A DNA stretch of 64,000 nucleotides from Massilia sp. METH4 (GTDB lineage: Bacteria > Pseudomonadota > Gammaproteobacteria > Burkholderiales > Burkholderiaceae_D): the NCBI RefSeq assembly GCF_037094685.1, contig NZ_CP146614.1, positions 62,001 through 126,000 on the forward strand. The letters are read 5' to 3'. The notes beneath the pieces are model-generated. The model ran no database searches. It saw only the letters and a program-made list of their open reading frames with translations, and was not told the origin of the DNA. The position numbers and the translations under genes were made by a program. Shown one piece after another: positions 1 through 64,000 of the stretch; position 1 is the stretch's first letter, and the number at the start of each line of letters is the position of its first letter.

Positions 1-6
1 TGGCCA

Positions 7-1179
7 TCAGGAACGAATCTCCACGATCTTGCCGAAATCGGCACCGAACTTGTTTTGATACTCGGCCATCTTTTCCATGCGCTCCGCCACGCGGGTACGG
101 TCCTTGACCTCGCCGGCAAGCTGGCCGCACGCGGCATCGATGTCGTCGCCACGGGTCTTGCGGATCGTCGTGACGATGCCGGCATTCATCAGGATTTCCG
201 AGAAAGCCTTGATGCGGGGGTTCTTCGAGCGCGTCAGGCCCGATTCCGGGAAGGGGTTGAACGGAATCAGGTTGAACTTGCAATTGACGCCATACTGCGG
301 GTGATTCACCAGCGCCACCAGTTCGCGCGCATGCTCGTCGGTATCGTTGAAACCGTCCAGCATGCAGTATTCGAAGGTGATGAAGTCGCGCGGGGCGAAT
401 TCCAGGTAGCGCTTGCAGGCCGCCAACAGCTCGGCCAGCGGATACTTCTTGTTCAATGGCACCAGGCCGTTGCGCAGCTCGTCGTTGGATGCGTGCAGCG
501 ACACGGCCAGCGCCACCGGCACATCCTGCGACAGCTTGTCGATCATCGGCACCACGCCCGAGGTCGAGAGCGTGACGCGGCGGCGCGACAGGCCGTAGGC
601 GTTATCGTCCAGCATCAGTTTCAAGGCGGTGGCGGTCGGCTCGTAGTTCAGCAGCGGCTCGCCCATGCCCATCATCACCACGTTGGTGATCTGGCGCTCG
701 CCTTTCGGGCCCGGCTCGATGCCTTTCGTCTTGCGCAGCTCGAACTCGGCCATCCACAGCTGGCCGATGATCTCGGCCACCGTCAGGTTACGGTTGAAGC
801 CCTGCTTGCCGGTCGAACAGAAGCGGCAGTTGACGGCGCAGCCGGCCTGCGTGGAAATGCACAGCGTGCCGCGGTTTTCCTCGGGGATGTAGACGGTTTC
901 GACGGCGTTGCCGTTGCCCACGTCCACCAGCCACTTGCGCGTGCCGTCGCTCGACGTGTGGTCGCTGATGATCGCCGGCGCCGTGATATGGGCGCGCGTC
1001 TTCAGCTTCTCGCGCAGCGACTTGGCGAGATCGGTCATGCTGTCGAAGTCCGACGCGCCGAACTGGTGGATCCACCGTTGCAATTGCTTGGCGCGGAACG
1101 GCTTCTCACCCAACTGCGCGCAGTAGTCGATCAGTTGCGCGGGATCGAGGTCCAGCAGGTTGGTGAGGGTCGTTTCCAT
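7..1179 (-). CDS. rlmN: 23S rRNA (adenine-2503-C2)-methyltransferase RlmN
   Basis: Radical-SAM enzyme that methylates C2 of A2503 in 23S rRNA (and A37 in some tRNAs), acting in the cytoplasm on ribosome precursors. The protein is about 390 aa, normal for the family. The radical-SAM cysteines C-x3-C-x2-C are visible at about residues 114, 118 and 121 ([16 protein letters not shown]), and the catalytic cysteine lies in [12 protein letters not shown] near the C-terminus. The ATG at 1179 (METTLTN) is preferred; an in-frame TTG 15 bases upstream would add five residues. It lies downstream of ndk on the same strand. Its stop overlaps an ATGGCC reading out of the window at base 7, the likely start of the next operon gene (pilF/pilW in related genomes), which is too short to call. 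Identification is firm. Confidence 0.96.
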
Positions 1180-1199
1180 ATCTTTAATCTTCAATTCAA

Positions 1200-1229
1200 A
1201 ACGCCTTCGCCCCGGACATGCCGGGGCGC
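1200..1229 (-). terminator. Hairpin between ndk and rlmN (attenuator or weak terminator)
   Basis: Arms CGCCCCGG at 1208-1215 and CCGGGGCG at 1221-1228 enclose a 5-base loop. On the minus strand they are followed by GAAGGCG and only four T. This could partly terminate ndk transcription before rlmN or stabilise the ndk message. The short T run makes full termination doubtful. Confidence 0.4.
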
Positions 1230-1279
1230 CAGGCGGTACAGCTTTGGTTACAGCTTGGAGCGCCGCTATCGCCGAGCGA

Positions 1280-1705
1280 TTAGCGGGAGTACACGTTCAG
1301 TGCCGGGAAGAAGTAAGCGATTTCCGTGGCGGCGGTTTCGGCAGCGTCCGAACCGTGAACGGCGTTGGCATCGATGGAGTCGGCGAAATCGGCGCGGATG
1401 GTGCCTTTTTCAGCCTTCTTCGGGTCGGTCGCGCCCATCAGGTCGCGGTTCTTGGCAATGGCGCCTTCGCCTTCCAGAACCTGGATCATGACCGGGCCGG
1501 ACACCATGAAGTCCACCAGGTCCTTGAAGAACGGACGGGCAGCGTGCACGGCGTAGAAACCTTCGGCTTCGGCGCGCGACAGTTGGGTCATGCGGGCAGC
1601 CACGACTTTCAGGCCGGCACCTTCGAAACGGCTGTAGATCTGGCCGATCACGTTCTTCGCCACTGCGTCCGGTTTGATGATGGACAGGGTGCGTTCGATT
1701 GCCAT
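1280..1705 (-). CDS. ndk: Nucleoside diphosphate kinase
   Basis: Transfers the gamma phosphate between nucleoside tri- and diphosphates through a phospho-histidine, balancing NTP and dNTP pools in the cytoplasm. The protein is 141 aa, the typical bacterial length. The N-terminus [15 protein letters not shown] and the active-site motif NAVHGSD, with the catalytic histidine at residue 117, are both intact. The ATG at 1705 is preceded by GGAG on the minus strand. It is followed by rlmN, with a GC-rich hairpin in the 100-base gap. This is the usual betaproteobacterial order ahead of the pilF-ispG-hisS region. Identification is firm. Confidence 0.97.
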
Positions 1706-2036
1706 TATTAAAAACTCCAGTAAAAAGAAAGGGTTAAAACGAAATTGATTTCTCGATCAACCTTTGATTTTAGCATACAACACCCCATATACTATGCGTG
1801 TTGGGGCGGAAGATGGCGTAACAAGCGGCGGATAGCCGCATCGAAACCCTGGAAAGCGCATCATCGCGAGCGGTTTTGGCTGGGAAGCCCAGCCGTTCGC
1901 AGGCAGTTGGGCGGTTTCCGGTGGATTTCAAGAGAGAAATCAATCAATAGACCATCCCGGCGGGCATCAGCCCTTTTCGGCACCTCGCGTGCTAAGCTTT
2001 GGCAAGGGTACACCGTACCGACAAAAGGAGTGCAAA
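1706..2036. other. Divergent intergenic region ndk / Bax1-like gene
   Basis: These 331 bases between two divergent genes hold no convincing coding sequence. The left part is AT-rich and carries the ndk promoter candidate. The right part ends in AAAGGAG, a strong ribosome binding site for the gene starting at 2037. No repeat was seen here. Confidence 0.6.
1767..1775 (-). promoter_or_regulatory. Candidate ndk promoter (extended -10)
   Basis: On the minus strand TGCTAAAAT forms an extended -10 (TG-n-TAAAAT) about 62 bases upstream of the ndk ATG. No good -35 is present at the expected spacing. This is a motif match only. Confidence 0.35.
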
Positions 2037-2720
2037 ATGGCTAACTTGGAAAAAACTTATCAATATGCAGGCGGGCGAGCGGTCGCCCAGAATCGTGTCC
2101 TGCGCAACACCTACTGGCTGCTGTCGCTGTCGCTGGTTCCCACCGTGCTGGGCGCAGCTGCCGGCATGACGCTCGGCGTGCCGATGCCGGGCGGTTTCCT
2201 GGGCGCCCTGCTCTTCCTGGGCATTGCGTTCGGCTTCATGTGGGCGATCGAGAAGAACAAGAACAGCGGGCTGGGCGTTGCCCTGCTGCTCGGCTTCACG
2301 TTCTTCATGGGCTTGATGCTGACGCCGCTGCTGTCGCGCACGCTGGCGTTCGCGAACGGCGGCACGCTGGTCATGCTGGCCGGCGGCGGTACCGCGGCGA
2401 TCTTTGCCGTGCTGGCAAGCATCGCCACCGTGTCGAAGCGCGATTTCTCCGGCGTGGCGAAGTTCGCGTTCATCGGCCTGGTGCTGATCATCCTGGCATC
2501 GCTGGCGAACATCTTCTTCGCGATCCCGGCGCTGTCGCTGACGATCTCCGTGCTGGCCATCGGCATCTTCTCCGCCTTCATCCTGTATGACGTGCAACGT
2601 ATCGTCAACGGCGGCGAAACCAACTACATCAGCGCCACGCTGGCGTTGTACCTGGACGTGTACAACATCTTCACCAGCCTGCTGTCGATCCTGGGCTTCA
2701 CGAGCGGCGACCGCGACTAA
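2037..2720 (+). CDS. Bax1-inhibitor (BI-1/YccA) family inner-membrane protein
   Basis: The protein is 227 aa and almost entirely hydrophobic, with about seven predicted membrane spans starting near residue 25 (TYWLLSLSLVPTVLGAAAG). It resembles YccA, the bacterial BI-1 family member that binds the FtsH protease in E. coli; that role is known for the family and only inferred here. The C-terminal part FILYDVQRIVNGGE with a conserved aspartate is typical of the family. The ATG at 2037 was chosen over an upstream in-frame start because AAAGGAG sits 7 bases before it and the family begins with a short hydrophilic N-terminus. It is monocistronic, with its own terminator just downstream. Confidence 0.9.
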   Translation: MANLEKTYQYAGGRAVAQNRVLRNTYWLLSLSLVPTVLGAAAGMTLGVPMPGGFLGALLFLGIAFGFMWAIEKNKNSGLGVALLLGFTFFMGLMLTPLLSRTLAFANGGTLVMLAGGGTAAIFAVLASIATVSKRDFSGVAKFAFIGLVLIILASLANIFFAIPALSLTISVLAIGIFSAFILYDVQRIVNGGETNYISATLALYLDVYNIFTSLLSILGFTSGDRD

Positions 2721-2741
2721 GCTCCACCCGCATCATCGAAA

Positions 2742-2766
2742 AGCCGGCCTCGCGCCGGCTTTTTTT
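2742..2766 (+). terminator. Rho-independent terminator of the Bax1-like gene
   Basis: Arms AGCCGGC at 2742-2748 and GCCGGCT at 2754-2760 are followed by seven T, 21 bases after the stop codon. Confidence 0.85.
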
Positions 2767-2814
2767 ACGCCCGTATTTACGCCCGTACCGCAGAGCTGGT
2801 CGCAATACAACACT

Positions 2815-2942
2815 GGGGACAGTCCCCTTTTTCCAGGAAATGTTTCCTGCAACCGTAGGGGGCCGCAGTTGGAGAAATATTTCCCAGAATCGGGGTCAGA
2901 CCCCAATTTCCGGAAATATTTCCTGAAAAGGGGTCCGACCCC
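2815..2942. repeat. Cluster of short palindromes (GGGGTCnGACCCC / GGAAATATTTCC)
   Basis: Six palindromic units lie in 128 bases: GGGGACAGTCCCC (2815-2827), GGAAATGTTTCC (2836-2847), GGAGAAATATTTCC (2871-2883), GGGGTCAGACCCC (2892-2904), GGAAATATTTCC (2912-2923) and GGGGTCCGACCCC (2930-2942). Two palindrome types alternate. The cluster lies between a terminator and the next gene. It resembles a dispersed intergenic repeat and does not look coding. Confidence 0.75.
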
Positions 2943-3074
2943 GGTTTTAGGCAACTTTCGGAAGTTCCGTGCGGTGCTGTGGGCGATGTCAAAGGGGGCG
3001 GACTGAGCAGTACGTATCATGCGCCAGCTCGAACACGCTTGAGTTCCCCGTCCAACCCCTCGCATGGAGGCTTC

Positions 3075-3857
3075 GTGGTTCATTCACTACGCTCAATCAA
3101 CGTGGCGCTGGCGCTGGCGCTGCTGCTGGCCTCGGCCGGAGCTGCGGCAAACGGTACCGCCACGGCATCGATCAGCAATGTCCGCTTCGGCGCGCTCGAC
3201 CTGACACAGGGCGACGGCAGCGCGGCCGGCTTTGACATCCTTTCGGTCCAGCCCTCGCTGTTCGCCGGCGTGCATACCTTGACCGCCGAGTACTATGTGA
3301 CCGGCTACCCGACCGCGCTGACCGAAGCGGCGGTGCAACTGGACCTGGGAACGGCGGCGGTTGCGGCCCGCACGAGCGGAGCGCTGGCCGATGTGTCAAG
3401 CATGGCTGGCGGCGACGCGAGCCTCGGCGAATTCGGGTCCCTGGGCGGCACGGCGAACCAGGCAGTGCACTTCATGCTGAGCCCGCACACGGTGCTGACG
3501 ATCAGCGGCCGCCTGGCGACGCTGGCGGAGCGATCAAGCAGGCCGGCGGAATATTACGACGTGGTGGGCATGGCCTATGTCGGCATCGTCGATGGCGATG
3601 GGTATACGTTCACGCAGTTCACCCGCCAGAGCCTGTCCTTCGCGGATTGGCCCGACAGGATGACGGTGGAAGACGACTTCATGCTGGCCTTCGCCAACGG
3701 CAGCGCGGATTACCGGCCCGTGTCGGTGTATTTCCAGGCGCTGTCGAACGTCATGCGGCTCGCCACGCCGGTACCCGAACCGGCGCCAGGCTGGCTGCTC
3801 ACGGCAGGACTCCTGATGCTGGGCATCGCGGCAGAAGCGCGCCGCCGCGGGCGATGA
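3075..3857 (+). CDS. PEP-CTERM sorting-domain protein
   Basis: Exported protein of unknown function, about 260 aa. The proposed GTG start at 3075 follows GGAGG and gives a signal peptide (hydrophobic run in SINVALALALLLASAGAAANG). The C-terminus carries the tripartite sorting tag: VPEP, a hydrophobic segment (WLLTAGLLMLGIAA) and a basic tail (EARRRGR). PEP-CTERM proteins are processed by an exosortase at the inner membrane, and many are linked to exopolysaccharide and biofilm; no exosortase gene is in this window. The body is Ala/Gly/Ser-rich and resembles the PEP-CTERM protein at 53.8-54.6 kb (both have a VxLTxGDG-type segment followed by Ala- or Glu-AGF/Y). The start is uncertain because the GGAGG spacing is only 4 bases. 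Confidence 0.8.
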   Translation: MVHSLRSINVALALALLLASAGAAANGTATASISNVRFGALDLTQGDGSAAGFDILSVQPSLFAGVHTLTAEYYVTGYPTALTEAAVQLDLGTAAVAARTSGALADVSSMAGGDASLGEFGSLGGTANQAVHFMLSPHTVLTISGRLATLAERSSRPAEYYDVVGMAYVGIVDGDGYTFTQFTRQSLSFADWPDRMTVEDDFMLAFANGSADYRPVSVYFQALSNVMRLATPVPEPAPGWLLTAGLLMLGIAAEARRRGR

Positions 3858-3899
3858 ATCGATGCAGATACGGCGCCGCCCTCACCGCGGCGCCGGGCA

Positions 3900-5243
3900 T
3901 CAGGCGAGATCGAACACCGCCATCGATTCGACGTGCGAGGTATGCGGGAACATGTTCATCACCCCCGCCTGCGACAGCTGGTAGCCGGCGCGGTGCACCA
4001 GCACGCCGGCATCGCGCGCCAGCGTGGACGGGCTGCACGATACGTAGACGAGCCGCTTCGGCAGCAGCTCCGGATTGCTTTCCTTCAGCTCGGCCAGGGC
4101 CAGCGACAGCGCCATCGCGCCGTCGCGTGGCGGATCGATCAGCATGCGGTCGAACTTGCCCAGCGCGATCAGGTCGTCCTTCGTCACTTCGAAGAGGTTA
4201 CGGCAGTAGAACGTGGTCTTCTCGCCGACGCCATTGACGACGGCGTTCTGCTGCGCGCGCTCCGTGAGCGCCGTGCTGCCTTCGATACCCACCACTTCAC
4301 GCGCCTGCGTAGCCAGCGGCAGCGTGAAGTTGCCGATGCCGCAGAACAGATCGGCCACGCGCTCGCCCGGCTGCACGTCCAGGTGGCGCAGCGCCTTGTG
4401 CACCAGCACGCGGTTGATCTGGTGGTTCACCTGCGTGAAGTCGACCGGCTTGAACGGCATGCGAATGCCGAATTCCGGCAGCAGGTAGTGCAGTTCCTTG
4501 TCCAGCGGGTAGAACGGATAGGCGGTGTCCGGGCCTTTCGGCTGCAGCCACCACTGGATGCCGTATTCGTCGGCGAACGCCTTCACCTTCGCTTCGTCAT
4601 CCTTCGTGAGCGGCTCCATATTGCGCATCACGAGCACCGTCAGGTCCTCGCCGATCGCCAGTTCGATCTGCGGCACCTTGTCGAAGATCGACAGCGAACC
4701 GATCAGGGCACGGAGCGGCATCATCATGTCCGACACATGCTTGGGCAGGATCTGGCAGCTCTGGATGTCGGCCACGTACACGGATTTCTTCTCATGGAAG
4801 CCGACGAGGACCGTGCTCTTCTTCGCCACGTAGCGCGACGACAGGCGGGCGCGGTAGCGGTAGCCCCAGGTCGGCCCGTGCAGCGGACGCATCATCACAT
4901 CGGCCTTCACCTTCGACAGGTGCCACAGATTGTCTTCCAGCACGCGCTGCTTGATCGCCACCTGGGCCGATGCCTCGAGGTGCTGCATCGAGCAGCCGCC
5001 GCAATAATCGAAGTGCACGCACTTCGGCTCCACGCGCATGGCCGATTCGCGGTGGATCTCGGTCACGCGGCCCGATTCCCAGTTCTTCTTCTTGCGCAGC
5101 ATCTCGAAACTGACGCGCTCGCCTGGCAATGCGCCTTCCACAAACACCACCTTGCCCGGCGTGCCGTCTTCGTTATCCTGCATGTGGCCGACGCCGCGCG
5201 CGTCCATGTCGAGCGATTTGATTTCGATGGTGTTGTCTTGCAT
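3900..5243 (-). CDS. rlmD: 23S rRNA (uracil-1939-C5)-methyltransferase RlmD
   Basis: SAM-dependent methyltransferase for U1939 of 23S rRNA. The protein is 447 aa, as expected. A TRAM domain fills the first 60 residues. The Fe-S cluster cysteines are at about 75, 81 and 84 (CVHFDYCGGC), with a fourth in QSCQILP. The SAM-binding motif DLFCGIGNF is intact, as are the DPPRDGA motif and the catalytic cysteine C403 in VSCSPSTLARD. It starts at ATG 5243 (MQDNTIEIK) and lies downstream of rpoS on the same strand, separated by a strong hairpin. TrmA is excluded by the Fe-S cysteines and TRAM domain; RlmC is less likely by length and motif order. Confidence 0.94.
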   Translation of the reverse strand: MQDNTIEIKSLDMDARGVGHMQDNEDGTPGKVVFVEGALPGERVSFEMLRKKKNWESGRVTEIHRESAMRVEPKCVHFDYCGGCSMQHLEASAQVAIKQRVLEDNLWHLSKVKADVMMRPLHGPTWGYRYRARLSSRYVAKKSTVLVGFHEKKSVYVADIQSCQILPKHVSDMMMPLRALIGSLSIFDKVPQIELAIGEDLTVLVMRNMEPLTKDDEAKVKAFADEYGIQWWLQPKGPDTAYPFYPLDKELHYLLPEFGIRMPFKPVDFTQVNHQINRVLVHKALRHLDVQPGERVADLFCGIGNFTLPLATQAREVVGIEGSTALTERAQQNAVVNGVGEKTTFYCRNLFEVTKDDLIALGKFDRMLIDPPRDGAMALSLALAELKESNPELLPKRLVYVSCSPSTLARDAGVLVHRAGYQLSQAGVMNMFPHTSHVESMAVFDLA

Positions 5244-5351
5244 GAGTGTCTATCGGTTGGCCGGCGGCGTGGTGGAGGACCGCGATTCGGAAGGCCGATA
5301 TGATAGCAGAGAGTGGGGACGGCATCGCTGCGGCGCCGCCGCCGGCGCTGC

Positions 5352-5403
5352 AAAAAAATTGCCTGGAAAAGGGAGTGTGCCCCCGTTTTCCAGGCTGTTT
5401 TTT
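5352..5403. terminator. Bidirectional terminator downstream of rpoS
   Basis: Perfect 10-base arms GCCTGGAAAA (5361-5370) and TTTTCCAGGC (5386-5395) are flanked by seven A on the left and TGTTTTTT on the right. On the minus strand this gives a stem followed by AATTTTTTT right after rpoS. It therefore separates rpoS from rlmD. Confidence 0.85.
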
Positions 5404-5408
5404 CAAGT

Positions 5409-6440
5409 TCAGAGCAGCGAGTCGCGCACCACGCCGCGCGCGGCCATCGCCCGCTTCAGCTTGACGAGCGCCTCCTGCTGGATCTGCCGCACGCGCTCGC
5501 GCGTAACGCCCATTTCCTCGGCCAGCGTTTCCAGGGTGGCGGGATCGTCGTTGTCGAGGCCGAAGCGGCGCATGATGACGATGCGCTGCTTGTCCGGCAG
5601 CCGCGACAGCCAGTCGCGCACCAGCTGCGTCATTTCCTGGTGTTCGGCGCGCGCATCCGGGCTGTCGTCCGCATCGCCCGGCAGCATGTCCATCAGCGAG
5701 GACTGGGGATCGTTGTCCAGCGGCGCGTCCAGCGAGGTGGCATGCTCGGACAGCGCGAGGATATCCTGCACCTCTTCGACCGGGCGGCCGACGAGGTCGG
5801 CGATATCCTCGGCCGTCGCATCCTTGCCGTTGTGGTGCTGGGCCTCGAGATGGTATTTGCCGCGCAGGATCTGGTTCAGCTCGCGCACCATGTGCACGGG
5901 CAGGCGCACCGTGCGCGCCTGGTTCATGATGGCGCGTTCGATGCTCTGGCGGATCCACCAGGTGGCGTAGGTGGAGAAGCGGAAGCCCCGCTCGGGCTCG
6001 AATTTGTCGATCGCCCGCATGAGGCCGATATTGCCTTCCTCGATCAGGTCGAGCAGCACCACGCCGCGATTGATGTAGTGCTTGGCAATCGAGACGACGA
6101 GCCGCAGATTGTGCTCGATCATCGTTTGCCGGGCGGCGAAATCGCCGGCCTTGGCCAGCGTGGCGTAATGCACTTCCTGCGGCGCCGTCAGCAGCGGGCG
6201 GGTGCCGATCTGGTTCAGGTAATGCTGGGTGGTGTCGGTAGACAGCTCGGCCGCCAGCACCTTCTTCAGCTCGTCGACGGTGACGAGCGCGGCGCTGCGG
6301 CCATCGATCGGCATGTTGGCGGCGTCGTCGCCGCCGTCTTCGTCCGCGCCATCGGCCAGCTCGTCGCTGCCGAATGGCTCGTCCGACATGTCGTCCTGGA
6401 GCGGGTCTTCTTCCAGAGGATCGTTCGGCGAGCTCGTCAT
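5409..6440 (-). CDS. rpoS: RNA polymerase sigma factor RpoS
   Basis: Stationary-phase and general stress sigma factor of the sigma-70 family, 343 aa. An acidic N-terminal extension of about 50 residues (many Asp/Glu) precedes region 1.2. Region 2 is intact ([19 protein letters not shown], then [17 protein letters not shown]), as are region 3 and the region 4 helix-turn-helix ([14 protein letters not shown]). The ATG at 6440 follows GAGG. It is last in the surE-pcm-nlpD-rpoS run, the classic arrangement, so rpoS is probably also transcribed from promoters inside nlpD as known in enterics. A strong hairpin follows the stop codon. Confidence 0.96.
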
Positions 6441-6550
6441 GGGCGTTACCTCAAGGGCGGTACCTGCCCGACAGTGAGTGCTGGCGATATGGAAACATCA
6501 TCGACAGCACTGCGCGACTACACTTGCGCGACTACACTACGGACCGGTAC

Positions 6551-7483
6551 TCAGCGGTTCGGCAGGAACTTGGAAGGATCGACCGGCTTGCCCTGCTGCC
6601 TGATTTCAAAGTGCAGCTTGACGCTATCCGAATCGGAATCCCCCATCTCGGCGATCGCCTGCCCCTTGTTCACCGTCTGGCCTTCCTTCACGAGGATGGA
6701 CCGGTTGTGGGCGTATGCGGACAGCAGGCCGTTACTGTGTTTCACAATGACGAGATTACCATAACCGCGGATGCCGCTACCGGCATACATCACCTTTCCT
6801 GCACCTGCCGCAAGCACTTGCTGTCCGGCCCGGCCGGCGATGTCGATGCCCTTGTTCCGGCCTTCGTCGAACTGGCCGACGACCTTGCCTTCGGCCGGCC
6901 ACATCCAGCTCACTTCGCGGTCTTCGGCCGACAGGGTCGGTGCCGGCGCGGCCGCCGGCACCGACGGTTTCACGCTTGCCAGCTGCACGGGCTTGTCGAC
7001 CCGCGGCGGCGTCGCCGGCTTGGGATCGGCATCCTTGTCGGCCTTCAGCTCGGCATCGGTGTACGGCTTCTTGTCGCCTTTCGGTTCCGTCTTCTTCGGT
7101 GCCGGCGGCGCCTTGGTCAAATCCGGCGGCATTACCACAGCGGCCGTGCGCACGCCTGGCGCGTCTTCCGGCGGCGCCACGCGCAACACCTGGTCCACCT
7201 TGATGTCGTTCGGATTGGCGAGGTTATTCCAGGCCACGATGTCGCGGTAGTTCTGGCCATGATCGAGCGCGATCCGGATCAGCGTATCGCCCTTCTTCAC
7301 CATATAGTAGCCCTCGCGGACTTCCTGCACAGGTGCCGGCGCCGGGGCCGGCGGGGGCGCGCGGCGCGTGATCTGGCGTTCGACCACCGGTGCCTGGTTC
7401 GGGGTGGTAGTACAGGCGGTCAGCACCGCCAGGGGCAACAACACCAACAGGGAACTTTTTTTCGTCATGCTCATCTGATTCAT
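6551..7483 (-). CDS. nlpD: NlpD-type LysM/LytM lipoprotein
   Basis: Envelope lipoprotein that in known relatives activates cell-wall amidases at the division site. The 310-aa protein has a lipobox LTAC with cysteine at about residue 24, a LysM domain at about 58-101 (YYMVKKGDTLIRIAL), a Pro/Lys-rich linker, and a LytM/M23-like domain at about 200-305. The first zinc-ligand motif reads NKGID instead of HxGxD, so the domain is a degenerate, non-catalytic activator type as in E. coli NlpD. It is positioned between pcm and rpoS, as in most gammaproteobacteria and betaproteobacteria. Confidence 0.93.
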   Translation of the reverse strand: MNQMSMTKKSSLLVLLPLAVLTACTTTPNQAPVVERQITRRAPPPAPAPAPVQEVREGYYMVKKGDTLIRIALDHGQNYRDIVAWNNLANPNDIKVDQVLRVAPPEDAPGVRTAAVVMPPDLTKAPPAPKKTEPKGDKKPYTDAELKADKDADPKPATPPRVDKPVQLASVKPSVPAAAPAPTLSAEDREVSWMWPAEGKVVGQFDEGRNKGIDIAGRAGQQVLAAGAGKVMYAGSGIRGYGNLVIVKHSNGLLSAYAHNRSILVKEGQTVNKGQAIAEMGDSDSDSVKLHFEIRQQGKPVDPSKFLPNR

Positions 7484-7616
7484 ATCTCTCGGCTACGCCT
7501 GACGAGCAGCATGGTAGGCACCGCTCCTGCGAACGGTGCGTTTCATGCGGCCAGGCGGGCTAGCTATTCGCTATTCATTGTTCTTCACAAGCTTGCTTCT
7601 ACACAAGCGTGGCCAC

Positions 7617-8609
7617 TTACACAGTACCGGGCCGCAGCGGTACGAAGTGGCAATCTTCGAGCGTCTGGCGTCGCCATTCGCTCTTCGCCACACGCGTCAC
7701 CAGCTCGAGGTGCTGGGAGCGTTCGCCCACCGGCGCCACCAATCGGCCGCCGATAGTCAGTTGTTCCAGCAGTGCCCGGGGTACTTCCAGACCCGCGGCG
7801 GCGAGGATGATGCCGTCGAAAGGCGCTGCCTGTGGCAACCCAAGCATACCATCTCCGTAGTGCAACCGCAGGTTCGGTACCCGCAGCGGCCGCAGGTTGG
7901 CTTTCGCCAGCTCATGTAACGGTTTGATGCGCTCAATGGAATACACGTCTTGTGCAATACATGCAAGAACGGCTGCCTGGTAGCCGCAACCGGTGCCGAT
8001 TTCGAGGACTTGCTTCATCTGCGTGCCCTGCCGCATCACCTCGATCATCCGCGCCACGATGTAGGGCTGCGAGATCGTCTGGTGGTGGCCGATCGGCAGC
8101 GAGGCGTCGATATACGCCTGCGGCGCCAGTCCTTCCTCCACGAACAGGTGGCGCGGCACCGCTTCGAGCGCCGCCAGCACCACCGGGTCCTGCACGCCCT
8201 GCTTCGCCACCCGCGCCACCATGGCCCGGCGCACCGCTCCCGACACCAGCGCATCCTGCCGCATGGCCGGCTGGACCCGCTCGGGCATGCCATGCGCCGC
8301 GCGCGGCTGGCGCGCCTGGGCACCGTTGCCGGCCGTGCCGCCCGCCGTGCCACCCGCCACGCCGTGCAGCGTGCCGCGCACCGCGGCGTGGACCGTGCTC
8401 TTCGCCATGGCACCGGGAGCATGATGGGCCGGGCCATGCCCGGGGTTCTGCGCGGCGTGCTGCGTCATGCCCTGGGTGGCCGCATTCTGGGCGGCATTGC
8501 GCGTCGCCGTCTGGGGCGTGGCCACCGGGCCGAACACGGGTTGCTTCTTCAGCCCCTTGTCCGTCACCGACGACAGGGGCAGCGGGAAGGTTCGGGGCTT
8601 GTCGGTCAT
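7617..8609 (-). CDS. pcm: Protein-L-isoaspartate O-methyltransferase
   Basis: Repairs isoaspartyl residues in aged proteins using SAM. The catalytic domain occupies about residues 120-330, with [12 protein letters not shown] and the SAM motif [14 protein letters not shown]. The protein is 330 aa, against about 210 for the usual enzyme, because of an N-terminal extension of about 110 residues rich in Ala, Gly, His and Gln. The ATG at 8609 overlaps the surE stop (ATGA), which supports the long start through translational coupling. An internal start at [11 protein letters not shown] would give a standard-length enzyme, so the extension could be partly untranslated. Confidence 0.93.
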
Positions 8610-9343
8610 CCGAGGGCCTTTGCCAGGAGGTCGAGTTGCGTTCTGTGGGTGAGGTCGATCTGCAGCGGCGTCATCGAGATGCGCCCGTGCTGCACGGCGT
8701 GGAAATCGGTACCCTCGCCGGCATCCTTGCAGGCGCCGGGCGGGCCGATCCAGAAGATTTCACGCCCGCGCGGATCATGCGACTTGATCACCGGCTCGGC
8801 CTGGTGGCGCCGGCCCAGCCGTGTCGCCACCGGCTGGCCCAGCGCTTCATACGGCCGGTTGGGAATGTTCACGTTCAGCAGGTAGGGCTTTTCCAGCGCG
8901 TCCGCGTAGCGCTGCACGATATCGCGCGCGGCCTTTGCCGCATCGTCGATGTGCGCCCAGCCCCACTCGCCCTGCGAAAAGGCGATGGCGGGAATGCCGA
9001 ACAGATAACCTTCGGTCGCCGCCGCCACCGTACCGGAATACAGCGTATCGTCGCCCATGTTCGGGCCGTTGTTGATGCCGGAAACCACCAGGTCCGGCCG
9101 CTCGATCAGCATGCCGGTCAGGGCCACGTGCACGCAATCGGTCGGGGTGCCATTGACAAAATAGAAACCGTTCGCCGCCTGCTGAACGGACAGCGGGCGA
9201 TCCAGCGACAGGGAATTCGATGCGCCGGAACGGTTGCTGTCCGGTGCCACGACCACGATGTCGGCGATGGCGGCCAGCGCGTCCGCCAGCGCATTGATGC
9301 CGGGCGCCAGGTAGCCGTCGTCATTACTGATAAGGATCCTCAT
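8606..9343 (-). CDS. surE: 5'/3'-nucleotidase SurE
   Basis: Divalent-metal-dependent phosphatase acting on nucleoside monophosphates and polyphosphate, linked to stationary-phase survival. It is about 245 aa from ATG 9343, which gives the canonical N-terminus [15 protein letters not shown] with the two metal-binding aspartates. The second metal site, [12 protein letters not shown], is intact. A longer in-frame start 39 bases upstream was rejected because SurE proteins begin at this motif. The stop overlaps the pcm start by 4 bases. Upstream, 74 bases away on the same strand, ends the ATPase-TPR gene of the accessory pair. Confidence 0.95.
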
Positions 9344-9417
9344 GAAGGGGATTTTACCTGAAGCAACGCCCGCCCAGCGCATGCGCGGTTCGCCGAATGC
9401 CCAAAAATGTGGCGCAT

Positions 9418-11223
9418 TCAGCGCATGCGCGACGGCGACAGGTCACCATCCACCGCGAGTTCGTCCGGTGTGATACGGGGGCCGCGGCCAGCCAGGTAAC
9501 CGGCCCGGGCCTGCTCCACGCCGAGGATGTGGTGATCGCAGCCATGCACGTCGCGCGCGGCTGGCGGCTCGGGCTGCTTGAGCCGGCTGCGCGCCTGGGC
9601 CAGCACCTTGCGCGTGCGCGCCGTGTCGGCATGTTCGGGGCCCAGCAGGCGGCTGCGCAATGCCAGCACCTGCTCGAGCAGTTCGATGGCGCTCCCGACC
9701 TGTTCGCCATGGCACAGGATATCGGCCCGCACCGCGAGGCTTTCGATCGTCGCCAGGTGTTCGCTGCCCAGCTGGCGCTGGTGCGCGTCGATGACGGCGT
9801 CCTGAAGCGCCAGCGCCTCGGGAATCTGGTTCAACTGCGCCAGCGTGGCCGCCAGCGCCGACGCCGCCTCCAGGGTCACCGGCGCGCCAGCGCCGAACAG
9901 CCGCTCGCGGACCTCCAGCACCCCCTCCTGCAGGAAATGCGCTTCCTGGTATTTCTCCTGTTCGAACAGCAGGTCGGCCAGGGCGGCCTTGCTGTCCAGC
10001 GTGTCCACATGGTCGTCACCCAGGATCAGCACGTGCAGCGCCAGGCTCTCCTCCAGGCAGCCCACGGCTGCGTCGAGACGGCCTTCCCGGCGATACAGCT
10101 CGCCCAGGCGGGCCAGGTCGCGCGCCAGCGGCAGCGAGACGCCGCGGCCGCCGCCGCGCTCCATTGCCGCCCGCCCCTGCGCCACCGTGCAGAGCAGCGG
10201 CAACTCGTCGCGCGACTGCCATGGCTGGTAGCCGCCGATGAACCAGTTCAGGAACGCCTGGAACGTGCGGGTCACGGAGAAGCGGTCATCCTCTTCGTCC
10301 GCATGCACGGGCAAGGGCTCGCCGAACGCGAGACTGCGCGCCTGCTGCAACTGCACCTCGTCGAAATAGCTTTCCAGCGAGATGCGGGACAGGCCGTAAG
10401 CCTCGGTGAACGCCCGCTCGAACAGCGGCTGGTAGCCGGCAATGCCGCGCTCGGGGTCGCCGCGCCGCCACAGGGCACGGCGCGCCGAGTCGTCCATTTC
10501 GATGCGCGACGGCAGCGGGTAGATCAGCATCTGCCGCTGCTCCTCCTCGTGGCTGCGGCGCCACGTGGTGGCGCGCTGGATCAGGTCCTCGACGCCTTCC
10601 AGGCTCTGGCGGTTCGGTGCGAACACGAGCACGAGCTTCGTGGGCAGCAGCGTGGTGCAGATGCCGGACGTGCCGCCGCGCCCGGCGCGCGAATCGACCA
10701 GCACGTAGCGGAAGCGGCGCGCCAGGTTTTCCGCGAACACGCGGAACAGCGCCGGGCAGGCATCGAACAGGGCTTCCCAGTCCAGCCGGGCGAGGCGCTC
10801 GGCGTAGCTCGCATCCTGCCGGCCCGCGCGCATCAGGTACAGGGGCCGGCCGTTATCGGCCCGGCTCACGTACTGCTCCCACCCCACCGCGTCCAGCACG
10901 GCCTGCGCGAGGGCGGTATCGTCGCCGCCGGCCGCCAGCCGCGCGCGGCGCAGCAGCTGGTCGCGGCATGCCTCGAACAGTTCCAGCACCCCCGGCCCCT
11001 CTGTTGCCCCCGCTTCCGCCGCCCTGAAGTAATGGTGCAGGCCCGGTGCTTCCATGTCCCAGTCGATCATGAGGGTCGGCACCGTCGCGTTGTGGCGCCG
11101 CGCCAGCATCACGGCAAGATTGGCCAGCGCCATGGTGCGCCCGGCCCCACCCTTGTGGGAATAGAAGGTGACGACTTCGCCCGGTTCGTCCAGGGGCGGG
11201 AGAGACAGTCGGTGCGGTTCCAT
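9418..11223 (-). CDS. ParA/MinD-like KGGxGR-variant ATPase with C-terminal TPR repeats
   Basis: This 601-aa protein is not a known housekeeping enzyme. Residues about 15-300 form a P-loop ATPase of the ParA/MinD (SIMIBI) type: deviant Walker [10 protein letters not shown] with lysine 24, where the usual final Lys-Ser/Thr is Arg-Thr; the switch segment DWDMEAPG; and Walker B-like YVLVDSRAG. After a linker, about residues 365-545 contain TPR-like helical repeats of the kinesin-light-chain type ([20 protein letters not shown], then [20 protein letters not shown]). It starts 81 bases after the TIR gene on the same strand. ATPase-TPR architecture beside a TIR protein suggests a nucleotide-controlled sensor-scaffold, possibly defence or stress signalling. 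Function is inferred only; the domain calls are firmer. Confidence 0.85.
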
Positions 11224-11304
11224 AGCGGGCCCTTATCGTGAGATCGGAAAATGCGCGCGCAATGCGCGTGGATTGGCCGTGATGACGGATCGATGGCGGA
11301 AAAA

Positions 11305-11910
11305 TCAGCGGGGAAAATGGGGCGGCGGCATCGGGCGCCACTCGGGCGGCACGGGTGGCAGCACGAAGCGGCCGCACTCGTGCCCCGGCGGGATGCAGTA
11401 CTTCAGGTAGTGATAATGGGCGACGATGCGCTGCACGATCTTGTCGATATCGGGCAGGTAGTCGGGATTCGTCTTCAGGTCGCCCGTCGCCAGCGTGTAG
11501 CGCGAGAAATCCACGTAGAAGCCCGGCTCGGACACCTGCGGCGGCAGGCCGATCGGGTGGCGGGTCATGATCACGGGGATGATCAGGTGGCTGGGCAGCG
11601 GATACCACGTGCGGCGCTCCGCCTCGATCATCTGCATGGCGGCGAATTCACGCCGGGTGTACGCATGCGCCTCGTACTTGGGCGTGTAGATCATGATCAT
11701 GCAGACGCTTTCACACATGGCGCGGGCGATTTTCTGGTCCAGATCGTCGCCGCCGCCCAGTTGTTCGCTGTCGATGAACAACTCGGCTTCGGTATCGAGG
11801 TGCGGCTCGAGGTAGCAGCGCAGCGCGTCGACGAGGGCATTGCGGAACTCCCTCATGTAGGCATGCTGGCCATGGGCATAGCTGAAGAAACAGCCATAGC
11901 GGATCGTCAT
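11305..11910 (-). CDS. TIR-domain protein
   Basis: This 201-aa protein starts at ATG 11910 after AGGAGAGGA. It shows the three TIR landmarks: box 1 CFFSYAHG at about residues 7-14, box 2 LFIDSEQLGGGDD at about 44-56, and a segment IYTPKYEAHAYTRREFAAM at about 74-92. In that last segment E88 aligns with the glutamate used by NAD-cleaving TIR domains. About 70 C-terminal residues (to PPVPPEWRPMPPPHFPR) are extra and Pro-rich. Bacterial TIR domains are often NADases or make cyclic ADP-ribose signals in phage defence; others are scaffolds. It forms a two-gene unit with the downstream ATPase-TPR gene. It resembles TIR-like proteins such as FxsC of the actinobacterial FxSxx-COOH system, but no precursor peptide was recognised. 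Confidence 0.82.
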   Translation of the reverse strand: MTIRYGCFFSYAHGQHAYMREFRNALVDALRCYLEPHLDTEAELFIDSEQLGGGDDLDQKIARAMCESVCMIMIYTPKYEAHAYTRREFAAMQMIEAERRTWYPLPSHLIIPVIMTRHPIGLPPQVSEPGFYVDFSRYTLATGDLKTNPDYLPDIDKIVQRIVAHYHYLKYCIPPGHECGRFVLPPVPPEWRPMPPPHFPR

Positions 11911-12049
11911 GTCGTCCTCTCCTGTTTCTCCCCTGATTGTATTTTTTTGTGTAACTACTGCGGCCCACTGTAACAAGCTGGTCAACGGTTACTTTGCGCT
12001 GGCGCAAACCTCATTTTCTTGTTGACTGCGCAGTCAGACGACTGCCTAG

Positions 12050-12209
12050 GGAAGCGCTGATTTATTGCTGGTGGATGAGATTAGTCCTGAAAAACGTGTC
12101 CAGCAAGACGCAAATGGCCCGGCATACCGAGGTATGGCGGGCCATTTGTGCCGCAGCTGGGCGCGTTTTTCAGGGCCAAGATCGCCGCCATGAATAAATC
12201 AGCGCTTCC
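12050..12209. mobile_element. IS5-type MITE with CTAG target duplication
   Basis: A 160-base element is bounded by perfect 17-base inverted repeats GGAAGCGCTGATTTATT (12050-12066 and complement of 12193-12209). It is flanked on both sides by CTAG (12046-12049 and 12210-12213). The interior is also largely self-complementary (CTGAAAAACG and CAAATGGCCCG each recur inverted), so the whole element can fold into one hairpin. There is no transposase gene. CTAG fits the YTAR target duplication of the IS5 subgroup. It sits 25 bases downstream of the helicase gene and upstream of the TIR gene. Confidence 0.85.
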
Positions 12210-12234
12210 CTAGTACAAGGCGCGAAAGAACGGA

Positions 12235-14268
12235 TTATTCCGCCGCCGGCGGCTGGAAGAAGGCGATCACTTCCGCCTGGTCGCGGGTGCGCTTGAAGGG
12301 GGGCAGGCTTTGCCAGATGCGCCGGCCATAGGGCTTGGTGATCACGCGCGGGTCGCACAGCATCAGCACGCCGCGGTCGCCCTCGTCGCGGATCAGGCGG
12401 CCGGCACCCTGCTTCAGGTTGATGATCGCCTCGGGCAGCGTGTGGTGGACGAAGCCGTTCATGCCCTTTTTTTCCATCACCTCGATGCGCGCGGCCAGCA
12501 CCGGGTCGTCCGGCGGCGCGAACGGCAGCTTGTCGATGATGACGAGCGACAGCGCTTCGCCCCGCACGTCCACGCCTTCCCAGAAGCTCTGGCTGCCGAT
12601 CAGCACGCCGTTGCCGGCCTTGCGGAATTGATCGAGCAGCTCGGTGCGGCCACGGTCGCCCTGCACGAACAGCGGGAATTTCAGGCCGCGCCGCTCGAAT
12701 TCGTCGCGCAGGCGCTCGGCCGCGCGTTTCACGGCGCGCAGCGTGGTGCACAGCAGGAAGGTGCGCCCGCCGGCGGCCTCGATGACGGGCAGCGCGCAGT
12801 CGAGCACGGCATCCGTGTAACCCATCGAATTCGGGTCGGGCAAGCCCTGCGGCACGTACAGGATGCCCTGCTCGCCGTAGTTGAACGGGCTGGGCCAGGA
12901 CATCGCCGGTTCGTCGTACAACCCGAGCTGGTGGGCGAAGTGCTTGAAGTCGTTCTTCACCGCCAGCGTGGCGGACGTGAAGATCCAGCTGCGCGGCGTG
13001 CCTTCTCGCTGGTTGGAAAAGATCTGCGCGATCGACAGCGGCGTCTTGTGCAGCTGCAGCGAGCTGGCGAACGCCTCGACCCAGTACACCGCCTCCTGGC
13101 CCGGCGGCACCTTCACCTTCGGGTCGTAGGTCCAGTCCTTGTACTTCTGCGCCAGTTCCAGGCCCCGGGTGCGGCAATGCTCGATCGTTTCGGCGCGCTG
13201 CGCCTGCCCTTCCAGTACTTCCAGCATGCCGTCCAGCTCTTCCTTCAGCTTTTCCAGCGCCGGGAAGAAGTCGGACGACGGCGCGATCTGCGGCAGCGAC
13301 AGCCGCACCACGTCCTGCGGGAAAGTGAGCCGCAGGTCGCGCGCCGCCTTTTCCACCACGGAGACCACGCTGGCCCAGTTGGCGCCGTCGCGCGCATGCG
13401 CCAGGCCTTCGGCCAGCACGTCGCGGCACAATTCCAGTACCTGGCTCGTGGAGACGGTTTCGCCGAAGAACAGCGTGGCCGTGTCGGGCAGCTGGTGCGC
13501 CTCGTCGAAGATGATGGTGTTTGCCGACGGCAGCAGTTCGGCCACGCCGGTATCCTTCAGCGCCACGTCGGCGAAGAACAGGTGGTGGTTGACGACCACC
13601 ACGTCGGCCTGCTGCGCCTCGCGGCGCGCCTTCATCACGAAGCAATCCTGGTTGTACTGGCACTCCTGCCCGATGCAGTTCTCGCGCGTGGACGTGACGA
13701 GGTTCCACACCGGCGCGTTTTCCGGCACGCGCGCCAGTTCGGCCTTGTCGCCGGTCTGCGTCATCTTCAGGAAGCGCGAGATCTCGCGCAGATAGCCCAC
13801 GTCCTCGCGCGACGTCATGCGGCCGTTGGCCAGCGTGCGCTCGAGGTGGTAGTGGCACAGGTAGTTGCCGCGTCCCTTCAGCAGCGCCACCGAGACGGGC
13901 GCCTTCAGTGCCGCGCGCACGGTGGGGATATCGCGCAGGAACAGCTGGTCCTGCAGGTTCTTCGTGCCGGTGGAAACGATGGTCTTGCCGCCCCACATCA
14001 GCGCCGGCACCAGGTAGGCGAAGGTCTTGCCGGTGCCGGTGCCTGCCTCGGCGATCAGCGTCTGCTGTTCGGCGATCGCGTTGGCGATCGCCTTCGCCAT
14101 TTCGGTTTGCGACTTGCGCGGACGAAAACCGCCGACCGCCGGCCCCAGCGGGCCGCCGACGCCGAACAGCCGCTCCACCTCGGCATCGTACTTGCCGGGG
14201 GTGGAGGCGGAAGCGGGTTCGTCGCCAGTGCCGTCGGGGACGGCTGGCGCCTGGTCATGGTCGGTCAA
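12235..14268 (-). CDS. ATP-dependent DNA helicase, DinG/YoaA family
   Basis: XPD-like superfamily 2 helicase with an Fe-S cluster, 5'-3' polarity in known relatives, involved in repair or R-loop/replication conflict resolution. It is 677 aa. Walker A AEAGTGTGKT is near residue 75 and the DEAH box is in FDEAHQLPD. Four cysteines (GNYLC at about 138, then ENC, QEC and QDC near 200) match the Fe-S domain. Motif VI is QGAGRLIRDEGDRG. The start is TTG at 14268 preceded by AGGAACCC; no ATG fits before the Q-motif region. The length and Fe-S domain fit YoaA rather than the longer DinG with an exonuclease domain. It is followed by a MITE. Confidence 0.9.
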   Translation of the reverse strand: MTDHDQAPAVPDGTGDEPASASTPGKYDAEVERLFGVGGPLGPAVGGFRPRKSQTEMAKAIANAIAEQQTLIAEAGTGTGKTFAYLVPALMWGGKTIVSTGTKNLQDQLFLRDIPTVRAALKAPVSVALLKGRGNYLCHYHLERTLANGRMTSREDVGYLREISRFLKMTQTGDKAELARVPENAPVWNLVTSTRENCIGQECQYNQDCFVMKARREAQQADVVVVNHHLFFADVALKDTGVAELLPSANTIIFDEAHQLPDTATLFFGETVSTSQVLELCRDVLAEGLAHARDGANWASVVSVVEKAARDLRLTFPQDVVRLSLPQIAPSSDFFPALEKLKEELDGMLEVLEGQAQRAETIEHCRTRGLELAQKYKDWTYDPKVKVPPGQEAVYWVEAFASSLQLHKTPLSIAQIFSNQREGTPRSWIFTSATLAVKNDFKHFAHQLGLYDEPAMSWPSPFNYGEQGILYVPQGLPDPNSMGYTDAVLDCALPVIEAAGGRTFLLCTTLRAVKRAAERLRDEFERRGLKFPLFVQGDRGRTELLDQFRKAGNGVLIGSQSFWEGVDVRGEALSLVIIDKLPFAPPDDPVLAARIEVMEKKGMNGFVHHTLPEAIINLKQGAGRLIRDEGDRGVLMLCDPRVITKPYGRRIWQSLPPFKRTRDQAEVIAFFQPPAAE

Positions 14269-14292
14269 TTGGGTTCCTGCTATTTAAGAAAG

Positions 14293-14339
14293 AAAATGCA
14301 AAGAAATGCGGCAAAGAAATGCGGCGAAGAAAATGCGGC
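14293..14339. repeat. Short A-rich tandem repeat
   Basis: Three to four imperfect copies of about 13 bases, AAAGAAATGCGGC, fill the gap between the YdcH-like gene and the helicase start. Probably replication slippage. Confidence 0.6.
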
Positions 14340-14352
14340 GGTCGGGCGCGCG

Positions 14353-14553
14353 TCAGGCGGGTACGTCGGGCACCAGCTGCATTTTCAACAGCGTGATGTA
14401 GTCCTTCAATTGCAGCTTGCGCTTCTTCAAACGGCGCAGCTGGAGCTGGTCGTGATGGCCGTCGCGCGTGAGCATTTCGATCACGGCGTCGAGGTCGCGA
14501 TGCTCCACGTCCAGTTCGACGATGCGGCGCCGGATCTCTTCTTCGTTCTTCAT
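14353..14553 (-). CDS. YdcH-like (DUF465) small protein
   Basis: A 66-aa highly charged, helical protein (MKNEEEIRRRIVELDVEHRDL, then LKKRKLQLKDYITLL). It matches the YdcH/DUF465 pattern of small coiled-coil proteins, including the RLKKRKLQLKD signature. Function is unknown; related proteins are linked to the nucleoid or cell envelope only tentatively. It lies upstream of the helicase on the same strand and divergent from the PP2C gene. The family call is fairly sure from length and motif. Confidence 0.82.
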   Translation of the reverse strand: MKNEEEIRRRIVELDVEHRDLDAVIEMLTRDGHHDQLQLRRLKKRKLQLKDYITLLKMQLVPDVPA

Positions 14554-14700
14554 GGGAATTCGCTACTGTGTGAGATTGCCGAAACCACAACAATCCGTGG
14601 GGCAACATTTTTACTTGCCATCAAACTGCTTACCGGTGCATAGTTTAACTCAGGTGAGCAACAGAAAGAAGCTGGGGCCATTTTTTGCCCAACCATCAAC

Positions 14701-15456
14701 ATGTATAAAATCGAAGCCGGCACCGCCCAGCATGTCGGCAACCGCCCCCGCCAGAACGACCGCGCGGCCTTGCTGACCACCCCGACCGCCCCCGGCTGCG
14801 TGCTGGCCGTGGTGGGCGACGGGGGCGCCGCCAATGCGCTGGGCGCCGAGCAATTGCTGCATACCGCCAAGCAATTATTCGACGACTACCGGATGGGCGA
14901 TGCGCCCGGTGTGGAACGCATCGCGGACCTGCTGCGCGCCATCGCCCGCGAAACGCACGACGTACTGCTGATGAACCCGTTGTCCGCCGGCCACGGTGCC
15001 CAGTCGGCCATGGCCCTGCTCGTGCTGACGCCCGCGCGCCAGGCCGTCTGGGCCACCGTCGGCGATACCCGGCTGTATCGTTTTGCCAACGGCGCCCCGG
15101 CCGCCAGGTCGGACGATGCGGCCTACATCGACCATCTCGTCACCGCCGATGGCCTGGCGCCGGACGTGGCACGGCGGCACCGGGCCTCCCGGCTGCTGAA
15201 CAATGTGCTCGGCAACCCGTTGAAGCCGCCGTTCATCTGCATCGGCACGCATGAGAACCTGCAACCCGGCGACGCCTTCCTGCTGTGCACGGATGGCGTA
15301 TGGCCCTGGTTCGCCGACAACGAACTGGCCGCCGCCGTCTCGCGCCGCACGCCGCGCCAGGCCGCCGGACTTTTGGTTGAAAAGGCACGCGAACGGGCGC
15401 AGGGCCAGGGTGACAATTGCACGATGGCGATCGTGCGGCTCGTCGCGCCGGCTTAG
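14701..15456 (+). CDS. PP2C-type serine/threonine phosphatase
   Basis: Metal-dependent protein phosphatase of the PPM/PP2C superfamily, 251 aa. The hallmark motifs occur in order: GNRPRQND near residue 13, VVGDGGA near 37 (metal aspartate), TVGDTRLYRF near 119, LCTDGVW near 196 and GDNCTMAIVRL near the end. It probably reverses Ser/Thr phosphorylation by a Hanks-type kinase, but no such kinase gene is in the window. The stop codon TAG at 15454-15456 is made partly of the target duplication and the first base of the MITE at 15456, so the insertion left the protein length unchanged. Convergent with the histidine kinase gene. Confidence 0.9.
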   Translation: MYKIEAGTAQHVGNRPRQNDRAALLTTPTAPGCVLAVVGDGGAANALGAEQLLHTAKQLFDDYRMGDAPGVERIADLLRAIARETHDVLLMNPLSAGHGAQSAMALLVLTPARQAVWATVGDTRLYRFANGAPAARSDDAAYIDHLVTADGLAPDVARRHRASRLLNNVLGNPLKPPFICIGTHENLQPGDAFLLCTDGVWPWFADNELAAAVSRRTPRQAAGLLVEKARERAQGQGDNCTMAIVRLVAPA

Positions 15457-15556
15457 AGCGCCTAACAAAACCCACAGGGCAAGGCGCGGCGTCGAAGACA
15501 GTACACCTGTACGGCGAGACGCTGCAACGCTGCCATGGGGGTTTTGTTAGGCGCTC
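15456..15556. mobile_element. 101-bp MITE with TTA target duplication
   Basis: Inverted repeats GAGCGCCTAACAAAAC at the left end and GTTTTGTTAGGCGCTC at the right end (16 of 16 matching) bound a 101-base element with no coding capacity. It is flanked by TTA at 15453-15455 and 15557-15559. The short T-A-type duplication fits the IS1031/IS427 subgroups of the IS5 family; that affiliation is inferred. It separates two convergent genes exactly at their stop codons. Confidence 0.85.
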
Positions 15557-16849
15557 TTAGACCGGCAGCAGCAGGCGCGCCTCCAACCCACCGCCTTCCC
15601 GGTTGCGCAGCACGATCTCGGCGCCCAGCGTGGTGGCCAGCTGCCGCACGATCGACAGGCCGAGGCCGGTGCCGCCCGTCTCCCGGTTGCGCGACGCCTC
15701 CAGCCGCACGAAGGGTTCGAATACGGCGGCCAGCTGGTCTTCCGGAATGCCCGGCCCCCGATCGAGCACGGCCAGCATCACGCGGCCATCGGGCGCCCGG
15801 CCCACCTCGATCTCGGCCGCGCCGCCGAATTTGAGCGCATTGTCGACCAGGTTGCCGAGGATGCGTTTCAATGCCTTCGGTTTCGAGACGATCGCCGTGC
15901 CGACCTTCCCCGTGAGCGTGACCTGCTGTCCGGCGTCGAGGTAGTCGCATACCAGGCTGTCGATCAGCGCATCCGGGTCGATGCGGCACGCTTCTTCCTG
16001 CGTGCCGTGCAGGGTCTTCGCGTAGGCGACGCCCTCCTTCACCAGCGTTTCCAGCTCGTGCAGGTCCTGCCGCAGCTTGCCCTGCTCGGGGCTCTCGTCC
16101 ATCATGTCCACCCGCATGCGCATGCGCGTGATCGGCGTCTGCAAGTCGTGGGAGATCGCGGCGAGGATGCGGATGCGTTCCGCCACGTACAGCGCAATGC
16201 GTTCCTGCATGGCGTTGAATGCCCGCGCCGCGCGCACCACTTCCGAAGGACCCGTTTCCGCCAGCCGTGTCGTTTTCATGTCCGGCCCGAGGCCGTCGGC
16301 GGCCTGGGCCAGCTGGTGCAGCGGCCGCGTGGCCAGGCGCACGGCGATCCAGCAGCACAGGCCCAGTACCACCAGCTGTACCGCCAGCAGCGCCGGCAGC
16401 CAGCCCGCCAGCGGCGCGCCCCGCATCGGGCGCATGTCGATCGTCAGCGGCGCGCCGTCGGCCAGCTTCAGGTGAACCTGGAAGCGCTCGGCGTCACCCG
16501 GCACCGCGTTCACCGTCAGCGGGTAGTGCTTGCCTATGCCGTCCGTGATCGCGCCCGCGAAGCGCTGCGACAGTTCCGCGTCGGGGGCCAGGCCGGGAAT
16601 GCCGGGGCCCAGGATGAACCGGTAGCTGCGCCGCGCCAGTTGCGGCAGCCACCGCTCCCGCTCGGCCGCCGGCAGGTGGTCGAGCAATGCCACCGAGGTG
16701 ACTACTTCGCGTTCCACGTAGCCCGTCATGATGTCGAGGGTGGCGCGGTCGCGCTCCATCACCGTCAGCCAGGTCGACAGGCCCTGGGCGGCGGCCAGGC
16801 CGATGCACAGGATCAGCGTGATGCGCGCGAACAGGCTGCGCGGCATCAT
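15557..16849 (-). CDS. Sensor histidine kinase, EnvZ/RstB type
   Basis: Inner-membrane sensor kinase of about 430 aa. Membrane segment 1 lies at about residues 5-26 (ARITLILCIGLAAAQGL), then a periplasmic loop of about 130 residues, and membrane segment 2 in LLAVQLVVLGLCCWIAVRL. A HAMP region, an H-box ISHDLQTPITRMRMR and a catalytic domain (NLVDNALKFG, LDRGPGIP, GTGLGLSIV) follow. The start at ATG 16849 (or the next ATG) overlaps the response regulator stop as ATGA, so the pair is translationally coupled. Its TAA stop is formed by the TTA duplication of the adjacent MITE. The signal sensed is unknown. Confidence 0.93.
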   Translation of the reverse strand: MMPRSLFARITLILCIGLAAAQGLSTWLTVMERDRATLDIMTGYVEREVVTSVALLDHLPAAERERWLPQLARRSYRFILGPGIPGLAPDAELSQRFAGAITDGIGKHYPLTVNAVPGDAERFQVHLKLADGAPLTIDMRPMRGAPLAGWLPALLAVQLVVLGLCCWIAVRLATRPLHQLAQAADGLGPDMKTTRLAETGPSEVVRAARAFNAMQERIALYVAERIRILAAISHDLQTPITRMRMRVDMMDESPEQGKLRQDLHELETLVKEGVAYAKTLHGTQEEACRIDPDALIDSLVCDYLDAGQQVTLTGKVGTAIVSKPKALKRILGNLVDNALKFGGAAEIEVGRAPDGRVMLAVLDRGPGIPEDQLAAVFEPFVRLEASRNRETGGTGLGLSIVRQLATTLGAEIVLRNREGGGLEARLLLPV

Positions 16850-17598
16850 GGCGGATCGGCCAGCAGCGTGACGGCCGACGAGAACACATAGCCCTCGTTG
16901 CGCAGCGTCTTGATATAGCGGGGCTCGCGCGCGCCGTCGCCGAGCCGCTGGCGCAGGCGGCTTACCAGCAGGTCGATCGAACGGTCGTAGATGTCCGCAT
17001 TGCGGCCCTGCGTGAGGTTCATCAGCTGGTCGCGCGTGAGCACGCGCTGCGGATGGTCGAGGAATACGCGCAGCAGGCGGTACTCGGCGCCGGACAGGTC
17101 GACCATGATGCCGTTCGCGTCGAGCAAGTGGCGGTGCGTGGTGTCGAGCCTCCAGTCGCCAAAACCGATCAGTTGCGCGCTTTCCGTCACCTGGATGTTC
17201 GGCGGCAGCATGCGCGTGCGGCGCAGCACGGCGCGGATGCGCGCCAGCAGCTCGCGCACGCCGAACGGCTTGGCCAGGTAGTCGTCCGCGCCCATCTCCA
17301 GGCCGATGATGCGGTCCACCTCGTCGCCGCGCGCGGTCAGCATCAGCACGGGCACGTGCCGGTGCCGGCCGGCGCGCAGCTCGCGGCACAGGATCAGTCC
17401 ATCCTCTCCGGGCAGCATCAGGTCCAGCACGACGAGGTCGGGCGTGGCCGCTTCCAGCGCGGCGCGCATCTCGCGGCCGTTCGCGGCCAGCGAGGTGCGC
17501 ATGCCTTCTTTTTCCAGGTAGGTGGCGAGCAGCTCGCGGATGCCGCGGTCGTCGTCGACGATCAATACGTGGTCACTGTCGTTCATCGTTGTTTTCAT
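16846..17598 (-). CDS. OmpR-family response regulator
   Basis: Two-component DNA-binding regulator, 250 aa. The receiver domain spans about residues 10-122 with acidic pocket DDD near 16-18, phospho-acceptor aspartate in VVLDLMLPGEDG and the conserved lysine in LAKPFG. The winged-helix domain runs at about 150-240 (SGAEYRLLRVFLDHPQRVLTRDQL, then RYIKTLRNEGYVF). It is paired with the EnvZ-type kinase immediately downstream through an overlapping start. A tiny secreted-peptide gene ends 4 bases before its start. By resemblance it is OmpR/RstA-like; targets cannot be read from the sequence. Confidence 0.94.
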   Translation of the reverse strand: MKTTMNDSDHVLIVDDDRGIRELLATYLEKEGMRTSLAANGREMRAALEAATPDLVVLDLMLPGEDGLILCRELRAGRHRHVPVLMLTARGDEVDRIIGLEMGADDYLAKPFGVRELLARIRAVLRRTRMLPPNIQVTESAQLIGFGDWRLDTTHRHLLDANGIMVDLSGAEYRLLRVFLDHPQRVLTRDQLMNLTQGRNADIYDRSIDLLVSRLRQRLGDGAREPRYIKTLRNEGYVFSSAVTLLADPP

Positions 17599-17602
17599 GG
17601 GC

Positions 17603-17737
17603 TCATCTTAGCGTACGGCGTTTCACTTGTATTGCCACCAAAGGACAGGGTCCGGGGTGGCGCAGCTCGGCGGCGATGCCGGCGGCCGCGAACAGGAGCG
17701 TCGCCAGCAGGTGCCTGATTCTTGCAATGCGGTTCAT
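17603..17737 (-). CDS. Small secreted peptide upstream of the two-component system
   Basis: A 44-aa reading frame has a good ribosome binding site (GGAGAC 8 bases before ATG 17737). Its N-terminus looks like a signal peptide: MNRIARIRH, then the hydrophobic run LLATLLFAAAGIAA, leaving a mature tail of about 20 residues (ELRHPGPCPLVAIQV then basic). It ends 4 bases before the response regulator start, so it is probably the first gene of the operon. Function is unknown; it might be a periplasmic accessory or feedback peptide, or a leader. It is short enough that chance cannot be excluded. Confidence 0.5.
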   Translation of the reverse strand: MNRIARIRHLLATLLFAAAGIAAELRHPGPCPLVAIQVKRRTLR

Positions 17738-17915
17738 GGTTGTCTCCGATCCTGGTGCATGAGTGTCTTTATAGCGAAACGGCGACTGGCCTTTGTATGC
17801 CAATGTATCCGGCCCGAGCGTGGACATACACGGTTGCAATTCTCCCCGTGGCGGTACACATCCGCGATACGTGGCGGCCGTCCAATGAGCACATGCCCAT
17901 TCAACGGAGAACGCA

Positions 17916-18590
17916 ATGAACCACCTGCTGGAAGCACCGCTGGCGCTGGCCGCCGGCGTCTTCACCGTCGCCTCACCCTGCATCCTGCCCGTGCTGCCCA
18001 TCCTGTTCGGCAGCGCCGCCGGCGATGCCGACCGCCGCCGGCCTTTCATGACGATGGCCGGCTTCATCGTCACCTTCACCGCGTTCGGCCTGCTGCTCGG
18101 CGCCGCCTCGAGCGCCGTGCACGTGGCGCAGGAAACGCTGCGCAATGCCTCGCTGCTGCTGCTCGGCGCCTTCGGGCTGCTGCGCATCTGGAGCCGGCCG
18201 TATGACTGGTTGATGGCGAAGCTGCCGTCCTTCCCCGTGCCTGCGGGCGGTGGCTTCCTGCTCGGCGCCTCGCTGGGCGCCGTGTGGACGCCCTGCGCCG
18301 GCCCCGTCCTTGCCTCGATCCTCGTGCTGGTCGCCGGTGCGCAGGACGTGGCGCGCTCGGCCTGGCTGCTGTTCCTGTACGCCGTCGGTGCCGCCGTGCC
18401 GATGCTGGCGATCCTGCTGGGCGGCCAGGCCGTCACGCAGCGCGTGCGGCTGCTGGCCCGGCACGGCGCACTGCTGCAGCAGGTGTTCGGGGTGCTGATC
18501 GTGCTCACCGCGCTGGCGATGTACCTGCAATACGACGTGCTGGTCTATGCCAAGGCCGCCGACTTCTTCCCCCAACTGAAAGGACTCTGA
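17916..18590 (+). CDS. CcdA/DsbD-like thiol:disulfide transmembrane protein
   Basis: Inner-membrane protein of 224 aa with about six membrane spans. It is likely to carry electrons from cytoplasmic thioredoxin to a periplasmic thiol protein. The two redox cysteines of CcdA-type proteins are visible in TVASPCILPVLP near residue 22 and GAVWTPCAGPV near 128. It lacks DsbD's periplasmic domains. The next gene, 1 base after its stop, encodes a thioredoxin-like protein, so the two probably form a functional pair. It is divergent from the two-component operon. Confidence 0.9.
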   Translation: MNHLLEAPLALAAGVFTVASPCILPVLPILFGSAAGDADRRRPFMTMAGFIVTFTAFGLLLGAASSAVHVAQETLRNASLLLLGAFGLLRIWSRPYDWLMAKLPSFPVPAGGGFLLGASLGAVWTPCAGPVLASILVLVAGAQDVARSAWLLFLYAVGAAVPMLAILLGGQAVTQRVRLLARHGALLQQVFGVLIVLTALAMYLQYDVLVYAKAADFFPQLKGL

Positions 18591-18591
18591 C

Positions 18592-19089
18592 ATGAAAACC
18601 GTACTGACCTTCATCGCCGCCGCCATCGTCGCCAGCAGTGCCGCCGCCGCTCCCGTCACCGCCCCCGAATTCGCCGGCATCGAGCGATGGCACAACAGCG
18701 CGCCCCTGACGATGCAGCAGCTGCGCGGCAAGGTGGTGCTGGTGGATTTCTGGACCTACACCTGCATCAACTGCATCCGCACGCTGCCGCATGTGACCGA
18801 CTGGCACCGCAAGTACAAGGACCAGGGGCTCGTGGTGGTGGGTGTGCACACGCCCGAATTCCCGTTCGAGCGCAGCGCCGACAATGTCAGGAAAGCCATC
18901 GGGCGCTTCGACATCACCTACCCGGTCGCGCAGGACAACCGCTACGCCACATGGAAAGCCTACGACAACCAGTTCTGGCCGGCGGTCTACCTGATCGACA
19001 AGCAGGGCCGCATCGTCTACACGCACTTCGGCGAAGGCGCGTACGACAAGACCGAGGCGACGATCCGTGCGCTGCTGGCGCAGAAGTAA
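18592..19089 (+). CDS. Periplasmic thioredoxin-like (TlpA/DipZ-type) protein
   Basis: A 165-aa protein with a signal peptide (TFIAAAIVASSAAAA) and a thioredoxin fold. The active site reads WTYTCINCIRTLP (CINC, near residues 55-58), the form typical of DipZ-type thioredoxin domains and of TlpA/ResA relatives. The later FWPAVYLIDKQGRIVYTHFGEG segment carries the family cis-proline region (WPAVY). It starts one base after the CcdA-like stop, so it is an operon partner that probably receives reducing power from it. The client protein is unknown. Confidence 0.9.
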   Translation: MKTVLTFIAAAIVASSAAAAPVTAPEFAGIERWHNSAPLTMQQLRGKVVLVDFWTYTCINCIRTLPHVTDWHRKYKDQGLVVVGVHTPEFPFERSADNVRKAIGRFDITYPVAQDNRYATWKAYDNQFWPAVYLIDKQGRIVYTHFGEGAYDKTEATIRALLAQK

Positions 19090-19104
19090 TCGCCGGCCGC
19101 TGGC

Positions 19105-19164
19105 CTGGTGTCGGACATATTTTCCGGGCCTCATCCCGGAAAATATGTGCGACACCGGTTTTCC
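19105..19164 (+). repeat. GGTGTCnGACACC hairpin module C1
   Basis: CTGGTGTCGGACATATTTTC opens a 22-base arm whose partner ends in GTGCGACACC (one mismatch), followed by GGTTTTCCC. Member of the dispersed hairpin family described in the findings; the first half of a two-headed element. Confidence 0.85.
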
Positions 19165-19189
19165 CATGCAGCAACAGTGCCTCGGGAGA

Positions 19190-19238
19190 CAACCGGTGTC
19201 GGACACTATTTTTCTACGAAAAATAGTGTCCGACACCA
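19190..19238 (-). repeat. GGTGTCnGACACC hairpin module C2
   Basis: Perfect 20-base arms begin GGTGTCGGACAC at 19195 and close at 19237, in the opposite orientation to C1. It lies between the convergent thioredoxin-like gene and the coiled-coil protein gene. Confidence 0.85.
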
Positions 19239-19402
19239 AAGTTCGGCGGCACGGATCAAGTCCGCTCGGTCTTCACCGCTCCCTGGCATGCAGCCTGTCG
19301 AGCGCGGCGAGACAGGCCTTGGCGGAAGCCACCATGGTTTTCGCCGGATGCTGCTGACTTCGTGAGGAACGCCGGTGTCGGAGATGCAAGCGCTGCTGGC
19401 AA

Positions 19403-19428
19403 GAAAAAAGCCGGCGTGGCTGCCGGCT
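19403..19428 (-). terminator. Terminator of the coiled-coil secreted protein gene
   Basis: On the minus strand AGCCGGCAG-CCA-CGCCGGCT-type arms are followed by TTTTTTCTT, 22 bases after the stop of the gene ending at 19450. Confidence 0.8.
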
Positions 19429-19449
19429 GTTCGTGATGGAAGGGAAAGC

Positions 19450-20124
19450 TTACTTGCCCTGCCCGTGCTGCTTTGCCTTTTCCGCCTCGGCCGCCTTTTT
19501 CGCGGCCTCGTCGGCTTCGCGCTGGGCGCGCTTGGCTTCGCGTTCGGCCTTTTTCTCGGCCACGCGTTTTTGCCGCTCGGCCGCTTCGGCCTGCTTGCGG
19601 TTGTAGTCCTCGACCTTCTTCGCGCGCTCGCTCGCCTCGGCGGCATCCCGCGCGGCGCGCTGCTGTTCGCGGGCGGCGTGCTCGGCCTGGCGCTGGGCCG
19701 GCAGTGTCTTGATCGGCTGCGGGCGCGGCTTTTCCTCGGGGGTGACGCGTGGGGCCGGCGGGTTGGCGGCGCGCTTTGCGTCCTCGGCCGCGTCGCGCTG
19801 GTTGCGGTCGGTCAGTTCGCGGTCGCGCTGTTCGACGGCGCTCTTGCGCTTGAAGTAGTTCGCGTCGATCTCGATCGCGCGCAGTTCCGCCAGCCGCTCG
19901 CGGCGTTTATCCTTCGCCTTGTCCAGGCAGTTATTGACGAAGAACTTCGTGTAGCACACCTGTTCGCTCTCGGCGAATTCGGCCTCGACCGCCGCGCGGT
20001 CCTTCGCCACCTGCGCCAGCAGCGTGTCGGCCTGCTCCACCGACCCGATCGTCGCCTGCGCCAGCGCGCCACCGGCCAGCAGCAGGCCGCCCATCAACGT
20101 CAATACTTTCCCCATCATCCTCAT
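19450..20124 (-). CDS. Secreted coiled-coil protein of unknown function
   Basis: A 224-aa protein with a signal peptide (VLTLMGGLLLAGGALAQA). Its middle part has two cysteines (QVCYTKFFVNNCLDKAKDKRRERL near residues 56-80), and it ends in a long Ala/Glu/Lys/Arg-rich coiled coil (about 140-220). The CYTKFFVNNCLDKAK motif is common in uncharacterised betaproteobacterial periplasmic proteins. It begins 7 bases after the zapE stop, so it is probably cotranscribed with zapE, and it has its own terminator. Function cannot be stated. Confidence 0.8.
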   Translation of the reverse strand: MRMMGKVLTLMGGLLLAGGALAQATIGSVEQADTLLAQVAKDRAAVEAEFAESEQVCYTKFFVNNCLDKAKDKRRERLAELRAIEIDANYFKRKSAVEQRDRELTDRNQRDAAEDAKRAANPPAPRVTPEEKPRPQPIKTLPAQRQAEHAAREQQRAARDAAEASERAKKVEDYNRKQAEAAERQKRVAEKKAEREAKRAQREADEAAKKAAEAEKAKQHGQGK

Positions 20125-20131
20125 CCGTAGT

Positions 20132-21229
20132 TCAGGTCAGTGCGGCGGCGCCGCCCCGCTGTGCCTTTTCCATGTACTCGCGCGACTGCATCTCCACGAT
20201 GCGCGACACGGTGCGGTGGAATTCATTGGCCAGCATGCCCGAAGTGTACAGCTCTTCCGGCTCCACCTCGGCGGACATGATCAGCTTCACGCCCTGGTCG
20301 TAGAACACGTCGATCAGCCACGTGAAGCGGCGTGCCTCGGACGACTGGCCGGCGGACATCATCGGCACTCCGGACAATATCACGGTATGGAAACGGCTGG
20401 CGATTTCCAGGTAGTCGTTCTGCGAACGGGGACCGCCGCACAGCGTCTGGAAATCGAACCAGATCACGGTGCCGGCGCGGCGCAGCGCCGTCAGTTCACG
20501 GCCTTCGATCGTGACGTGCTTGTCTTCTTCCTGCGTGTCGGCGAGCTTGGTGAAAGCTTCGCGCAGCTTGGCGTCGGTGGCCGCATTGAGCGGCATGTAG
20601 TAGGCGTGCACCTGCTCCAGCGCGCGGCCGCGGTAGTCCACGCCCGCATCCACGTTGAGCACATCCATCTTTTCCTTCAGGAGCGCGATGGTGGGCAGGA
20701 TACGGTCGCGGTGCAGCCCGTCCGGATACAGCGTGGACGGTTCGTAGTTCGAGGTCATGATGAACGACACGCCATTGTCGTACAGCGCCTTCATCAGGTT
20801 ATACAGGATCATCGCGTCGGCCACGTCCGAGACGTGGAATTCGTCGAAGCAGATCAGCCGGTATTTCTTGGCGATCCGTTTCGCCACCTCGTCGAGCGGG
20901 TCGGCGATGCCCATCAGCTCGTCGAGCTGGATATGCACGGCGCGCATGAATTCATGGAAGTGCAGGCGCGTCTTGCGCACCACCGGCACGACCGAATAGA
21001 ACGAATCCATCAGGAACGACTTGCCGCGCCCCACGCCGCCCCACATGTACACGCCGCGTGGCGGGTCCGGGCGGTTGATCAGGCGCTTGAAGCTGTTCGA
21101 GCGCTGGGCCTTGTACTCCACCCATTCGTCGTAGCAGTGCTGCAGCCGTTCCACGGCGCGGCGCTGGGCTTCGTCGGGCTTGAAGTTGCGCTGTTCCAGC
21201 GCGTGCTGGTAAAACTCGAGGACGTTCAT
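20132..21229 (-). CDS. zapE: Cell division ATPase ZapE (AFG1 family)
   Basis: AAA-type ATPase of about 365 aa that in E. coli associates with the Z-ring under stress. Walker A is in MWGGVGRGKSFLMDSF near residue 65, and Walker B-like CFDEFHVSD is near 135. The ATG at 21229 (MNVLEFYQHAL) is preferred over an upstream in-frame codon because AFG1-type proteins begin near this motif; the ribosome binding site is weak. It follows lpd by 79 bases, the usual order at odh loci in this group. Confidence 0.92.
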   Translation of the reverse strand: MNVLEFYQHALEQRNFKPDEAQRRAVERLQHCYDEWVEYKAQRSNSFKRLINRPDPPRGVYMWGGVGRGKSFLMDSFYSVVPVVRKTRLHFHEFMRAVHIQLDELMGIADPLDEVAKRIAKKYRLICFDEFHVSDVADAMILYNLMKALYDNGVSFIMTSNYEPSTLYPDGLHRDRILPTIALLKEKMDVLNVDAGVDYRGRALEQVHAYYMPLNAATDAKLREAFTKLADTQEEDKHVTIEGRELTALRRAGTVIWFDFQTLCGGPRSQNDYLEIASRFHTVILSGVPMMSAGQSSEARRFTWLIDVFYDQGVKLIMSAEVEPEELYTSGMLANEFHRTVSRIVEMQSREYMEKAQRGGAAALT

Positions 21230-21308
21230 GAAAGATTCGCTTCGTACAAAAACGCCGGGCCGGCCAAGTGGCTCGCTTGGCCGGCCCAGGTAAGGCTTCA
21301 AGCAACAG

Positions 21309-22738
<1,430 letters not shown>

Positions 22739-22742
<4 letters not shown>

Positions 22743-23104
22743 GTGTCTGATTTCCCAATTATGTCGTTACCCGGGAGACGCTCTTCTTCCGGGACGAATA
22801 TCCACAACAGAATGTAAATCACCAGCCCGAAGCCGAACGAGATCGTGAACAACACGAACACGATGCGCCAGATCCACGACGCCACGCCGGAAGCCTTGCC
22901 GATCCCGCCGCACACGCCGCCCAGCCAGCGGTCGGCGCGCGAACGGCGCAGCCGCGAGAACTCGCTGGCCAGGTCGCCGTCACCGGCCGCGGGGGGCGGG
23001 GCGCCGTTCAGCAGGCGCTCCTTGGCGCGGGCAAACTCCGCGTCGGTCAGGGCGCCGGCCTGGTGCAACTCGTGCAGGCGGCGGATTTCGTCGGAGATGG
23101 TCAT
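22739..23104 (-). CDS. SHOCT-PspC domain membrane protein
   Basis: A 121-aa protein. The N-terminal 35 residues ([30 protein letters not shown]) form a SHOCT-type oligomerisation motif. Residues about 55-112 form a PspC domain with [16 protein letters not shown] followed by a membrane span ([29 protein letters not shown]). PspC proteins sense envelope stress in the phage-shock response of enterics; that role is only inferred here. Its stop overlaps the lpd start, so it is cotranscribed with lpd, an unexpected place for an envelope-stress protein. Confidence 0.88.
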
Positions 23105-23198
23105 GGCCGTCGGCTCCTGAGGTCGTGGGGTCAGTTCCCAGATGGGGGCTAACCACGGTTTTCACCACTGCGGCCGAACGAAGCCGAAGTGGGGGCGG

Positions 23199-23249
23199 AA
23201 AACCGGTGTCGGGCACCTTTTCGCTGCGCGAAAAGATGTCCGACACCAA
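23199..23249 (-). repeat. GGTGTCnGACACC hairpin module D
   Basis: GAAAACCGGTGTCGGGCACC pairs with GATGTCCGACACCAAGG (two mismatches in 20). A single module in the gap between odhB and the PspC gene. Confidence 0.8.
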
Positions 23250-23315
23250 GGCTGGAGCCGCAGGCTACGGCCGATTGCGGGGTACGCAGCCGGCCGGTGA
23301 TCTACCTACGCTCGA

Positions 23316-24590
23316 TTACAGGTCCAGCAGCAGGCGCGCCGGATCTTCCAGCGCTTCCTTCATCGCCACCAGGCCCAGCACGGCTTCGCGGCCGTCGATG
23401 ATGCGGTGGTCGTAGGACATCGCCAGGTAGTTCATCGGGCGGATGACGATCTGGCCGTCTTCCACCACGGCGCGGTCCTTGGTCGCGTGCACGCCCAGGA
23501 TCGCCGACTGCGGCGGGTTGATGATCGGGGTCGACAGCATGGAGCCGAAGGTGCCGCCGTTGGAGATCGAGAACGTGCCGCCGGTCAGGTCGTCCAGGGT
23601 CAGCTTGCCTTCCTTGGCCTTCGCGCCGAATTCGCCGATCTTCTTCTCGATCTCGGCGATCGTCATCTGGTCGGCGTTGCGCAGGATCGGCACCACCAGG
23701 CCGCGCGGCGAACCGACGGCGATACCGATGTCGAAGTAGCCGTGGTAGACGATGTCGTTACCGTCGACCGATGCGTTCAGGATCGGGTACTTCTTCAGGG
23801 CTGCCACGGCGGCCTTGACGAAGAAGGACATGAAGCCCAGCTTCACGCCGTGCTCTTTCTCGAACTTGTCCTTGTACTTGTTACGCAGGTCCATCACCGG
23901 CTTCATGTTCACCTCGTTGAAGGTGGTCAGGATGGCGTTGGTGGATTGCGATTCGACCAGGCGCTCGGCGATACGGGCGCGCAGGCGGCTCATCGGCACG
24001 CGCTCTTCCGGACGGTCGCCCAGGTTGAGCGTGACCGGTGCGGCCACTTTCTGCAGGGCCGGCTTGGCGGCGGCAGCAGGAGCGGCGGGTGCCGGTGCGG
24101 CGGCTGCGGGTTTGGCAGATGCGGCGGAAGCGGCCAGGGCATCGCCCTTGGTCACGCGGCCATCCTTGCCGGAGCCGGTCACGTCGGAAGCGGACAGGCC
24201 TTTCTCGGACAGGATCTTGGCGGCGGCCGGCATGGCCACGTCGCCCTTCGAGCCACCGGTGGCGGCTGCCGGCGCTGCGGCAGGTGCCGGTGCGGCCGCG
24301 GTTTCCACCGGGGCTGCCGTCACGGGGATCGGCGAAACTTTTGCGGTGCCTTCCGTATCGATGATGGCGATCACTTCATCGGCAACGACGGTCGCGCCAT
24401 CGTTCTTGATGATCTGCACGATCACGCCGGCGGCCGGTGCGGGAAGTTCCAGGACCACTTTGTCGGTTTCGATGTCGATCAGGTTCTCGTCGCGCGCCAC
24501 GGTGTCGCCGACCTTCTTGTGCCAGGCCAGCAGGGTCGCTTCAGCGACGGATTCCGACAGTTGTGGAACTTTGACTTCGATTTGTGCCAT
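23316..24590 (-). CDS. odhB: 2-oxoglutarate dehydrogenase E2, dihydrolipoyl succinyltransferase
   Basis: E2 core of the 2-oxoglutarate dehydrogenase complex, 424 aa. The N-terminal lipoyl domain has the modified lysine in [12 protein letters not shown] near residue 43, followed by an Ala/Pro-rich linker, an E3-binding domain ([29 protein letters not shown] near 123-150) and the catalytic domain. The active site is in [14 protein letters not shown] near the C-terminus (histidine of the DHR-x-x-DG motif). It follows odhA by 76 bases on the same strand. Also called sucB. Confidence 0.96.
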
Positions 24591-24666
24591 TTGTTGTTAC
24601 TCCGTATTCGATAGATGCGTAGAGGCCGCGCAGACCTCCTCGGAGTCCGCGCGGCTTGCCTTGCTT

Positions 24667-27522
24667 TTACTTGGTCAGGATGAAGCCCTTCAGCTTCGAG
24701 AACGCCGTTTCCAGCAGCTCTTTCTGCTGGGCGTAGTGCTTGTCGTAGTAGCCGACAGCCGGCGAGGCGGAAGCCGGACGGCCGGCATACGCCAGGCGCT
24801 GGCCCGCTTCCATCGACTCGAAGATGTTGTGCTGGATCTGGAACCATGGACCCTGGTTCTGCGGCTCGTCCTGCGCCCACACCACTTCGGTGGCGGCCGG
24901 GAACTTCTTCAGTTCGGCGGCGAATGCCTTGTGCGGGAACGGGTACAGCTGTTCGACACGGATGATGGCCGTATCGGTCTGGCCGCGGGTCTTGCGGGCA
25001 TTGGCCAGGTCGTAATACACCTTGCCGGAGCAGGCGATCACGCGCTTGACCTTCTTCGCATCGATCTTGTCGTCCACTTCGCCGATCACGGTCTGGAACG
25101 CACCCTTGGCCAGGTCGTTCAGCGGCGAGCCGGCATCCTTGTTGCGCAGCAGCGACTTCGGCGTGAGCACGACGAGCGGCTTGCGGAACTGGCGCACCAT
25201 CTGGCGGCGCAGCAGGTGGAAGATCTGCGCGGCCGTCGTCGGCTGCACCACCTGCATATTGTTCTCGGCGCACAGCTGCAGGAAGCGTTCCGGGCGGGCG
25301 GAGGAGTGCTCCGGACCCTGGCCTTCATAGCCGTGCGGCAGCAGCATCACGAGGCCCGAAGCGCGGCCCCACTTCACTTCGCCGGACGAGATGAACTGGT
25401 CGATCACCACCTGGGCGCCGTTCACGAAGTCGCCGAACTGGGCTTCCCAGATCGTCAGCGTGTTCGGCTCGGCGGTCGAGTAACCGTATTCGAAGCCCAG
25501 CACCGCTTCTTCCGACAGCACGGAGTCGATGACGGTGAACGGTGCCTGGTTGTCGGACACGTTCTGCAGCGGCACGTAGGTGCCGGCATCCCAGCGTTCG
25601 CGGTTCTGGTCGTGCAGCACCGCGTGGCGGTGCGTGAACGTGCCGCGGCCGGCGTCCTGGCCGGTCAGGCGCACGGCGTAGCCGGACGAGACCAGCGACG
25701 CGTAGGCCAGGTGTTCGCCCATGCCCCAGTCCAGGTTCAGTTCACCTTTGCCCATGTTGGCGCGGTCGGCCAGTACTTTTTCCACCAGCGAGTGCACCTT
25801 GAAGCCTTCCGGCACGGTGGTGATGCGGGTAGCCAGGCGCTTCAGTTCCGTGAGCGGCACGGCGGTATCGGCCGCGTCGGTCCACTTGCGGTTCAGGAAC
25901 GGCAGCCAGTCGACGGCGAACTTGTTCTTGAAGTTCGAGATGACCGGGTCGACGGTGTGCTTGCCGGCGTCCATGGCGGCGCGGTACGCGGCCACCATCT
26001 GGTCGCCGCCGTCGGCCGGGATCACGCCCTGGGCCGCCAGCTTGTCGGCGTACAGGCGGCGGGTGCCCGGGTGTTGCGCGATCTTCTTGTACATCAGCGG
26101 CTGCGTCAGCGCCGGCGTGTCCTGCTCGTTGTGGCCCAGCTTGCGGTAGCAGATGATGTCGACCACGATGTCCTTCTGGAACTGCGCGCGGTAGTCCAGG
26201 GCGATCTGCGAAGCCAGCACGACCGCTTCCGGATCGTCGGCGTTCACGTGCAGCACCGGCGCCTCGATCATCTTGACGACGTCGGTGGCATAGATCGTCG
26301 AACGCGCGTCGCGCGGGTCGGACGTGGTGAAGCCGATCTGGTTGTTGATCACGACGTGCACCGTGCCGCCCGTGCCATAGCCGCGGGTCTGCGCCAGGTT
26401 CAGCGTTTCCATCACCACGCCCTGGCCGGCGAATGCCGCGTCGCCGTGCACCAGGATCGGCAGCACCTGCGCGCCCTGGGTGTCGCCGCGGCGGTCCATG
26501 CGCGCCTTGACGGAACCTTCGACCACCGGATTGACGATTTCCAGGTGCGACGGGTTGAACGCCAGCGACAGGTGGACGGGGCCACCGGCGGTGGAGATGT
26601 CGGACGAGAAGCCCTGGTGGTATTTCACGTCGCCGGCCGGCAGGTCGTCGCCGTGCTTGCCTTCGAATTCCTCGAACAGGTCCTTCGGTGCCTTGCCCAG
26701 GGTGTTGACCAGCACGTTCAGGCGGCCACGGTGGGCCATGCCGATCACGATTTCCTGCACGCCCTTTTCGCCGGCGCGCTGGATGATCTCATCCATCGAG
26801 GCGATGAACGTTTCGCCGCCTTCCAGCGAGAAGCGTTTCTGGCCCACGTACTTGGTGTGCAGGTAGCGCTCGAGGCCTTCGGCCGCGGTCAGGCGTTCCA
26901 GGATGTGCTTTTTCTTTTCCGGCGAGAAGTTCGGCGTGGAGCGGATCGATTCCAGGCGTTCCTGCAGCCAGCGCTTCTCGGCCGGATCGGAGATGTACAT
27001 GAATTCCGCGCCGATGGAGCGGGTGTACGTTTCGCGCAGGTAGTTCAGCAGGTCGCGCAGCGACGCGGTTTCCGGGCCGAAGTACGTGTTGCTGATGTTA
27101 AATACGGTGTCCAGGTCGGCGTCGGTGAAGCCGTAGGAGGCAGGGTCCAGTTCCGGGATGGCCGGGCGTTCCTGGCGCTGCAGCGGGTCGAGGTTGGCCC
27201 AGCGAGAGCCCAGGTAGCGGTAGGCTGCGATCAGCTGGGTGGCGGCCACGCGCTTGCGGCCCATTTCGACATCGGCGGTCGCGGTCACGGTCCGGATCGG
27301 GCCGGCTTTCGCGCGCTCGGCAAACGAGGCGATCACGGAGGAGTGGTTGACGTCGGGCTTGTTGGAACCGTCGACGGCAGGCACGTGCTGCATGGCGTCG
27401 AAATAAGCGCGCCAGTTATCCGGCACCGAGCCGGGGTTTTCCAGGTACGCTTCGTAGAGTTCTTCTACGTACGGCGCATTCCCACCAAACAGGTAGGAGT
27501 TGGACGTCAGTTGCTGCATCAT
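24667..27522 (-). CDS. odhA: 2-oxoglutarate dehydrogenase E1
   Basis: Thiamine-diphosphate-dependent decarboxylase that starts the 2-oxoglutarate to succinyl-CoA reaction, 951 aa. The N-terminal YVEELYEAYLENPGSVPDNWRAYF is the E2-binding segment. Further motifs are GMAHRGRLNVLVN near 265, the ThDP/Mg motif GDAAFAGQGVV near 355 followed by NNQIGFTT, and the transketolase-type pyrimidine domain (ADRANMGKGELNLDWGMGEHLAYASL near 600). It starts at ATG 27522 after GGTGAGC. First gene of odhA-odhB-(PspC)-lpd-zapE. Also called sucA. Confidence 0.97.
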   Translation of the reverse strand: MMQQLTSNSYLFGGNAPYVEELYEAYLENPGSVPDNWRAYFDAMQHVPAVDGSNKPDVNHSSVIASFAERAKAGPIRTVTATADVEMGRKRVAATQLIAAYRYLGSRWANLDPLQRQERPAIPELDPASYGFTDADLDTVFNISNTYFGPETASLRDLLNYLRETYTRSIGAEFMYISDPAEKRWLQERLESIRSTPNFSPEKKKHILERLTAAEGLERYLHTKYVGQKRFSLEGGETFIASMDEIIQRAGEKGVQEIVIGMAHRGRLNVLVNTLGKAPKDLFEEFEGKHGDDLPAGDVKYHQGFSSDISTAGGPVHLSLAFNPSHLEIVNPVVEGSVKARMDRRGDTQGAQVLPILVHGDAAFAGQGVVMETLNLAQTRGYGTGGTVHVVINNQIGFTTSDPRDARSTIYATDVVKMIEAPVLHVNADDPEAVVLASQIALDYRAQFQKDIVVDIICYRKLGHNEQDTPALTQPLMYKKIAQHPGTRRLYADKLAAQGVIPADGGDQMVAAYRAAMDAGKHTVDPVISNFKNKFAVDWLPFLNRKWTDAADTAVPLTELKRLATRITTVPEGFKVHSLVEKVLADRANMGKGELNLDWGMGEHLAYASLVSSGYAVRLTGQDAGRGTFTHRHAVLHDQNRERWDAGTYVPLQNVSDNQAPFTVIDSVLSEEAVLGFEYGYSTAEPNTLTIWEAQFGDFVNGAQVVIDQFISSGEVKWGRASGLVMLLPHGYEGQGPEHSSARPERFLQLCAENNMQVVQPTTAAQIFHLLRRQMVRQFRKPLVVLTPKSLLRNKDAGSPLNDLAKGAFQTVIGEVDDKIDAKKVKRVIACSGKVYYDLANARKTRGQTDTAIIRVEQLYPFPHKAFAAELKKFPAATEVVWAQDEPQNQGPWFQIQHNIFESMEAGQRLAYAGRPASASPAVGYYDKHYAQQKELLETAFSKLKGFILTK

Positions 27523-27832
27523 TCTTGCTCACCTTTCTTCGCGCTTCGCGAGGTTGGGGCGGGTTATACAAACCTTCCGCGACACGGCCTGACCGGTTAG
27601 CGGATCGCACATCAAGTTGTGGGGGGAAGGACCTCTTTGGTTGCCCGAAAGACAATCGACCTACGAGCTTCCATAAATAGCCACCTAGCATAGCACGCTG
27701 CGTTGAGATGGAACAACCACCAACGAGTTAATCGAACGTTTCTTCCGTCCGGCATGGGCGGCGCGCCGGCGCAAGATAGACAGCATGTTCTAGATCATTT
27801 ATTCTACTTCCGTGCCCACCAGGAAGAGCGCC
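27523..27832. other. Divergent intergenic region odhA / BlaI-type gene
   Basis: These 310 bases must hold both promoters. No convincing sigma-70 box pair was identified for either gene. The stretch from 27770 to 27815 is AT-rich (TAGATCATTTATTCTAC) and could be the BlaI-type gene's own promoter and operator. No coding sequence was recognised. Confidence 0.5.
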
Positions 27833-28216
27833 ATGAACTCCCCACCGAAACCGACTCCCGCCGAACTCGAGATGCTGCGGCTGCTGTACGAACTGGGCCC
27901 GGCTACCGCGAAGCAGGTCCATGCGGCCGCCCTCGCCGCCCGGCCCGAACTGACCTATGCAAACGTGCTGCGCCAGTTGCAGGTCATGCATGGCAAGGGA
28001 ATCGTGACGCGCGACGAAAGTGCCCGCGCCCACGTCTACGCGCCCGCCCAGGAACAGGCTTCGATCCAGACCAGTCTGTTAAAGGACTTGATCCAGAAGG
28101 CCTTCGCCGGCTCCGGCAAGGCGCTCGTGCTGGCGGCCCTGCGCGGCGGCCACGTGACGGCGCGCGAGCGCGCCGAAATCTCCGCCCTCCTGGGAGAAGA
28201 CCGGCTTCCCGATTGA
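27833..28216 (+). CDS. BlaI/MecI/CopY-family transcriptional regulator
   Basis: A 127-aa protein with a winged-helix DNA-binding domain (TPAELEMLRLLYELGPATAKQVHAAA, then TYANVLRQLQVMHGKGIVTRDE) of the BlaI/penicillinase-repressor type, and a helical C-terminal half for dimerisation. Start ATG 27833 after AGGAAGAG. BlaI-like genes are usually next to a BlaR1-type M56 membrane peptidase that relieves repression; none is adjacent here, so this is an orphan repressor with unknown inducer and targets. The downstream gene, 164 bases away, is a c-di-GMP protein. Confidence 0.82.
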   Translation: MNSPPKPTPAELEMLRLLYELGPATAKQVHAAALAARPELTYANVLRQLQVMHGKGIVTRDESARAHVYAPAQEQASIQTSLLKDLIQKAFAGSGKALVLAALRGGHVTARERAEISALLGEDRLPD

Positions 28217-28380
28217 AACCGGTGCTCAGCCATATTTTGCAACCGCGCGTCACTCTTTTGAGTTTTCGTCCACACTTTTCCCGTGCTTCACGTTTGAATG
28301 TTTCAGCAAGCCTGGCTGCCGGCCCCAGGCTTGCAACGGCTCGCCGGCAACCCGATATAACAACATAAGTGGGGAGTGAC

Positions 28381-30441
28381 ATGGTGGATAGCGCGGCCAC
28401 CCTGGTCGGCGATTTGCCGTTGCGGGAGGTGATGGATTTGCTCTCGGGCGCCTTTTATGTCCTGGACGAGTCCGGTTATTTTGTGCTGTGGAATCGCCAG
28501 CTGGAGCACGTGACGGGATTGTCGTCCGAGCGGCTGCGCTCGGTCCATATGCTCGAATTGTTCGAGCCCGACACACGCTCGAAGGTGGCCCGCGCCTTCT
28601 GCACCGTGTTCCAGAGCGATGAAAAGGTGCAGCTGGAAGCGCGCCTGCGCGACGGCAAGGGCGGCACCACGCCCTTCCTGTTCATCAGTTCGCGGCTGTC
28701 GATCGTGGGCGACGGCCGCTACCTGTGCGGCATGGGTGTCGATCTCGCCCGGCACTACGAGCAGCGCGACCGGCTCGAACTGTTCGAGCGTGCGCTGATG
28801 GCGGCCAGCAACGGCATCGTGATCGCCCGCCACGAAGGCCGCGACAATCCGATCGAATACGTGAATCCCGCGTTCGAGCGCATCAGCGGCTACTCGACCG
28901 TGGAAGCGATCAACCACGACTCGCGCTTCATGGCCGCGCCCGGCATGGACGACGACCAGCGCGCCCACCTGGCCGGTGCGATTCTCGCCCAGCGCCCGGC
29001 CACCGTGGTGTTCCGCAACAAGCGCAAGAACGGCGAGCTGTTCTGGAACCACCTGTCGGTAACGCCGGTGCGCGACCACGCCGGCCAGGTCACGCACTTC
29101 ATCGGCATCATCGAGGACATTACCGCGATGAAGCAGCGCACCACGCAGCTCGAACACCTCGTCACGCACGATCCGCTCACTGGACTGGCGAACCGGCTGT
29201 TGCTGCGCGACCGGCTGGAACACGCCTTGCAGGCGGCCCAGCGCAGCGACGAGAAGGTGGCCCTGATCCTCATGGACTTGAACAAGTTCAAGGAAATCAA
29301 CGACACGATGGGCCACAACTCGGGGGACCAGGTGCTCAAGCAGGTCGCGCAGCGCCTGCAATCGGCACTGCGCGAGTCCGACACGGTGGCGCGCCTGGGC
29401 GGCGACGAGTTCGTGATGGTGCTGGCCGCGCAGCCGAGCCTGCGCTACACGTTGCGGATGATCGAGCGGATCCGGCGCGCCATGGCACCCGAGATGGAAG
29501 TCGATGGCCGCCTGCTGTCGGTCGGCGCCAGCATGGGCGTGGCGGTGTGGCCCGATGACGGGCGCACGCCCGGCGACCTGATGCACGCCGCGGATGTGGC
29601 CATGTACGAGGGCAAGCATGGCGGACCGGACGCCGTGCATTTCTATTCGCCCGGCATGGCCGACAGCTCGGCCGCCCGGCAGCGCATGGAACAGGCGCTG
29701 CGCGACGCGCTGGAACGGGACGACCTGTACCTGCTGTTCCAGCCGAGCGTGGCCGTCGGCACGGGCAAGATCCTTGGCGTGGAGGCGCTGCTGCGCTGGC
29801 GGCATCCCGAGCGCGGCGAGCTGCTGCCGGCGGATTTCCTGCCCGATGCCGAAGAAAGCGGCCTGATCGTGCCGCTGGGGCGGCGCGTGCTGGAAGACGT
29901 GTGCTCCACGCTGCGCCGGCTGGCGGACCTGGGCTTCGGCGACGTCCCCATCTCGATCAATGCATCGTCGCGCGAGTTCACCCAGCGCGACTACCTGCCC
30001 TACATCGCCAACCGCGTGGCGCACCACGGCGTGAACCCTTCGCGACTCACGCTGGAATTGCGCGAGGAACAGTTGATGAACAACCCTGAACAGGCCACCC
30101 GGCTGGCCAACGGCCTGCAGGAACTGGGCATCTGCCTCTCGGTGGATGAGTTCGGCGCCGGCATGAACAACCTCACCTGTCTGCGCCAGCTTCCCGTCAG
30201 CCAGTTGAAGATGACGCGCCAGCGCGTGCAGGAGATCAACGGCCATCCCGGCAGCGGCGCGCTGGCCAAGACGATGCTCGACATCGGCAACAACCTGAAC
30301 ATCCGCGTCGTCGCCACCGGCGTGGAAACGCGCGACCAGCACGACTTCCTGGCGGCCAACGGGTGCAGCAGCGTGCAGGGCAATTACATCAGCCAGCCGA
30401 TGACGCGGCCGATGCTGGAGCAGTGGCTGGCGGCGCATTGA
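28381..30441 (+). CDS. PAS-PAS-GGDEF-EAL cyclic-di-GMP signalling protein (EAL degenerate)
   Basis: A 686-aa protein. Two PAS domains (about residues 15-125 and 135-255, the second closing with HFIGIIEDITAMKQR) precede a GGDEF domain with intact RLGGDEF near 338-344 and an EAL domain starting at GVEALLRW near 467. In the EAL domain, DDFGTG reads DEFGAG, the KxD position reads KMT, and AEGVE reads ATGVE, so several metal and catalytic residues are lost. From family knowledge it is probably a diguanylate cyclase, with the EAL part non-catalytic or regulatory. ATG 28381 is preceded by GGGGAG. No membrane segment was seen, so it is likely cytoplasmic. Confidence 0.92.
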   Translation: MVDSAATLVGDLPLREVMDLLSGAFYVLDESGYFVLWNRQLEHVTGLSSERLRSVHMLELFEPDTRSKVARAFCTVFQSDEKVQLEARLRDGKGGTTPFLFISSRLSIVGDGRYLCGMGVDLARHYEQRDRLELFERALMAASNGIVIARHEGRDNPIEYVNPAFERISGYSTVEAINHDSRFMAAPGMDDDQRAHLAGAILAQRPATVVFRNKRKNGELFWNHLSVTPVRDHAGQVTHFIGIIEDITAMKQRTTQLEHLVTHDPLTGLANRLLLRDRLEHALQAAQRSDEKVALILMDLNKFKEINDTMGHNSGDQVLKQVAQRLQSALRESDTVARLGGDEFVMVLAAQPSLRYTLRMIERIRRAMAPEMEVDGRLLSVGASMGVAVWPDDGRTPGDLMHAADVAMYEGKHGGPDAVHFYSPGMADSSAARQRMEQALRDALERDDLYLLFQPSVAVGTGKILGVEALLRWRHPERGELLPADFLPDAEESGLIVPLGRRVLEDVCSTLRRLADLGFGDVPISINASSREFTQRDYLPYIANRVAHHGVNPSRLTLELREEQLMNNPEQATRLANGLQELGICLSVDEFGAGMNNLTCLRQLPVSQLKMTRQRVQEINGHPGSGALAKTMLDIGNNLNIRVVATGVETRDQHDFLAANGCSSVQGNYISQPMTRPMLEQWLAAH

Positions 30442-30464
30442 GTGCTGGCCGCACAGGCGTTACC

Positions 30465-30526
30465 CTGGTGTCAGACACCTTTTCCGGGCGCTTCATCCGG
30501 AAAAGGTGTCTGACACCGGTTTTCCC
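30465..30526 (+). repeat. GGTGTCnGACACC hairpin module E1
   Basis: Perfect 21-base arms GGTGTCAGACACC-TTTTCCGG and their complement, opened by CCTG and followed by GGTTTTCCC. Begins 24 bases after the stop of the GGDEF/EAL gene. Confidence 0.88.
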
Positions 30527-30547
30527 TCGAGGTCTCGATGCCGGACG

Positions 30548-30610
30548 AGAAAACCGGTGTCGTACACCTTTTCCTGGATGAGGCACCCAGGAAAAGGTGT
30601 ACGACACCAG
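30548..30610 (-). repeat. GGTGTCnTACACC hairpin module E2
   Basis: Perfect 22-base arms GGTGTCGTACACC-TTTTCCTGG, inverted relative to E1 and facing it through the GAAAACC side. It lies 14 bases from the stop of the convergent antiporter gene. Confidence 0.88.
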
Positions 30611-30623
30611 GCGGAACAGCCCC

Positions 30624-31829
30624 TCACGCCGGCTTGAAAATCAGTTGCACCGCCGCGCGCAGCTTCGGATACACGGCCGGCACCGTCAACATCGTGCTCC
30701 CCACGGCCATCAGCAGCAGCGCCGTAAACGTCTCGCTGGAGATGATCCCCTTGTCGAGCAGGATATTGGCGAAGATGATCATCACGAGCCCCTTCGTCTG
30801 CAACAGCCAGCCGATCACCGAGGATTCGGTCCGGCTCCAGCCCAGCATCTTGCCGGCCACGTGCGCGCCGGCGAGCTTGCCGGCCGTCGACACGAACAGC
30901 AGCACGCCGGCCGCCACGAAGACCGCATACCCGCCCACGGCCCAGTTGGTGCGCAGGCCGGTGCTGAGGAAGTAGACCGGCATCAGCGTGAGCAGCAGCA
31001 CCTGCCGCATCTTGTCCAGCTTTTCCTCGCCGAACCATTCCGCATCCATCACGGCGCCGGCCAGGTAAGCACCCACCATGAAGTGAAGACCGGCCCAGTC
31101 CGCAGCGAACGAGCACACGCACAGCCAGATCAGCGCCACGAACCAGCGGTCGCGCTCGGCCAGGCGCTCCATCAGCCGCCGGAATAGCATCGTCACCGGC
31201 ACGAACAGTACGATGAAGCCGGCCTGCCGCCCTACCCGCTCCCACTCCAGCAGGATCAGCGCCAGCACGCCCCAGATCAAGAGGTCGTCCAGGCTGGCGT
31301 AGCGCAGCACGCGCTGGCCCAGCGGCTGGCGCAGGATCTCCAATTTTTCCATCAGCATGATCAGCACCGGCAACGCCGTCACGGCACATGCCATGCCCAC
31401 GCCCGTGACGAACTGCCAGTCGGCCGCCCGGGCACCCGTCCAGCCGTCGAACGCCAGCATGCCGGCGGCGGCCAGACAACCCATCACCAGCGGCGTACCC
31501 AGCGCGAGCCCGGCGGTGACCGTGCTCTCACGGCGGTGCGCCCATGCTTTCTTGAGGTCCAGTTCGATCCCGGCCAGCATGACGAACAGCATGACGGCCC
31601 ACCACGCCAGGCCGTTCAGGCAATTGATCACGGCCGGCGTGAACACGAACGTGTAGTACTCGGGGAATGCCTTGCCGAGGATGCCGGGCCCGAGGATGAT
31701 GCCCGTGACCGTCTGCACGACCACCAATGGTGCCCAGTAATCCGTGTCGCCCAGCCGCCAGACGAGGTAGGGAATGCCCACGATCGCCGTCATGGCGATC
31801 AGGAACAGTTCGGTGGTACCCATGTGCAT
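30624..31829 (-). CDS. Cation:proton antiporter, CPA2 (Kef/NapA-like) family
   Basis: Inner-membrane antiporter of about 401 aa with roughly 12 hydrophobic segments. Family features include NGLAWWAVMLFVMLAGIELDLKKAW, the discontinuous-helix region TGVGMACAVTALPVLIMLM, and RYASLDDLLIWGVLALILL with the paired aspartates expected for ion/proton binding. No C-terminal RCK/TrkA-N domain follows, so it is the short form. The ATG at 31829 follows AAGGAG; a longer reading frame upstream was rejected. The exchanged ion (Na or K) cannot be told from sequence. Confidence 0.88.
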   Translation of the reverse strand: MHMGTTELFLIAMTAIVGIPYLVWRLGDTDYWAPLVVVQTVTGIILGPGILGKAFPEYYTFVFTPAVINCLNGLAWWAVMLFVMLAGIELDLKKAWAHRRESTVTAGLALGTPLVMGCLAAAGMLAFDGWTGARAADWQFVTGVGMACAVTALPVLIMLMEKLEILRQPLGQRVLRYASLDDLLIWGVLALILLEWERVGRQAGFIVLFVPVTMLFRRLMERLAERDRWFVALIWLCVCSFAADWAGLHFMVGAYLAGAVMDAEWFGEEKLDKMRQVLLLTLMPVYFLSTGLRTNWAVGGYAVFVAAGVLLFVSTAGKLAGAHVAGKMLGWSRTESSVIGWLLQTKGLVMIIFANILLDKGIISSETFTALLLMAVGSTMLTVPAVYPKLRAAVQLIFKPA

Positions 31830-32046
31830 CGTGTTCTCCTTGTCGTGCACCGACCATGGGTGGCTTGCGGCGTGAAAATCCTGGTCGAAAAAGTGCGGGA
31901 AAGAAGATACCAGAACGGCAAGCCAATGAATACCTTGGAGAAAATTTTCCGACAATTGCGCAACGCTGGTACGACAGGGCGGACTCGCGCGCGGCGTTCC
32001 AGGGCGGCGGTGTAGGATGGCTTGTCAATTACTCTACTGGACCGCC

Positions 32047-32421
32047 ATGCTTGCCGAGATCTCCACATTAGTCTTGCGTCACGTCGTGCTGTTTGCGTTC
32101 AAGAACGATGCCCCGGCCGAGGCCGTCGATGCCGTCGTCACGGGCTTTGGCAAATTGCCCGACGAGATTCCAGGCATCGTCGGGTATGAATCGGGGACCA
32201 ATGTGAGCCCGGAAGGCTTGAACGACGGCTTCACCCACTGCTTCACCCTCACCTTCACCAGCGCAGAAGCGCGCGACGACTACCTGAACCACCCGGCCCA
32301 CGTGGCTTTCGTGAAAACGCTGGGCACCTGCCTAGAACGCTCGCTCGTGATCGATTACTGGGCGCGGCAGCGACCGGGGCCGGAGGAGGAGCAGGCGCGG
32401 ATACTGGCCAGCGTGACCTGA
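32047..32421 (+). CDS. Dabb (stress-responsive alpha/beta barrel) domain protein
   Basis: Small protein of about 124 aa. LRHVVLFAFKNDAPAEAVDAVVTGF opens a Dabb domain, and HCFTLTFTSAEARDDYLNHPAHVAFV is its characteristic second half. Dabb proteins form dimeric ferredoxin-like barrels; most have no assigned reaction. The start is uncertain: ATG 32047, ATG 32017 and a TTG just before LRHVV are all possible, and none has a strong ribosome binding site. The gene is isolated, divergent from the antiporter and convergent with gltA. Confidence 0.82.
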   Translation: MLAEISTLVLRHVVLFAFKNDAPAEAVDAVVTGFGKLPDEIPGIVGYESGTNVSPEGLNDGFTHCFTLTFTSAEARDDYLNHPAHVAFVKTLGTCLERSLVIDYWARQRPGPEEEQARILASVT

Positions 32422-32518
32422 GCCGGCCCCGCTGCAAGACTGCGCTTTACCCAGCTGAGTCAAACGTTCGCCGCACGGTCGAACGACCTGCACGTCCGGC
32501 GCTACTTGCCGCGCAAAC

Positions 32519-32544
32519 GAAAAAAAGCGGGCCGAAGCCCGCTT
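32519..32544 (-). terminator. Terminator of gltA
   Basis: On the minus strand AAGCGGGC-TTCG-GCCCGCTT is followed by a run of T, 25 bases after the gltA stop. Confidence 0.85.
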
Positions 32545-32569
32545 CTCGTTTTGCGGCCATCCTGATGGA

Positions 32570-33874
32570 TTACTTGCGCTCTTTCAGCGGCGGCACATCG
32601 CGCGCGGTCGCGCCCACGAACAGCTGGCGCGGGCGGCCGATCTTCTGTTCCGGGTCGGCGATCATTTCGTTCCACTGGGCGATCCAGCCGATGGTACGGG
32701 CCATCGCGAAGATACCGGTGAACATCGAGACCGGGATGCCCAGGGCCGACTGCACGATGCCCGAGTAGAAGTCCACGTTCGGGTACAGCTTGCGGGACAC
32801 GAAGTACTCGTCGTTCAGGGCGATCTTTTCCAGTTCCATGGCCAGCTTGAACAGCGGGTCGTCCTGCAGGCCCAGTTCGTTCAGCACTTCGTGGCAGGTT
32901 TCGCGCATCAGCGTTGCACGCGGGTCGAAGTTCTTGTACACGCGGTGACCGAAGCCCATCAGCTTCACGCCGGAGTTCTTGTCCTTGACCTTCTCGATGA
33001 ACGACGGGATGTTGTCGACCGAGCCGATTTCCTTCAGCATCGTCAGTGCCGCTTCGTTGGCGCCGCCGTGTGCCGGGCCCCACAGGCAGGCGATGCCGGC
33101 CGCGATACACGCGAACGGGTTCGCGCCCGACGAACCGGCCAGGCGGACGGTCGACGTGGAAGCGTTCTGCTCGTGGTCGGCGTGCAGGATCAGGATGCGG
33201 TCCAGCGCGCGCACCAGCACGTCGTTCACCTTGTACTCTTCGCACGGGTTACCGAACATCATGCGCATGAAATTGGCGCTGTACGACAGGTCGTTGCGCG
33301 GGTACATGAACGGCTGGCCGATCGAGTACTTGTACGCCATGGCGACCAGGGTCGGCATCTTCGCGATCAGGCGGATTGCCGAGATTTCGCGCTGCTTGGC
33401 ATCGTTGATGTCCAGCGAGTCGTGATAGAACGAGGCCAGCGCGCCGACCGTACCGACCAGCACCGACATCGGGTGCGCGTCGCGACGGAAACCGCGGAAG
33501 AAGAACTGCATCTGTTCGTGGACCATCGTGTGCTTGGTCACCGTGTTCACGAATTCGTTCTTCTGCGCTTCGTTCGGCAGTTCGCCGTTCAGCAGCAGGT
33601 AGCAGGTTTCCATGAAGTCGGCGTTCACGGCCAGCTGCTCGATCGGGTAGCCGCGGTACTGCAGCTCACCCTTGTCGCCGTCGATGTAGGTGATCGACGA
33701 GTTGCACGCCGCGGTGGACATGAAGCCCGGGTCGTAGGTGAACTTGCCGGTGGCGCCGTACAGCTTGCGGATGTCGATGACGTCCGGGCCCACGGTGCCC
33801 TTGTAGATCGGGAACTCGATCGACTGGCTGCCATCGGAGAACGACAGGGTGGCTTTGTTTTCAGAAGTATTCAT
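32570..33874 (-). CDS. gltA: Citrate synthase
   Basis: Condenses oxaloacetate and acetyl-CoA, the entry step of the TCA cycle. It is 434 aa, the hexameric NADH-sensitive bacterial type by length. The catalytic residues are visible in context: histidine in [19 protein letters not shown] preceded by [10 protein letters not shown], histidine in [15 protein letters not shown] and aspartate in [20 protein letters not shown]. It is last gene of the sdhCDAB-sdhE-gltA run, 41 bases after sdhE, and has its own terminator. Confidence 0.97.
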
Positions 33875-33915
33875 GGCTCTTCCTTCCTGGATGAGGTGCG
33901 GCTATTGTCAAAAAA

Positions 33916-34206
33916 TCAGGCGTGGCGCAGACGACCAAGCAGTGCATGCACGTGCGGCAGATCGAGCTCGCCTTCCGGCTCGCTGCGCGCCAGCACCAGA
34001 TCCATCAGCGCATTGTCCGACAAGTCCAGGAGCCGCGTCAGCGCGTCCACTTCCTCGTCGGTCAATTCCGTTTCGTGCGCATCGAGAAAACGGGTCAAGA
34101 TCAGGTCGTTTTCCAGCAGGCCCCGCCGGGAGCGCCAGCGCAAGCGGGCACGGTTGGCGGGGTCCGATTGATGCGTACGGTTGTTATCAATACTCATAGT
34201 GCTCAA
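33916..34206 (-). CDS. sdhE: Succinate dehydrogenase assembly factor 2 (SdhE)
   Basis: Small protein (96 aa) that promotes covalent FAD attachment to SdhA. The family motif RRGLLENDLIL (RGxxExD) is at about residues 26-36, followed by helices with FLDAHETELTDEEVDALTRLLDLSDNALMDLV. It overlaps sdhB by 4 bases (ATGA), so its translation is coupled to the complex it serves. Confidence 0.95.
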   Translation of the reverse strand: MSTMSIDNNRTHQSDPANRARLRWRSRRGLLENDLILTRFLDAHETELTDEEVDALTRLLDLSDNALMDLVLARSEPEGELDLPHVHALLGRLRHA

Positions 34207-34913
34207 ATCGCCCGGCGTACGAGCAATTCCTTGATCTTGCCGATGGCCTTGTTCGGGTTCAGGCCCTTCGGGCAGACGTCCACGCAGTTCATGATCGAGT
34301 GGCAGCGGAACAGGCGGTACGGGTCTTCCAGGTTATCCAGGCGCGCAGCTGTAGCTTCGTCGCGCGAGTCGGCGATGAAGCGGTAGGCTTGCAAGAGGCC
34401 AGCCGGGCCCACGAACTTGTCCGGGTTCCACCAGAACGACGGGCAGGACGTGGAGCAGCAGGCGCACAGGATACATTCGTACAAGCCGTCGAGCTCTTCG
34501 CGCTCGGCCGGGGTCTGCAGGCGTTCCTTCTCCGGCGGAATCGAGTCGTTGATCAGGAACGGCTTGATCGAATCATATTGCTTGAAGAATTGCGTCATGT
34601 CCACGATCAGGTCGCGGATCACGGGCAGGCCAGGCAGCGGGCGCAGGATGATCGGTTCGGTCAGCTCGTTCAGGTTCGTCGTGCAAGCCAGGCGGTTCTT
34701 GCCGTTCACGTTCATCGCGTCGGAACCGCACACGCCTTCGCGGCAGGAGCGGCGCAGGGCCAGCGAATCGTCCACGTCGGACTTGATGCGCTGGATCGCG
34801 TCCAGCAGCATCTTGTCGGTGTCCTTCAGCTCGACCGTCAGGTCTTGCATGTACGGCTTTTCATCCTTGTCCGGATCGTAGCGGTAGATCTTGAATTTGA
34901 GAGTGCGTGCCAT
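34203..34913 (-). CDS. sdhB: Succinate dehydrogenase iron-sulfur subunit
   Basis: 236-aa iron-sulfur subunit passing electrons from SdhA flavin to quinone. The [2Fe-2S] cysteines occur in RRSCREGVCGSDAMNVNGKNRLAC near residues 55-80. The [4Fe-4S] and [3Fe-4S] cysteines occur in CILCACCSTSCPSFWW near 150 and CHSIMNCVDVCPKGLNP near 205. It sits between sdhA (12 bases) and sdhE (overlap). Confidence 0.97.
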   Translation of the reverse strand: MARTLKFKIYRYDPDKDEKPYMQDLTVELKDTDKMLLDAIQRIKSDVDDSLALRRSCREGVCGSDAMNVNGKNRLACTTNLNELTEPIILRPLPGLPVIRDLIVDMTQFFKQYDSIKPFLINDSIPPEKERLQTPAEREELDGLYECILCACCSTSCPSFWWNPDKFVGPAGLLQAYRFIADSRDEATAARLDNLEDPYRLFRCHSIMNCVDVCPKGLNPNKAIGKIKELLVRRAI

Positions 34914-34925
34914 GGTATGAGGCCC

Positions 34926-36704
34926 TTAGAAAGTACGTGCTTTTGGCTTGAAGGTTTCCACCGTCAGCGGCTTGGTGACGACCGGCTTGTACTCCAGGCG
35001 GCAGCCTTCGGAGAACCACAGCGTGTGCTTCATCCAGTTTTCGTCGTCGCGGTTCGGGAAGTCGCTGTGCGCGTGCGCGCCGCGCGATTCCTTGCGCGCC
35101 ACGGCCGACGTGATGGTCGCCTTGGCCGTCTCGATCAGGTTGTCCAGTTCCAGCGCTTCGACGCGGGCGGTGTTGAACACCTTGGACTTGTCCTTGAACG
35201 ACACGTGCTTGCGGCGTTCGTCCAGCTTCATGATCTCGTCGAAACCTTGCTTGAGCAGGTCGTCGGTACGGAACACGCCGCAGTATTTCTGCATCGTGGC
35301 GCGGATGTCGTTCGCCACGCCCTGCACGCGCTCGCCGCCGGTCGACGTTTCGAGGCGGTTCAGACGGTCCATCGCAAAGTCGCCGGCATCCTTCGGCAGG
35401 TCCTTGTGTTCCTTCTGCTTGAGGTTCGATGCCACCACGTGGTTGCCGGCCGCGCGGCCGAACACCACCAGGTCCAGCAGCGAGTTCGTGCCCAGGCGGT
35501 TCGCGCCGTGCACCGACACGCAGGCGCATTCGCCGATCGCGTACAGGCCGTTGACCACTTTCTGCGAACCGTCGCCGCTTGGCACCACGACCTGGCCGTG
35601 GATGTTCGTCGGAATACCGCCCATCTGGTAGTGGATGGTCGGCACGACGGGGATCGGTTCCTTCGTCGCATCGACGTTGGCGAACTTGTGGCCGATTTCC
35701 AGGATCGACGGCAGGCGCTTCTCGATCGTCTCCTTGCCGATGTGGCGCAGGTCGAGCAGCACGTGGTCCTTGTTCGGGCCCACGCCGCGGCCTTCCTTGA
35801 TTTCCTGGTCCATCGAGCGGGACACGAAGTCGCGCGGCGCCAGGTCCTTCAGCGTCGGCGCATAGCGTTCCATGAAGCGCTCGCCCTGCGAGTTGATCAG
35901 GATGCCGCCTTCGCCGCGCACGCCTTCGGTGATCAGGACGCCCGCGCCGGCCACGCCGGTCGGGTGGAACTGCCAGAATTCCATGTCCTGCAGCGGCAGG
36001 CCGGCGCGTGCCGCCATGCCCATGCCGTCGCCGGTGTTGATGAACGCGTTGGTCGATGCTGCGAAGATCCGGCCGGCACCGCCGGTGGCGAAGATCGTCG
36101 TCTTCGCCTGCAGGATCATCACGTCGCCCGTCTCCATTTCGAGCGCGACCACGCCGATCACATCGCCTTCCGAGTCGCGGATCAGGTCCAGCGCCATCCA
36201 CTCGACGAAGAAGTGGGTGCGGGCACGCACGTTACGCTGGTACAGCGTGTGCAGCAGCGCATGGCCGGTACGGTCGGCCGCGGCGCAGGCGCGCTGCACG
36301 GCCTTCTCGCCGAAGTTCGCTGTGTGGCCGCCGAACGGACGCTGGTAGATCGTGCCGTCGGGGTTGCGGTCGAACGGCATGCCGAAGTGTTCGAGCTCGT
36401 AGACGACCTTCGGTGCCTCGCGGCACATGAATTCGATCGCGTCCTGGTCGCCCAGGTAGTCGCCACCCTTCACGGTGTCGAACATGTGCCAGAACCAGTT
36501 GTCCTCGGCCATGTTGCCCAGCGATGCGCCGATGCCGCCCTGCGCCGCCACGGTGTGCGAGCGGGTCGGGAATACCTTCGACAGCACGGCCACGTTCAGG
36601 CCAGCTTCCGCCAGTTGCAGGGAGGCGCGCATGCCGGAACCGCCGGCGCCGACGATCACCGCGTCGAAGCGGCGGACAGGGAGAGAAGATTTGATTGCTG
36701 CCAC
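34926..36704 (-). CDS. sdhA: Succinate dehydrogenase flavoprotein subunit
   Basis: 592-aa catalytic subunit oxidising succinate to fumarate. The FAD-binding [18 protein letters not shown] is near residue 18. The flavinylation motif [17 protein letters not shown] carries the histidine that binds FAD covalently near 48. The active-site HPTG lies in [13 protein letters not shown] and the catalytic arginine region in [22 protein letters not shown]. The start appears to be GTG (36704) with GGAG 12 bases upstream. It follows sdhD by 3 bases. Confidence 0.97.
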
Positions 36705-36707
36705 GAT

Positions 36708-37070
36708 TTACACACTCCAGAGTATCTGCACCGACCACACGGCGCACGCGATCAGCCACATGGCCGACGCGGTTTGGATGAGGAAGCGAACGCCCACGTT
36801 CTTGATGTAGTCCTGGTAGACGGAGACGACGCCGACCCACGCGTGATAGAACAGGCCGATCAGGGTGGCCAGGGTGAACAGCTTGAACCACGTTTTGGCG
36901 AACAGGCCGGCCCAGCCTTCATAGCTGAAGTTGGAACCGGTCAAAAAGGCGATCAGCAGCACGAGGGTGTACACCACCATCACCACGGCGGTGGCGCGCT
37001 GGGCCAGGAATTCGCCCAGGCCGTAGTGGGCGCCGACGACGATGCGCTTCGGTCCGACATTGTTTTTCAT
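36708..37070 (-). CDS. sdhD: Succinate dehydrogenase membrane anchor SdhD
   Basis: 120-aa anchor subunit with three membrane helices (ATAVVMVVYTLVLLIAFLTG, LFTLATLIGLFYHAWVGV, FLIQTASAMWLIACAVW). The heme-ligand histidine is in FYHAWVGVVSVYQDY near residues 75-88, followed by the quinone-site tyrosine/aspartate (YQDYI). Starts immediately after sdhC (the sdhC stop and the sdhD start abut). Confidence 0.94.
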   Translation of the reverse strand: MKNNVGPKRIVVGAHYGLGEFLAQRATAVVMVVYTLVLLIAFLTGSNFSYEGWAGLFAKTWFKLFTLATLIGLFYHAWVGVVSVYQDYIKNVGVRFLIQTASAMWLIACAVWSVQILWSV

Positions 37071-37493
37071 TTAGAACACTCCGAACAGTTTCAGGGCGAC
37101 CAGGAACGTTACGGCCAGGCTGATGACCAGCACGGCGACGGACGTCTGGCGGGCCGAATCCTTGTCCAGGCCGATGTGCGTATCCATCACCAGGTGGCGG
37201 ATGCCGGCGCAGAAGTGGTGCATATAGCCCCAGACCAGCGCCAGGATCACCAGTTTCGAGAACGGGTGCGAGGCAATGCCCTGGAAGTGGGCGAAGGAGA
37301 TTTCGGAGCGGATGCTTTCCTGCAGCAGGTACAGGATGAAGGGCAGCAGCACGAACAGCAGCAGGCCGCTGATGCGGTGCAGGATCGACACGATGGCCGA
37401 GAACGGCATCCGGTAGTTCGACAGCTCGGTAACGTGGATGTTGCGGAACTCGCGGCGCGGCTTGCGGCGCGGGTCCGTGACGGCGTCAGACAT
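37071..37493 (-). CDS. sdhC: Succinate dehydrogenase cytochrome b556 subunit SdhC
   Basis: 140-aa anchor with three membrane spans. The family motifs are SNYRMPFSAIVSILHRISGLLLF (quinone-site Ser and Arg, near residues 26-45) and HHFCAGIRHLVMDTHIG with the heme-ligand histidine near 91-107. First gene of sdhCDAB-sdhE-gltA; about 360 bases of non-coding DNA precede it. Confidence 0.95.
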   Translation of the reverse strand: MSDAVTDPRRKPRREFRNIHVTELSNYRMPFSAIVSILHRISGLLLFVLLPFILYLLQESIRSEISFAHFQGIASHPFSKLVILALVWGYMHHFCAGIRHLVMDTHIGLDKDSARQTSVAVLVISLAVTFLVALKLFGVF

Positions 37494-37856
37494 GATTTAC
37501 CTCCCAGTTGATATTGCTTTTTGTTGCTACCCGTGAATTTTTGTCGCCGCCCAGGGGCCCTAGCGTGTGGATTCATCCGGTGCGCGCTTTTTTGACTACT
37601 GCGCTGTGTGATTGCATCTGACGGCAAATTGCAGAGCCTTGCTGCGAAACACCTTCATCTTTCGCTCTTTTCCCCACAACGACCGCCGCAACGACTGCTA
37701 TTCTTACATATAACCAAATCGATGTTGCACCGCTCCATTCATTTCCGCTATTCAAGCGCATTCCCCACCCTTCCGGGCGGTGCCAACCTCTCCCATTCGC
37801 CCAGTTCAGATCGCTTAGTTCAGATCGCTTAGTTCAGATCGCTTAGTTCAGATCGC
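37494..37856. other. Non-coding region between sdhC and gntR
   Basis: 363 bases that contain the sdh leader and promoter region (a candidate -10 near 37708) and, at 37802-37869, a 14-base tandem repeat that runs into the 3' end of gntR. No coding sequence was recognised between. Confidence 0.6.
37708..37716 (-). promoter_or_regulatory. Candidate sdh promoter (extended -10)
   Basis: On the minus strand TGGTTATAT forms an extended -10 about 215 bases upstream of sdhC. No matching -35 was found. The neighbouring ATATGTAAGAA loosely resembles a half of the palindrome upstream of gntR. Confidence 0.25.
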
Positions 37857-37869
37857 TTAGTTCAGATCG
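37802..37869. repeat. 14-bp tandem repeat at the 3' end of the GntR gene
   Basis: Almost five head-to-tail copies of AGTTCAGATCGCTT. On the minus strand each copy repeats GATCTGAACTAAG, which includes the last codons and the TAA stop of the GntR gene. Confidence 0.9.
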
Positions 37870-38687
37870 TTCTGGTAGTGGTGGCGAGTGGTCAGGTACA
37901 GGCCGCGGCGCAATTCCACGGGCTTGTCGCCGTACGTGAACGACACGCGTTCGGCCAGCAGCAGCGGCGTGCCCGCCTCCACGCCCAACAGCGCGGCATC
38001 CTCGGCACTGGCCAGCACGGCACGCACTTTTTCGTCGGCGCGGATCATGCGCGTGCCGAATTCGGATTCGAACAAGCCGTACATCGGACCCTTGTACTCG
38101 GACAGCCGCTCGGCCGTAAGACCCTTGAACAGCTGGCCCGGCAGCCACAACTCCTCGACGATCGTCGGCACGCCATCGAAGGATTGCACGCGCTTGATGT
38201 AGACGGTGGCGTCCCCGGACTTCATGTCCAGCAGCCGCGCCACGTCCGCCGGGGCGCGCAGGCGCTTCACTTCCAGGAAGCGGCTCTCAGGATAATGGGG
38301 CTGCCCCTCGTCGGGCCGCAGCCGCAGGAACCGGATATGGGCGCGCGCCTCGTGGTGGGTGGACACGAACGTGCCCTTGCCCTGCCGGCGCATCACCAGG
38401 TTCTCGGCGGCCAGTTCGTCGATCGCCTTGCGCACGGTGCCCTGGCTGACCTTGTAGCGGTTGGCCAGTTCCACTTCGCTGGGGATCATTTCGCCCGGTT
38501 TCCACTCGCCGGACTGCAGGCTCTGCGTGATCAGGGCCTTGATCTGCTGATAGAGCGGCGAAAAGGTGGGAGCCGGCGCGGCGCCCCCGGTCGGCGCGGG
38601 ATTGCTCGGGGTCGCGCCCGCGCCCGGCGCAGCCGGCGCGTTCGCACTGCTGCCTGGGCTGGGCTGGTTGGGCGTGACGGGATTCAT
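37857..38687 (-). CDS. GntR/HutC-family transcriptional regulator
   Basis: 276-aa regulator. A Pro/Ala/Gly-rich N-terminal extension of about 35 residues precedes a winged helix-turn-helix (PLYQQIKALITQSLQSGEWKPGEMIPSEVELANRYKVSQGTVRKAIDELAAENLVMRRQGKGTFV). A UTRA ligand-binding domain follows (DATVYIKRVQSFDGVPTIVEELWLP, then LLLAERVSFTYGDKPVELRRGLY). ATG 38687 is chosen, with no strong ribosome binding site; a GTG at 38714 is an alternative. It lies between the sdh-gltA and mdh-acnA operons and divergent from mdh, so it plausibly controls TCA genes in response to a small metabolite. A 20-base palindrome 58 bases upstream is the likely operator. Its last codons lie in a tandem repeat. Confidence 0.9.
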   Translation of the reverse strand: MNPVTPNQPSPGSSANAPAAPGAGATPSNPAPTGGAAPAPTFSPLYQQIKALITQSLQSGEWKPGEMIPSEVELANRYKVSQGTVRKAIDELAAENLVMRRQGKGTFVSTHHEARAHIRFLRLRPDEGQPHYPESRFLEVKRLRAPADVARLLDMKSGDATVYIKRVQSFDGVPTIVEELWLPGQLFKGLTAERLSEYKGPMYGLFESEFGTRMIRADEKVRAVLASAEDAALLGVEAGTPLLLAERVSFTYGDKPVELRRGLYLTTRHHYQNDLN

Positions 38688-38744
38688 AGACCGCGATTTC
38701 ACCACAAAAGGCACTGTCCGTCTAGTAATAAACCTACTAAGTTA

Positions 38745-38764
38745 TATGTCTTATATAAGACATA
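38745..38764. promoter_or_regulatory. 20-bp perfect palindrome, candidate GntR operator
   Basis: TATGTCTTATATAAGACATA reads identically on both strands. It lies between the divergent gntR and mdh genes, 57 bases from the gntR ATG. The position fits autoregulation and control of mdh; binding by this GntR protein is inferred. Confidence 0.7.
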
Positions 38765-38919
38765 AGATAGCATTGACAGAAGGACTCCGCCAGCCTACAC
38801 TCGCCGTCGATGTTAGTCCTGGCGACGCTCCGATGGCGCACCGGACAGGATTTCATCACCAGGTCCCGCGGCAGCCCTGGATGAACGGAATTCGCTGCTC
38901 AGTCAGTGGCTTAGTTGGG

Positions 38920-38967
38920 TGCTCAGTTGGGTGCTCGGTTGGCTGCTCAATAAGCTGCTCAGTTGGC
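38920..38967. repeat. 12-bp tandem repeat upstream of mdh
   Basis: Four head-to-tail copies of TGCTCAGTTGGG-like units: TGCTCAGTTGGG, TGCTCGGTTGGC, TGCTCAATAAGC and TGCTCAGTTGGC. They lie about 40 bases upstream of the candidate mdh -10. Confidence 0.85.
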
Positions 38968-39009
38968 TAAACTTGGCTTGCAATGTCGAGCCTTGCGCAG
39001 GGGCGAATT

Positions 39010-39018
39010 TGGTATCAT
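39010..39018 (+). promoter_or_regulatory. Candidate mdh promoter (extended -10)
   Basis: TGGTATCAT (TG-n-TATCAT) lies 98 bases upstream of the mdh ATG. The -35 is poor at normal spacing, as expected for an extended -10 promoter. Confidence 0.4.
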
Positions 39019-39115
39019 TGCAGTTTTACCAGCACACCGCTCGCCAGGTGGTTGCCGGTACAGGTCCTGCACTCCAGGTCCGTCCAGCTTCTTTATTCCA
39101 CAATGGAGATTCATC

Positions 39116-40105
<990 letters not shown>

Positions 40106-40206
40106 TTATCCCTTCCGTGGACCCGGTAGCCGATCCGCCGCTCCACACAGCTCGCCGCGCCGCCGTTTCCGGCCGCGCGGCGGTCTCTTCATCCGGAACA
40201 TCCACG

Positions 40207-41208
40207 ATGCATCCATCCGAGGTCTTATTCCAGGGCGAACGCCAGCCGCTGCTGTTGCCGGCCTGCGATCACTACGCAGGTTCCGAAAAACTGATGCGCA
40301 AGTCGATGGCCCTGCAACAAGAGCTTGGCCCCGTATTCGACATCACCTTCGACTGCGAGGACGGCGCCGCGGCCGGCAACGAGGAAGCGCATGCGCGCCT
40401 CGTGGCCGAGCTGGTCAATTCCGACGACAACCGTTTCAACCGCATCGGCGTGCGCGTGCACGACGTGACCAGCGCGCATTTCGCCCGCGATGTCGAGATC
40501 ATCGTCGGCGCGGCGGCAAATCGGCTCGCTTATATCGTGCTGCCCAAGCCCGACAGCGTGCAGGACGTGATGAAGGCCATCGACTTCATCAACGTGCACG
40601 CGGTGCAGGCCGGGCGCGACAATTTACCCGTGCACGTGCTGATCGAAACCCACGGCGCGCTGCGCGGCGTGTTCGCCATCGCCGCCCTGCCCCAGGTCGA
40701 ATGCCTGTCGTTCGGGATCATGGATTTCGTCTCCAGCCATTACGGCGCCATTCCCGCCAACGCGATGCGCACGCCGAACCAGTTCGGGCACCCGCTGGTG
40801 GTGCGGGCCAAGCTGGAAATCGCGGCCGCCTGCCATGCGCATGGCAAGGTGCCGTCGCACAACGTCACGACCGATATCAAGGATTCGGCCGTGGTCGCCA
40901 ACGACGCGCAGCGCGCATTCGTCGAATTCGGCTATACGCGCATGTGGAGCATCCACCCGAGCCAGATCAAGCCGATCGTGAAGGCGTTTACGCCACGGCT
41001 TTCGGAAGTGAACGAGGCGGCGGCGATCCTGCAGGAGGCGGCGAAGGTCAACTGGGGCCCGATCAGCCAGCATGGCCGCTTGCACGACCGCGCGAGCTAT
41101 CGCTACTATTGGACGGTGCTGCAGCGCGCCAGGCTTGCGGGCTTGAATCTGCCAGAGGTGGCAAGCGCGCTGTTGGAACCACAACCCAACGCAACGGAAA
41201 ACACCTGA
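40207..41208 (+). CDS. HpcH/HpaI aldolase / citrate-lyase-beta-like (CoA ester lyase) protein
   Basis: 333-aa TIM-barrel protein of the CitE family. The motif FDITFDCEDGAAAGNEEAHAR (residues near 48-66) holds the acidic Mg-binding and hinge residues, and LPKPDS and HVLIETHGALRGVF follow as strand-end motifs. CitE-like enzymes cleave or form acyl-CoA esters such as malyl-CoA or citramalyl-CoA; no CitD/CitF partners are near, so it is not a true citrate lyase. Its place between mdh and acnA suggests a role in malate/acetyl-CoA metabolism. The start ATG 40207 has only a weak ribosome binding site. Ends overlapping the next start. Confidence 0.88.
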   Translation: MHPSEVLFQGERQPLLLPACDHYAGSEKLMRKSMALQQELGPVFDITFDCEDGAAAGNEEAHARLVAELVNSDDNRFNRIGVRVHDVTSAHFARDVEIIVGAAANRLAYIVLPKPDSVQDVMKAIDFINVHAVQAGRDNLPVHVLIETHGALRGVFAIAALPQVECLSFGIMDFVSSHYGAIPANAMRTPNQFGHPLVVRAKLEIAAACHAHGKVPSHNVTTDIKDSAVVANDAQRAFVEFGYTRMWSIHPSQIKPIVKAFTPRLSEVNEAAAILQEAAKVNWGPISQHGRLHDRASYRYYWTVLQRARLAGLNLPEVASALLEPQPNATENT

Positions 41209-41789
41209 TGTCCATCCTGAAACTCATTGCCGCCTGCGCCGCCGCGTGCACGCTGGCCTGCGCCCCGGCCGCCCACGCCGCCGTCGATACCGCCAAGCCG
41301 AAGGCAGAGGCGAAGAAAAAGCCCGCCGCCAAGAAGTCCGAGGCGAAAAAGGCGAAGTCGAAAGCCAAGCCGGCTCCGGTTCCCGCCGCCCCCGATCCCG
41401 AGGCGGACGAGCCCGACGTACTGGGTTCGGCCGTGGTCGATTACGACTGCGAGCTCGGCAACAAAGTTACGATCTACCAGAACGCCGGCGACGACAGCCA
41501 CGTCGCGCTGCGCTGGAAGACGCGCCTGCACCGCCTGACCCGCGTGGCCACGACGACGGGCGCGCAACGCTTCGAGAACAAGCATTACGGCCTGATCTGG
41601 ATTGGCATTCCCGCCAAGGGCATGCTGCTGGACTCGAAGAAGAACCGCCAGCTGGCCAACGAGTGCCGCAATGCCGAGCAGTTGAAGCCGGCCGAACCGC
41701 CCGCGATCATCGAGGCCGCGGCGCCGGCCGCACCGGCAACCTCGGCCGCCGTGCCCGTGCCACCGGCCGCGCCGTCGGGCCAGATGTAA
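41208..41789 (+). CDS. Secreted MliC-like protein with Ala/Lys-rich linker
   Basis: 193-aa exported protein. A signal peptide (LIAACAAACTLACAPAAHAA; the cysteines could mark a lipoprotein but no clean lipobox is evident) is followed by a Lys/Ala/Pro-rich linker (about 30-65). A domain at about 75-155 has VDYDCELGNKVTIYQNAGDDSHVALRW then GAQRFENKHYGLIWIGIPAKGMLLDSKKNRQLANEC. This fits the membrane-bound lysozyme inhibitor (MliC/PliC) fold with a conserved Cys pair. The start overlaps the stop of the preceding lyase gene. A lysozyme-inhibitor role is inferred. Confidence 0.7.
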   Translation: MSILKLIAACAAACTLACAPAAHAAVDTAKPKAEAKKKPAAKKSEAKKAKSKAKPAPVPAAPDPEADEPDVLGSAVVDYDCELGNKVTIYQNAGDDSHVALRWKTRLHRLTRVATTTGAQRFENKHYGLIWIGIPAKGMLLDSKKNRQLANECRNAEQLKPAEPPAIIEAAAPAAPATSAAVPVPPAAPSGQM

Positions 41790-41859
41790 TCGACAAGTCA
41801 CGCAAGACTGTTATAGCAACACCCTCGATCAATAAAGACGCCCACCTGAAGGAGAGGTC

Positions 41860-44571
41860 ATGTCAAGTAACACATTCAACACGCTCAAGGAATTCCCGAT
41901 TTCCGGCAAGACCAAGGGCAAACTGTACTCCCTGCCCGCGCTGGAACAGGCCCTGGGCGCCAAGATCTCCCGCCTGCCGGTGTCGATCCGCGTGGTGCTG
42001 GAATCCGTGCTGCGCAACTGCGACGGCAAGAAGGTGACCGAAGAGCACGTGAAGCAGCTGGCCAATTGGGCGCCGACCGGCGAACGCACCGACGAGATCC
42101 CGTTCGTGGTGGCCCGCGTGGTGCTGCAGGACTTCACCGGCGTGCCGCTGCTGGCCGACCTGGCCGCCATGCGCAACGTCGCCTACAAGCAGGGCGCGAA
42201 CCCGAAGAAGATCGAACCGCTGGTGCCGGTCGACCTGGTTGTCGACCACTCGGTCACGATCGACCACTTCCGCGAGCCGAAGGCGCTGGACCTGAACATG
42301 AAGCTGGAATTCCAGCGCAATAACGAGCGCTACCAGTTCATGAAGTGGGGCATGCAGGCCTTCGACACGTTCGGCGTGGTGCCGCCGGGCTTCGGCATCG
42401 TCCACCAGGTGAACCTGGAATACCTGGCACGCGGCGTGCACAACGCCGATGGCGTGTACTACCCGGACTCGCTGGTGGGTACCGACTCCCACACCACCAT
42501 GATCAACGGTATCGGCGTGGTGGGCTGGGGCGTGGGCGGCATCGAGGCGGAAGCCGGCATGCTGGGCCAGCCCGTGTACTTCCTGACGCCGGACGTGATC
42601 GGCGTGAACCTGACCGGCCAGCTGCGCGAAGGCTGCACGGCGACCGACCTGGTGCTGACGATCACCGAGATGCTGCGTAAAGAGAAGGTCGTGGGCAAGT
42701 TCGTCGAGTTCTTCGGCGAAGGTACCGCGTCGCTGTCCGTGACGGACCGCGCCACCATCGGCAACATGGCACCGGAATACGGCGCCACGATGGGCTTCTT
42801 CCCGGTCGACGACAAGACCATCGAATACTTCGAAGGCACCGGCCGCACGCGCGAGGAAATCGACGCGTTCCAGGCCTACTTCAAGGCCCAGAACATGTAC
42901 GGCGTGCCCCGCGCCGGCGAAATCGACTACACCCGCGAACTGCACCTGGACCTGGCCACGGTGACCCCGTCGCTGGCCGGCCCGAAGCGCCCGCAGGACC
43001 GTATCGAGATCGGCAACGTGAAGGCCACCTTCACCGACCTGTTCTCCAAGCCGACCACGCAGAACGGCTTCAACAAGAACCCGGCAGACCTGACCGCCAC
43101 CTACGAAACGACCAACGGCGTGCAGGTGAAGAACGGCGACATTCTGATCGCCGCCATCACCTCGTGCACCAACACGTCGAACCCGAGCGTGCTGCTTGCC
43201 GCCGGCCTGCTGGCCAAGAAGGCTGTCGAAGCCGGCCTGACCGTGGCACCGCACATCAAGTCCTCGCTGGCCCCCGGCTCGCGCGTGGTGACCGAGTACC
43301 TGGAAGCGGCAGGCCTCTTGCCGTACCTGGACAAGCTGGGCTTCGGCGTGACCGCCTACGGCTGCACCACCTGCATCGGTAACGCGGGCGACCTGACGCC
43401 GGAACTGAACGCCGCCATCACGAGCAACGATATCGTGGCCGCCGCCGTGCTGTCCGGCAACCGCAACTTCGAAGCGCGTATCCACCCGAACATCCGCGCC
43501 AACTTCCTGGCTTCGCCGCCGCTGGTCGTCGCCTACGCGATCGCCGGCAACGTGACGCGCGACCTGATGACCGAGCCGGTGGGCAAGGGCACGGGCGGCC
43601 GCGACGTGTACCTGGGCGACATCTGGCCGACCTCGGCCGAGATCGAAGGCCTGATGAAGTTCGCGATGAACTCGGAAGTGTTCAAGGCCAACTACGCCCA
43701 GGTGAAGAGCAACCCGGGCAAGCTGTGGGAAGCCGTGTCGTCCGTCGAAGGCCAGGTGTACAACTGGCCGGAATCGACCTACATCGCCGAGCCGCCGTTC
43801 TTCGAAGGCTTCGAGATGCAGCCGAAATCGTCGGATAACGCCAACATCACCGGCGCCCGCGCGCTGGGCGTGTTCGGCGACTCGATCACGACCGACCACA
43901 TCTCCCCGGCCGGCTCGATCAAGGAAGACGGCCCGGCAGGCAAGTGGCTGAAGGAACACGGCGTATCGAAGGCCGACTTCAACTCCTATGGCTCGCGCCG
44001 CGGCAACCACGAGATCATGATGCGCGGCACCTTCGCCAACGTGCGCATCAAGAACAAGATGATCCCGCCGAAGGCCGACGGTTCCGCGGTGGAAGGCGGC
44101 ATCACGATTCACCAGCCGACCGGCGAACAGATGTCGATCTACGACGCCGCCATGAAATACGTCGCCGACGGCACCCCGACCATGATCTTCGGCGGTGAAG
44201 AATACGGCACCGGCTCGTCGCGCGACTGGGCCGCGAAGGGCACCCAGCTGCTGGGCGTGAAGGCCGTGATCACCCGTTCCTTCGAGCGTATCCACCGCTC
44301 GAACCTGGTGGGCATGGGCGTGCTGCCGCTGCAATTCATCGGCAACGACAGCGTGGAATCGCTGGGCATCACCGGCAAGGAAACCTACGACCTGATCGGC
44401 CTGGAAGGCGAGATCAAGCCGCAGCAACTGGCCACCCTGGTGATCAACCGCGAAGACGGCTCGAAGCAGGAAGTGAAAGTGCTGCTGCGCATCGACACGC
44501 CGATCGAAGTCGACTACTACAAGCATGGCGGCATCCTGCCGTTCGTGCTGCGCCAGCTGCTGGCTGCTTAA
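41860..44571 (+). CDS. acnA: Aconitate hydratase A
   Basis: Interconverts citrate and isocitrate with a [4Fe-4S] cluster, 903 aa. The three cluster cysteines appear in [10 protein letters not shown] near residue 433 and YGCTTCIGN near 499-502. The swivel-domain serine motif [14 protein letters not shown] is near residue 785, and [23 protein letters not shown] near 205. It starts ATG 41860 after GGAGAGG. Length and motifs fit the IRP1-like AcnA type, not AcnB. It closes the mdh cluster and has a strong terminator. Confidence 0.97.
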
Positions 44572-44593
44572 GCTCCAGCTGCTTCGCTCCAAA

Positions 44594-44619
44594 ACGCCGG
44601 GTTCGCCCGGCGTTTTTTA
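44594..44619 (+). terminator. Terminator of acnA
   Basis: ACGCCGGG-TTCG-CCCGGCGT stem followed by a run of T, 22 bases after the stop. Confidence 0.9.
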
Positions 44620-44638
44620 TTGTTGGCCGCAGATCCGC

Positions 44639-44684
44639 GGGTGTCGGACACCGGGTTCATCGGTGTGCGACACCGGATTTCTCC
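44639..44684 (+). repeat. GGTGTCnGACACC hairpin module F1
   Basis: GGTGTCGGACACCG pairs with CGGTGTGCGACACC (one mismatch), followed by GGATTTCTCC. First half of a two-headed element downstream of the acnA terminator. Confidence 0.8.
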
Positions 44685-44750
44685 GCAGGCATCCCGTGCA
44701 TGAGGGCCGGGCAGCCGGGTTTCCCTCGCTGCAGGGTAGATGCCTCACGG

Positions 44751-44791
44751 GAAAACTGGTGTCGTACACCATGAATGATGTACGACACCAG
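44751..44791 (-). repeat. GGTGTCnTACACC hairpin module F2
   Basis: GAAAACTGGTGTCGTACACC pairs with ATGTACGACACC (one mismatch in 15), inverted relative to F1. Confidence 0.82.
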
Positions 44792-44892
44792 GCATGCGCC
44801 TGCTCATCCGTTCGGGAGTGTCGGACAGCCCCCGGCGAATCAACTACAATACGTCTGATAAGTTTTTCACCACTACCGAGATTGCTAGCGCT

Positions 44893-46158
44893 ATGCGTCG
44901 CCCATCCAAAGATTCATCCCAAAAATTGTCTGCCGACAGCCAGCGCCTTTCCACTCTTGCCCAGGCCGTGGGCCAGGCGGGCAGCCGTATCGAGGAGCGC
45001 AGCTGGGAGCGTGCGCTGGACGTGCAGCTGACCAAGCTCCTGAAGACGAGCCACCAGGACACCGTCGACGCCGCGCTGAACAGCCTGTTCGCGGTCGACC
45101 TGGCCGCCTACGACGTGCTGATGGACAGCGTGGAAGCCGTCAGCGAATCGGCCACCATCACGGTCGAGACCGACGGCGCGCCGGTCCAGTACGACGTGCT
45201 GCTCGTGGCCGCGCCGATTCTGGCATGGACGCGTTATTCGATCGCTTCCGGCCCCGTCCCGGCCGACATCCTGAACACCCTCTCCGCCCACTTCTCCGCC
45301 CACCTGCTGGCCGATGGCACGAAGATGGCCATGGCGTCGAACCTGTTCTCGATCGACCAGCTGCCGCGCACGCACGCCGAAACCTATGCCAAGATGCACA
45401 AGCTGGCCCAGGCCGCCGTGAAGGGCGTGGCCGTGAAGACGGACGTGAAGCCGCCCGAGACGGCGCCGTTCCTGGCCGATACGCGCTACCTGATCGTGGC
45501 GATCGTTGCGCCCGCCGGCGGCCCGATGTTCCGCTGGCAGATGCCGGCCGCCCACCTGCACCAGGCGGACGAGCGCCGCAACGCGCTGGACGCGTGGCGC
45601 ACGCAGGCCACGCCGACCGTGGCGCGCCTGCTGCCGGGCTGCGGCATCGAGCTGCTGCTGCCGGAAGCGTATTACATGGCTTGCCGCGAGGCGGACAAGC
45701 TGATCCGCCCTGTCTCGATCCGCGCCGCCGTGCACTACCTCACGCATACGCTGGCCTGCGAGCCATCCGACCTGCGTGCCGTGATCGCCGGCTTCGGCGA
45801 GGAATCGGCCGACGGCCAGATCGACGAATACCGCGTGGCGTTCACGCGCCGTTCGGATACCGATGTGATCTACGGGGTCGTGTGGCCGCTGTACGGCCAG
45901 GAAGACGAGGAAGGCACGCCGCCGGAAGGCCCGCTGGCGGGCGGCCTGGCCAACCTGCTGCAGCCGCGCACGCCAGTCGAGGAAATCGTCGAGCACCTGG
46001 GTGCCGCGGGCGTTTCCGTCGTCAAGAAACTGTCGGAGCGCTACGTGGCCGAGTACTGCGACGATTGCGGCGCCCCGCTGTTCGCCGACCCTGCCGGCGA
46101 ACTGGTGCATGCTGAAATGCCGGAAGACGCGCCGGCCGGCACCGAGCACTTCCACTGA
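44893..46158 (+). CDS. DUF2863-like protein of unknown function
   Basis: 421-aa cytoplasmic-looking protein without membrane segments. Recognisable blocks are LFSIDQLPRTHAETYAKMHKLAQAA near 155, the Gly-rich LLPGCGIELLLPEAYYMACREADK near 255 and a C-terminal VAEYCDDCGAPLFADPAGE, where paired CxxC might bind zinc. The layout matches an uncharacterised family found mostly in betaproteobacteria, which I recall as DUF2863. No catalytic role can be assigned. Start ATG 44893 is the first ATG of the conserved part. It has its own terminator. Confidence 0.75.
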   Translation: MRRPSKDSSQKLSADSQRLSTLAQAVGQAGSRIEERSWERALDVQLTKLLKTSHQDTVDAALNSLFAVDLAAYDVLMDSVEAVSESATITVETDGAPVQYDVLLVAAPILAWTRYSIASGPVPADILNTLSAHFSAHLLADGTKMAMASNLFSIDQLPRTHAETYAKMHKLAQAAVKGVAVKTDVKPPETAPFLADTRYLIVAIVAPAGGPMFRWQMPAAHLHQADERRNALDAWRTQATPTVARLLPGCGIELLLPEAYYMACREADKLIRPVSIRAAVHYLTHTLACEPSDLRAVIAGFGEESADGQIDEYRVAFTRRSDTDVIYGVVWPLYGQEDEEGTPPEGPLAGGLANLLQPRTPVEEIVEHLGAAGVSVVKKLSERYVAEYCDDCGAPLFADPAGELVHAEMPEDAPAGTEHFH

Positions 46159-46173
46159 CCGGCAACGCCAAAT

Positions 46174-46206
46174 GAAAAAACCTCGCATCGCGCGAGGTTT
46201 TTTTTC
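46174..46206. terminator. Bidirectional terminator between convergent genes
   Basis: AAAAAACCTCGC-ATCGC-GCGAGGTTTTTTTT serves the gene ending at 46158 and, on the other strand, the gene ending at 46219. Confidence 0.88.
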
Positions 46207-46218
46207 GTTCAGGCCGGA

Positions 46219-46590
46219 TCAGTGTGTCAGGTTGCTGTTGCCCGTGGTCTGCTTGCCGTTGCTGGACTTGCGGCTGTCGGTATGCGCGGTGCCATGGCCG
46301 GACGTATCGTCCGCCGCGGCCTTGTCCCGCCCTGCCCGGTTCGCGGTACTGCCCAGCGGTGCGGGATCCTTGCCGGGGACGGGGCGCGTCTTGTCGCTCG
46401 TTTTCGGCGCCGTGCCCGTGGATTGCGCGCGGCCATCCTTGCTGTCCGTGCCGCTGCTATTGGCGGCGGTATCCTGCAGGCCGACGCTGCCCGGCTTGTT
46501 CTTCAGCGCGTCGCCGACAGTCGACTGCGCGTGCGCGGTGCCGGCCAGTGCGGCCATGAAGAGTCCCAATATGATGAAGTTCCGTCGCAT
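46219..46590 (-). CDS. Low-complexity secreted protein
   Basis: 123-aa protein with a signal peptide (IILGLFMAALAGTAHAQ). The mature part is rich in Ser, Thr, Gly, Lys and Asp (SSGTDSKDGRAQSTGTAPK) with no cysteine and no recognised domain. It resembles the next gene in composition and is encoded on the same strand 34 bases downstream, so the two may be cotranscribed. Disordered, probably periplasmic or extracellular. Function unknown. Confidence 0.7.
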   Translation of the reverse strand: MRRNFIILGLFMAALAGTAHAQSTVGDALKNKPGSVGLQDTAANSSGTDSKDGRAQSTGTAPKTSDKTRPVPGKDPAPLGSTANRAGRDKAAADDTSGHGTAHTDSRKSSNGKQTTGNSNLTH

Positions 46591-46624
46591 AGTGCCTCCT
46601 GGTCTGTTGGCCGGCGCCGCCGCA

Positions 46625-47128
46625 TCAGCGACCGGTGCTGCCGGACGAGCTGTTTTGCGAACCCGACGTGGAACCGCTGCTGCTGCCCGTCCCGGTACCG
46701 CCGCTCATGCCCGACGAGCCGCTGGTGCCGGAGGAACCGCTGCCACCCGAAGTGCCGGTGCCGGAGGAACCGCTGCCCCCCGAAGTGCCGGTGCCGGACG
46801 AGCCGCCGGTCCCCGAAGCACCGCCGGCACCGGACGTGCCGGAAGCACCACTCCCCGACGTGCCGCCCGAGGTGCCGCCCGACATGCCGCCCGAGGAGCT
46901 TCCGGACGAACCACTTTGTTGCGAGCCGGAGCTGGAGCCCGACTGCTTGTTGCGCTTGGATTTCTTGGTGGACTGCTGGTCCGACGACGAGCTGCCGGAG
47001 GTGGCGTTGTTCGACGAAGCGCCCGACGTGCGCTGCGGGTCGGTCGAGGTGCTGCTGCCCGCGCCGGTCTGGGCATAGGCGACGGTGGCCATCGTTGCAA
47101 GGACTGCTGCGATCAAGGTTTTGCGCAT
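46625..47128 (-). CDS. Ser/Gly/Thr-rich secreted protein with internal repeats
   Basis: 167-aa protein with a signal peptide (LIAAVLATMATVAYAQ). A short Lys-rich patch (STKKSKRNKQSG) near residue 55 precedes about 100 residues of almost pure Gly/Ser/Thr. Within that stretch GTGTSGGSGSS occurs twice in tandem and GGTSGGTSG is repeated. The DNA at 46715-46880 is correspondingly repetitive (GAACCGCTGCC-type units). Disordered, possibly a surface or matrix component; no known family. Copy number of the repeats may vary between strains. Confidence 0.7.
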   Translation of the reverse strand: MRKTLIAAVLATMATVAYAQTGAGSSTSTDPQRTSGASSNNATSGSSSSDQQSTKKSKRNKQSGSSSGSQQSGSSGSSSGGMSGGTSGGTSGSGASGTSGAGGASGTGGSSGTGTSGGSGSSGTGTSGGSGSSGTSGSSGMSGGTGTGSSSGSTSGSQNSSSGSTGR

Positions 47129-47272
47129 GGTAGAGCTCCTGTTGAGGTCCGATCTGGTTCAGCGGTCACGAAGGACCGTGGACAACCAGAGTAGCCCCTT
47201 CGCCATGCGCGCAGCATCGGAGCCGACACCGTCACGGGGTCGGAAGGCTCCTACCTGCCCCGACAGTAAGCC

Positions 47273-47737
47273 CTACCAGTCCTTGTACGGATGACCGATC
47301 AGGTTCGAGTTCAGGTAGCGCTTGTCGTGCGTGACCTCTTCGCCCACCCAGTCCGGCTTGTCGAACACCGTATCTTCCGAAGGCAACTCGATCTCCGCCA
47401 CGACCAGGCCCGCGTTCACGCCGAGGAACTCGTCGACCTCCCACACGAAGCCGGCATGCGCGATGCGGCGCCGGTACTTCTCGATGATCGGCTGCTCGCA
47501 CAGCCGGTCGAGGAATTCCATCGCGTCGGCCATCGGCAGCGGATACTCCCACTCTCCGCGCGACACGCCCACGGCCTTGCTCTTGATCGTCATGACGGCA
47601 TGGTCGCCCTCTATCCGCACCCGGACCACGCGCTCCGGATGCGAGGACAGGTACCCCTGGCGCAACAACACGGGCTCGCCCTCCTTCAGCCAGCCGTCCC
47701 CCAGTACCAGGAACTTGCGTTCGATCTCGATGCCCAT
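47273..47737 (-). CDS. CYTH-domain protein (triphosphatase-type)
   Basis: 154-aa protein. It begins with the CYTH signature ExExK (MGIEIERKFLV: E4, E6, K8), followed by basic and acidic tunnel residues (VRVRIEGDHAVMTIKSK, RGEWEYPLP, EKYRRRI, WEVDEFLGVNAGLVVAEIELPSED). CYTH enzymes hydrolyse tripolyphosphate or thiamine triphosphate or act as class IV adenylate cyclases; a short single-domain form like this is most often a triphosphatase. The ATG overlaps the stop of the carboxypeptidase gene by one base (TGATG), so the two are translationally linked. Confidence 0.9.
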   Translation of the reverse strand: MGIEIERKFLVLGDGWLKEGEPVLLRQGYLSSHPERVVRVRIEGDHAVMTIKSKAVGVSRGEWEYPLPMADAMEFLDRLCEQPIIEKYRRRIAHAGFVWEVDEFLGVNAGLVVAEIELPSEDTVFDKPDWVGEEVTHDKRYLNSNLIGHPYKDW

Positions 47738-48861
47738 CAGTCGTCCAGTGACAGCAGGATCGGTTGCAGGATCGCGGCGCCCAGCGCGGCGCTGCGCGCG
47801 CCGTTCCAGCCCATGTGCGGCACGGGCAGGTCGGCGTTGTCCTTGAACGGCATTTCCAGCGTCAGCGACAGGCAGCCGAAGTGGTGGCCGATGTATTTCG
47901 AGGCCAGGGTCAGCACATCCGCCTTGTACTTGCTGATCGGATAGCCCACCGCGTCCTGGAAGTCCGGGCTGGCATTCTTGTAGCGCTCGATGAAGGCCTT
48001 CTGCGCGGCGGCCTGCTCCGGCGTGAAGGTTTCCAGCATCTCGTTGCCGGCGACGAAGTTGTACGGCAGCGCCTCGTCGCCATGGATGTCGAAGAACATG
48101 TCCACGCCCGTTTCGTGGATCTTCTGCCGCACGCACAGCACTTCCGGCGAACGCTCCTGCGTCGGCGTCATCCACTCGCGGTTCAGGTTGGCGCCGGCCG
48201 CGTTCGTGCGCAGGTTGCCGCGCACCGAACCGTCCGGGTTCATGTTCGGCACGATGTAGAACACACAGCGTTGCAGCAGTTTGCGGGCGATGGGATTGGC
48301 ATCGTCCAGCAGCGCATCGATCAAACCCTCGATGAACCATTCGGCCATCGATTCGCCCGGATGCTGGCGGGCGATGAACCAGATCTTCTTTTCCGCCTGC
48401 TGGTCGCCGATCACCACCAGGTTCATGTCGCGCCCGTCGACGGAAGAACCCAGGTCGAGCACGCGCGCCACCGGATTCTCGGCCACTTCGCCCAGGAGGC
48501 GCAGGTGGCGGTCCCACGAGTACGGCTCGAAGTAGGCGTAGTACACGCTGTCCAGGTCCGGCGTGTGCCGGATCGTCATCACTTCGCCATCGAACGAGGT
48601 CGGCACCCGGAACCAGTTCTCGCCATCGTAGCTGGCCACCGCGTTGTAGTCCTCGAAGCCCTTGGCATAGGTTGCCTGGCCGGCGTTCAGGAAGCGCAGC
48701 ACGAGCCCCGTACCGCGCGCGCCCTGCACCCGGAAGTGGAACCACTGATGGATGTCGGCATGCGAATCGCTGCGCAGCTTCAGCTCGATGTTGGCGGGAT
48801 CCTCCGCGCTCACGACGTCGATCGCGCCGGAGTCGAAGTTCTGACTGATTTTGATGGTCAT
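47737..48861 (-). CDS. M14-family zinc carboxypeptidase (cytosolic carboxypeptidase type)
   Basis: 374-aa metallopeptidase. The N-terminal beta-sandwich domain (about 1-120) is typical of AGTPBP1/CCP-like members. The zinc ligands are in ARQHPGESMAEW (HxxE, near residue 176) and DIHGDEALPYNF (near 262). The catalytic glutamate is in LTLEMPFKDN near 340, and PNMNPDGSVRGNLRTNAAGANLNREW carries substrate-binding residues. There is no signal peptide, so it is likely cytoplasmic; the native substrate in bacteria is unknown. Coupled to the CYTH gene downstream. Confidence 0.93.
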   Translation of the reverse strand: MTIKISQNFDSGAIDVVSAEDPANIELKLRSDSHADIHQWFHFRVQGARGTGLVLRFLNAGQATYAKGFEDYNAVASYDGENWFRVPTSFDGEVMTIRHTPDLDSVYYAYFEPYSWDRHLRLLGEVAENPVARVLDLGSSVDGRDMNLVVIGDQQAEKKIWFIARQHPGESMAEWFIEGLIDALLDDANPIARKLLQRCVFYIVPNMNPDGSVRGNLRTNAAGANLNREWMTPTQERSPEVLCVRQKIHETGVDMFFDIHGDEALPYNFVAGNEMLETFTPEQAAAQKAFIERYKNASPDFQDAVGYPISKYKADVLTLASKYIGHHFGCLSLTLEMPFKDNADLPVPHMGWNGARSAALGAAILQPILLSLDD

Positions 48862-48961
48862 TGTGGAATCCGTTGGGTTTGGATGGCGTTATTGTCCTTG
48901 GTTTGGGGCGTTAACGCAAAAGGCGGGCCACCTGGCCCGCCTTGTCGAGGCGCCCGATCCG

Positions 48962-49011
48962 CTGGTGTCGGACATCCAGGCAAAGCCTGAGGTCCGACAC
49001 CGGTTTTCCTC
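48962..49011 (+). repeat. GGTGTCnGACACC hairpin module G
   Basis: GGTGTCGGACATCCAGGC pairs with GCCTGAGGTCCGACACC (one bulge), followed by GGTTTTCCTC. A single module between the 3' end of the catalase gene and the carboxypeptidase gene. Confidence 0.82.
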
Positions 49012-49032
49012 GACCGAACCAGCCGCGCTGGA

Positions 49033-50496
49033 TCAGTCGACGTTGCGCCCCCGCTTCTTCAGCGCCGCGCGCACACCGGCGCCATAGGCCTTGTCCGCCT
49101 TGTCGAAATGCCCCAGCTGGCGGGCGATGATCTCGTCGGACACCTGCGACAGCGGGCCGGCCAGGTTGTCGAACAGGTTCTGCTGCTCGGCAGCGTCCAG
49201 CACGCGGAACAGGTTGCCTGCCTGCGTGTAGTCGTCATCCGTGCCGCGCGGGTCGTAGATGCCGGCCGGGCCGCTCAGCGCCAGGGCCGGTTCGCCGTGC
49301 CCCAGGCCCTGCACGCCCGAGCCGCCAGCCTGCACCGTGTGATAATTCTGCTCGGCGCCGCCGTTGGCGAAGGCCATGGCGCCGTCGCGTTGCTGGTTGT
49401 GCACCGGGCAGCGCGGAGCGTTCACCGGCAGGTACTGGTGGTTCGTGCCCACGCGGTACAGCTGCGCGTCGTGGTAGGCGAACAGGCGGGCCTGCAGCAT
49501 CTTGTCCGGCGAGTAGCCCATGCCCGGCACCACGTTCGCGGGCGACAGCGCGGCCTGCTCCACTTCGGCGTGGTAGTTGAGCGGGTTGCGGTTCAGTTCC
49601 AGCACTCCCACCTGCCGCAGCGGGAAGTCGCCATGCGGCCAGACTTTCGTCAGGTCGAACGGGTTCCAGCCGGTGCGCTGCTCCCATGCGGCCAGTTCCG
49701 CTTCGGTCGCCACCTGGATCGACACGGTCCAGCGCGGGAACTCGCCCCGTGCAATGGCGTTGAACAGGTCGCGCTGTGCGTAGTCCGGGTCTTCGCCGGC
49801 GATCCGCACGGCATCGGCCGCGGTCAGGTTCTTGATGCCCTGCTGCGTCAGGAAGTGCCACTTCACGTACACGCGCTCGCCCGCATCGTTGATCAGGCTG
49901 TAGGTGTGGCTGCCGAAGCCGTGCATGTGGCGGTAGCCGTCCGGCGTGCCGCGGCTGGAGAACAGCGTGGTCACCTGGTGCAGGCTTTCCGGCGCCTTGC
50001 TCCAGAAGTCGAACATCATCGTGGCCGACTTCAGGTTCGTTTGCGGGTCGCGCTTCTGCGTGTGGATGAAGTCGGGGAACTTGATGCCATCCTTCAGGAA
50101 GAACACGGGCGTGTTGTTGCCCACCAGGTCCCAGTTGCCTTCCTCGGTATAGAAGCGCACCGCGAAGCCGCGTGGATCGCGCTCGGTGTCGGCGCTGCCC
50201 TTCTCGCCGCCCACGGTCGAGAAGCGCAGGAACGTCTCGGTCTGTTTGCCGATGGCCGAGAACAGCCTGGCCTTCGTGAATCGCGTGATGTCGTGCGTGA
50301 CCGTGAACGTGCCGTAGGCGCCGGAGCCCTTGGCGTGGACGACGCGCTCGGGAATGCGCTCACGGTTGAAGTGCTGCAGCTTCTCGATCAGGTGGAAGTC
50401 CTGCAGCAACAGCGGGCCACGTGCGCCGGCGCTGGCCGAGTTCTGGTTGTCGGCGACCGGAATGCCCGATGCGGTAGTGATTGGCGGCTGGCTCAT
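49033..50496 (-). CDS. katA: Catalase (small-subunit monofunctional type)
   Basis: Heme catalase decomposing hydrogen peroxide, 487 aa. The distal histidine is in RVVHAKGSGAYGTFTVT near residue 55. The asparagine is in WDLVGNNTPVFFLKD near 130, and the proximal tyrosine in RLFAYHDAQLYRVG near 340. It lacks the C-terminal flavodoxin-like domain, so it is clade 3 by size. ATG 50496 follows GAGGAG; a longer upstream reading frame was rejected. A strong dyad lies just upstream. The symbol katA is by type only. Confidence 0.94.
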   Translation of the reverse strand: MSQPPITTASGIPVADNQNSASAGARGPLLLQDFHLIEKLQHFNRERIPERVVHAKGSGAYGTFTVTHDITRFTKARLFSAIGKQTETFLRFSTVGGEKGSADTERDPRGFAVRFYTEEGNWDLVGNNTPVFFLKDGIKFPDFIHTQKRDPQTNLKSATMMFDFWSKAPESLHQVTTLFSSRGTPDGYRHMHGFGSHTYSLINDAGERVYVKWHFLTQQGIKNLTAADAVRIAGEDPDYAQRDLFNAIARGEFPRWTVSIQVATEAELAAWEQRTGWNPFDLTKVWPHGDFPLRQVGVLELNRNPLNYHAEVEQAALSPANVVPGMGYSPDKMLQARLFAYHDAQLYRVGTNHQYLPVNAPRCPVHNQQRDGAMAFANGGAEQNYHTVQAGGSGVQGLGHGEPALALSGPAGIYDPRGTDDDYTQAGNLFRVLDAAEQQNLFDNLAGPLSQVSDEIIARQLGHFDKADKAYGAGVRAALKKRGRNVD

Positions 50497-50548
50497 GTTT
50501 GGCTCCTCGGTGGTGTGAACGTAGGGAAATTCTACGTGCCCACTCAGC

Positions 50549-50594
50549 ATTGGAAAAGCTAATTGATTAAATCAATGTCATAGCTATTTCCAAT
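50549..50594. promoter_or_regulatory. Nested dyad upstream of catalase, candidate OxyR-type operator
   Basis: Outer arms ATTGGAAAAGCTA (50549-50561) and TAGCTATTTCCAAT (50581-50594) enclose a second dyad ATTGATTAAATCAAT (50562-50576). The position, 53-98 bases before the catalase ATG, fits a regulator of peroxide stress such as OxyR; the spacing only loosely fits the known OxyR pattern. Confidence 0.5.
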
Positions 50595-50642
50595 GGAAGA
50601 GCTGCCTATCCCCCAAGCACCCGGGGCGCTGTTGCAAGGATG

Positions 50643-50966
50643 TCACGGGTGCGGCGGATACTCGCCGTACATGGCGATGAGATAGCGTGCCCCCGGCTGG
50701 CTGCCCTTGTCGATGCCCACCCGGTCGAAACCGGCGGCATCGCGCTCGGTGATGCCGAAGCCTTCGCCCTTCGGCTTGCGCGAGACGACAGGCGCCAGGT
50801 TCGGCAGCGCGAAAGTGGATTTGCCGTCGCCGCCGTAGGTCGTCCCCAGCAGCGAGAAGAGTGCCTGGTGCTGATTGATCGGCAGCAGCCTGCCGTCGCA
50901 GGCAGCAAAGCCTTTCGGGATCCAGCTGCCGGGCCAAACGATGACCTGTCCGAGATAAACTTCCAT
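50643..50966 (-). CDS. Tail Collar domain (MdpB-type) protein
   Basis: 107-aa protein. MEVYLGQVIVWPGSWIPKGFAACDGRLLPINQHQALFSLLGTTYGGDG is the start of a phage Tail Collar domain, as in the microcystin-dependent protein MdpB family. The rest (STFALPNLAPVV) is the typical continuation. No other phage gene is near, so this is not a prophage piece but a stand-alone bacterial collar-domain protein. Start ATG 50966 follows GGGGGA. Function unknown. Confidence 0.85.
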   Translation of the reverse strand: MEVYLGQVIVWPGSWIPKGFAACDGRLLPINQHQALFSLLGTTYGGDGKSTFALPNLAPVVSRKPKGEGFGITERDAAGFDRVGIDKGSQPGARYLIAMYGEYPPHP

Positions 50967-51059
50967 GCTTCCCCCTGGTTGGAAAGCAAGCATGGTCACA
51001 TGAAGGCTTGCCGGCAGGCGTAATCGTTTGTCGTGCTTATGTCACCACGCGCGGGGCGC

Positions 51060-52604
51060 TCATCCGGCCCGCATGTGCCTGCCGGTCCGATACCTTTCAT
51101 GCCACGACAGCGCTTCTTCCAGCACGTGCGGCGTCTGCCCGCCGCGCAGCAGCGCGCGTTCGTAGTAGTCGCGCAAGAGCGGCCGGTAATCCGGGTGTGC
51201 GCACTTCTCGATGATCCGCGGCGCGCGTTCGCGCGGCGCCAGCCCGCGCAGGTCCGCCAGGCCCCATTCGGTCACCAGCACGTCCACGTCGTGTTCGGTG
51301 TGGTCCACGTGCGCCACCATCGGCACCACGCTGGAGATCGCGCCATCCTTCGCCTCGGACTTGCTGACGAAGATCGCCAGCTCGCCGTTGCGGGCGAAGT
51401 CGCCCGAGCCGCCGATACCGTTCATCATGTTCGTGCCGCCAACGTGGGTGGAGTTCACGTTGCCGTAGATGTCGAACTCCAGCGCCGTGTTCAGGCCGAT
51501 GATGCCGAGCCGGCGCACGATCTCGGGGTGGTTGCTGATCTCCTGCGGCCGCAGCACGATGCGGTCGCGGTAGCGCTCCAGGTTGGCGAGGAAACGCTCG
51601 TGCATCGGCCCCGAGAGCGTGATCGACGATGCCGACGCCAGCGCCAGCTGGCCGGATTCGAGCAGGGCGATCGCGCTGTCCTGGAGCACTTCGGAATACA
51701 TCGACAGGTTGCGGAACGACGATTGCGTGAGCCCGTGCAGCACCGCGTTGGCGATGGTGCCGATGCCGGCCTGCAGGGGCAGCAGTTCAGGCGTCATGCG
51801 GCCCGCCTCCACTTCGCCTTCGAGGAAAGCTATCACGTGGCGCGCGATCGCATCGGTTCCGGCATCCGGCGGCAGCACCGAGGATGGGCTGTCCGGGCTG
51901 TCGGTGACCACGATCGCGGCGATGCGTTCCGGGTCGAGCGCGATCGCGGTGGAACCGATGCGCTGGCCTGGATGCGTGAGCGGGATCGGCTCGCGCTCCG
52001 GGCGCGGGCGCGGCACGTAGATGTCGTGCAGCCCTTCCAGCGCCGCCGGCGCGGCCAGGTTCAGTTCCACGATCACCTGCCGGGCACTCTGCACGAAGCT
52101 GGCGCTGTTCCCCACGGCCATGGTGGGCACGATGGCCCCATCCTCGCGGATCGCGCAGGCTTCGATAACGGCAATGTCGATGCGCGGCAGCGCGCCGCTG
52201 CGCAGCTGTTCGGCCGTCTCCGACAGGTGCTGGTCGATGAACATCACCTCGCCCGTATTGATCTTGCGGCGCAGCGAGGCGTCGGCCTGGAACGGCAGCC
52301 GGCGCGCGATCACGCCGGCATTGGCCATCAGGCCGTCGCTGTCGTTGCCCAGCGAGGCGCCGGTGATCAGGGTGAGATCGAGCGGCTGTTCGCGCGCCCG
52401 CTCCACCAGCGCGCGCGGCAATGCCTTCGCGTCGCCCGCTTTCGTGAAGCCGCTCATGCCGACCGTCATGCCGGGCTTGAAGAGGCGCGCGGCCCGCCCG
52501 GCGGGCTGGATGCGGGCCAGCAGTTCGGCGCGGCGGATCCGTGCGCTCACATCGGTATCGGCCGCGCTGTTCTTCGCCTCGTTCTCCACCATCCTGTCCT
52601 CCAC
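51060..52604 (-). CDS. Acetyl-CoA hydrolase/transferase family protein (succinyl-CoA:acyl CoA-transferase type)
   Basis: CoA-transferase of about 510 aa (ATG at 52604, or 52592 giving MVENEAK). It has the class I architecture with the catalytic glutamate in LNTALEFDIYGNVNSTH near residue 390 and oxyanion-forming GGSGDFARNG near 420. Relatives move CoA between succinyl-CoA and acetate or propionate. The gene is divergent from a LysR regulator 98 bases away, the usual arrangement for an enzyme and its activator. Which acyl donor is used cannot be read here. Confidence 0.9.
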   Translation of the reverse strand: MEDRMVENEAKNSAADTDVSARIRRAELLARIQPAGRAARLFKPGMTVGMSGFTKAGDAKALPRALVERAREQPLDLTLITGASLGNDSDGLMANAGVIARRLPFQADASLRRKINTGEVMFIDQHLSETAEQLRSGALPRIDIAVIEACAIREDGAIVPTMAVGNSASFVQSARQVIVELNLAAPAALEGLHDIYVPRPRPEREPIPLTHPGQRIGSTAIALDPERIAAIVVTDSPDSPSSVLPPDAGTDAIARHVIAFLEGEVEAGRMTPELLPLQAGIGTIANAVLHGLTQSSFRNLSMYSEVLQDSAIALLESGQLALASASSITLSGPMHERFLANLERYRDRIVLRPQEISNHPEIVRRLGIIGLNTALEFDIYGNVNSTHVGGTNMMNGIGGSGDFARNGELAIFVSKSEAKDGAISSVVPMVAHVDHTEHDVDVLVTEWGLADLRGLAPRERAPRIIEKCAHPDYRPLLRDYYERALLRGGQTPHVLEEALSWHERYRTGRHMRAG

Positions 52605-52605
52605 T

Positions 52606-52643
52606 ATTCTTGATCGAATGAGGGCAGTATAGAATCGCTATTC
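52606..52643. promoter_or_regulatory. Candidate LysR binding sites in the divergent promoter
   Basis: Two short dyads, ATTC-TTGATC-GAAT (52606-52619) and GAAT-CGCT-ATTC (52632-52643), lie between the CoA-transferase and LysR genes, with a minus-strand TATACT -10 between them. The T-N11-A type dyad fits LysR family sites. Confidence 0.4.
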
Positions 52644-52701
52644 ATGGGGAATATGACTTATATTCACCGCTTCCATTCGAAAAATTCATGGGACTCGCAG
52701 C

Positions 52702-53580
52702 ATGGATATCCGCTCCCTGCGCTACTTCATCGAAACCGCGCGCCTCTCCAGCTTCACCCAGGCGGCCGAACTGCTGCACGTGACGCAATCGACGATCAGC
52801 AAGATGGTGCACCAGCTCGAGGAAGAGCTGGGCACGCCGCTGTTCGTGCGCGACGGCCGCCGCCTGGGCCTGACGGATACCGGCCGCGTGGTCTACGAGC
52901 GCGGCCAGGAAATGCTGGCGACCATGCGCACGCTGGCGGCCGAGGTGCGCGATATCCAGGCCGTGCGCCGCGGCACGCTCACGGTCGGCATTCCGCCGAT
53001 GATCAACCTGCTGTTCACGCCCGTGCTGAAAGCGTTCCGCGAGCGCCACCCCGATATCCGGCTGGTGCTGCGCGAAGTCACCGGGCAGGACGTGGAACGG
53101 CTGGTCGCTTCCGGAGAACTGGAAATCGGGATGACGGTGTTGCCGGCCGAGCCCAGCCTGCCGGTCGAAACGCTGCCGGTGGCCAGCTACCCGATGTGGG
53201 CACTGGCCGCGCACGGTACCTTCCAGCGCCAGCGGCGCACGCTGAAGCTGGCGGCACTGAAGGACTTGCCGCTGGTGATGCTCACCGACGATTTCGCGCT
53301 GACCCGTTCCCTGCGCCGCGCTTTCGCCCAGGCGGGATTCGAGCCTGTCGTGGCGGCGCAAAGCGGCCAATGGGATTGGCTGGTGGAGATGGCCTCGGCC
53401 GGCATCGGCGTGGCGCTGCTGCCGGAACCTTTCATCGACCGGCTGGCCGACGAGGCGCTGCACGCGGTGCGGATCGTGGAGCCCGACCTGCCGTGGCAGG
53501 TGGCACACGTGTGGAGCGGGCGATACCTGTCGCACGCCGCGCGGGCCTGGCTGGACGTGCGTGGCGAGGTGCTGGGCTAG
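52702..53580 (+). CDS. LysR-family transcriptional regulator
   Basis: 292-aa regulator. The N-terminal helix-turn-helix (RSLRYFIETARLSSFTQAAELLHVTQSTISKMVHQLEEELGTPLFVR, residues 4-50) is canonical. The substrate-binding domain (TVGIPPMINLLFTPVLKAFRERHPDIRL, then GIGVALLPEPFIDRL) completes the protein. Divergent from the CoA-transferase gene, which it probably controls. Its last 42 bases (from CGCGGGCCTGG to the stop) are the source of the tandem repeats that follow. Confidence 0.94.
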   Translation: MDIRSLRYFIETARLSSFTQAAELLHVTQSTISKMVHQLEEELGTPLFVRDGRRLGLTDTGRVVYERGQEMLATMRTLAAEVRDIQAVRRGTLTVGIPPMINLLFTPVLKAFRERHPDIRLVLREVTGQDVERLVASGELEIGMTVLPAEPSLPVETLPVASYPMWALAAHGTFQRQRRTLKLAALKDLPLVMLTDDFALTRSLRRAFAQAGFEPVVAAQSGQWDWLVEMASAGIGVALLPEPFIDRLADEALHAVRIVEPDLPWQVAHVWSGRYLSHAARAWLDVRGEVLG

Positions 53581-53790
53581 CGCGGCATTCGTCCCTCTTG
53601 CGCGGGCCTGGCTGGAGGTATGTGGGGAGGTGCTGGGCTAGCGCGGCATTCGTCCCTCTTGCGCGGGCCTGGCTGGAGGTATGTGGGGAGGTGCTGGGCT
53701 AGCGCGGCATTCGTCCCTCTTGCGCGGGCCTGGCTGGACGTGTGTGGCGAGGTGCTGGGCTAGCGCGGCATTCGTCCCGCTCGCGCGGCC
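53581..53790. repeat. 61-bp tandem repeats copying the end of the LysR gene
   Basis: Three head-to-tail copies of 61 bases (53581-53641, 53642-53702, 53703-53763) and a partial fourth. Each contains CGCGGGCCTGGCTGGA-G/C-GT and GAGGTGCTGGGCTAG, that is, the final codons and stop of lysR. Copies 1 and 2 are identical; copy 3 is closer to the gene end. Confidence 0.9.
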
Positions 53791-53835
53791 TGGCGCCCCG
53801 GCGCGAAGCGCGCCGAGGCCACCGCGCGGTGCTGC

Positions 53836-54624
53836 TTACTTGCGGAAGAATTTGCGACGCGCAGCCAGCAACAGCAGGCCGGCACCGAACATGGCATAGG
53901 TCTCCGGCTCGGGCACAGGCACTAGCGGCTCGTTGCCGTATGTGCTCGAGCCCGATGTCATGTACAGGTAAACGGTGGTCGACGTGTCGCTGTCGTTGGC
54001 GAAACCGATGTCGAAGCTGCCGGACCGTTGGGCGCCCGGCTCTTCCTGGTAGACCAGGAGGGACTGCCGGTCCTCGACGGTCGTGCCGTTGGCGTAGAAC
54101 GAGGCGAGCATGGACACGCTGCCGCTCTGCGTGCCCAGGTCATCGCCTTCGCGCAGGATGGACAGCGCATAGTCGCCCGACAGGCGCACTTCGCTATGCG
54201 CGCCCAGGACGACCTGGAAGTACTGGATGCCGCTGCTGTACAGGTGGCCGGCCGGCGACGGGCCGGGGTAGGAAGCATACGTCTGCAGGCTTCCCAGGTT
54301 GCCATCGGTCCGGGCCCACGTGCTGGCCTGCCCCTCGGACAACACCGTGCTGCCGGCCTGGCCAAGTGCTGCCCTGCTTTCTTCGTCGTAGCGGATCAAC
54401 TCGTCGTCGTTCGGGCCGAGCGCGGCAAACGAGGCAAGGGAAGTGTACGACGTCGGGACGATCGTGTAACCTGCCTCGACGCCGTCACCGGGAGTCAGGT
54501 CCACGACGCTCAGCTGGACGTTACTGTAGGCAGTACTCGCTTCGATTCGGGATGCGGCGTGCGCCGGCAATGTGGATGCAAGCGCCAGGATCGCGCATGC
54601 CGCGAAAGTAACGGAAAACCGCAT
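53836..54624 (-). CDS. PEP-CTERM sorting-domain protein
   Basis: 262-aa exported protein with a signal peptide (TFAACAILALASTLPAHA) and a C-terminal VPEPETYAMFGAGLLLLAARRKFFRK, the PEP motif, hydrophobic segment and basic tail. The body (LSVVDLTPGDGVEAGYTIVP; SGDYALSILREGDDL) resembles that of the protein at 3.1-3.9 kb, so the two may be paralogues. ATG 54624 follows GGAGC; a slightly longer start is possible. A surface or matrix role is inferred. Confidence 0.87.
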   Translation of the reverse strand: MRFSVTFAACAILALASTLPAHAASRIEASTAYSNVQLSVVDLTPGDGVEAGYTIVPTSYTSLASFAALGPNDDELIRYDEESRAALGQAGSTVLSEGQASTWARTDGNLGSLQTYASYPGPSPAGHLYSSGIQYFQVVLGAHSEVRLSGDYALSILREGDDLGTQSGSVSMLASFYANGTTVEDRQSLLVYQEEPGAQRSGSFDIGFANDSDTSTTVYLYMTSGSSTYGNEPLVPVPEPETYAMFGAGLLLLAARRKFFRK

Positions 54625-54834
54625 AGATAGCTCCATGTGCATTGATGAGATGTGGGTACTCGCCGCGATCCGGACCGATCACAGCCGAGCCGAGCAATTC
54701 TACGCCAGCCTATTCAAAAAATGTAAATAAAACAATACTTTCATCAATGAAGTAACTACTCTCGACGCGCGTGACGAGTGCTTCTGCGATCCGACGGCAA
54801 TCGATGGCTACGGCAGCGGTCGCGCCTTGCCGGG

Positions 54835-55770
54835 CTACCCCACCGCCAAGTGCGCCACGGTACGCAGCGCAATGCCCACGCATGCGCCGAGCACGGCGGG
54901 CCGGGCGACCCTCGCTACCCGCTTCCCCGCCGAGATGAGGATCGCGAACCCAGGTACGTCCAGCGTGTGGACGAGCCATCCCGCGCTCTGGTTGACGAGG
55001 GGCGTGCCGATGGCTCCTTCGCGCAGCATGTCGTCCACCAGGCCGAGCACCGCCGTGCCGCCAGCCAGCGCTTTCGTCAGCGTCAGCACGATCATGTTCG
55101 GGTCGATGGCAACCGCCTGCAAGAGCGGCCCGAGCAGGCCGGTGAGCCAGGCGAACAGCCCGAGCTGGCGCAGGAAGGTGATGGCGACGAGCGACAGCAC
55201 GAGCATCGGGATCACGCCCACCGCGATCCGGAATGCTTCCGCGCCGGCCCGGTTGATCACGTCCAGCACGCCCTTGCCATCCTCGGCGGTCGGGTGCTTC
55301 ACGGTTTCATCGAAGGGTTTTTCGAAGGCGGGCAGGTTCCGGCCGAAGACGTGGTAGGTCGCGGCCGCGGCAAGCAGTCCGCCGGCCAGCGAGAACACGA
55401 GCGCCGCGCCAAGCCGCAGGTCCAGCGCCGCCATGGGAAACATCACGTTGGCTTGGCCCATGGCGAAGACCATCGCGAGCGTGGCCGCGAGGTGGCGGTC
55501 CGACACGCCGCGCTGCTCCATCATCGCCAGCGTGGCCAGCGGCGCGGCAAAGCTTACGAAGCTGATCTGCAAGGCCGCGAACACGGAAAGGCCCGTGAGG
55601 CCGACCGGCCTCAGTACCGGTGCCAGCCTTGCCACCACCCAGTCCATCACGCCGCGCGCTTCCAGCAGGCGCATCACGCACAGCATCAGGACCATGATGG
55701 GCAGCAGCACGAACAGCGACAGTTCGACGGCCGAACGGCCGGCTTTCAGTACGAGGTCGATGAGCTCCAT
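54835..55770 (-). CDS. Nucleoside-recognition (Gate) domain inner-membrane protein
   Basis: 311-aa membrane protein with about eight hydrophobic segments and two Gate-type repeats (LAATLAMVFAMGQANVMFPMAAL; MIVLTLTKALAGGTAVLGLVDDML). The family includes SpmA/SpmB-like and nucleoside-transporter-like proteins; none has a settled substrate in this form. It stands alone, and no spore genes are expected. ATG 55770 (MELIDLVLKAG). Confidence 0.85.
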   Translation of the reverse strand: MELIDLVLKAGRSAVELSLFVLLPIMVLMLCVMRLLEARGVMDWVVARLAPVLRPVGLTGLSVFAALQISFVSFAAPLATLAMMEQRGVSDRHLAATLAMVFAMGQANVMFPMAALDLRLGAALVFSLAGGLLAAAATYHVFGRNLPAFEKPFDETVKHPTAEDGKGVLDVINRAGAEAFRIAVGVIPMLVLSLVAITFLRQLGLFAWLTGLLGPLLQAVAIDPNMIVLTLTKALAGGTAVLGLVDDMLREGAIGTPLVNQSAGWLVHTLDVPGFAILISAGKRVARVARPAVLGACVGIALRTVAHLAVG

Positions 55771-56018
55771 GGCGCCATTGTACGCGGCCGGTCCGCTCCG
55801 GCCGCGGCGCGGTTACACGCGGAACGACAGGCCGTCGGTAATGGCGTGATCCGGCGTGCGGCCGTTCACCCCCCCGCCAATACATGGCGTCGACCTGGCA
55901 GTCGCGCGTGAGGGTTCACGCGGCGCCGACATCGGCCTGGACCTGCGTGCCGCCATGCTTGCCCTCGCGATGCGCGGCGCGGCAGCTCGGCGAAGACCAT
56001 GAAGGACCCGGCGTCCGG
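55771..56018. other. Non-coding or decayed segment
   Basis: 248 bases between two minus-strand genes. On the minus strand one frame ends GRTPDHAITDGLSFRV before a stop at 55813, and another ends KHGGTQVQADVGAA. A run of seven C near 55867 interrupts the frame between them. This may be the decayed 3' end of a gene, but no family was recognised. Confidence 0.3.
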
Positions 56019-56756
56019 CTACGGCATGCGCCCCGTGCGCAGCGCGTGCCCCCAATCGGGCCGGCCGTTGCCCTCGGCCAGCTGCGCCGCGAATTCGTAG
56101 TCGTACGGCACGGCGATGTGCTCGACGAGCCAGCCGGCGGCCGTGCGCTCGACGATGGCGTATTTCGCCTGTGGCGTGAAGTTCTGCGACTGGTGCGGTA
56201 AGGGTTGGTCGTGATTGAACGCCTGCAGCCCCACGCTGCCGGGATTGACAATGAGGCGCCCGTCGTCCAGCAGCATGCTGCGCGGCACGTGCGTGTGGCC
56301 ACACAGGATCAGCGAGGCCAGTGCATCCCCGGCGCGTTCCAGCACTTCGTCGTGGGTGGCGCGGCGCATGCCGGCCTCGGTGACCGTTTCGGTCCAGTAG
56401 ACCAGGTCCGACGAGGGTGTGCCATGCACCAGCAGCACATCGTCCGTCAGCTTCAGCGTGGCCGGCAGCGAATGCAGCCAGGCCCGCTGCACCTCGGTGA
56501 TCTGCTCATGCGCGTAACGGTCGGACGTCCCCATCTTTTCCGGCACGTGCATCAGCACTTGCCGCTCATGGTTGCCCGCGATGGTGGGCATGTCCAGTGC
56601 CATCAGCCGTTCGGCCGTCTCGCGCGGCTGCAGCGGGCCGGAGACGATGTCGCCCAGGTTCACTGTCACGGTCGCGCCGCGCCGTTCGATATCGGCCAGC
56701 ACCGCCTCCAGTGCGCCGAGGTTGCCATGGATATCCGAGATTGCCGCGATCTTCAT
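56019..56756 (-). CDS. Calcineurin-like metallophosphoesterase (YfcE/MJ0936 type)
   Basis: 245-aa metal-dependent phosphoesterase with all five motifs: SDIHGNLGALEAVL near residue 7, NLGDIVSGP near 33, AGNHERQ near 60, VHGTP near 109 and CGHTHVPRS near 151. These proteins hydrolyse phosphodiesters in vitro; physiological substrate unknown. No neighbour suggests a pathway. Confidence 0.92.
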   Translation of the reverse strand: MKIAAISDIHGNLGALEAVLADIERRGATVTVNLGDIVSGPLQPRETAERLMALDMPTIAGNHERQVLMHVPEKMGTSDRYAHEQITEVQRAWLHSLPATLKLTDDVLLVHGTPSSDLVYWTETVTEAGMRRATHDEVLERAGDALASLILCGHTHVPRSMLLDDGRLIVNPGSVGLQAFNHDQPLPHQSQNFTPQAKYAIVERTAAGWLVEHIAVPYDYEFAAQLAEGNGRPDWGHALRTGRMP

Positions 56757-56902
56757 CCCATTCCCCTTTTGTTGGACCTTCCGCTATTTTGATCGTCTCC
56801 CGCTAACTTGCAAAATGTTAGTTTATTTACAACCAACTAACTCTTCCGTATCATCTGTCGGCTGAGCTACCTCGATCATTCCTCCCCCCTTCCGGAAAAC
56901 AA

Positions 56903-57547
56903 ATGAGCTATAAAAACGCGCTGATCGCCCTCGCATTCACGGCTGTGTTGCCGGCTGCCATGGCGGAAAACCTGAAAATGACCGTGACGGCCACGGGTAC
57001 CTTATTCAATTCCCTGGACTCCGTCGAATTCGGCTGGCAGGGAGCGGACACGCCGTTCCATGTCGAGTGGAGCGCGGTGTACGACACGGACCAGATTCGT
57101 CCGAGCGGCACCTCGGCTCCCGCCCTGTCCGGGGAACTCAAGATCACTATCGGCAACCGCCTCTACCTGGACGAGCTGTATCAGTACACCGGCGTATCGA
57201 TGTATCGCGCGACGTGGGACCAGGCCCAATCGCCAACAGTGGTGTCGCCGACATTCTGGAGCGAGGCGACCGGGCGCTCCATCGACGTCAGCCTGGCCTT
57301 CCCCGCCCAGGTGTTGCCATTCGCTCTACCGACCGCCCCGATGTCGGTCTCCTACACCGGGCCGCGCGTCGGAGAATCGAAGATCACCATGTGGGACAGC
57401 CTGGGCTCACAGGACAACGGCGTCATCTTGCGTACTTCCAGCCTGGGCATGACCGTCAGCCCGGTACCCGAACCCGGAACCTATGCCATGCTGCTCGCCG
57501 GCCTGGCGGCGCTGGGCTTTGCGGCAAGGCGCCGCAACACCGCCTGA
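56903..57547 (+). CDS. PEP-CTERM sorting-domain protein
   Basis: 214-aa exported protein with a signal peptide (LIALAFTAVLPAAMAE) and C-terminal VPEPGTYAMLLAGLAALGFAARRRNTA. The body is beta-rich (LKMTVTATGTLFNSLDSVEFGW) with no known domain. ATG 56903 has a weak ribosome binding site (GGAAA). Unlinked to an exosortase. Confidence 0.88.
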   Translation: MSYKNALIALAFTAVLPAAMAENLKMTVTATGTLFNSLDSVEFGWQGADTPFHVEWSAVYDTDQIRPSGTSAPALSGELKITIGNRLYLDELYQYTGVSMYRATWDQAQSPTVVSPTFWSEATGRSIDVSLAFPAQVLPFALPTAPMSVSYTGPRVGESKITMWDSLGSQDNGVILRTSSLGMTVSPVPEPGTYAMLLAGLAALGFAARRRNTA

Positions 57548-57657
57548 CGATACCCCACGGGTTCGTGCCATGTGAAGAACAAGGGCGGAGCAGATAAGCG
57601 GGCGGCGTCCGCCCGCTCGCGATGCTACAGTAGCCCATCATTCACGAGGAACTGGCG

Positions 57658-57903
57658 ATGGAATTCGAATACCGGGGTTACACGATCCGCATCGAGGCCT
57701 ATGAGGACACGGCCGCCGTGCACGATCACGCGTGGCACTGCACCATCAATGTCACCGGGCACGTCGACACCTGGCGCGACCGCTTCACTGCCGAGCAGCG
57801 GTTCGGCAGCCTTGCCGCCGCCGAGCAAGGCGCCGCCGCCATTGCGCGCGAATATGTCGACGCGAAGCTGGCCGGCTCCGGGCAGGGAAACGCTCAGGTA
57901 TAG
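57658..57903 (+). CDS. Small hypothetical protein
   Basis: 81-aa protein (MEFEYRGYTIRIEAYEDTA; WHCTINVTGHV; FGSLAAAEQGAAAIAREYVDAKLAG). No signal peptide and no known family recognised. A GAGGA ribosome binding site precedes the ATG, and the codon pattern resembles neighbours, so it is probably real. It overlaps the end of the convergent membrane-protein gene by about 10 bases. Confidence 0.65.
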   Translation: MEFEYRGYTIRIEAYEDTAAVHDHAWHCTINVTGHVDTWRDRFTAEQRFGSLAAAEQGAAAIAREYVDAKLAGSGQGNAQV

Positions 57904-58388
57904 GCCAGCAGCCGGCCGCAGGCGATCACGCCGAACCACAGCAGCAGCGACAGTGCCGCGTGCGCCTTTGCGCCCGCCGGCGCAGGCGTTGCCACGTCCC
58001 ACGCAGCCACCCGGCGATAGACGCCAAGGTGAAAGGCCAGCGCGTTTACGCCCGCCAGCGCGATCAGCGCCAGCTTCAGCCGGAAGGTGGGGTTGTCGAT
58101 GAAATCGGCGGGCTGGGTGGCGAACATCAGCAGGCCGGCCGGCACCACCAGCAGCAGACTTGCCACCGCCCACGGCAGCAGGTGCGCGCCCAGTCCGCGT
58201 ACAGGGAGGTTGCGCGCACAACCCAGCACGCGCAGGTCGAACATCGCTACGGCACCCACGAGCACCGCGAAGCCGGCGATGTGGACCGTTTCGACGATCG
58301 GATACAGCCACACGCCGTCGCGCATTGCCGCCGCCACGGGCGTGGCGGCCAGCCAGGCTGCCCAGGTGGCGAGCGCACCGCCCGCCAT
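57894..58388 (-). CDS. DUF6644-like membrane protein
   Basis: 164-aa protein with about four membrane spans (IAGFAVLVGAVAMFDLRVLG, LLPWAVASLLLVVPAGLLMF, LKLALIALAGVNALAFHLG, LLLWFGVIACGRLLAY). The ETVHIAGFA histidine and the VGAVAMFDLRVLG segment match an uncharacterised family that I recall as DUF6644. Its start overlaps the stop of the preceding gene (58388), so it is paired with it. Confidence 0.75.
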   Translation of the reverse strand: MAGGALATWAAWLAATPVAAAMRDGVWLYPIVETVHIAGFAVLVGAVAMFDLRVLGCARNLPVRGLGAHLLPWAVASLLLVVPAGLLMFATQPADFIDNPTFRLKLALIALAGVNALAFHLGVYRRVAAWDVATPAPAGAKAHAALSLLLWFGVIACGRLLAYT

Positions 58389-58732
58389 CAGCGCAGCTCG
58401 GTCGTCTTGTCCCTGATGGTGATGCGCTCGGCGCGCAGTTCGTCACCCTTGCTGCGGTGCGGGTAGCCGACCACGGTGGCCTGCCCGCCCGCGGCAAGCG
58501 CTTCCTTCGGCAAGCCGCGGCTTTCCATGCGCGACGGCGGCGCCAGGACCACGTGCCAGGTCTTGTCCGCCGTTTTCAGCGCGACGTGGCCGTGCGGCTG
58601 CGAGTAGCCGCTTTCGGTGATGGTGCCGGTGAGGGTGAGGGGTTTGTCGGCGTCGTATTCGCTCCAGCCATGGTGGGCAAAAGCAGTGGCGGCGGCGCCG
58701 AGGGCCAGGGCAACGGCGAGGGATCGCTTCAT
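58388..58732 (-). CDS. Small secreted DUF6152-like protein
   Basis: 114-aa protein with a signal peptide (SLAVALALGAAATAFA) and the motif HHGWSEYDADKPLTLTGTITESGYSQPHG, typical of small periplasmic proteins usually annotated DUF6152 and found beside DUF6644 membrane proteins. It may bind copper through His residues, but that is speculation. ATG 58732 follows GGAG; longer upstream frames were rejected. Confidence 0.8.
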   Translation of the reverse strand: MKRSLAVALALGAAATAFAHHGWSEYDADKPLTLTGTITESGYSQPHGHVALKTADKTWHVVLAPPSRMESRGLPKEALAAGGQATVVGYPHRSKGDELRAERITIRDKTTELR

Positions 58733-59097
58733 GGGTCTCTCCAGCTGTGCGTATGGCCGAACTGTAAACGAACGCGTGAGAAACGCAAGCGCGCCCTTAC
58801 GGCGCCGCAGGTGAGGTGCGAACGAGCGGCCGCGCGTTTCAACGCGCTTGCCATTCCCTGGATGAACTGTCGCGGTACTGCCGTTCATGTTGCATTGAGG
58901 GAATACTGTGCGTAACTACAGCATATCGGAGGAGATATCGTGACTTGGTCCTGCCACAACGGTGGGCTGTTCGTGCACATAGGCGCATGAATATTTTCCG
59001 GTCGAGCCACCTCGCGACCACGCAGGTGTATGTTGATCGTAGCAGCGCGTCACACATGGTGCACTGCGAGGCCGACCATCGATACAGTGGAGGGTAT
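58733..59097. other. Intergenic region before a low-GC PEP-CTERM gene
   Basis: 365 bases containing the promoter region of both flanking divergent genes. The right part (from about 58890) is AT-rich compared with the rest of the window and may be the edge of an acquired segment. No coding sequence was recognised. Confidence 0.5.
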
Positions 59098-59676
59098 ATG
59101 CTAAGGCAACTTGTTTTGTCGGGCTGCTTGTTCGCGAGTATGGGTGCCACACATGCAAGCGAACGAATTTACACATTCCGATGGACTGGGTTCATGGAAT
59201 ATCTTGGCGCGTGGGGCGACGTTGCAGTTTGGCATCCTAATGTCACGTTCGGCGGTACCTTCCGGGGCGAAGATACCAATAGTGACGGCTTCATTATGCT
59301 GGATGAAATTTCGAGCTTGATTGTTGACACGCCATTCCCGCCCGACTTCGTCGTTGGCTGCCCTCCGGCGGGTGTCGACGGCATTGGCCCCACCGATTGC
59401 AAGTTTTCAGCGTTCAGCTACCAGATAGGCGGCCCTCTGACTTTCAGCGCTGCGTATCAAATCACAACGGGTGGCTATCCGCTCTATGAGTATTCCTTCT
59501 GGCCAGAACATTCTATAACGATGTACCCTGCGAATTTAGGGGACGGTTACACATACAGTTTTGTGGATGCCACAACATTCGACATTTCCTCTGCTGTGCC
59601 CGAGCCCAGCACGTACGCCATGCTGCTGGGCGGCCTAGGCCTTATTAGCTGCGCAGCGCGCTGGCGAAAAGGGTAA
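59098..59676 (+). CDS. PEP-CTERM sorting-domain protein, lower GC
   Basis: 192-aa exported protein with a signal peptide (LRQLVLSGCLFASMGATHA) and a C-terminal VPEPSTYAMLLGGLGLISCAARWRKG. It contains a cysteine pair (VVGCPPAGVDGIGPTDCKF) not seen in the other PEP-CTERM proteins here. ATG 59098 follows GTGGAGG. The base composition is visibly lower in GC than neighbours, suggesting recent transfer. Adjacent to an IS3 remnant and a tRNA gene. Confidence 0.87.
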   Translation: MLRQLVLSGCLFASMGATHASERIYTFRWTGFMEYLGAWGDVAVWHPNVTFGGTFRGEDTNSDGFIMLDEISSLIVDTPFPPDFVVGCPPAGVDGIGPTDCKFSAFSYQIGGPLTFSAAYQITTGGYPLYEYSFWPEHSITMYPANLGDGYTYSFVDATTFDISSAVPEPSTYAMLLGGLGLISCAARWRKG

Positions 59677-59678
59677 TC

Positions 59679-59894
59679 TCACTCTTCGGCCACCTGCGCC
59701 AGATGCGGCTCGTTATTCAGCGCTCGGCAGGCTTCGAATCGCCCGACCAAGCGCTGGTACTTCCGCACGACTCGTCCTGTATCTGCGGCGAGGCTGAGAA
59801 TGTCGCCAGCCACCTCTGGCACAATCGGATACCCGACGCTCGTAGTGGAGCGCGTTCGCCGCCCATCTACGTTACTGAGACGATGCCAAGACAT
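59679..59894 (-). CDS. Short reading frame, doubtful (possible gene fragment)
   Basis: 71-aa frame (VVRKYQRLVGRFEACRALNNEPHLAQVAEE at its end) directly after the PEP-CTERM gene. Its amino-acid composition looks protein-like, but I recognise no family, and it sits in a region with an IS remnant, so it may be the 3' end of a lost gene. Confidence 0.2.
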   Translation of the reverse strand: MSWHRLSNVDGRRTRSTTSVGYPIVPEVAGDILSLAADTGRVVRKYQRLVGRFEACRALNNEPHLAQVAEE

Positions 59895-59979
59895 CTTCGA
59901 CTATATCGAGATGTTCTACGATCCGAAACGACGGCACCGCTTCAGCGATGCCATGTCGCCGGTGGCGATTCAACATTGA
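59881..59979 (+). pseudogene. IS3-family transposase (OrfB) remnant, C-terminal end
   Basis: The frame reads DIFDYIEMFYDPKRRHRFSD then MSPVAIQH and a stop. This is the characteristic end of IS3-family integrase-type transposases (D-x-F-x-Y-I-E-x-F-Y-N-x-x-R-R-H, then SP-x-x-F). Only about 30 residues remain; no upstream transposase or matching inverted repeats were found. Confidence 0.7.
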
Positions 59980-60084
59980 TGACGCGCATCGCTAGCTTAC
60001 CAAGTGTGACAGTGCTTGCCGGGATCTCGGCACCTGAGGAGTGCCGAGGCTAGACGACTACATTTCGGGAGGCCAGAAATGACA

Positions 60085-60133
60085 AACCCACCATCCGAAA
60101 ATTAGACAACTGTCTAATATACAGTGGTGGGTT
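60085..60133. repeat. Nested inverted repeat 35 bp from tRNA-Pro
   Basis: Outer arms AACCCACCA (60085-60093) and TGGTGGGTT (60125-60133) enclose inner arms TTAGACA (60102-60108) and TGTCTAA (60111-60117). It lies downstream of the tRNA gene and next to the IS remnant. Confidence 0.8.
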
Positions 60134-60167
60134 ATGTACAGCAAATGCCGTATGTCATTGAATCTAC

Positions 60168-60244
<77 letters not shown>

Positions 60245-60369
60245 ACGAGTGGCGCATTATAGCAGCCAGGTTGAGTTTTTGCCATGCCATTTTGCACGTG
60301 AGAAGGCTTGCCTGTCCGCAGCAGTGCCGCTCCGCCGCCGGAATCATGGACGGCGCTAGAATTGCGGGC

Positions 60370-61203
60370 ATGACGGACCCAATCGACCCTATCCTGCTCG
60401 ACCGCGCGGCGGAACTGATCCGCCAGGCCGACGGCCTGGTCGTGGCCGCCGGCGCCGGCATGGGCGTCGATTCCGGCTTGCCGGATTTTCGCGGCAACGA
60501 AGGCTTCTGGCGCGCCTACCCGGCCCTCGGCGCAGCGCGCATCGATTTCGCCAGCGCCGCCTCCCCTGCCACGTTCCATGAGAACCCCGGCCTGGCCTGG
60601 GGTTTCTACGGCCACCGCCTGGCCCTCTACCGGAACACGATTCCCCACGCGGGCTTCGCGCTGCTGAAGCGCTGGGGGGAACGCATGCCGCATGGCTGCC
60701 ACGTCTTTACCAGCAATGTGGACGGCCAGTTCCAGAAGGCCGGCTTCGACCCGAAGCGCATCCACGAATGCCACGGTTCGATCCACCACCTGCAATGCCT
60801 GGAACCGTGCGGCGACGCGATCTGGCCGGCGGACGATTTTGCGCCGTCGGTCGATGAACGGGCTTGCCGGCTCGCGAACGCGGCGCCGCGCTGCCCGCAC
60901 TGCGGCGGCCTGGCGCGGCCTAACATACTGATGTTCGGCGACTGGGGCTGGATCGAGCGGCGCAGCGCGCGGCAGGGGGCGCGCCTGGAGCGCTGGCTGG
61001 ACGGGGTGGAGCGGCCGGTGGTCATCGAGCTGGGCGCCGGCACGGCGATTCCCTCGGTGCGGCACTTCAGCCACCAGGTGATCCGGCGCGGCGGCCGGCT
61101 CGTGCGGATCAATCCGCGCGAGCCGGAAGTGCCCACGCGGCATGACGTGGGACTGGCGAGCGGCGCGCTCGACGGCCTGTCGGCCATCGCCGCGCGCCTG
61201 TGA
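60370..61203 (+). CDS. SIR2-family NAD-dependent protein deacylase (sirtuin)
   Basis: 277-aa sirtuin. The NAD-binding AAGAGMGVDSGLPDFRGNEGFW is near residues 26-47. The TQNID-like motif is FTSNVDGQFQKAG near 112, and the catalytic histidine is in ECHGSIHHLQC near 136. Zinc cysteines are present as CxxxxC and CPHC (CLEPC, CPHCGG). It removes acyl groups from lysines while consuming NAD. ATG 60370 starts the sirtuin fold; longer in-frame sequence upstream overlaps the tRNA gene and was rejected. Stand-alone gene. Confidence 0.9.
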   Translation: MTDPIDPILLDRAAELIRQADGLVVAAGAGMGVDSGLPDFRGNEGFWRAYPALGAARIDFASAASPATFHENPGLAWGFYGHRLALYRNTIPHAGFALLKRWGERMPHGCHVFTSNVDGQFQKAGFDPKRIHECHGSIHHLQCLEPCGDAIWPADDFAPSVDERACRLANAAPRCPHCGGLARPNILMFGDWGWIERRSARQGARLERWLDGVERPVVIELGAGTAIPSVRHFSHQVIRRGGRLVRINPREPEVPTRHDVGLASGALDGLSAIAARL

Positions 61204-61912
61204 TCACACGTAGCGGACGGCGATATCGGTCAGGCCATCGACATGGCCCGCCAGCACCTGGCCGCGTTGCACGGCGCCCACGCCCTCGGGCGTGCCCGTG
61301 AAAATCAGGTCGCCCGGCTGCAGCGTGAAATAGGTGGAGAGATTGGCGATCGTTTCGGGGATCGACCAGATCATGTCGGCGACGTGGCCCGACTGTTTCG
61401 TTACGTCGTCCACTTGCAGGGTGATCGCCGCCTGCCCGATGGCGGGCACGCCGGCGGCGGGATGCACGGTGCCGACCGGCGCCGAAAAATCGAACGCCTT
61501 GCCGATTTCCCAGGGACGGCCCGCTTCCTTCATCTTGGCTTGCAGGTCGCGGCGCGTCATGTCGAAGCCGACTGCATAGCCGAAGACATGCGATGCCGCG
61601 TCTTCCACGGCAATGTTCGTGCCCCCCCTTGCCGATCGCGACCACCAGTTCGCATTCATGGTGAAAATCGCTCGTGAGCGGCGGGAACGGCAGCTCGGCC
61701 GTGGTGCCCGGCGCCACCGCCACGACGGCGTTCGCATCGCCCGGCTTGGTGAAGAAGAACGGCGGTTCGCGGTTCGGGTCGGAACCCATTTCGCGTGCAT
61801 GGCCGGCATAGTTGCGGCCTACGCAGTAGACGCGGCGGACGGGGAAGCGGGCGTCGCTGCCGGCAATCGCCAGCGCGGCCGCCTGGTGCGGCGGGAAGAC
61901 GTAGTTGGTCAT
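61204..61912 (-). pseudogene. Fumarylacetoacetate hydrolase-family gene with a one-base frameshift
   Basis: The N-terminal part (MTNYVFPPHQ; VYCVGRNYAGHAREMGSDPNREPPFFF; HECELVVAIGKGG) and the C-terminal part (TNIAVEDAASHVFGYAVGFDMTRRDLQ; WEIGKAFDFSAPVG; PGDLIFTGTPEGVGAV) belong to one FAH-family hydrolase, such as fumarylpyruvate hydrolase. They lie in different frames. The break is at a run of seven G on the minus strand (61622-61628) where GKGGTNIA needs six. If one G is removed, a normal protein of about 235 aa results. Either a recent frameshift, phase-variable tract or a sequencing error. Confidence 0.88.
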
Positions 61913-61956
61913 GGTGCTCCGGTTGATCCTCTGTTAGATGCTCGATTGCCTGGAAG

Positions 61957-62568
61957 TCAGCTGAACAACAGGGGCCGCAACGCCATGCGGAACGAGTCGA
62001 TCAGCATTTCCGCATTCATTTCCGGGTTGTGCACGGCGCGCACGGGCAGCCCCTGGAACATCGTGATGATAACGTTCATGCGCGCTTCCAGCACGGCGTC
62101 GTCGACCGGCAGGCCGTGTTTCATCCGCCCCGCCTTCAGGATCTTGCGGAACTGTTCGCGCGTGCGGCGGTCCGCGTCGCGCGCCACCGCCGCGATCTTC
62201 GGGTTGCGCGACGCTTCGGCCGTGATTTCCAGCGGCAGGATCCAGGTCTGCGGATCGAGGTCGTCACGCACGCTGCGCGGCACTTCGTCCAGCAGCGCCT
62301 GCAGCGGATCGTCCTTCAATTCCAGGTCGCGCATCAGCGCGGACACGCGCTCCACGTTTTCCTCGACGAACGCGGCAATGATCGCATCCTTGCTGTCGAA
62401 ATAGTTATAGATATGGCCGGCGCTCATCCCGGCCGCCTTCGAGATCTCGGCCATGCTCGCACCATGGAAGCCGCTGCGGCCAAAGCACGCGGCCGCAGCA
62501 TCGAGCACCTGGCGGCGCCGGTGGCGCGCCTTTTCCGGATCGTGATGGCGTTTTTCGGTATTGCTCAT
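61957..62568 (-). CDS. TetR-family transcriptional regulator
   Basis: 203-aa regulator with an N-terminal helix-turn-helix (QVLDAAAACFGRSGFHGASMAEISKAAGMSAGHIYNYFDSKDAIIAAF, residues 20-67) and an all-helical ligand domain. It could control the efflux channel gene at the window end or the FAH-family gene 45 bases downstream; neither is certain. Divergent from the GNAT gene, 126 bases apart. Confidence 0.92.
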   Translation of the reverse strand: MSNTEKRHHDPEKARHRRRQVLDAAAACFGRSGFHGASMAEISKAAGMSAGHIYNYFDSKDAIIAAFVEENVERVSALMRDLELKDDPLQALLDEVPRSVRDDLDPQTWILPLEITAEASRNPKIAAVARDADRRTREQFRKILKAGRMKHGLPVDDAVLEARMNVIITMFQGLPVRAVHNPEMNAEMLIDSFRMALRPLLFS

Positions 62569-62693
62569 ACTGCCTTTCAGGGGTGCTGGCGGCTGCGCTG
62601 GCGGCTGGCCACCCCGGGTTTGTCAAACGGATCGCCCGTGCGTGCGCACGGATGCTATCATTTTCTACGACCGCTACTTGCGCAAGGACGACC

Positions 62694-63188
62694 ATGTCTA
62701 CCAGGACCTCCCGCACGATCGAAATGCGGCCGGCGGAAGCCGCCGACCAGGCCTTCATGGAGCAGCTCTACGCGAGCACCCGCACCGCCGACCAGCGGAT
62801 GGGCGCCTGCGATGCGCACACGGAGGCGCTGCTGATGGCCCTGCAATGCCGCGCGCGCCAGACGCAGCTGCACGCGCTCTACCCCTATGCCGACGCCGCC
62901 GTCATCGTCGAGCGCGAGCGCCCCATCGGCGCCCTGCACGTCAATTACGGCTCCGACGAAATCCGCATCCTCGACATCAGCCTGCTCCCGGAATGCCGCA
63001 GCCGCGGCATCGGCCTCGGGCTGCTGCGCAGCCTGCAAGCCCAGGGTGTGCGCATGCGCGTGCCCGTGCGGCTGGACGTGCTGCCCGGCACCCGCGCGCA
63101 GCGCTTGTTCCAGCGCTGCGGCTTTACGCTCAACGGAGCGAATGGGCTGTTTCTGTGTATGGAGTGGACGCCGCCGTTGTTGACTTGA
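62694..63188 (+). CDS. GNAT-family N-acetyltransferase
   Basis: 164-aa acetyltransferase. The acetyl-CoA binding motif is in ISLLPECRSRGIGLGLLRSLQAQG near residues 93-116 (R-x-x-G-x-G/A pattern RSRGIG). It begins IEMRPAEAADQAFMEQLYASTR and ends FQRCGFTLNGANGLFLCMEW, both typical. ATG 62694 follows AAGGAC. The substrate is unknown. Confidence 0.9.
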   Translation: MSTRTSRTIEMRPAEAADQAFMEQLYASTRTADQRMGACDAHTEALLMALQCRARQTQLHALYPYADAAVIVERERPIGALHVNYGSDEIRILDISLLPECRSRGIGLGLLRSLQAQGVRMRVPVRLDVLPGTRAQRLFQRCGFTLNGANGLFLCMEWTPPLLT

Positions 63189-63221
63189 CCCGGCTACTCA
63201 GCCGTTCGGACTGCCGGTTTT

Positions 63222-63262
63222 GAAAACCGGTGTCAGACACCCTTGCAGGGTGTCTGACACCA
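63222..63262 (-). repeat. GGTGTCnGACACC hairpin module H (minimal form)
   Basis: Perfect 15-base arms GGTGTCAGACACCCT with a 3-base loop, preceded by GAAAACC and ended by CACCAG. It lies between convergent GNAT and efflux-channel genes. Confidence 0.88.
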
Positions 63263-63307
63263 GATCAAGGCCGTCAACCTCTACAGTGTTGACGGGCTCG
63301 CCGGCGT

Positions 63308-64000
63308 TTACTGCCAGCCCCCACCCAGCACTTTGTAGAGCGTCACCTGGTTGCTCGCCTGCGCGAGCCTTGCACTGATGAGGCTCTGCTGCGCCCCATA
63401 CAGCGTGCGCTGCGATACCAGCGCGTTCAGGTATGACTCCGCGCCTTTCTGGTAGCGCTGCTCGTGGATGCGGTAGCTCTTGCCCGAAGCCTCCACCAGT
63501 GCGGCCTGCGAAGCCACGCGCTCATCGAGCGTGCCGCGCTGGGCCAGCGCGTCCGCCACTTCGCGGAATGCCGACTGGATGGCCTTTTCATACTGCGCCA
63601 CGGCGATGTCGCGGTTGGCCTTGGCCAGGTCCAGGTTGGCCTGGTTTGCGCCGCCCGCGAAGATCGGCAGGGTCAGCTGCGGAATGAACGACCACGTACC
63701 CGCGCCGGCCTTGAACAGGTTCGACAGGTCGCCGCTCGCCGCGCCGGCCGACGCCGTCAGCGAGATGCGTGGGAAGAACGCGGCACGGGCCACGCCGATA
63801 TTGGCATTTTGCGCCTGCAGCGTGCGCTCGGCGGACAGCACGTCCGGCCGGCGAGCCAGCACTTCGGACGGCACGCCTTCCGGCAGCTGAGCCAGCTGAG
63901 TCACCGATTCCAGCGACCCTTGCGGCAGCAGCTCGGCAGGCACCGGGGCGCCGGCCAGCAGCGCCAGCGCGTTCTGGTCGGCCGCCACCTGCGCCGTGTA
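63308..64000 (-). CDS. Outer-membrane channel of an RND efflux system (OprM/NodT type), partial
   Basis: About 230 C-terminal residues of a TolC-like outer-membrane factor; the gene continues past the window end. Recognisable blocks are [80 protein letters not shown] and [29 protein letters not shown]. It forms the tunnel for a drug- or metabolite-exporting RND pump whose other genes should lie upstream of the window. Stop at 63308. Confidence 0.93.

Follow-up and report, generated by a model that had tools for sequence, protein, structure and literature searches.

Palindromic repeats in the 64-kb window (the whole stretch of DNA that was analysed) very probably form a lineage-specific REP/REPIN-like family, present as single elements and as doublets and spread by a TIRYT-type RAYT encoded between two of its copies. 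The host is a soil bacterium, and a transposase-like gene has probably spread the palindromes through its genome. The family is unusual both in its foot and in the subclass of its RAYT. An earlier reading of the DNA without database searches (the sequence-only reading) had pointed to the Oxalobacteraceae, a placement that we confirm; the names of near relatives lead to the Pseudoduganella group.

A polar palindromic repeat

A hairpin scan and matches to the model R1 recovered all nine hairpins of the sequence-only reading at the positions it gave (Table 1). Its six sites near gene 3′ ends also stood: at every site a stop codon lies 16–69 bp from at least one hairpin, by our own gene calls from a caller started from codon-position GC (an earlier caller, which picked antisense shadow frames, was dropped). 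The core GGTGTCNNACA has 22 matches in the window, several per hairpin, against 0.34 expected, and none of 100 shuffles reached 22; one of these matches, at 36474, is isolated, with no partner arm by hairpin scan. A related hairpin of another family, overlooked by the first reading, lies at 2892–2942. That reading had been unable to name the family, and we found no described repeat family that matches, either in the literature search or in Rfam, which at gathering scores returned only the sucA RNA and a tRNA in the window and nothing at the hairpins.

Table 1 REP hairpins of the GGTGTC family in the window
Feature	Extent	Strand	Evidence and context
Hairpin 19107-19156, GAAAACC foot on right	19103..19165	-	R1 match 66.7 bits; 18 bp past stop codon; first half of tail-to-tail doublet
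Hairpin 19195-19237, degenerate foot GACAACC on left	19186..19241	+	R1 match 69.7 bits; second doublet half; core gap 38 bp
Single hairpin 23205-23247, downstream of sucB	23196..23251	+	R1 match 69.4 bits
Hairpin 30467-30517, between convergent genes	30463..30526	-	R1 match 73.6 bits; first doublet half
Hairpin 30556-30608, between convergent genes	30547..30612	+	R1 match 71.2 bits; second doublet half; core gap 38 bp
Short hairpin 44640-44674, downstream of aconitase gene and its own terminator-like hairpin	44636..44683	-	R1 match 47.4 bits
Short hairpin 44758-44789, tail-to-tail with 44640-44674	44749..44793	+	R1 match 52.1 bits; core gap 83 bp
Single hairpin 48964-49001, downstream of catalase gene	48960..49010	-	R1 match 46.4 bits
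Single hairpin 63229-63261, between convergent genes	63220..63265	+	R1 match 54.9 bits

The repeat is polar, with the structure GAAAACC-(GGTGTCNNACACC...GGTGTNNGACACC), a polarity that had escaped the first reading. In 40 copies preselected for at least six of seven foot matches, the foot is conserved at G 40/40, A 40/40, A 39/40, A 33/40, A 39/40, C 40/40 and C 39/40. A foot common to all REP types of the genus was considered and rejected, as 86 flanks were A-rich but not uniform.

Pairing is strongly maintained. Across 40 aligned copies, 95.8% of cells are paired, double changes occur at 14 of 19 pairs, and both-sided changes number 71 cells compared with 16.1 in shuffles (0 of 500 reached this value), all figures that count copies rather than independent events. 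In a sample of 96 copies (matches below 36 bits and out-of-register cores removed, foot-scored copies added), pair 12 is C.A in 30. Matched variants recur, and so do mismatched ones, so that copying can account for much of the covariation; the earlier argument from compensatory change to a hairpin that matters is weaker than claimed. Joint change at the two variable bases of the arms was seen in seven of the nine window hairpins, but 19107 and 44640 carry GC opposite GG, a mismatch. The strand with the foot 5′ showed 49 C.A against 8 G.T mismatches, but 30 of the 49 sit at pair 12, so we draw no conclusion on strand preference.

Adjacent copies are arranged tail-to-tail in 26 of 34 pairs, 21 of which have 34–44 bp (about 39 bp) between cores. 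In 17 listed doublet spacers the feet are conserved and the middles are not. Regular doublets hold only 44 of the 96 sampled copies, and their members differ only slightly less from the consensus than other copies do (0.82 versus 1.21 differences, p = 0.06), which agrees weakly with what is predicted for REPINs. The doublet arrangement had also been overlooked by the first reading.

Copy number and genomic placement

Sixty evenly spaced 20-kb tiles (1.2 Mb) contained 61 copies, which extrapolates to around 350 per genome, well above the few dozen below which the sequence-only reading would have been refuted. The tile count derives from 128 model matches collapsed by hand to 69 places, of which eight belonged to other repeat families and were excluded, and the 61 retained include fragments. 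Genome-wide, the core pattern gave 746 matches, compared with 60 for the reversed pattern. Counting by covariance model across genomes was given up: only 150 or 76 candidates per genome were scored, and in the 76-candidate count the model also responded where other repeat families are present (26 of 74 genomes). Copy counts are therefore taken from the tiles and from exact patterns.

Among 70 copies examined, 66 are intergenic (34 convergent, 29 co-directional and 3 divergent), and the four inside called genes are each at a predicted 5′ gene end. Random positions fall in genes in 85% of cases, and random intergenic positions are 14% convergent and 27% divergent, so the non-random placement outside genes claimed earlier is upheld. 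Counted by site, 21 are convergent, 16 co-directional, 2 divergent and 4 inside genes, against a total of 84 convergent gaps longer than 60 bp. Short, palindromic, abundant and intergenic, the elements have the general properties of REPs.

Such placement could instead reflect selection of the hairpins, gene by gene, as transcription terminators or stabilisers of mRNA 3′ ends, a role that would fit both the 3′-end position and the enrichment in convergent gaps. By eye, no other terminator precedes the hairpin behind the stops at 19089, 30441, 30624 and 63188, and, with GGTTTTC after it, the hairpin looks like a weak intrinsic terminator. However, copies in co-directional gaps show no preferred orientation to transcription (15 versus 14), and a GC hairpin and T run belonging to the aconitase gene itself precede the REP, both kept in relative G158, where that gap lacks every repeat motif searched. 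Other relatives carry other REP types there; more generally, the same gaps differ in occupancy between species, holding other repeat families or none, and the family reaches high numbers in just 5 of the 74 genomes of the genus. G147, G207, G158 and G171 also have GGTGTC elements in the gap downstream of sucB, oriented as here. Given the even orientation and the separate aconitase terminator, we consider a terminator role improbable as the main cause. At some sites where no other terminator was seen, the hairpin may have an added role in ending or protecting transcripts.

The probable cognate RAYT gene

A RAYT with the same flanks, suggested as a check by the sequence-only reading, lies at C1:349813-350445, with GGTTTTCTCTTGAGCTC upstream and its complement GAGCTCAAGAGAAAACC downstream. 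The two most similar orthologues in the genus are likewise flanked on both sides by the same repeat, giving the REPtron arrangement, a RAYT between inverted repeat copies, in this genome, G158 and G171. The analogy with REP/BIME elements drawn earlier holds, with high-copy intergenic palindromes accompanied by a flanked RAYT. Comparison with the G158 orthologue gave dN 0.17 and dS 1.43; counting against the RAYT reading, the G171 reading frame is split in two, and G171 nonetheless has 77 exact repeat copies.

The protein scores 38 bits with PF01797 (cut-off 23) and 66.5 bits with NCBIfam REP_Tyr_transpos, below the cut-off of 80. In 45 aligned homologues N59, H60 and Y120 are invariant and H62 is at least 90% conserved, preserving the NHVH motif and the tyrosine of YIEANP. 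An AlphaFold model (pLDDT 90.6) has as its best PDB match 4er8, TnpAREP bound to a REP hairpin, and a profile search of the PDB returned seven matches that include ISDra2 TnpA and 4er8; a single-sequence PDB search and a PHROGs search gave no match. The protein is thus a Y1 HuH RAYT with an IS200-like fold and a catalytic tyrosine, and is predicted to bind and cleave single-stranded REP.

We propose that the RAYT would bind the single strand on which GAAAACC lies 5′ of the folded hairpin, cleave beside this foot and paste new copies, the palindromes being non-autonomous elements mobilised by their cognate Y1 HuH transposase-like protein. Copies landing in genes or promoters would be lost, so that survivors sit behind stop codons. 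We infer cleavage, movement and strand choice rather than having observed a transposition or excision event.

An IS1111-like element inserted in the repeats

The hairpin downstream of the RAYT is split from its foot by an IS1111-like insertion. All seven copies of this element found by its left end follow a GAAAACC foot and six precede an intact hairpin, placing the insertion between the two. The element has the characters of the IS1111 family: subterminal inverted repeats at its ends (ATGGACGCCCC...GGGGCGTCCAT), an IS110-type transposase (NCBIfam IS110, 363 bits) and, after tnp, some 280 nt of noncoding sequence. Mobilisation of the repeats as MITE-like derivatives of another element such as this one would explain why every copy follows the foot, but is very unlikely: a position between foot and hairpin marks insertion into an existing repeat, the ends of the element (ATGGACGCCCC) differ from those of the repeat, and G158, with 64 exact copies, yielded no match to the left end at E 0.001.

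The noncoding region carries GCGACACC, which matches the GGTGTC hairpin that it precedes. A related element in G171 is inserted in another REP family, between AAAACC and GGTGACAG in all three copies read; the corresponding position of its noncoding region holds CTGTCACC. Judged by sequence match, the noncoding region probably encodes a guide RNA; the fold of this region does not exceed that of shuffled sequences in stability (z = −0.03). As putative guide match and REP target differ together between the two genomes, REP populations may act as renewable safe landing pads. On balance we lean slightly towards a two-layer mobile system, in which RAYTs drive the amplification and replacement of REP families and an IS1111-like element, guided by RNA, tracks them through changes in its guide; our confidence was lowered a little because G207 has more distant relatives of the element that lie after different sequences.

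RAYT clades track repeat types

The GGTGTC-flanked RAYTs of this genome, G158 and G171 form one clade (support 100/97) in a tree built from 43 RAYTs among the matches listed, a set without the Y1 gene of L032 in this genome. Mapping 10 REP types onto 40 RAYTs required 11 changes, and 300 shuffles gave at least 23: RAYT clades track repeat types. The 40 of 43 rows were labelled by hand from motif counts, some from one gene side only, leaving out G160a, G190 and G183 (ambiguous or empty); G147c was labelled GGGTCAGACC despite one GGTGTC repeat also being present. Around other RAYTs of the genus the repeats are of the GGGGACAG and GGGGTCAG types, which conform to GGGGWSAS. Selection, and not transposition, could instead have spread the repeats as sites bound by a regulator or a protein that structures the chromosome. 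The high copy number, the conserved palindromic core and the protein binding reported for REPs elsewhere (PMC2817692) would fit, but this origin is very unlikely, given that divergent (promoter) gaps are avoided, the repeat flanks the RAYT, repeat type and RAYT clade segregate together, and occupancy differs between species.

RAYT-driven spread also accords with a patchy distribution. Exact foot-plus-core copies number 160 in this genome and 77 (G171), 67 (G207), 64 (G158), 20 (G147), 4, 3 and 1 in seven of 73 congeners, with none in the other 66; in a family sample of 145, genomes outside the genus gave only single matches, in two genomes. Against this reading, among the four RAYTs read in each of G207 and G147, none has the repeat on both sides, for which we propose RAYT replacement. 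A single old RAYT locus switching specificity was rejected: eight RAYTs near greB and/or spoT do not form a single clade (AU p = 1.5e-5; the group was delimited by location once the tree was known), and we therefore read this locus as a hotspot with replacement.

Comparison with known systems

As in the REP/BIME systems with RAYTs (REPtrons) described in excerpts of PMC2817692 and PMC6006769, where each RAYT has its own repeat family, short palindromes occur here in hundreds of intergenic copies and in inverted pairs, and the RAYT is flanked by its own, lineage-specific repeat. The family differs in its long, near-perfect stems with variable inner sequence and in its unpaired end, GAAAACC, which has neither GTAG nor CGTC and so falls outside those superfamilies (GT[AG]G or CGTC in these sources). 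The RAYT motifs NHVH, WE and YIEANP, compared by eye with those printed, are close to subclass 2.1 (NHVH, W[EQ], YIELNP), for which the text available from PMC6006769 reports no REP-like neighbours. Here, then, a high-copy REP family is tied to a RAYT with the motifs of a subclass surveyed as lacking them.

TIRs, as portrayed in part of PMC3733652, are inverted repeats flanking a Y1 transposase that may be self-complementary and form dimers or clusters. Our system shares with such TIRtrons a Y1 transposase (TIRYT) between inverted repeats that recur in the genome, and differs in that GGTGTC replaces GGGGWSAS, a motif common to some but not all TIRs, and in having around 350 copies where TIRs are called ‘moderately abundant’. 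The inverted doublets with preferred spacing recall the REPINs of Pseudomonas fluorescens (PMC3116915, in excerpt), but their cores stand about 39 bp apart, regular doublets take in only 44 of the 96 copies sampled, and the conservation difference is weak.

Insertion at one fixed REP point is shared with IS621 in E. coli (PMC11208160), ISPa11 in P. aeruginosa (PMC11187229) and ISPpu9 in P. putida (PMC8450116), so far as excerpts of these papers describe them; in keeping with the IS1111 type in those excerpts, a long noncoding region follows tnp, and short segments match both target strands in IS1111 order. Unlike those three, our element targets the foot/hairpin junction of the GAAAACC-GGTGTC family, and its G171 relative, inserted in another REP family, shows a different match at the corresponding place. 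This pair, with matching natural differences in the putative guide, is ready material for studying target change of an RNA-guided IS in nature. The foot other than GTAG sets the family apart, and because different RAYT clades of the genus each own a repeat, RAYT/REP specificity and turnover become directly testable.

A polar hairpin unit with paired arms

All nine hairpins of the window were recovered where the sequence-only reading had placed them, and GGTGTCNNACA matched 22 times in the 64 kb against 0.34 expected. Joint comparison of the copies revealed a polar repeat, with a GAAAACC foot on one side (GGTTTTC on the other strand) and the unit GAAAACC-[GGTGTC NN ACACC, variable inner stem and loop, GGTGT NN GACACC]; the next base after the unit is A in 27 of 40 copies. 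The two variable bases, described earlier as matched between the arms, do match in seven of the nine window hairpins and fail to do so in two. Across 40 aligned copies, 95.8% of cells are paired and 71 cells changed on both sides, compared with a shuffled mean of 16.1 (0/500 shuffles). Among 96 copies, the variable-base combinations included GG/GG (25), GC/GG (12) and GT/GT (12), and 30 copies have C.A at pair 12. Because matched and mismatched combinations both recur, paired changes were not counted as independent events; such recurrence is expected if elements are copied whole. A hairpin with a GGGGTCGGACCCC core, also in the window, belongs to a different but related repeat family.

Coordinates of the cognate transposase, the insertion sequence and neighbouring features
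Feature	Location	Remark
Cognate RAYT gene	C1:349813-350445	C1, METH4 contig
IS1111-like IS	C1:348380-349788, plus six copies (L342-L347)	found by left end
GGGGTCGGACCCC-core hairpin	window 2888-2951	
sucA RNA motif	window 27526-27610	Rfam RF01070

A cognate RAYT flanked by the repeat

A REP-associated Y1 (HuH) tyrosine transposase (RAYT) sharing the flanks of the hairpins had been predicted and was found. This gene, one of four PF01797 matches in the METH4 genome, has GGTTTTCTCTTGAGCTC upstream, adjoining a full hairpin, and GAGCTCAAGAGAAAACC downstream. Its product carries NHVH and YIEANP motifs, and the confident AlphaFold model (pLDDT 90.6) has as its best PDB match 4er8, TnpAREP with a bound REP hairpin. 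The other three Y1 genes (L031, L032 and L034) lie beside other repeats, of the types GGGGACTGTCCCC; TGTCACTGGGGTCTGACCC; and GGGGTCAGACCCC with GGGACAGGG.

Exact foot plus core occurs 160 times in METH4 and, among its congeners, in G171 (77), G207 (67), G158 (64), G147 (20), G162 (4), G154 (3) and G133 (1); the remaining 66 of the 74 genus genomes have none. Among 145 genomes sampled from the family, it was confined to METH4, G133, G058 and G042. Across 84,980 species genomes, a set that may leave out METH4 and those near it, a search for GAAAACCGGTGTCNNACACC returned 76 stretches. Pseudoduganella records account for 49 of these (43 P. umbonata, 3 P. flava, 2 P. buxea, 1 P. lurida); the other 27 come from elsewhere, usually one to an organism, apart from several in the Actinobacteria MAG AC_5 that resemble a different palindrome. 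There, GAAAACCGGTGTCNGACACCGGTTTTC palindromes recur (L292, L304, L310, L340 and others), several of them following CTTGAC, and look like an operator or repeat unrelated to this family.

RAYT orthologues near greB and spoT, with the GGTGTC repeat on both flanks, were found in G158 (74% identity) and, with the reading frame broken in two (75 and 77% identity), in G171. G147 has a different RAYT at this place, with a single GGTGTC repeat on one side, and none of the four RAYTs read in G207 has the repeat beside it. With no RAYT flanked on both sides by the repeat among the four read in each, G207 (67 exact copies) and G147 (20) possibly carry orphan REPs left after RAYT replacement. Phylogeny of 43 RAYTs places the three with GGTGTC flanks in one clade (100/97), nested in a larger group (99/98) that also includes three RAYTs flanked by GGTGACAG. 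Mapping ten repeat types onto 40 RAYTs, with labels we set from flank motif counts, required 11 changes versus at least 23 in shuffles (0/300 at 11 or fewer). RAYTs of several clades and repeat types lie near greB and/or spoT in METH4, G158, G171, G147, G207, G106, G154 and G160, the placement in METH4 and G160 resting on one neighbour gene; this place, apparently one chromosomal site, looks like a RAYT hotspot.

An insertion sequence at the foot-hairpin junction

Directly between the downstream foot of the RAYT and its hairpin sits a 1,409 bp IS110-family element. Its repeats of subterminal position (ATGGACGCCCC/GGGGCGTCCAT), together with a long noncoding region behind the gene, mark it as IS1111-like. 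GAAAACC precedes all seven copies found by the left end, and on the right an intact GGTGTC hairpin follows six and a degenerate one the seventh. Within the noncoding region, GCGACACC (complementary to GGTGTCGC) comes first and AAACCG, as found in the foot strand, comes next, matching the order that PMC11187229 reports for IS1111 guides. Five of six intact targets start with GGTGTCGC, versus 26% of copies (p 0.006, in a test devised post hoc). A guide RNA is a prediction from sequence; the region gave no fold support relative to shuffles (z -0.03).

A related IS in G171 (85-86% identity over the 121-bp left end; four copies, three read) is inserted between AAAACC and GGTGACAG[GA]CACC (L349, L353, L355). 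Its noncoding region is otherwise similar, with CTGTCACC at the homologous position, the putative guide segment. GGTGACAG hairpins occur in METH4 too (nine in 60 evenly spaced 20-kb tiles), and none of the seven METH4 IS copies lies in an intact one. More distant relatives in G207 (L350, L354, L356; 76-89% identity over parts of the left end) are mostly at contig ends, with left sides only, and GGC, not AAAACC, precedes them in the three loci read; matches in G194 and G144 were weak, with none placed in a REP. These cases count against a general rule.

Copy number and genomic context

The core pattern matched 746 times in the METH4 genome (6.88 Mb, single contig, of which the window covers 62001-126000), versus 60 for the reversed pattern, and the tiles held 61 GGTGTC copies, which extrapolates to about 350 per genome. 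Scored with our own gene calls, 66 of 70 copies (61 from tiles, 9 from the window) are intergenic, in convergent (34), co-directional (29) or divergent (3) gaps; the other four fall 'inside' genes, all at predicted 5' ends where starts may be over-called. Of 40,000 random control positions, 85% lay within genes, and the intergenic remainder was 14% convergent and 27% divergent. Collapsed to 43 sites, the counts are 21 convergent, 16 co-directional, 2 divergent and 4 inside, the same DNA offering 84 convergent gaps above 60 bp. Hairpin orientation in co-directional gaps is even (15 versus 14).

Thirty-four neighbours among the 96 distinct copies are less than 150 bp apart: 26 tail-to-tail, 6 with tails outward and 2 in tandem. 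The core-to-core gap is 34-44 bp in 21 of the 26 tail-to-tail pairs (mode 39), and the 17 spacers inspected have conserved feet and unconserved middles. The tail-to-tail doublet reproduces the layout of the RAYT gene with its own flanking repeats, minus the gene.

Equivalent gaps behind two genes were compared in 30 of 74 genomes each; all 30 were searched for repeat motifs, and the first eight were also read by eye. Behind the aconitase gene, GGTGTC doublets occur in METH4 and G171, other repeat types in G147, G207, G162, G168, G155 and others, and none of the searched motifs in G158. Behind sucB, five genomes carry GGTGTC in the same orientation with differing inner stems; the remainder have other repeat types or none of the motifs. 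A sucA RNA motif lies upstream of sucA in the window.

A REP/REPIN-like family

Taken together, the GGTGTC hairpins are a family of REP/REPIN-like repeats that has its cognate RAYT, and the REP analogy first drawn from sequence is upheld. By analogy with its family, as described in PMC8266576, the RAYT would bind the foot strand of the repeat, cleave it and paste. The simplest account of the 3'-end location of copies is that harmless insertions survive. Inspection by eye shows no further terminator between stop and hairpin at several window sites, and some copies may therefore have been put to use.

By its motifs, the cognate RAYT resembles subclass 2.1 of PMC6006769; that survey reports this subclass to have no REP-like neighbours and equates it with most TIRYTs of PMC3733652. 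Judged from titles, opening lines of abstracts and selected passages, none of the open-licence PMC papers listed by literature searches was recognised as a description of the GGTGTC family. The system stays within the known type of REPs with a cognate RAYT and differs in its foot and, by motifs, in its RAYT subclass.
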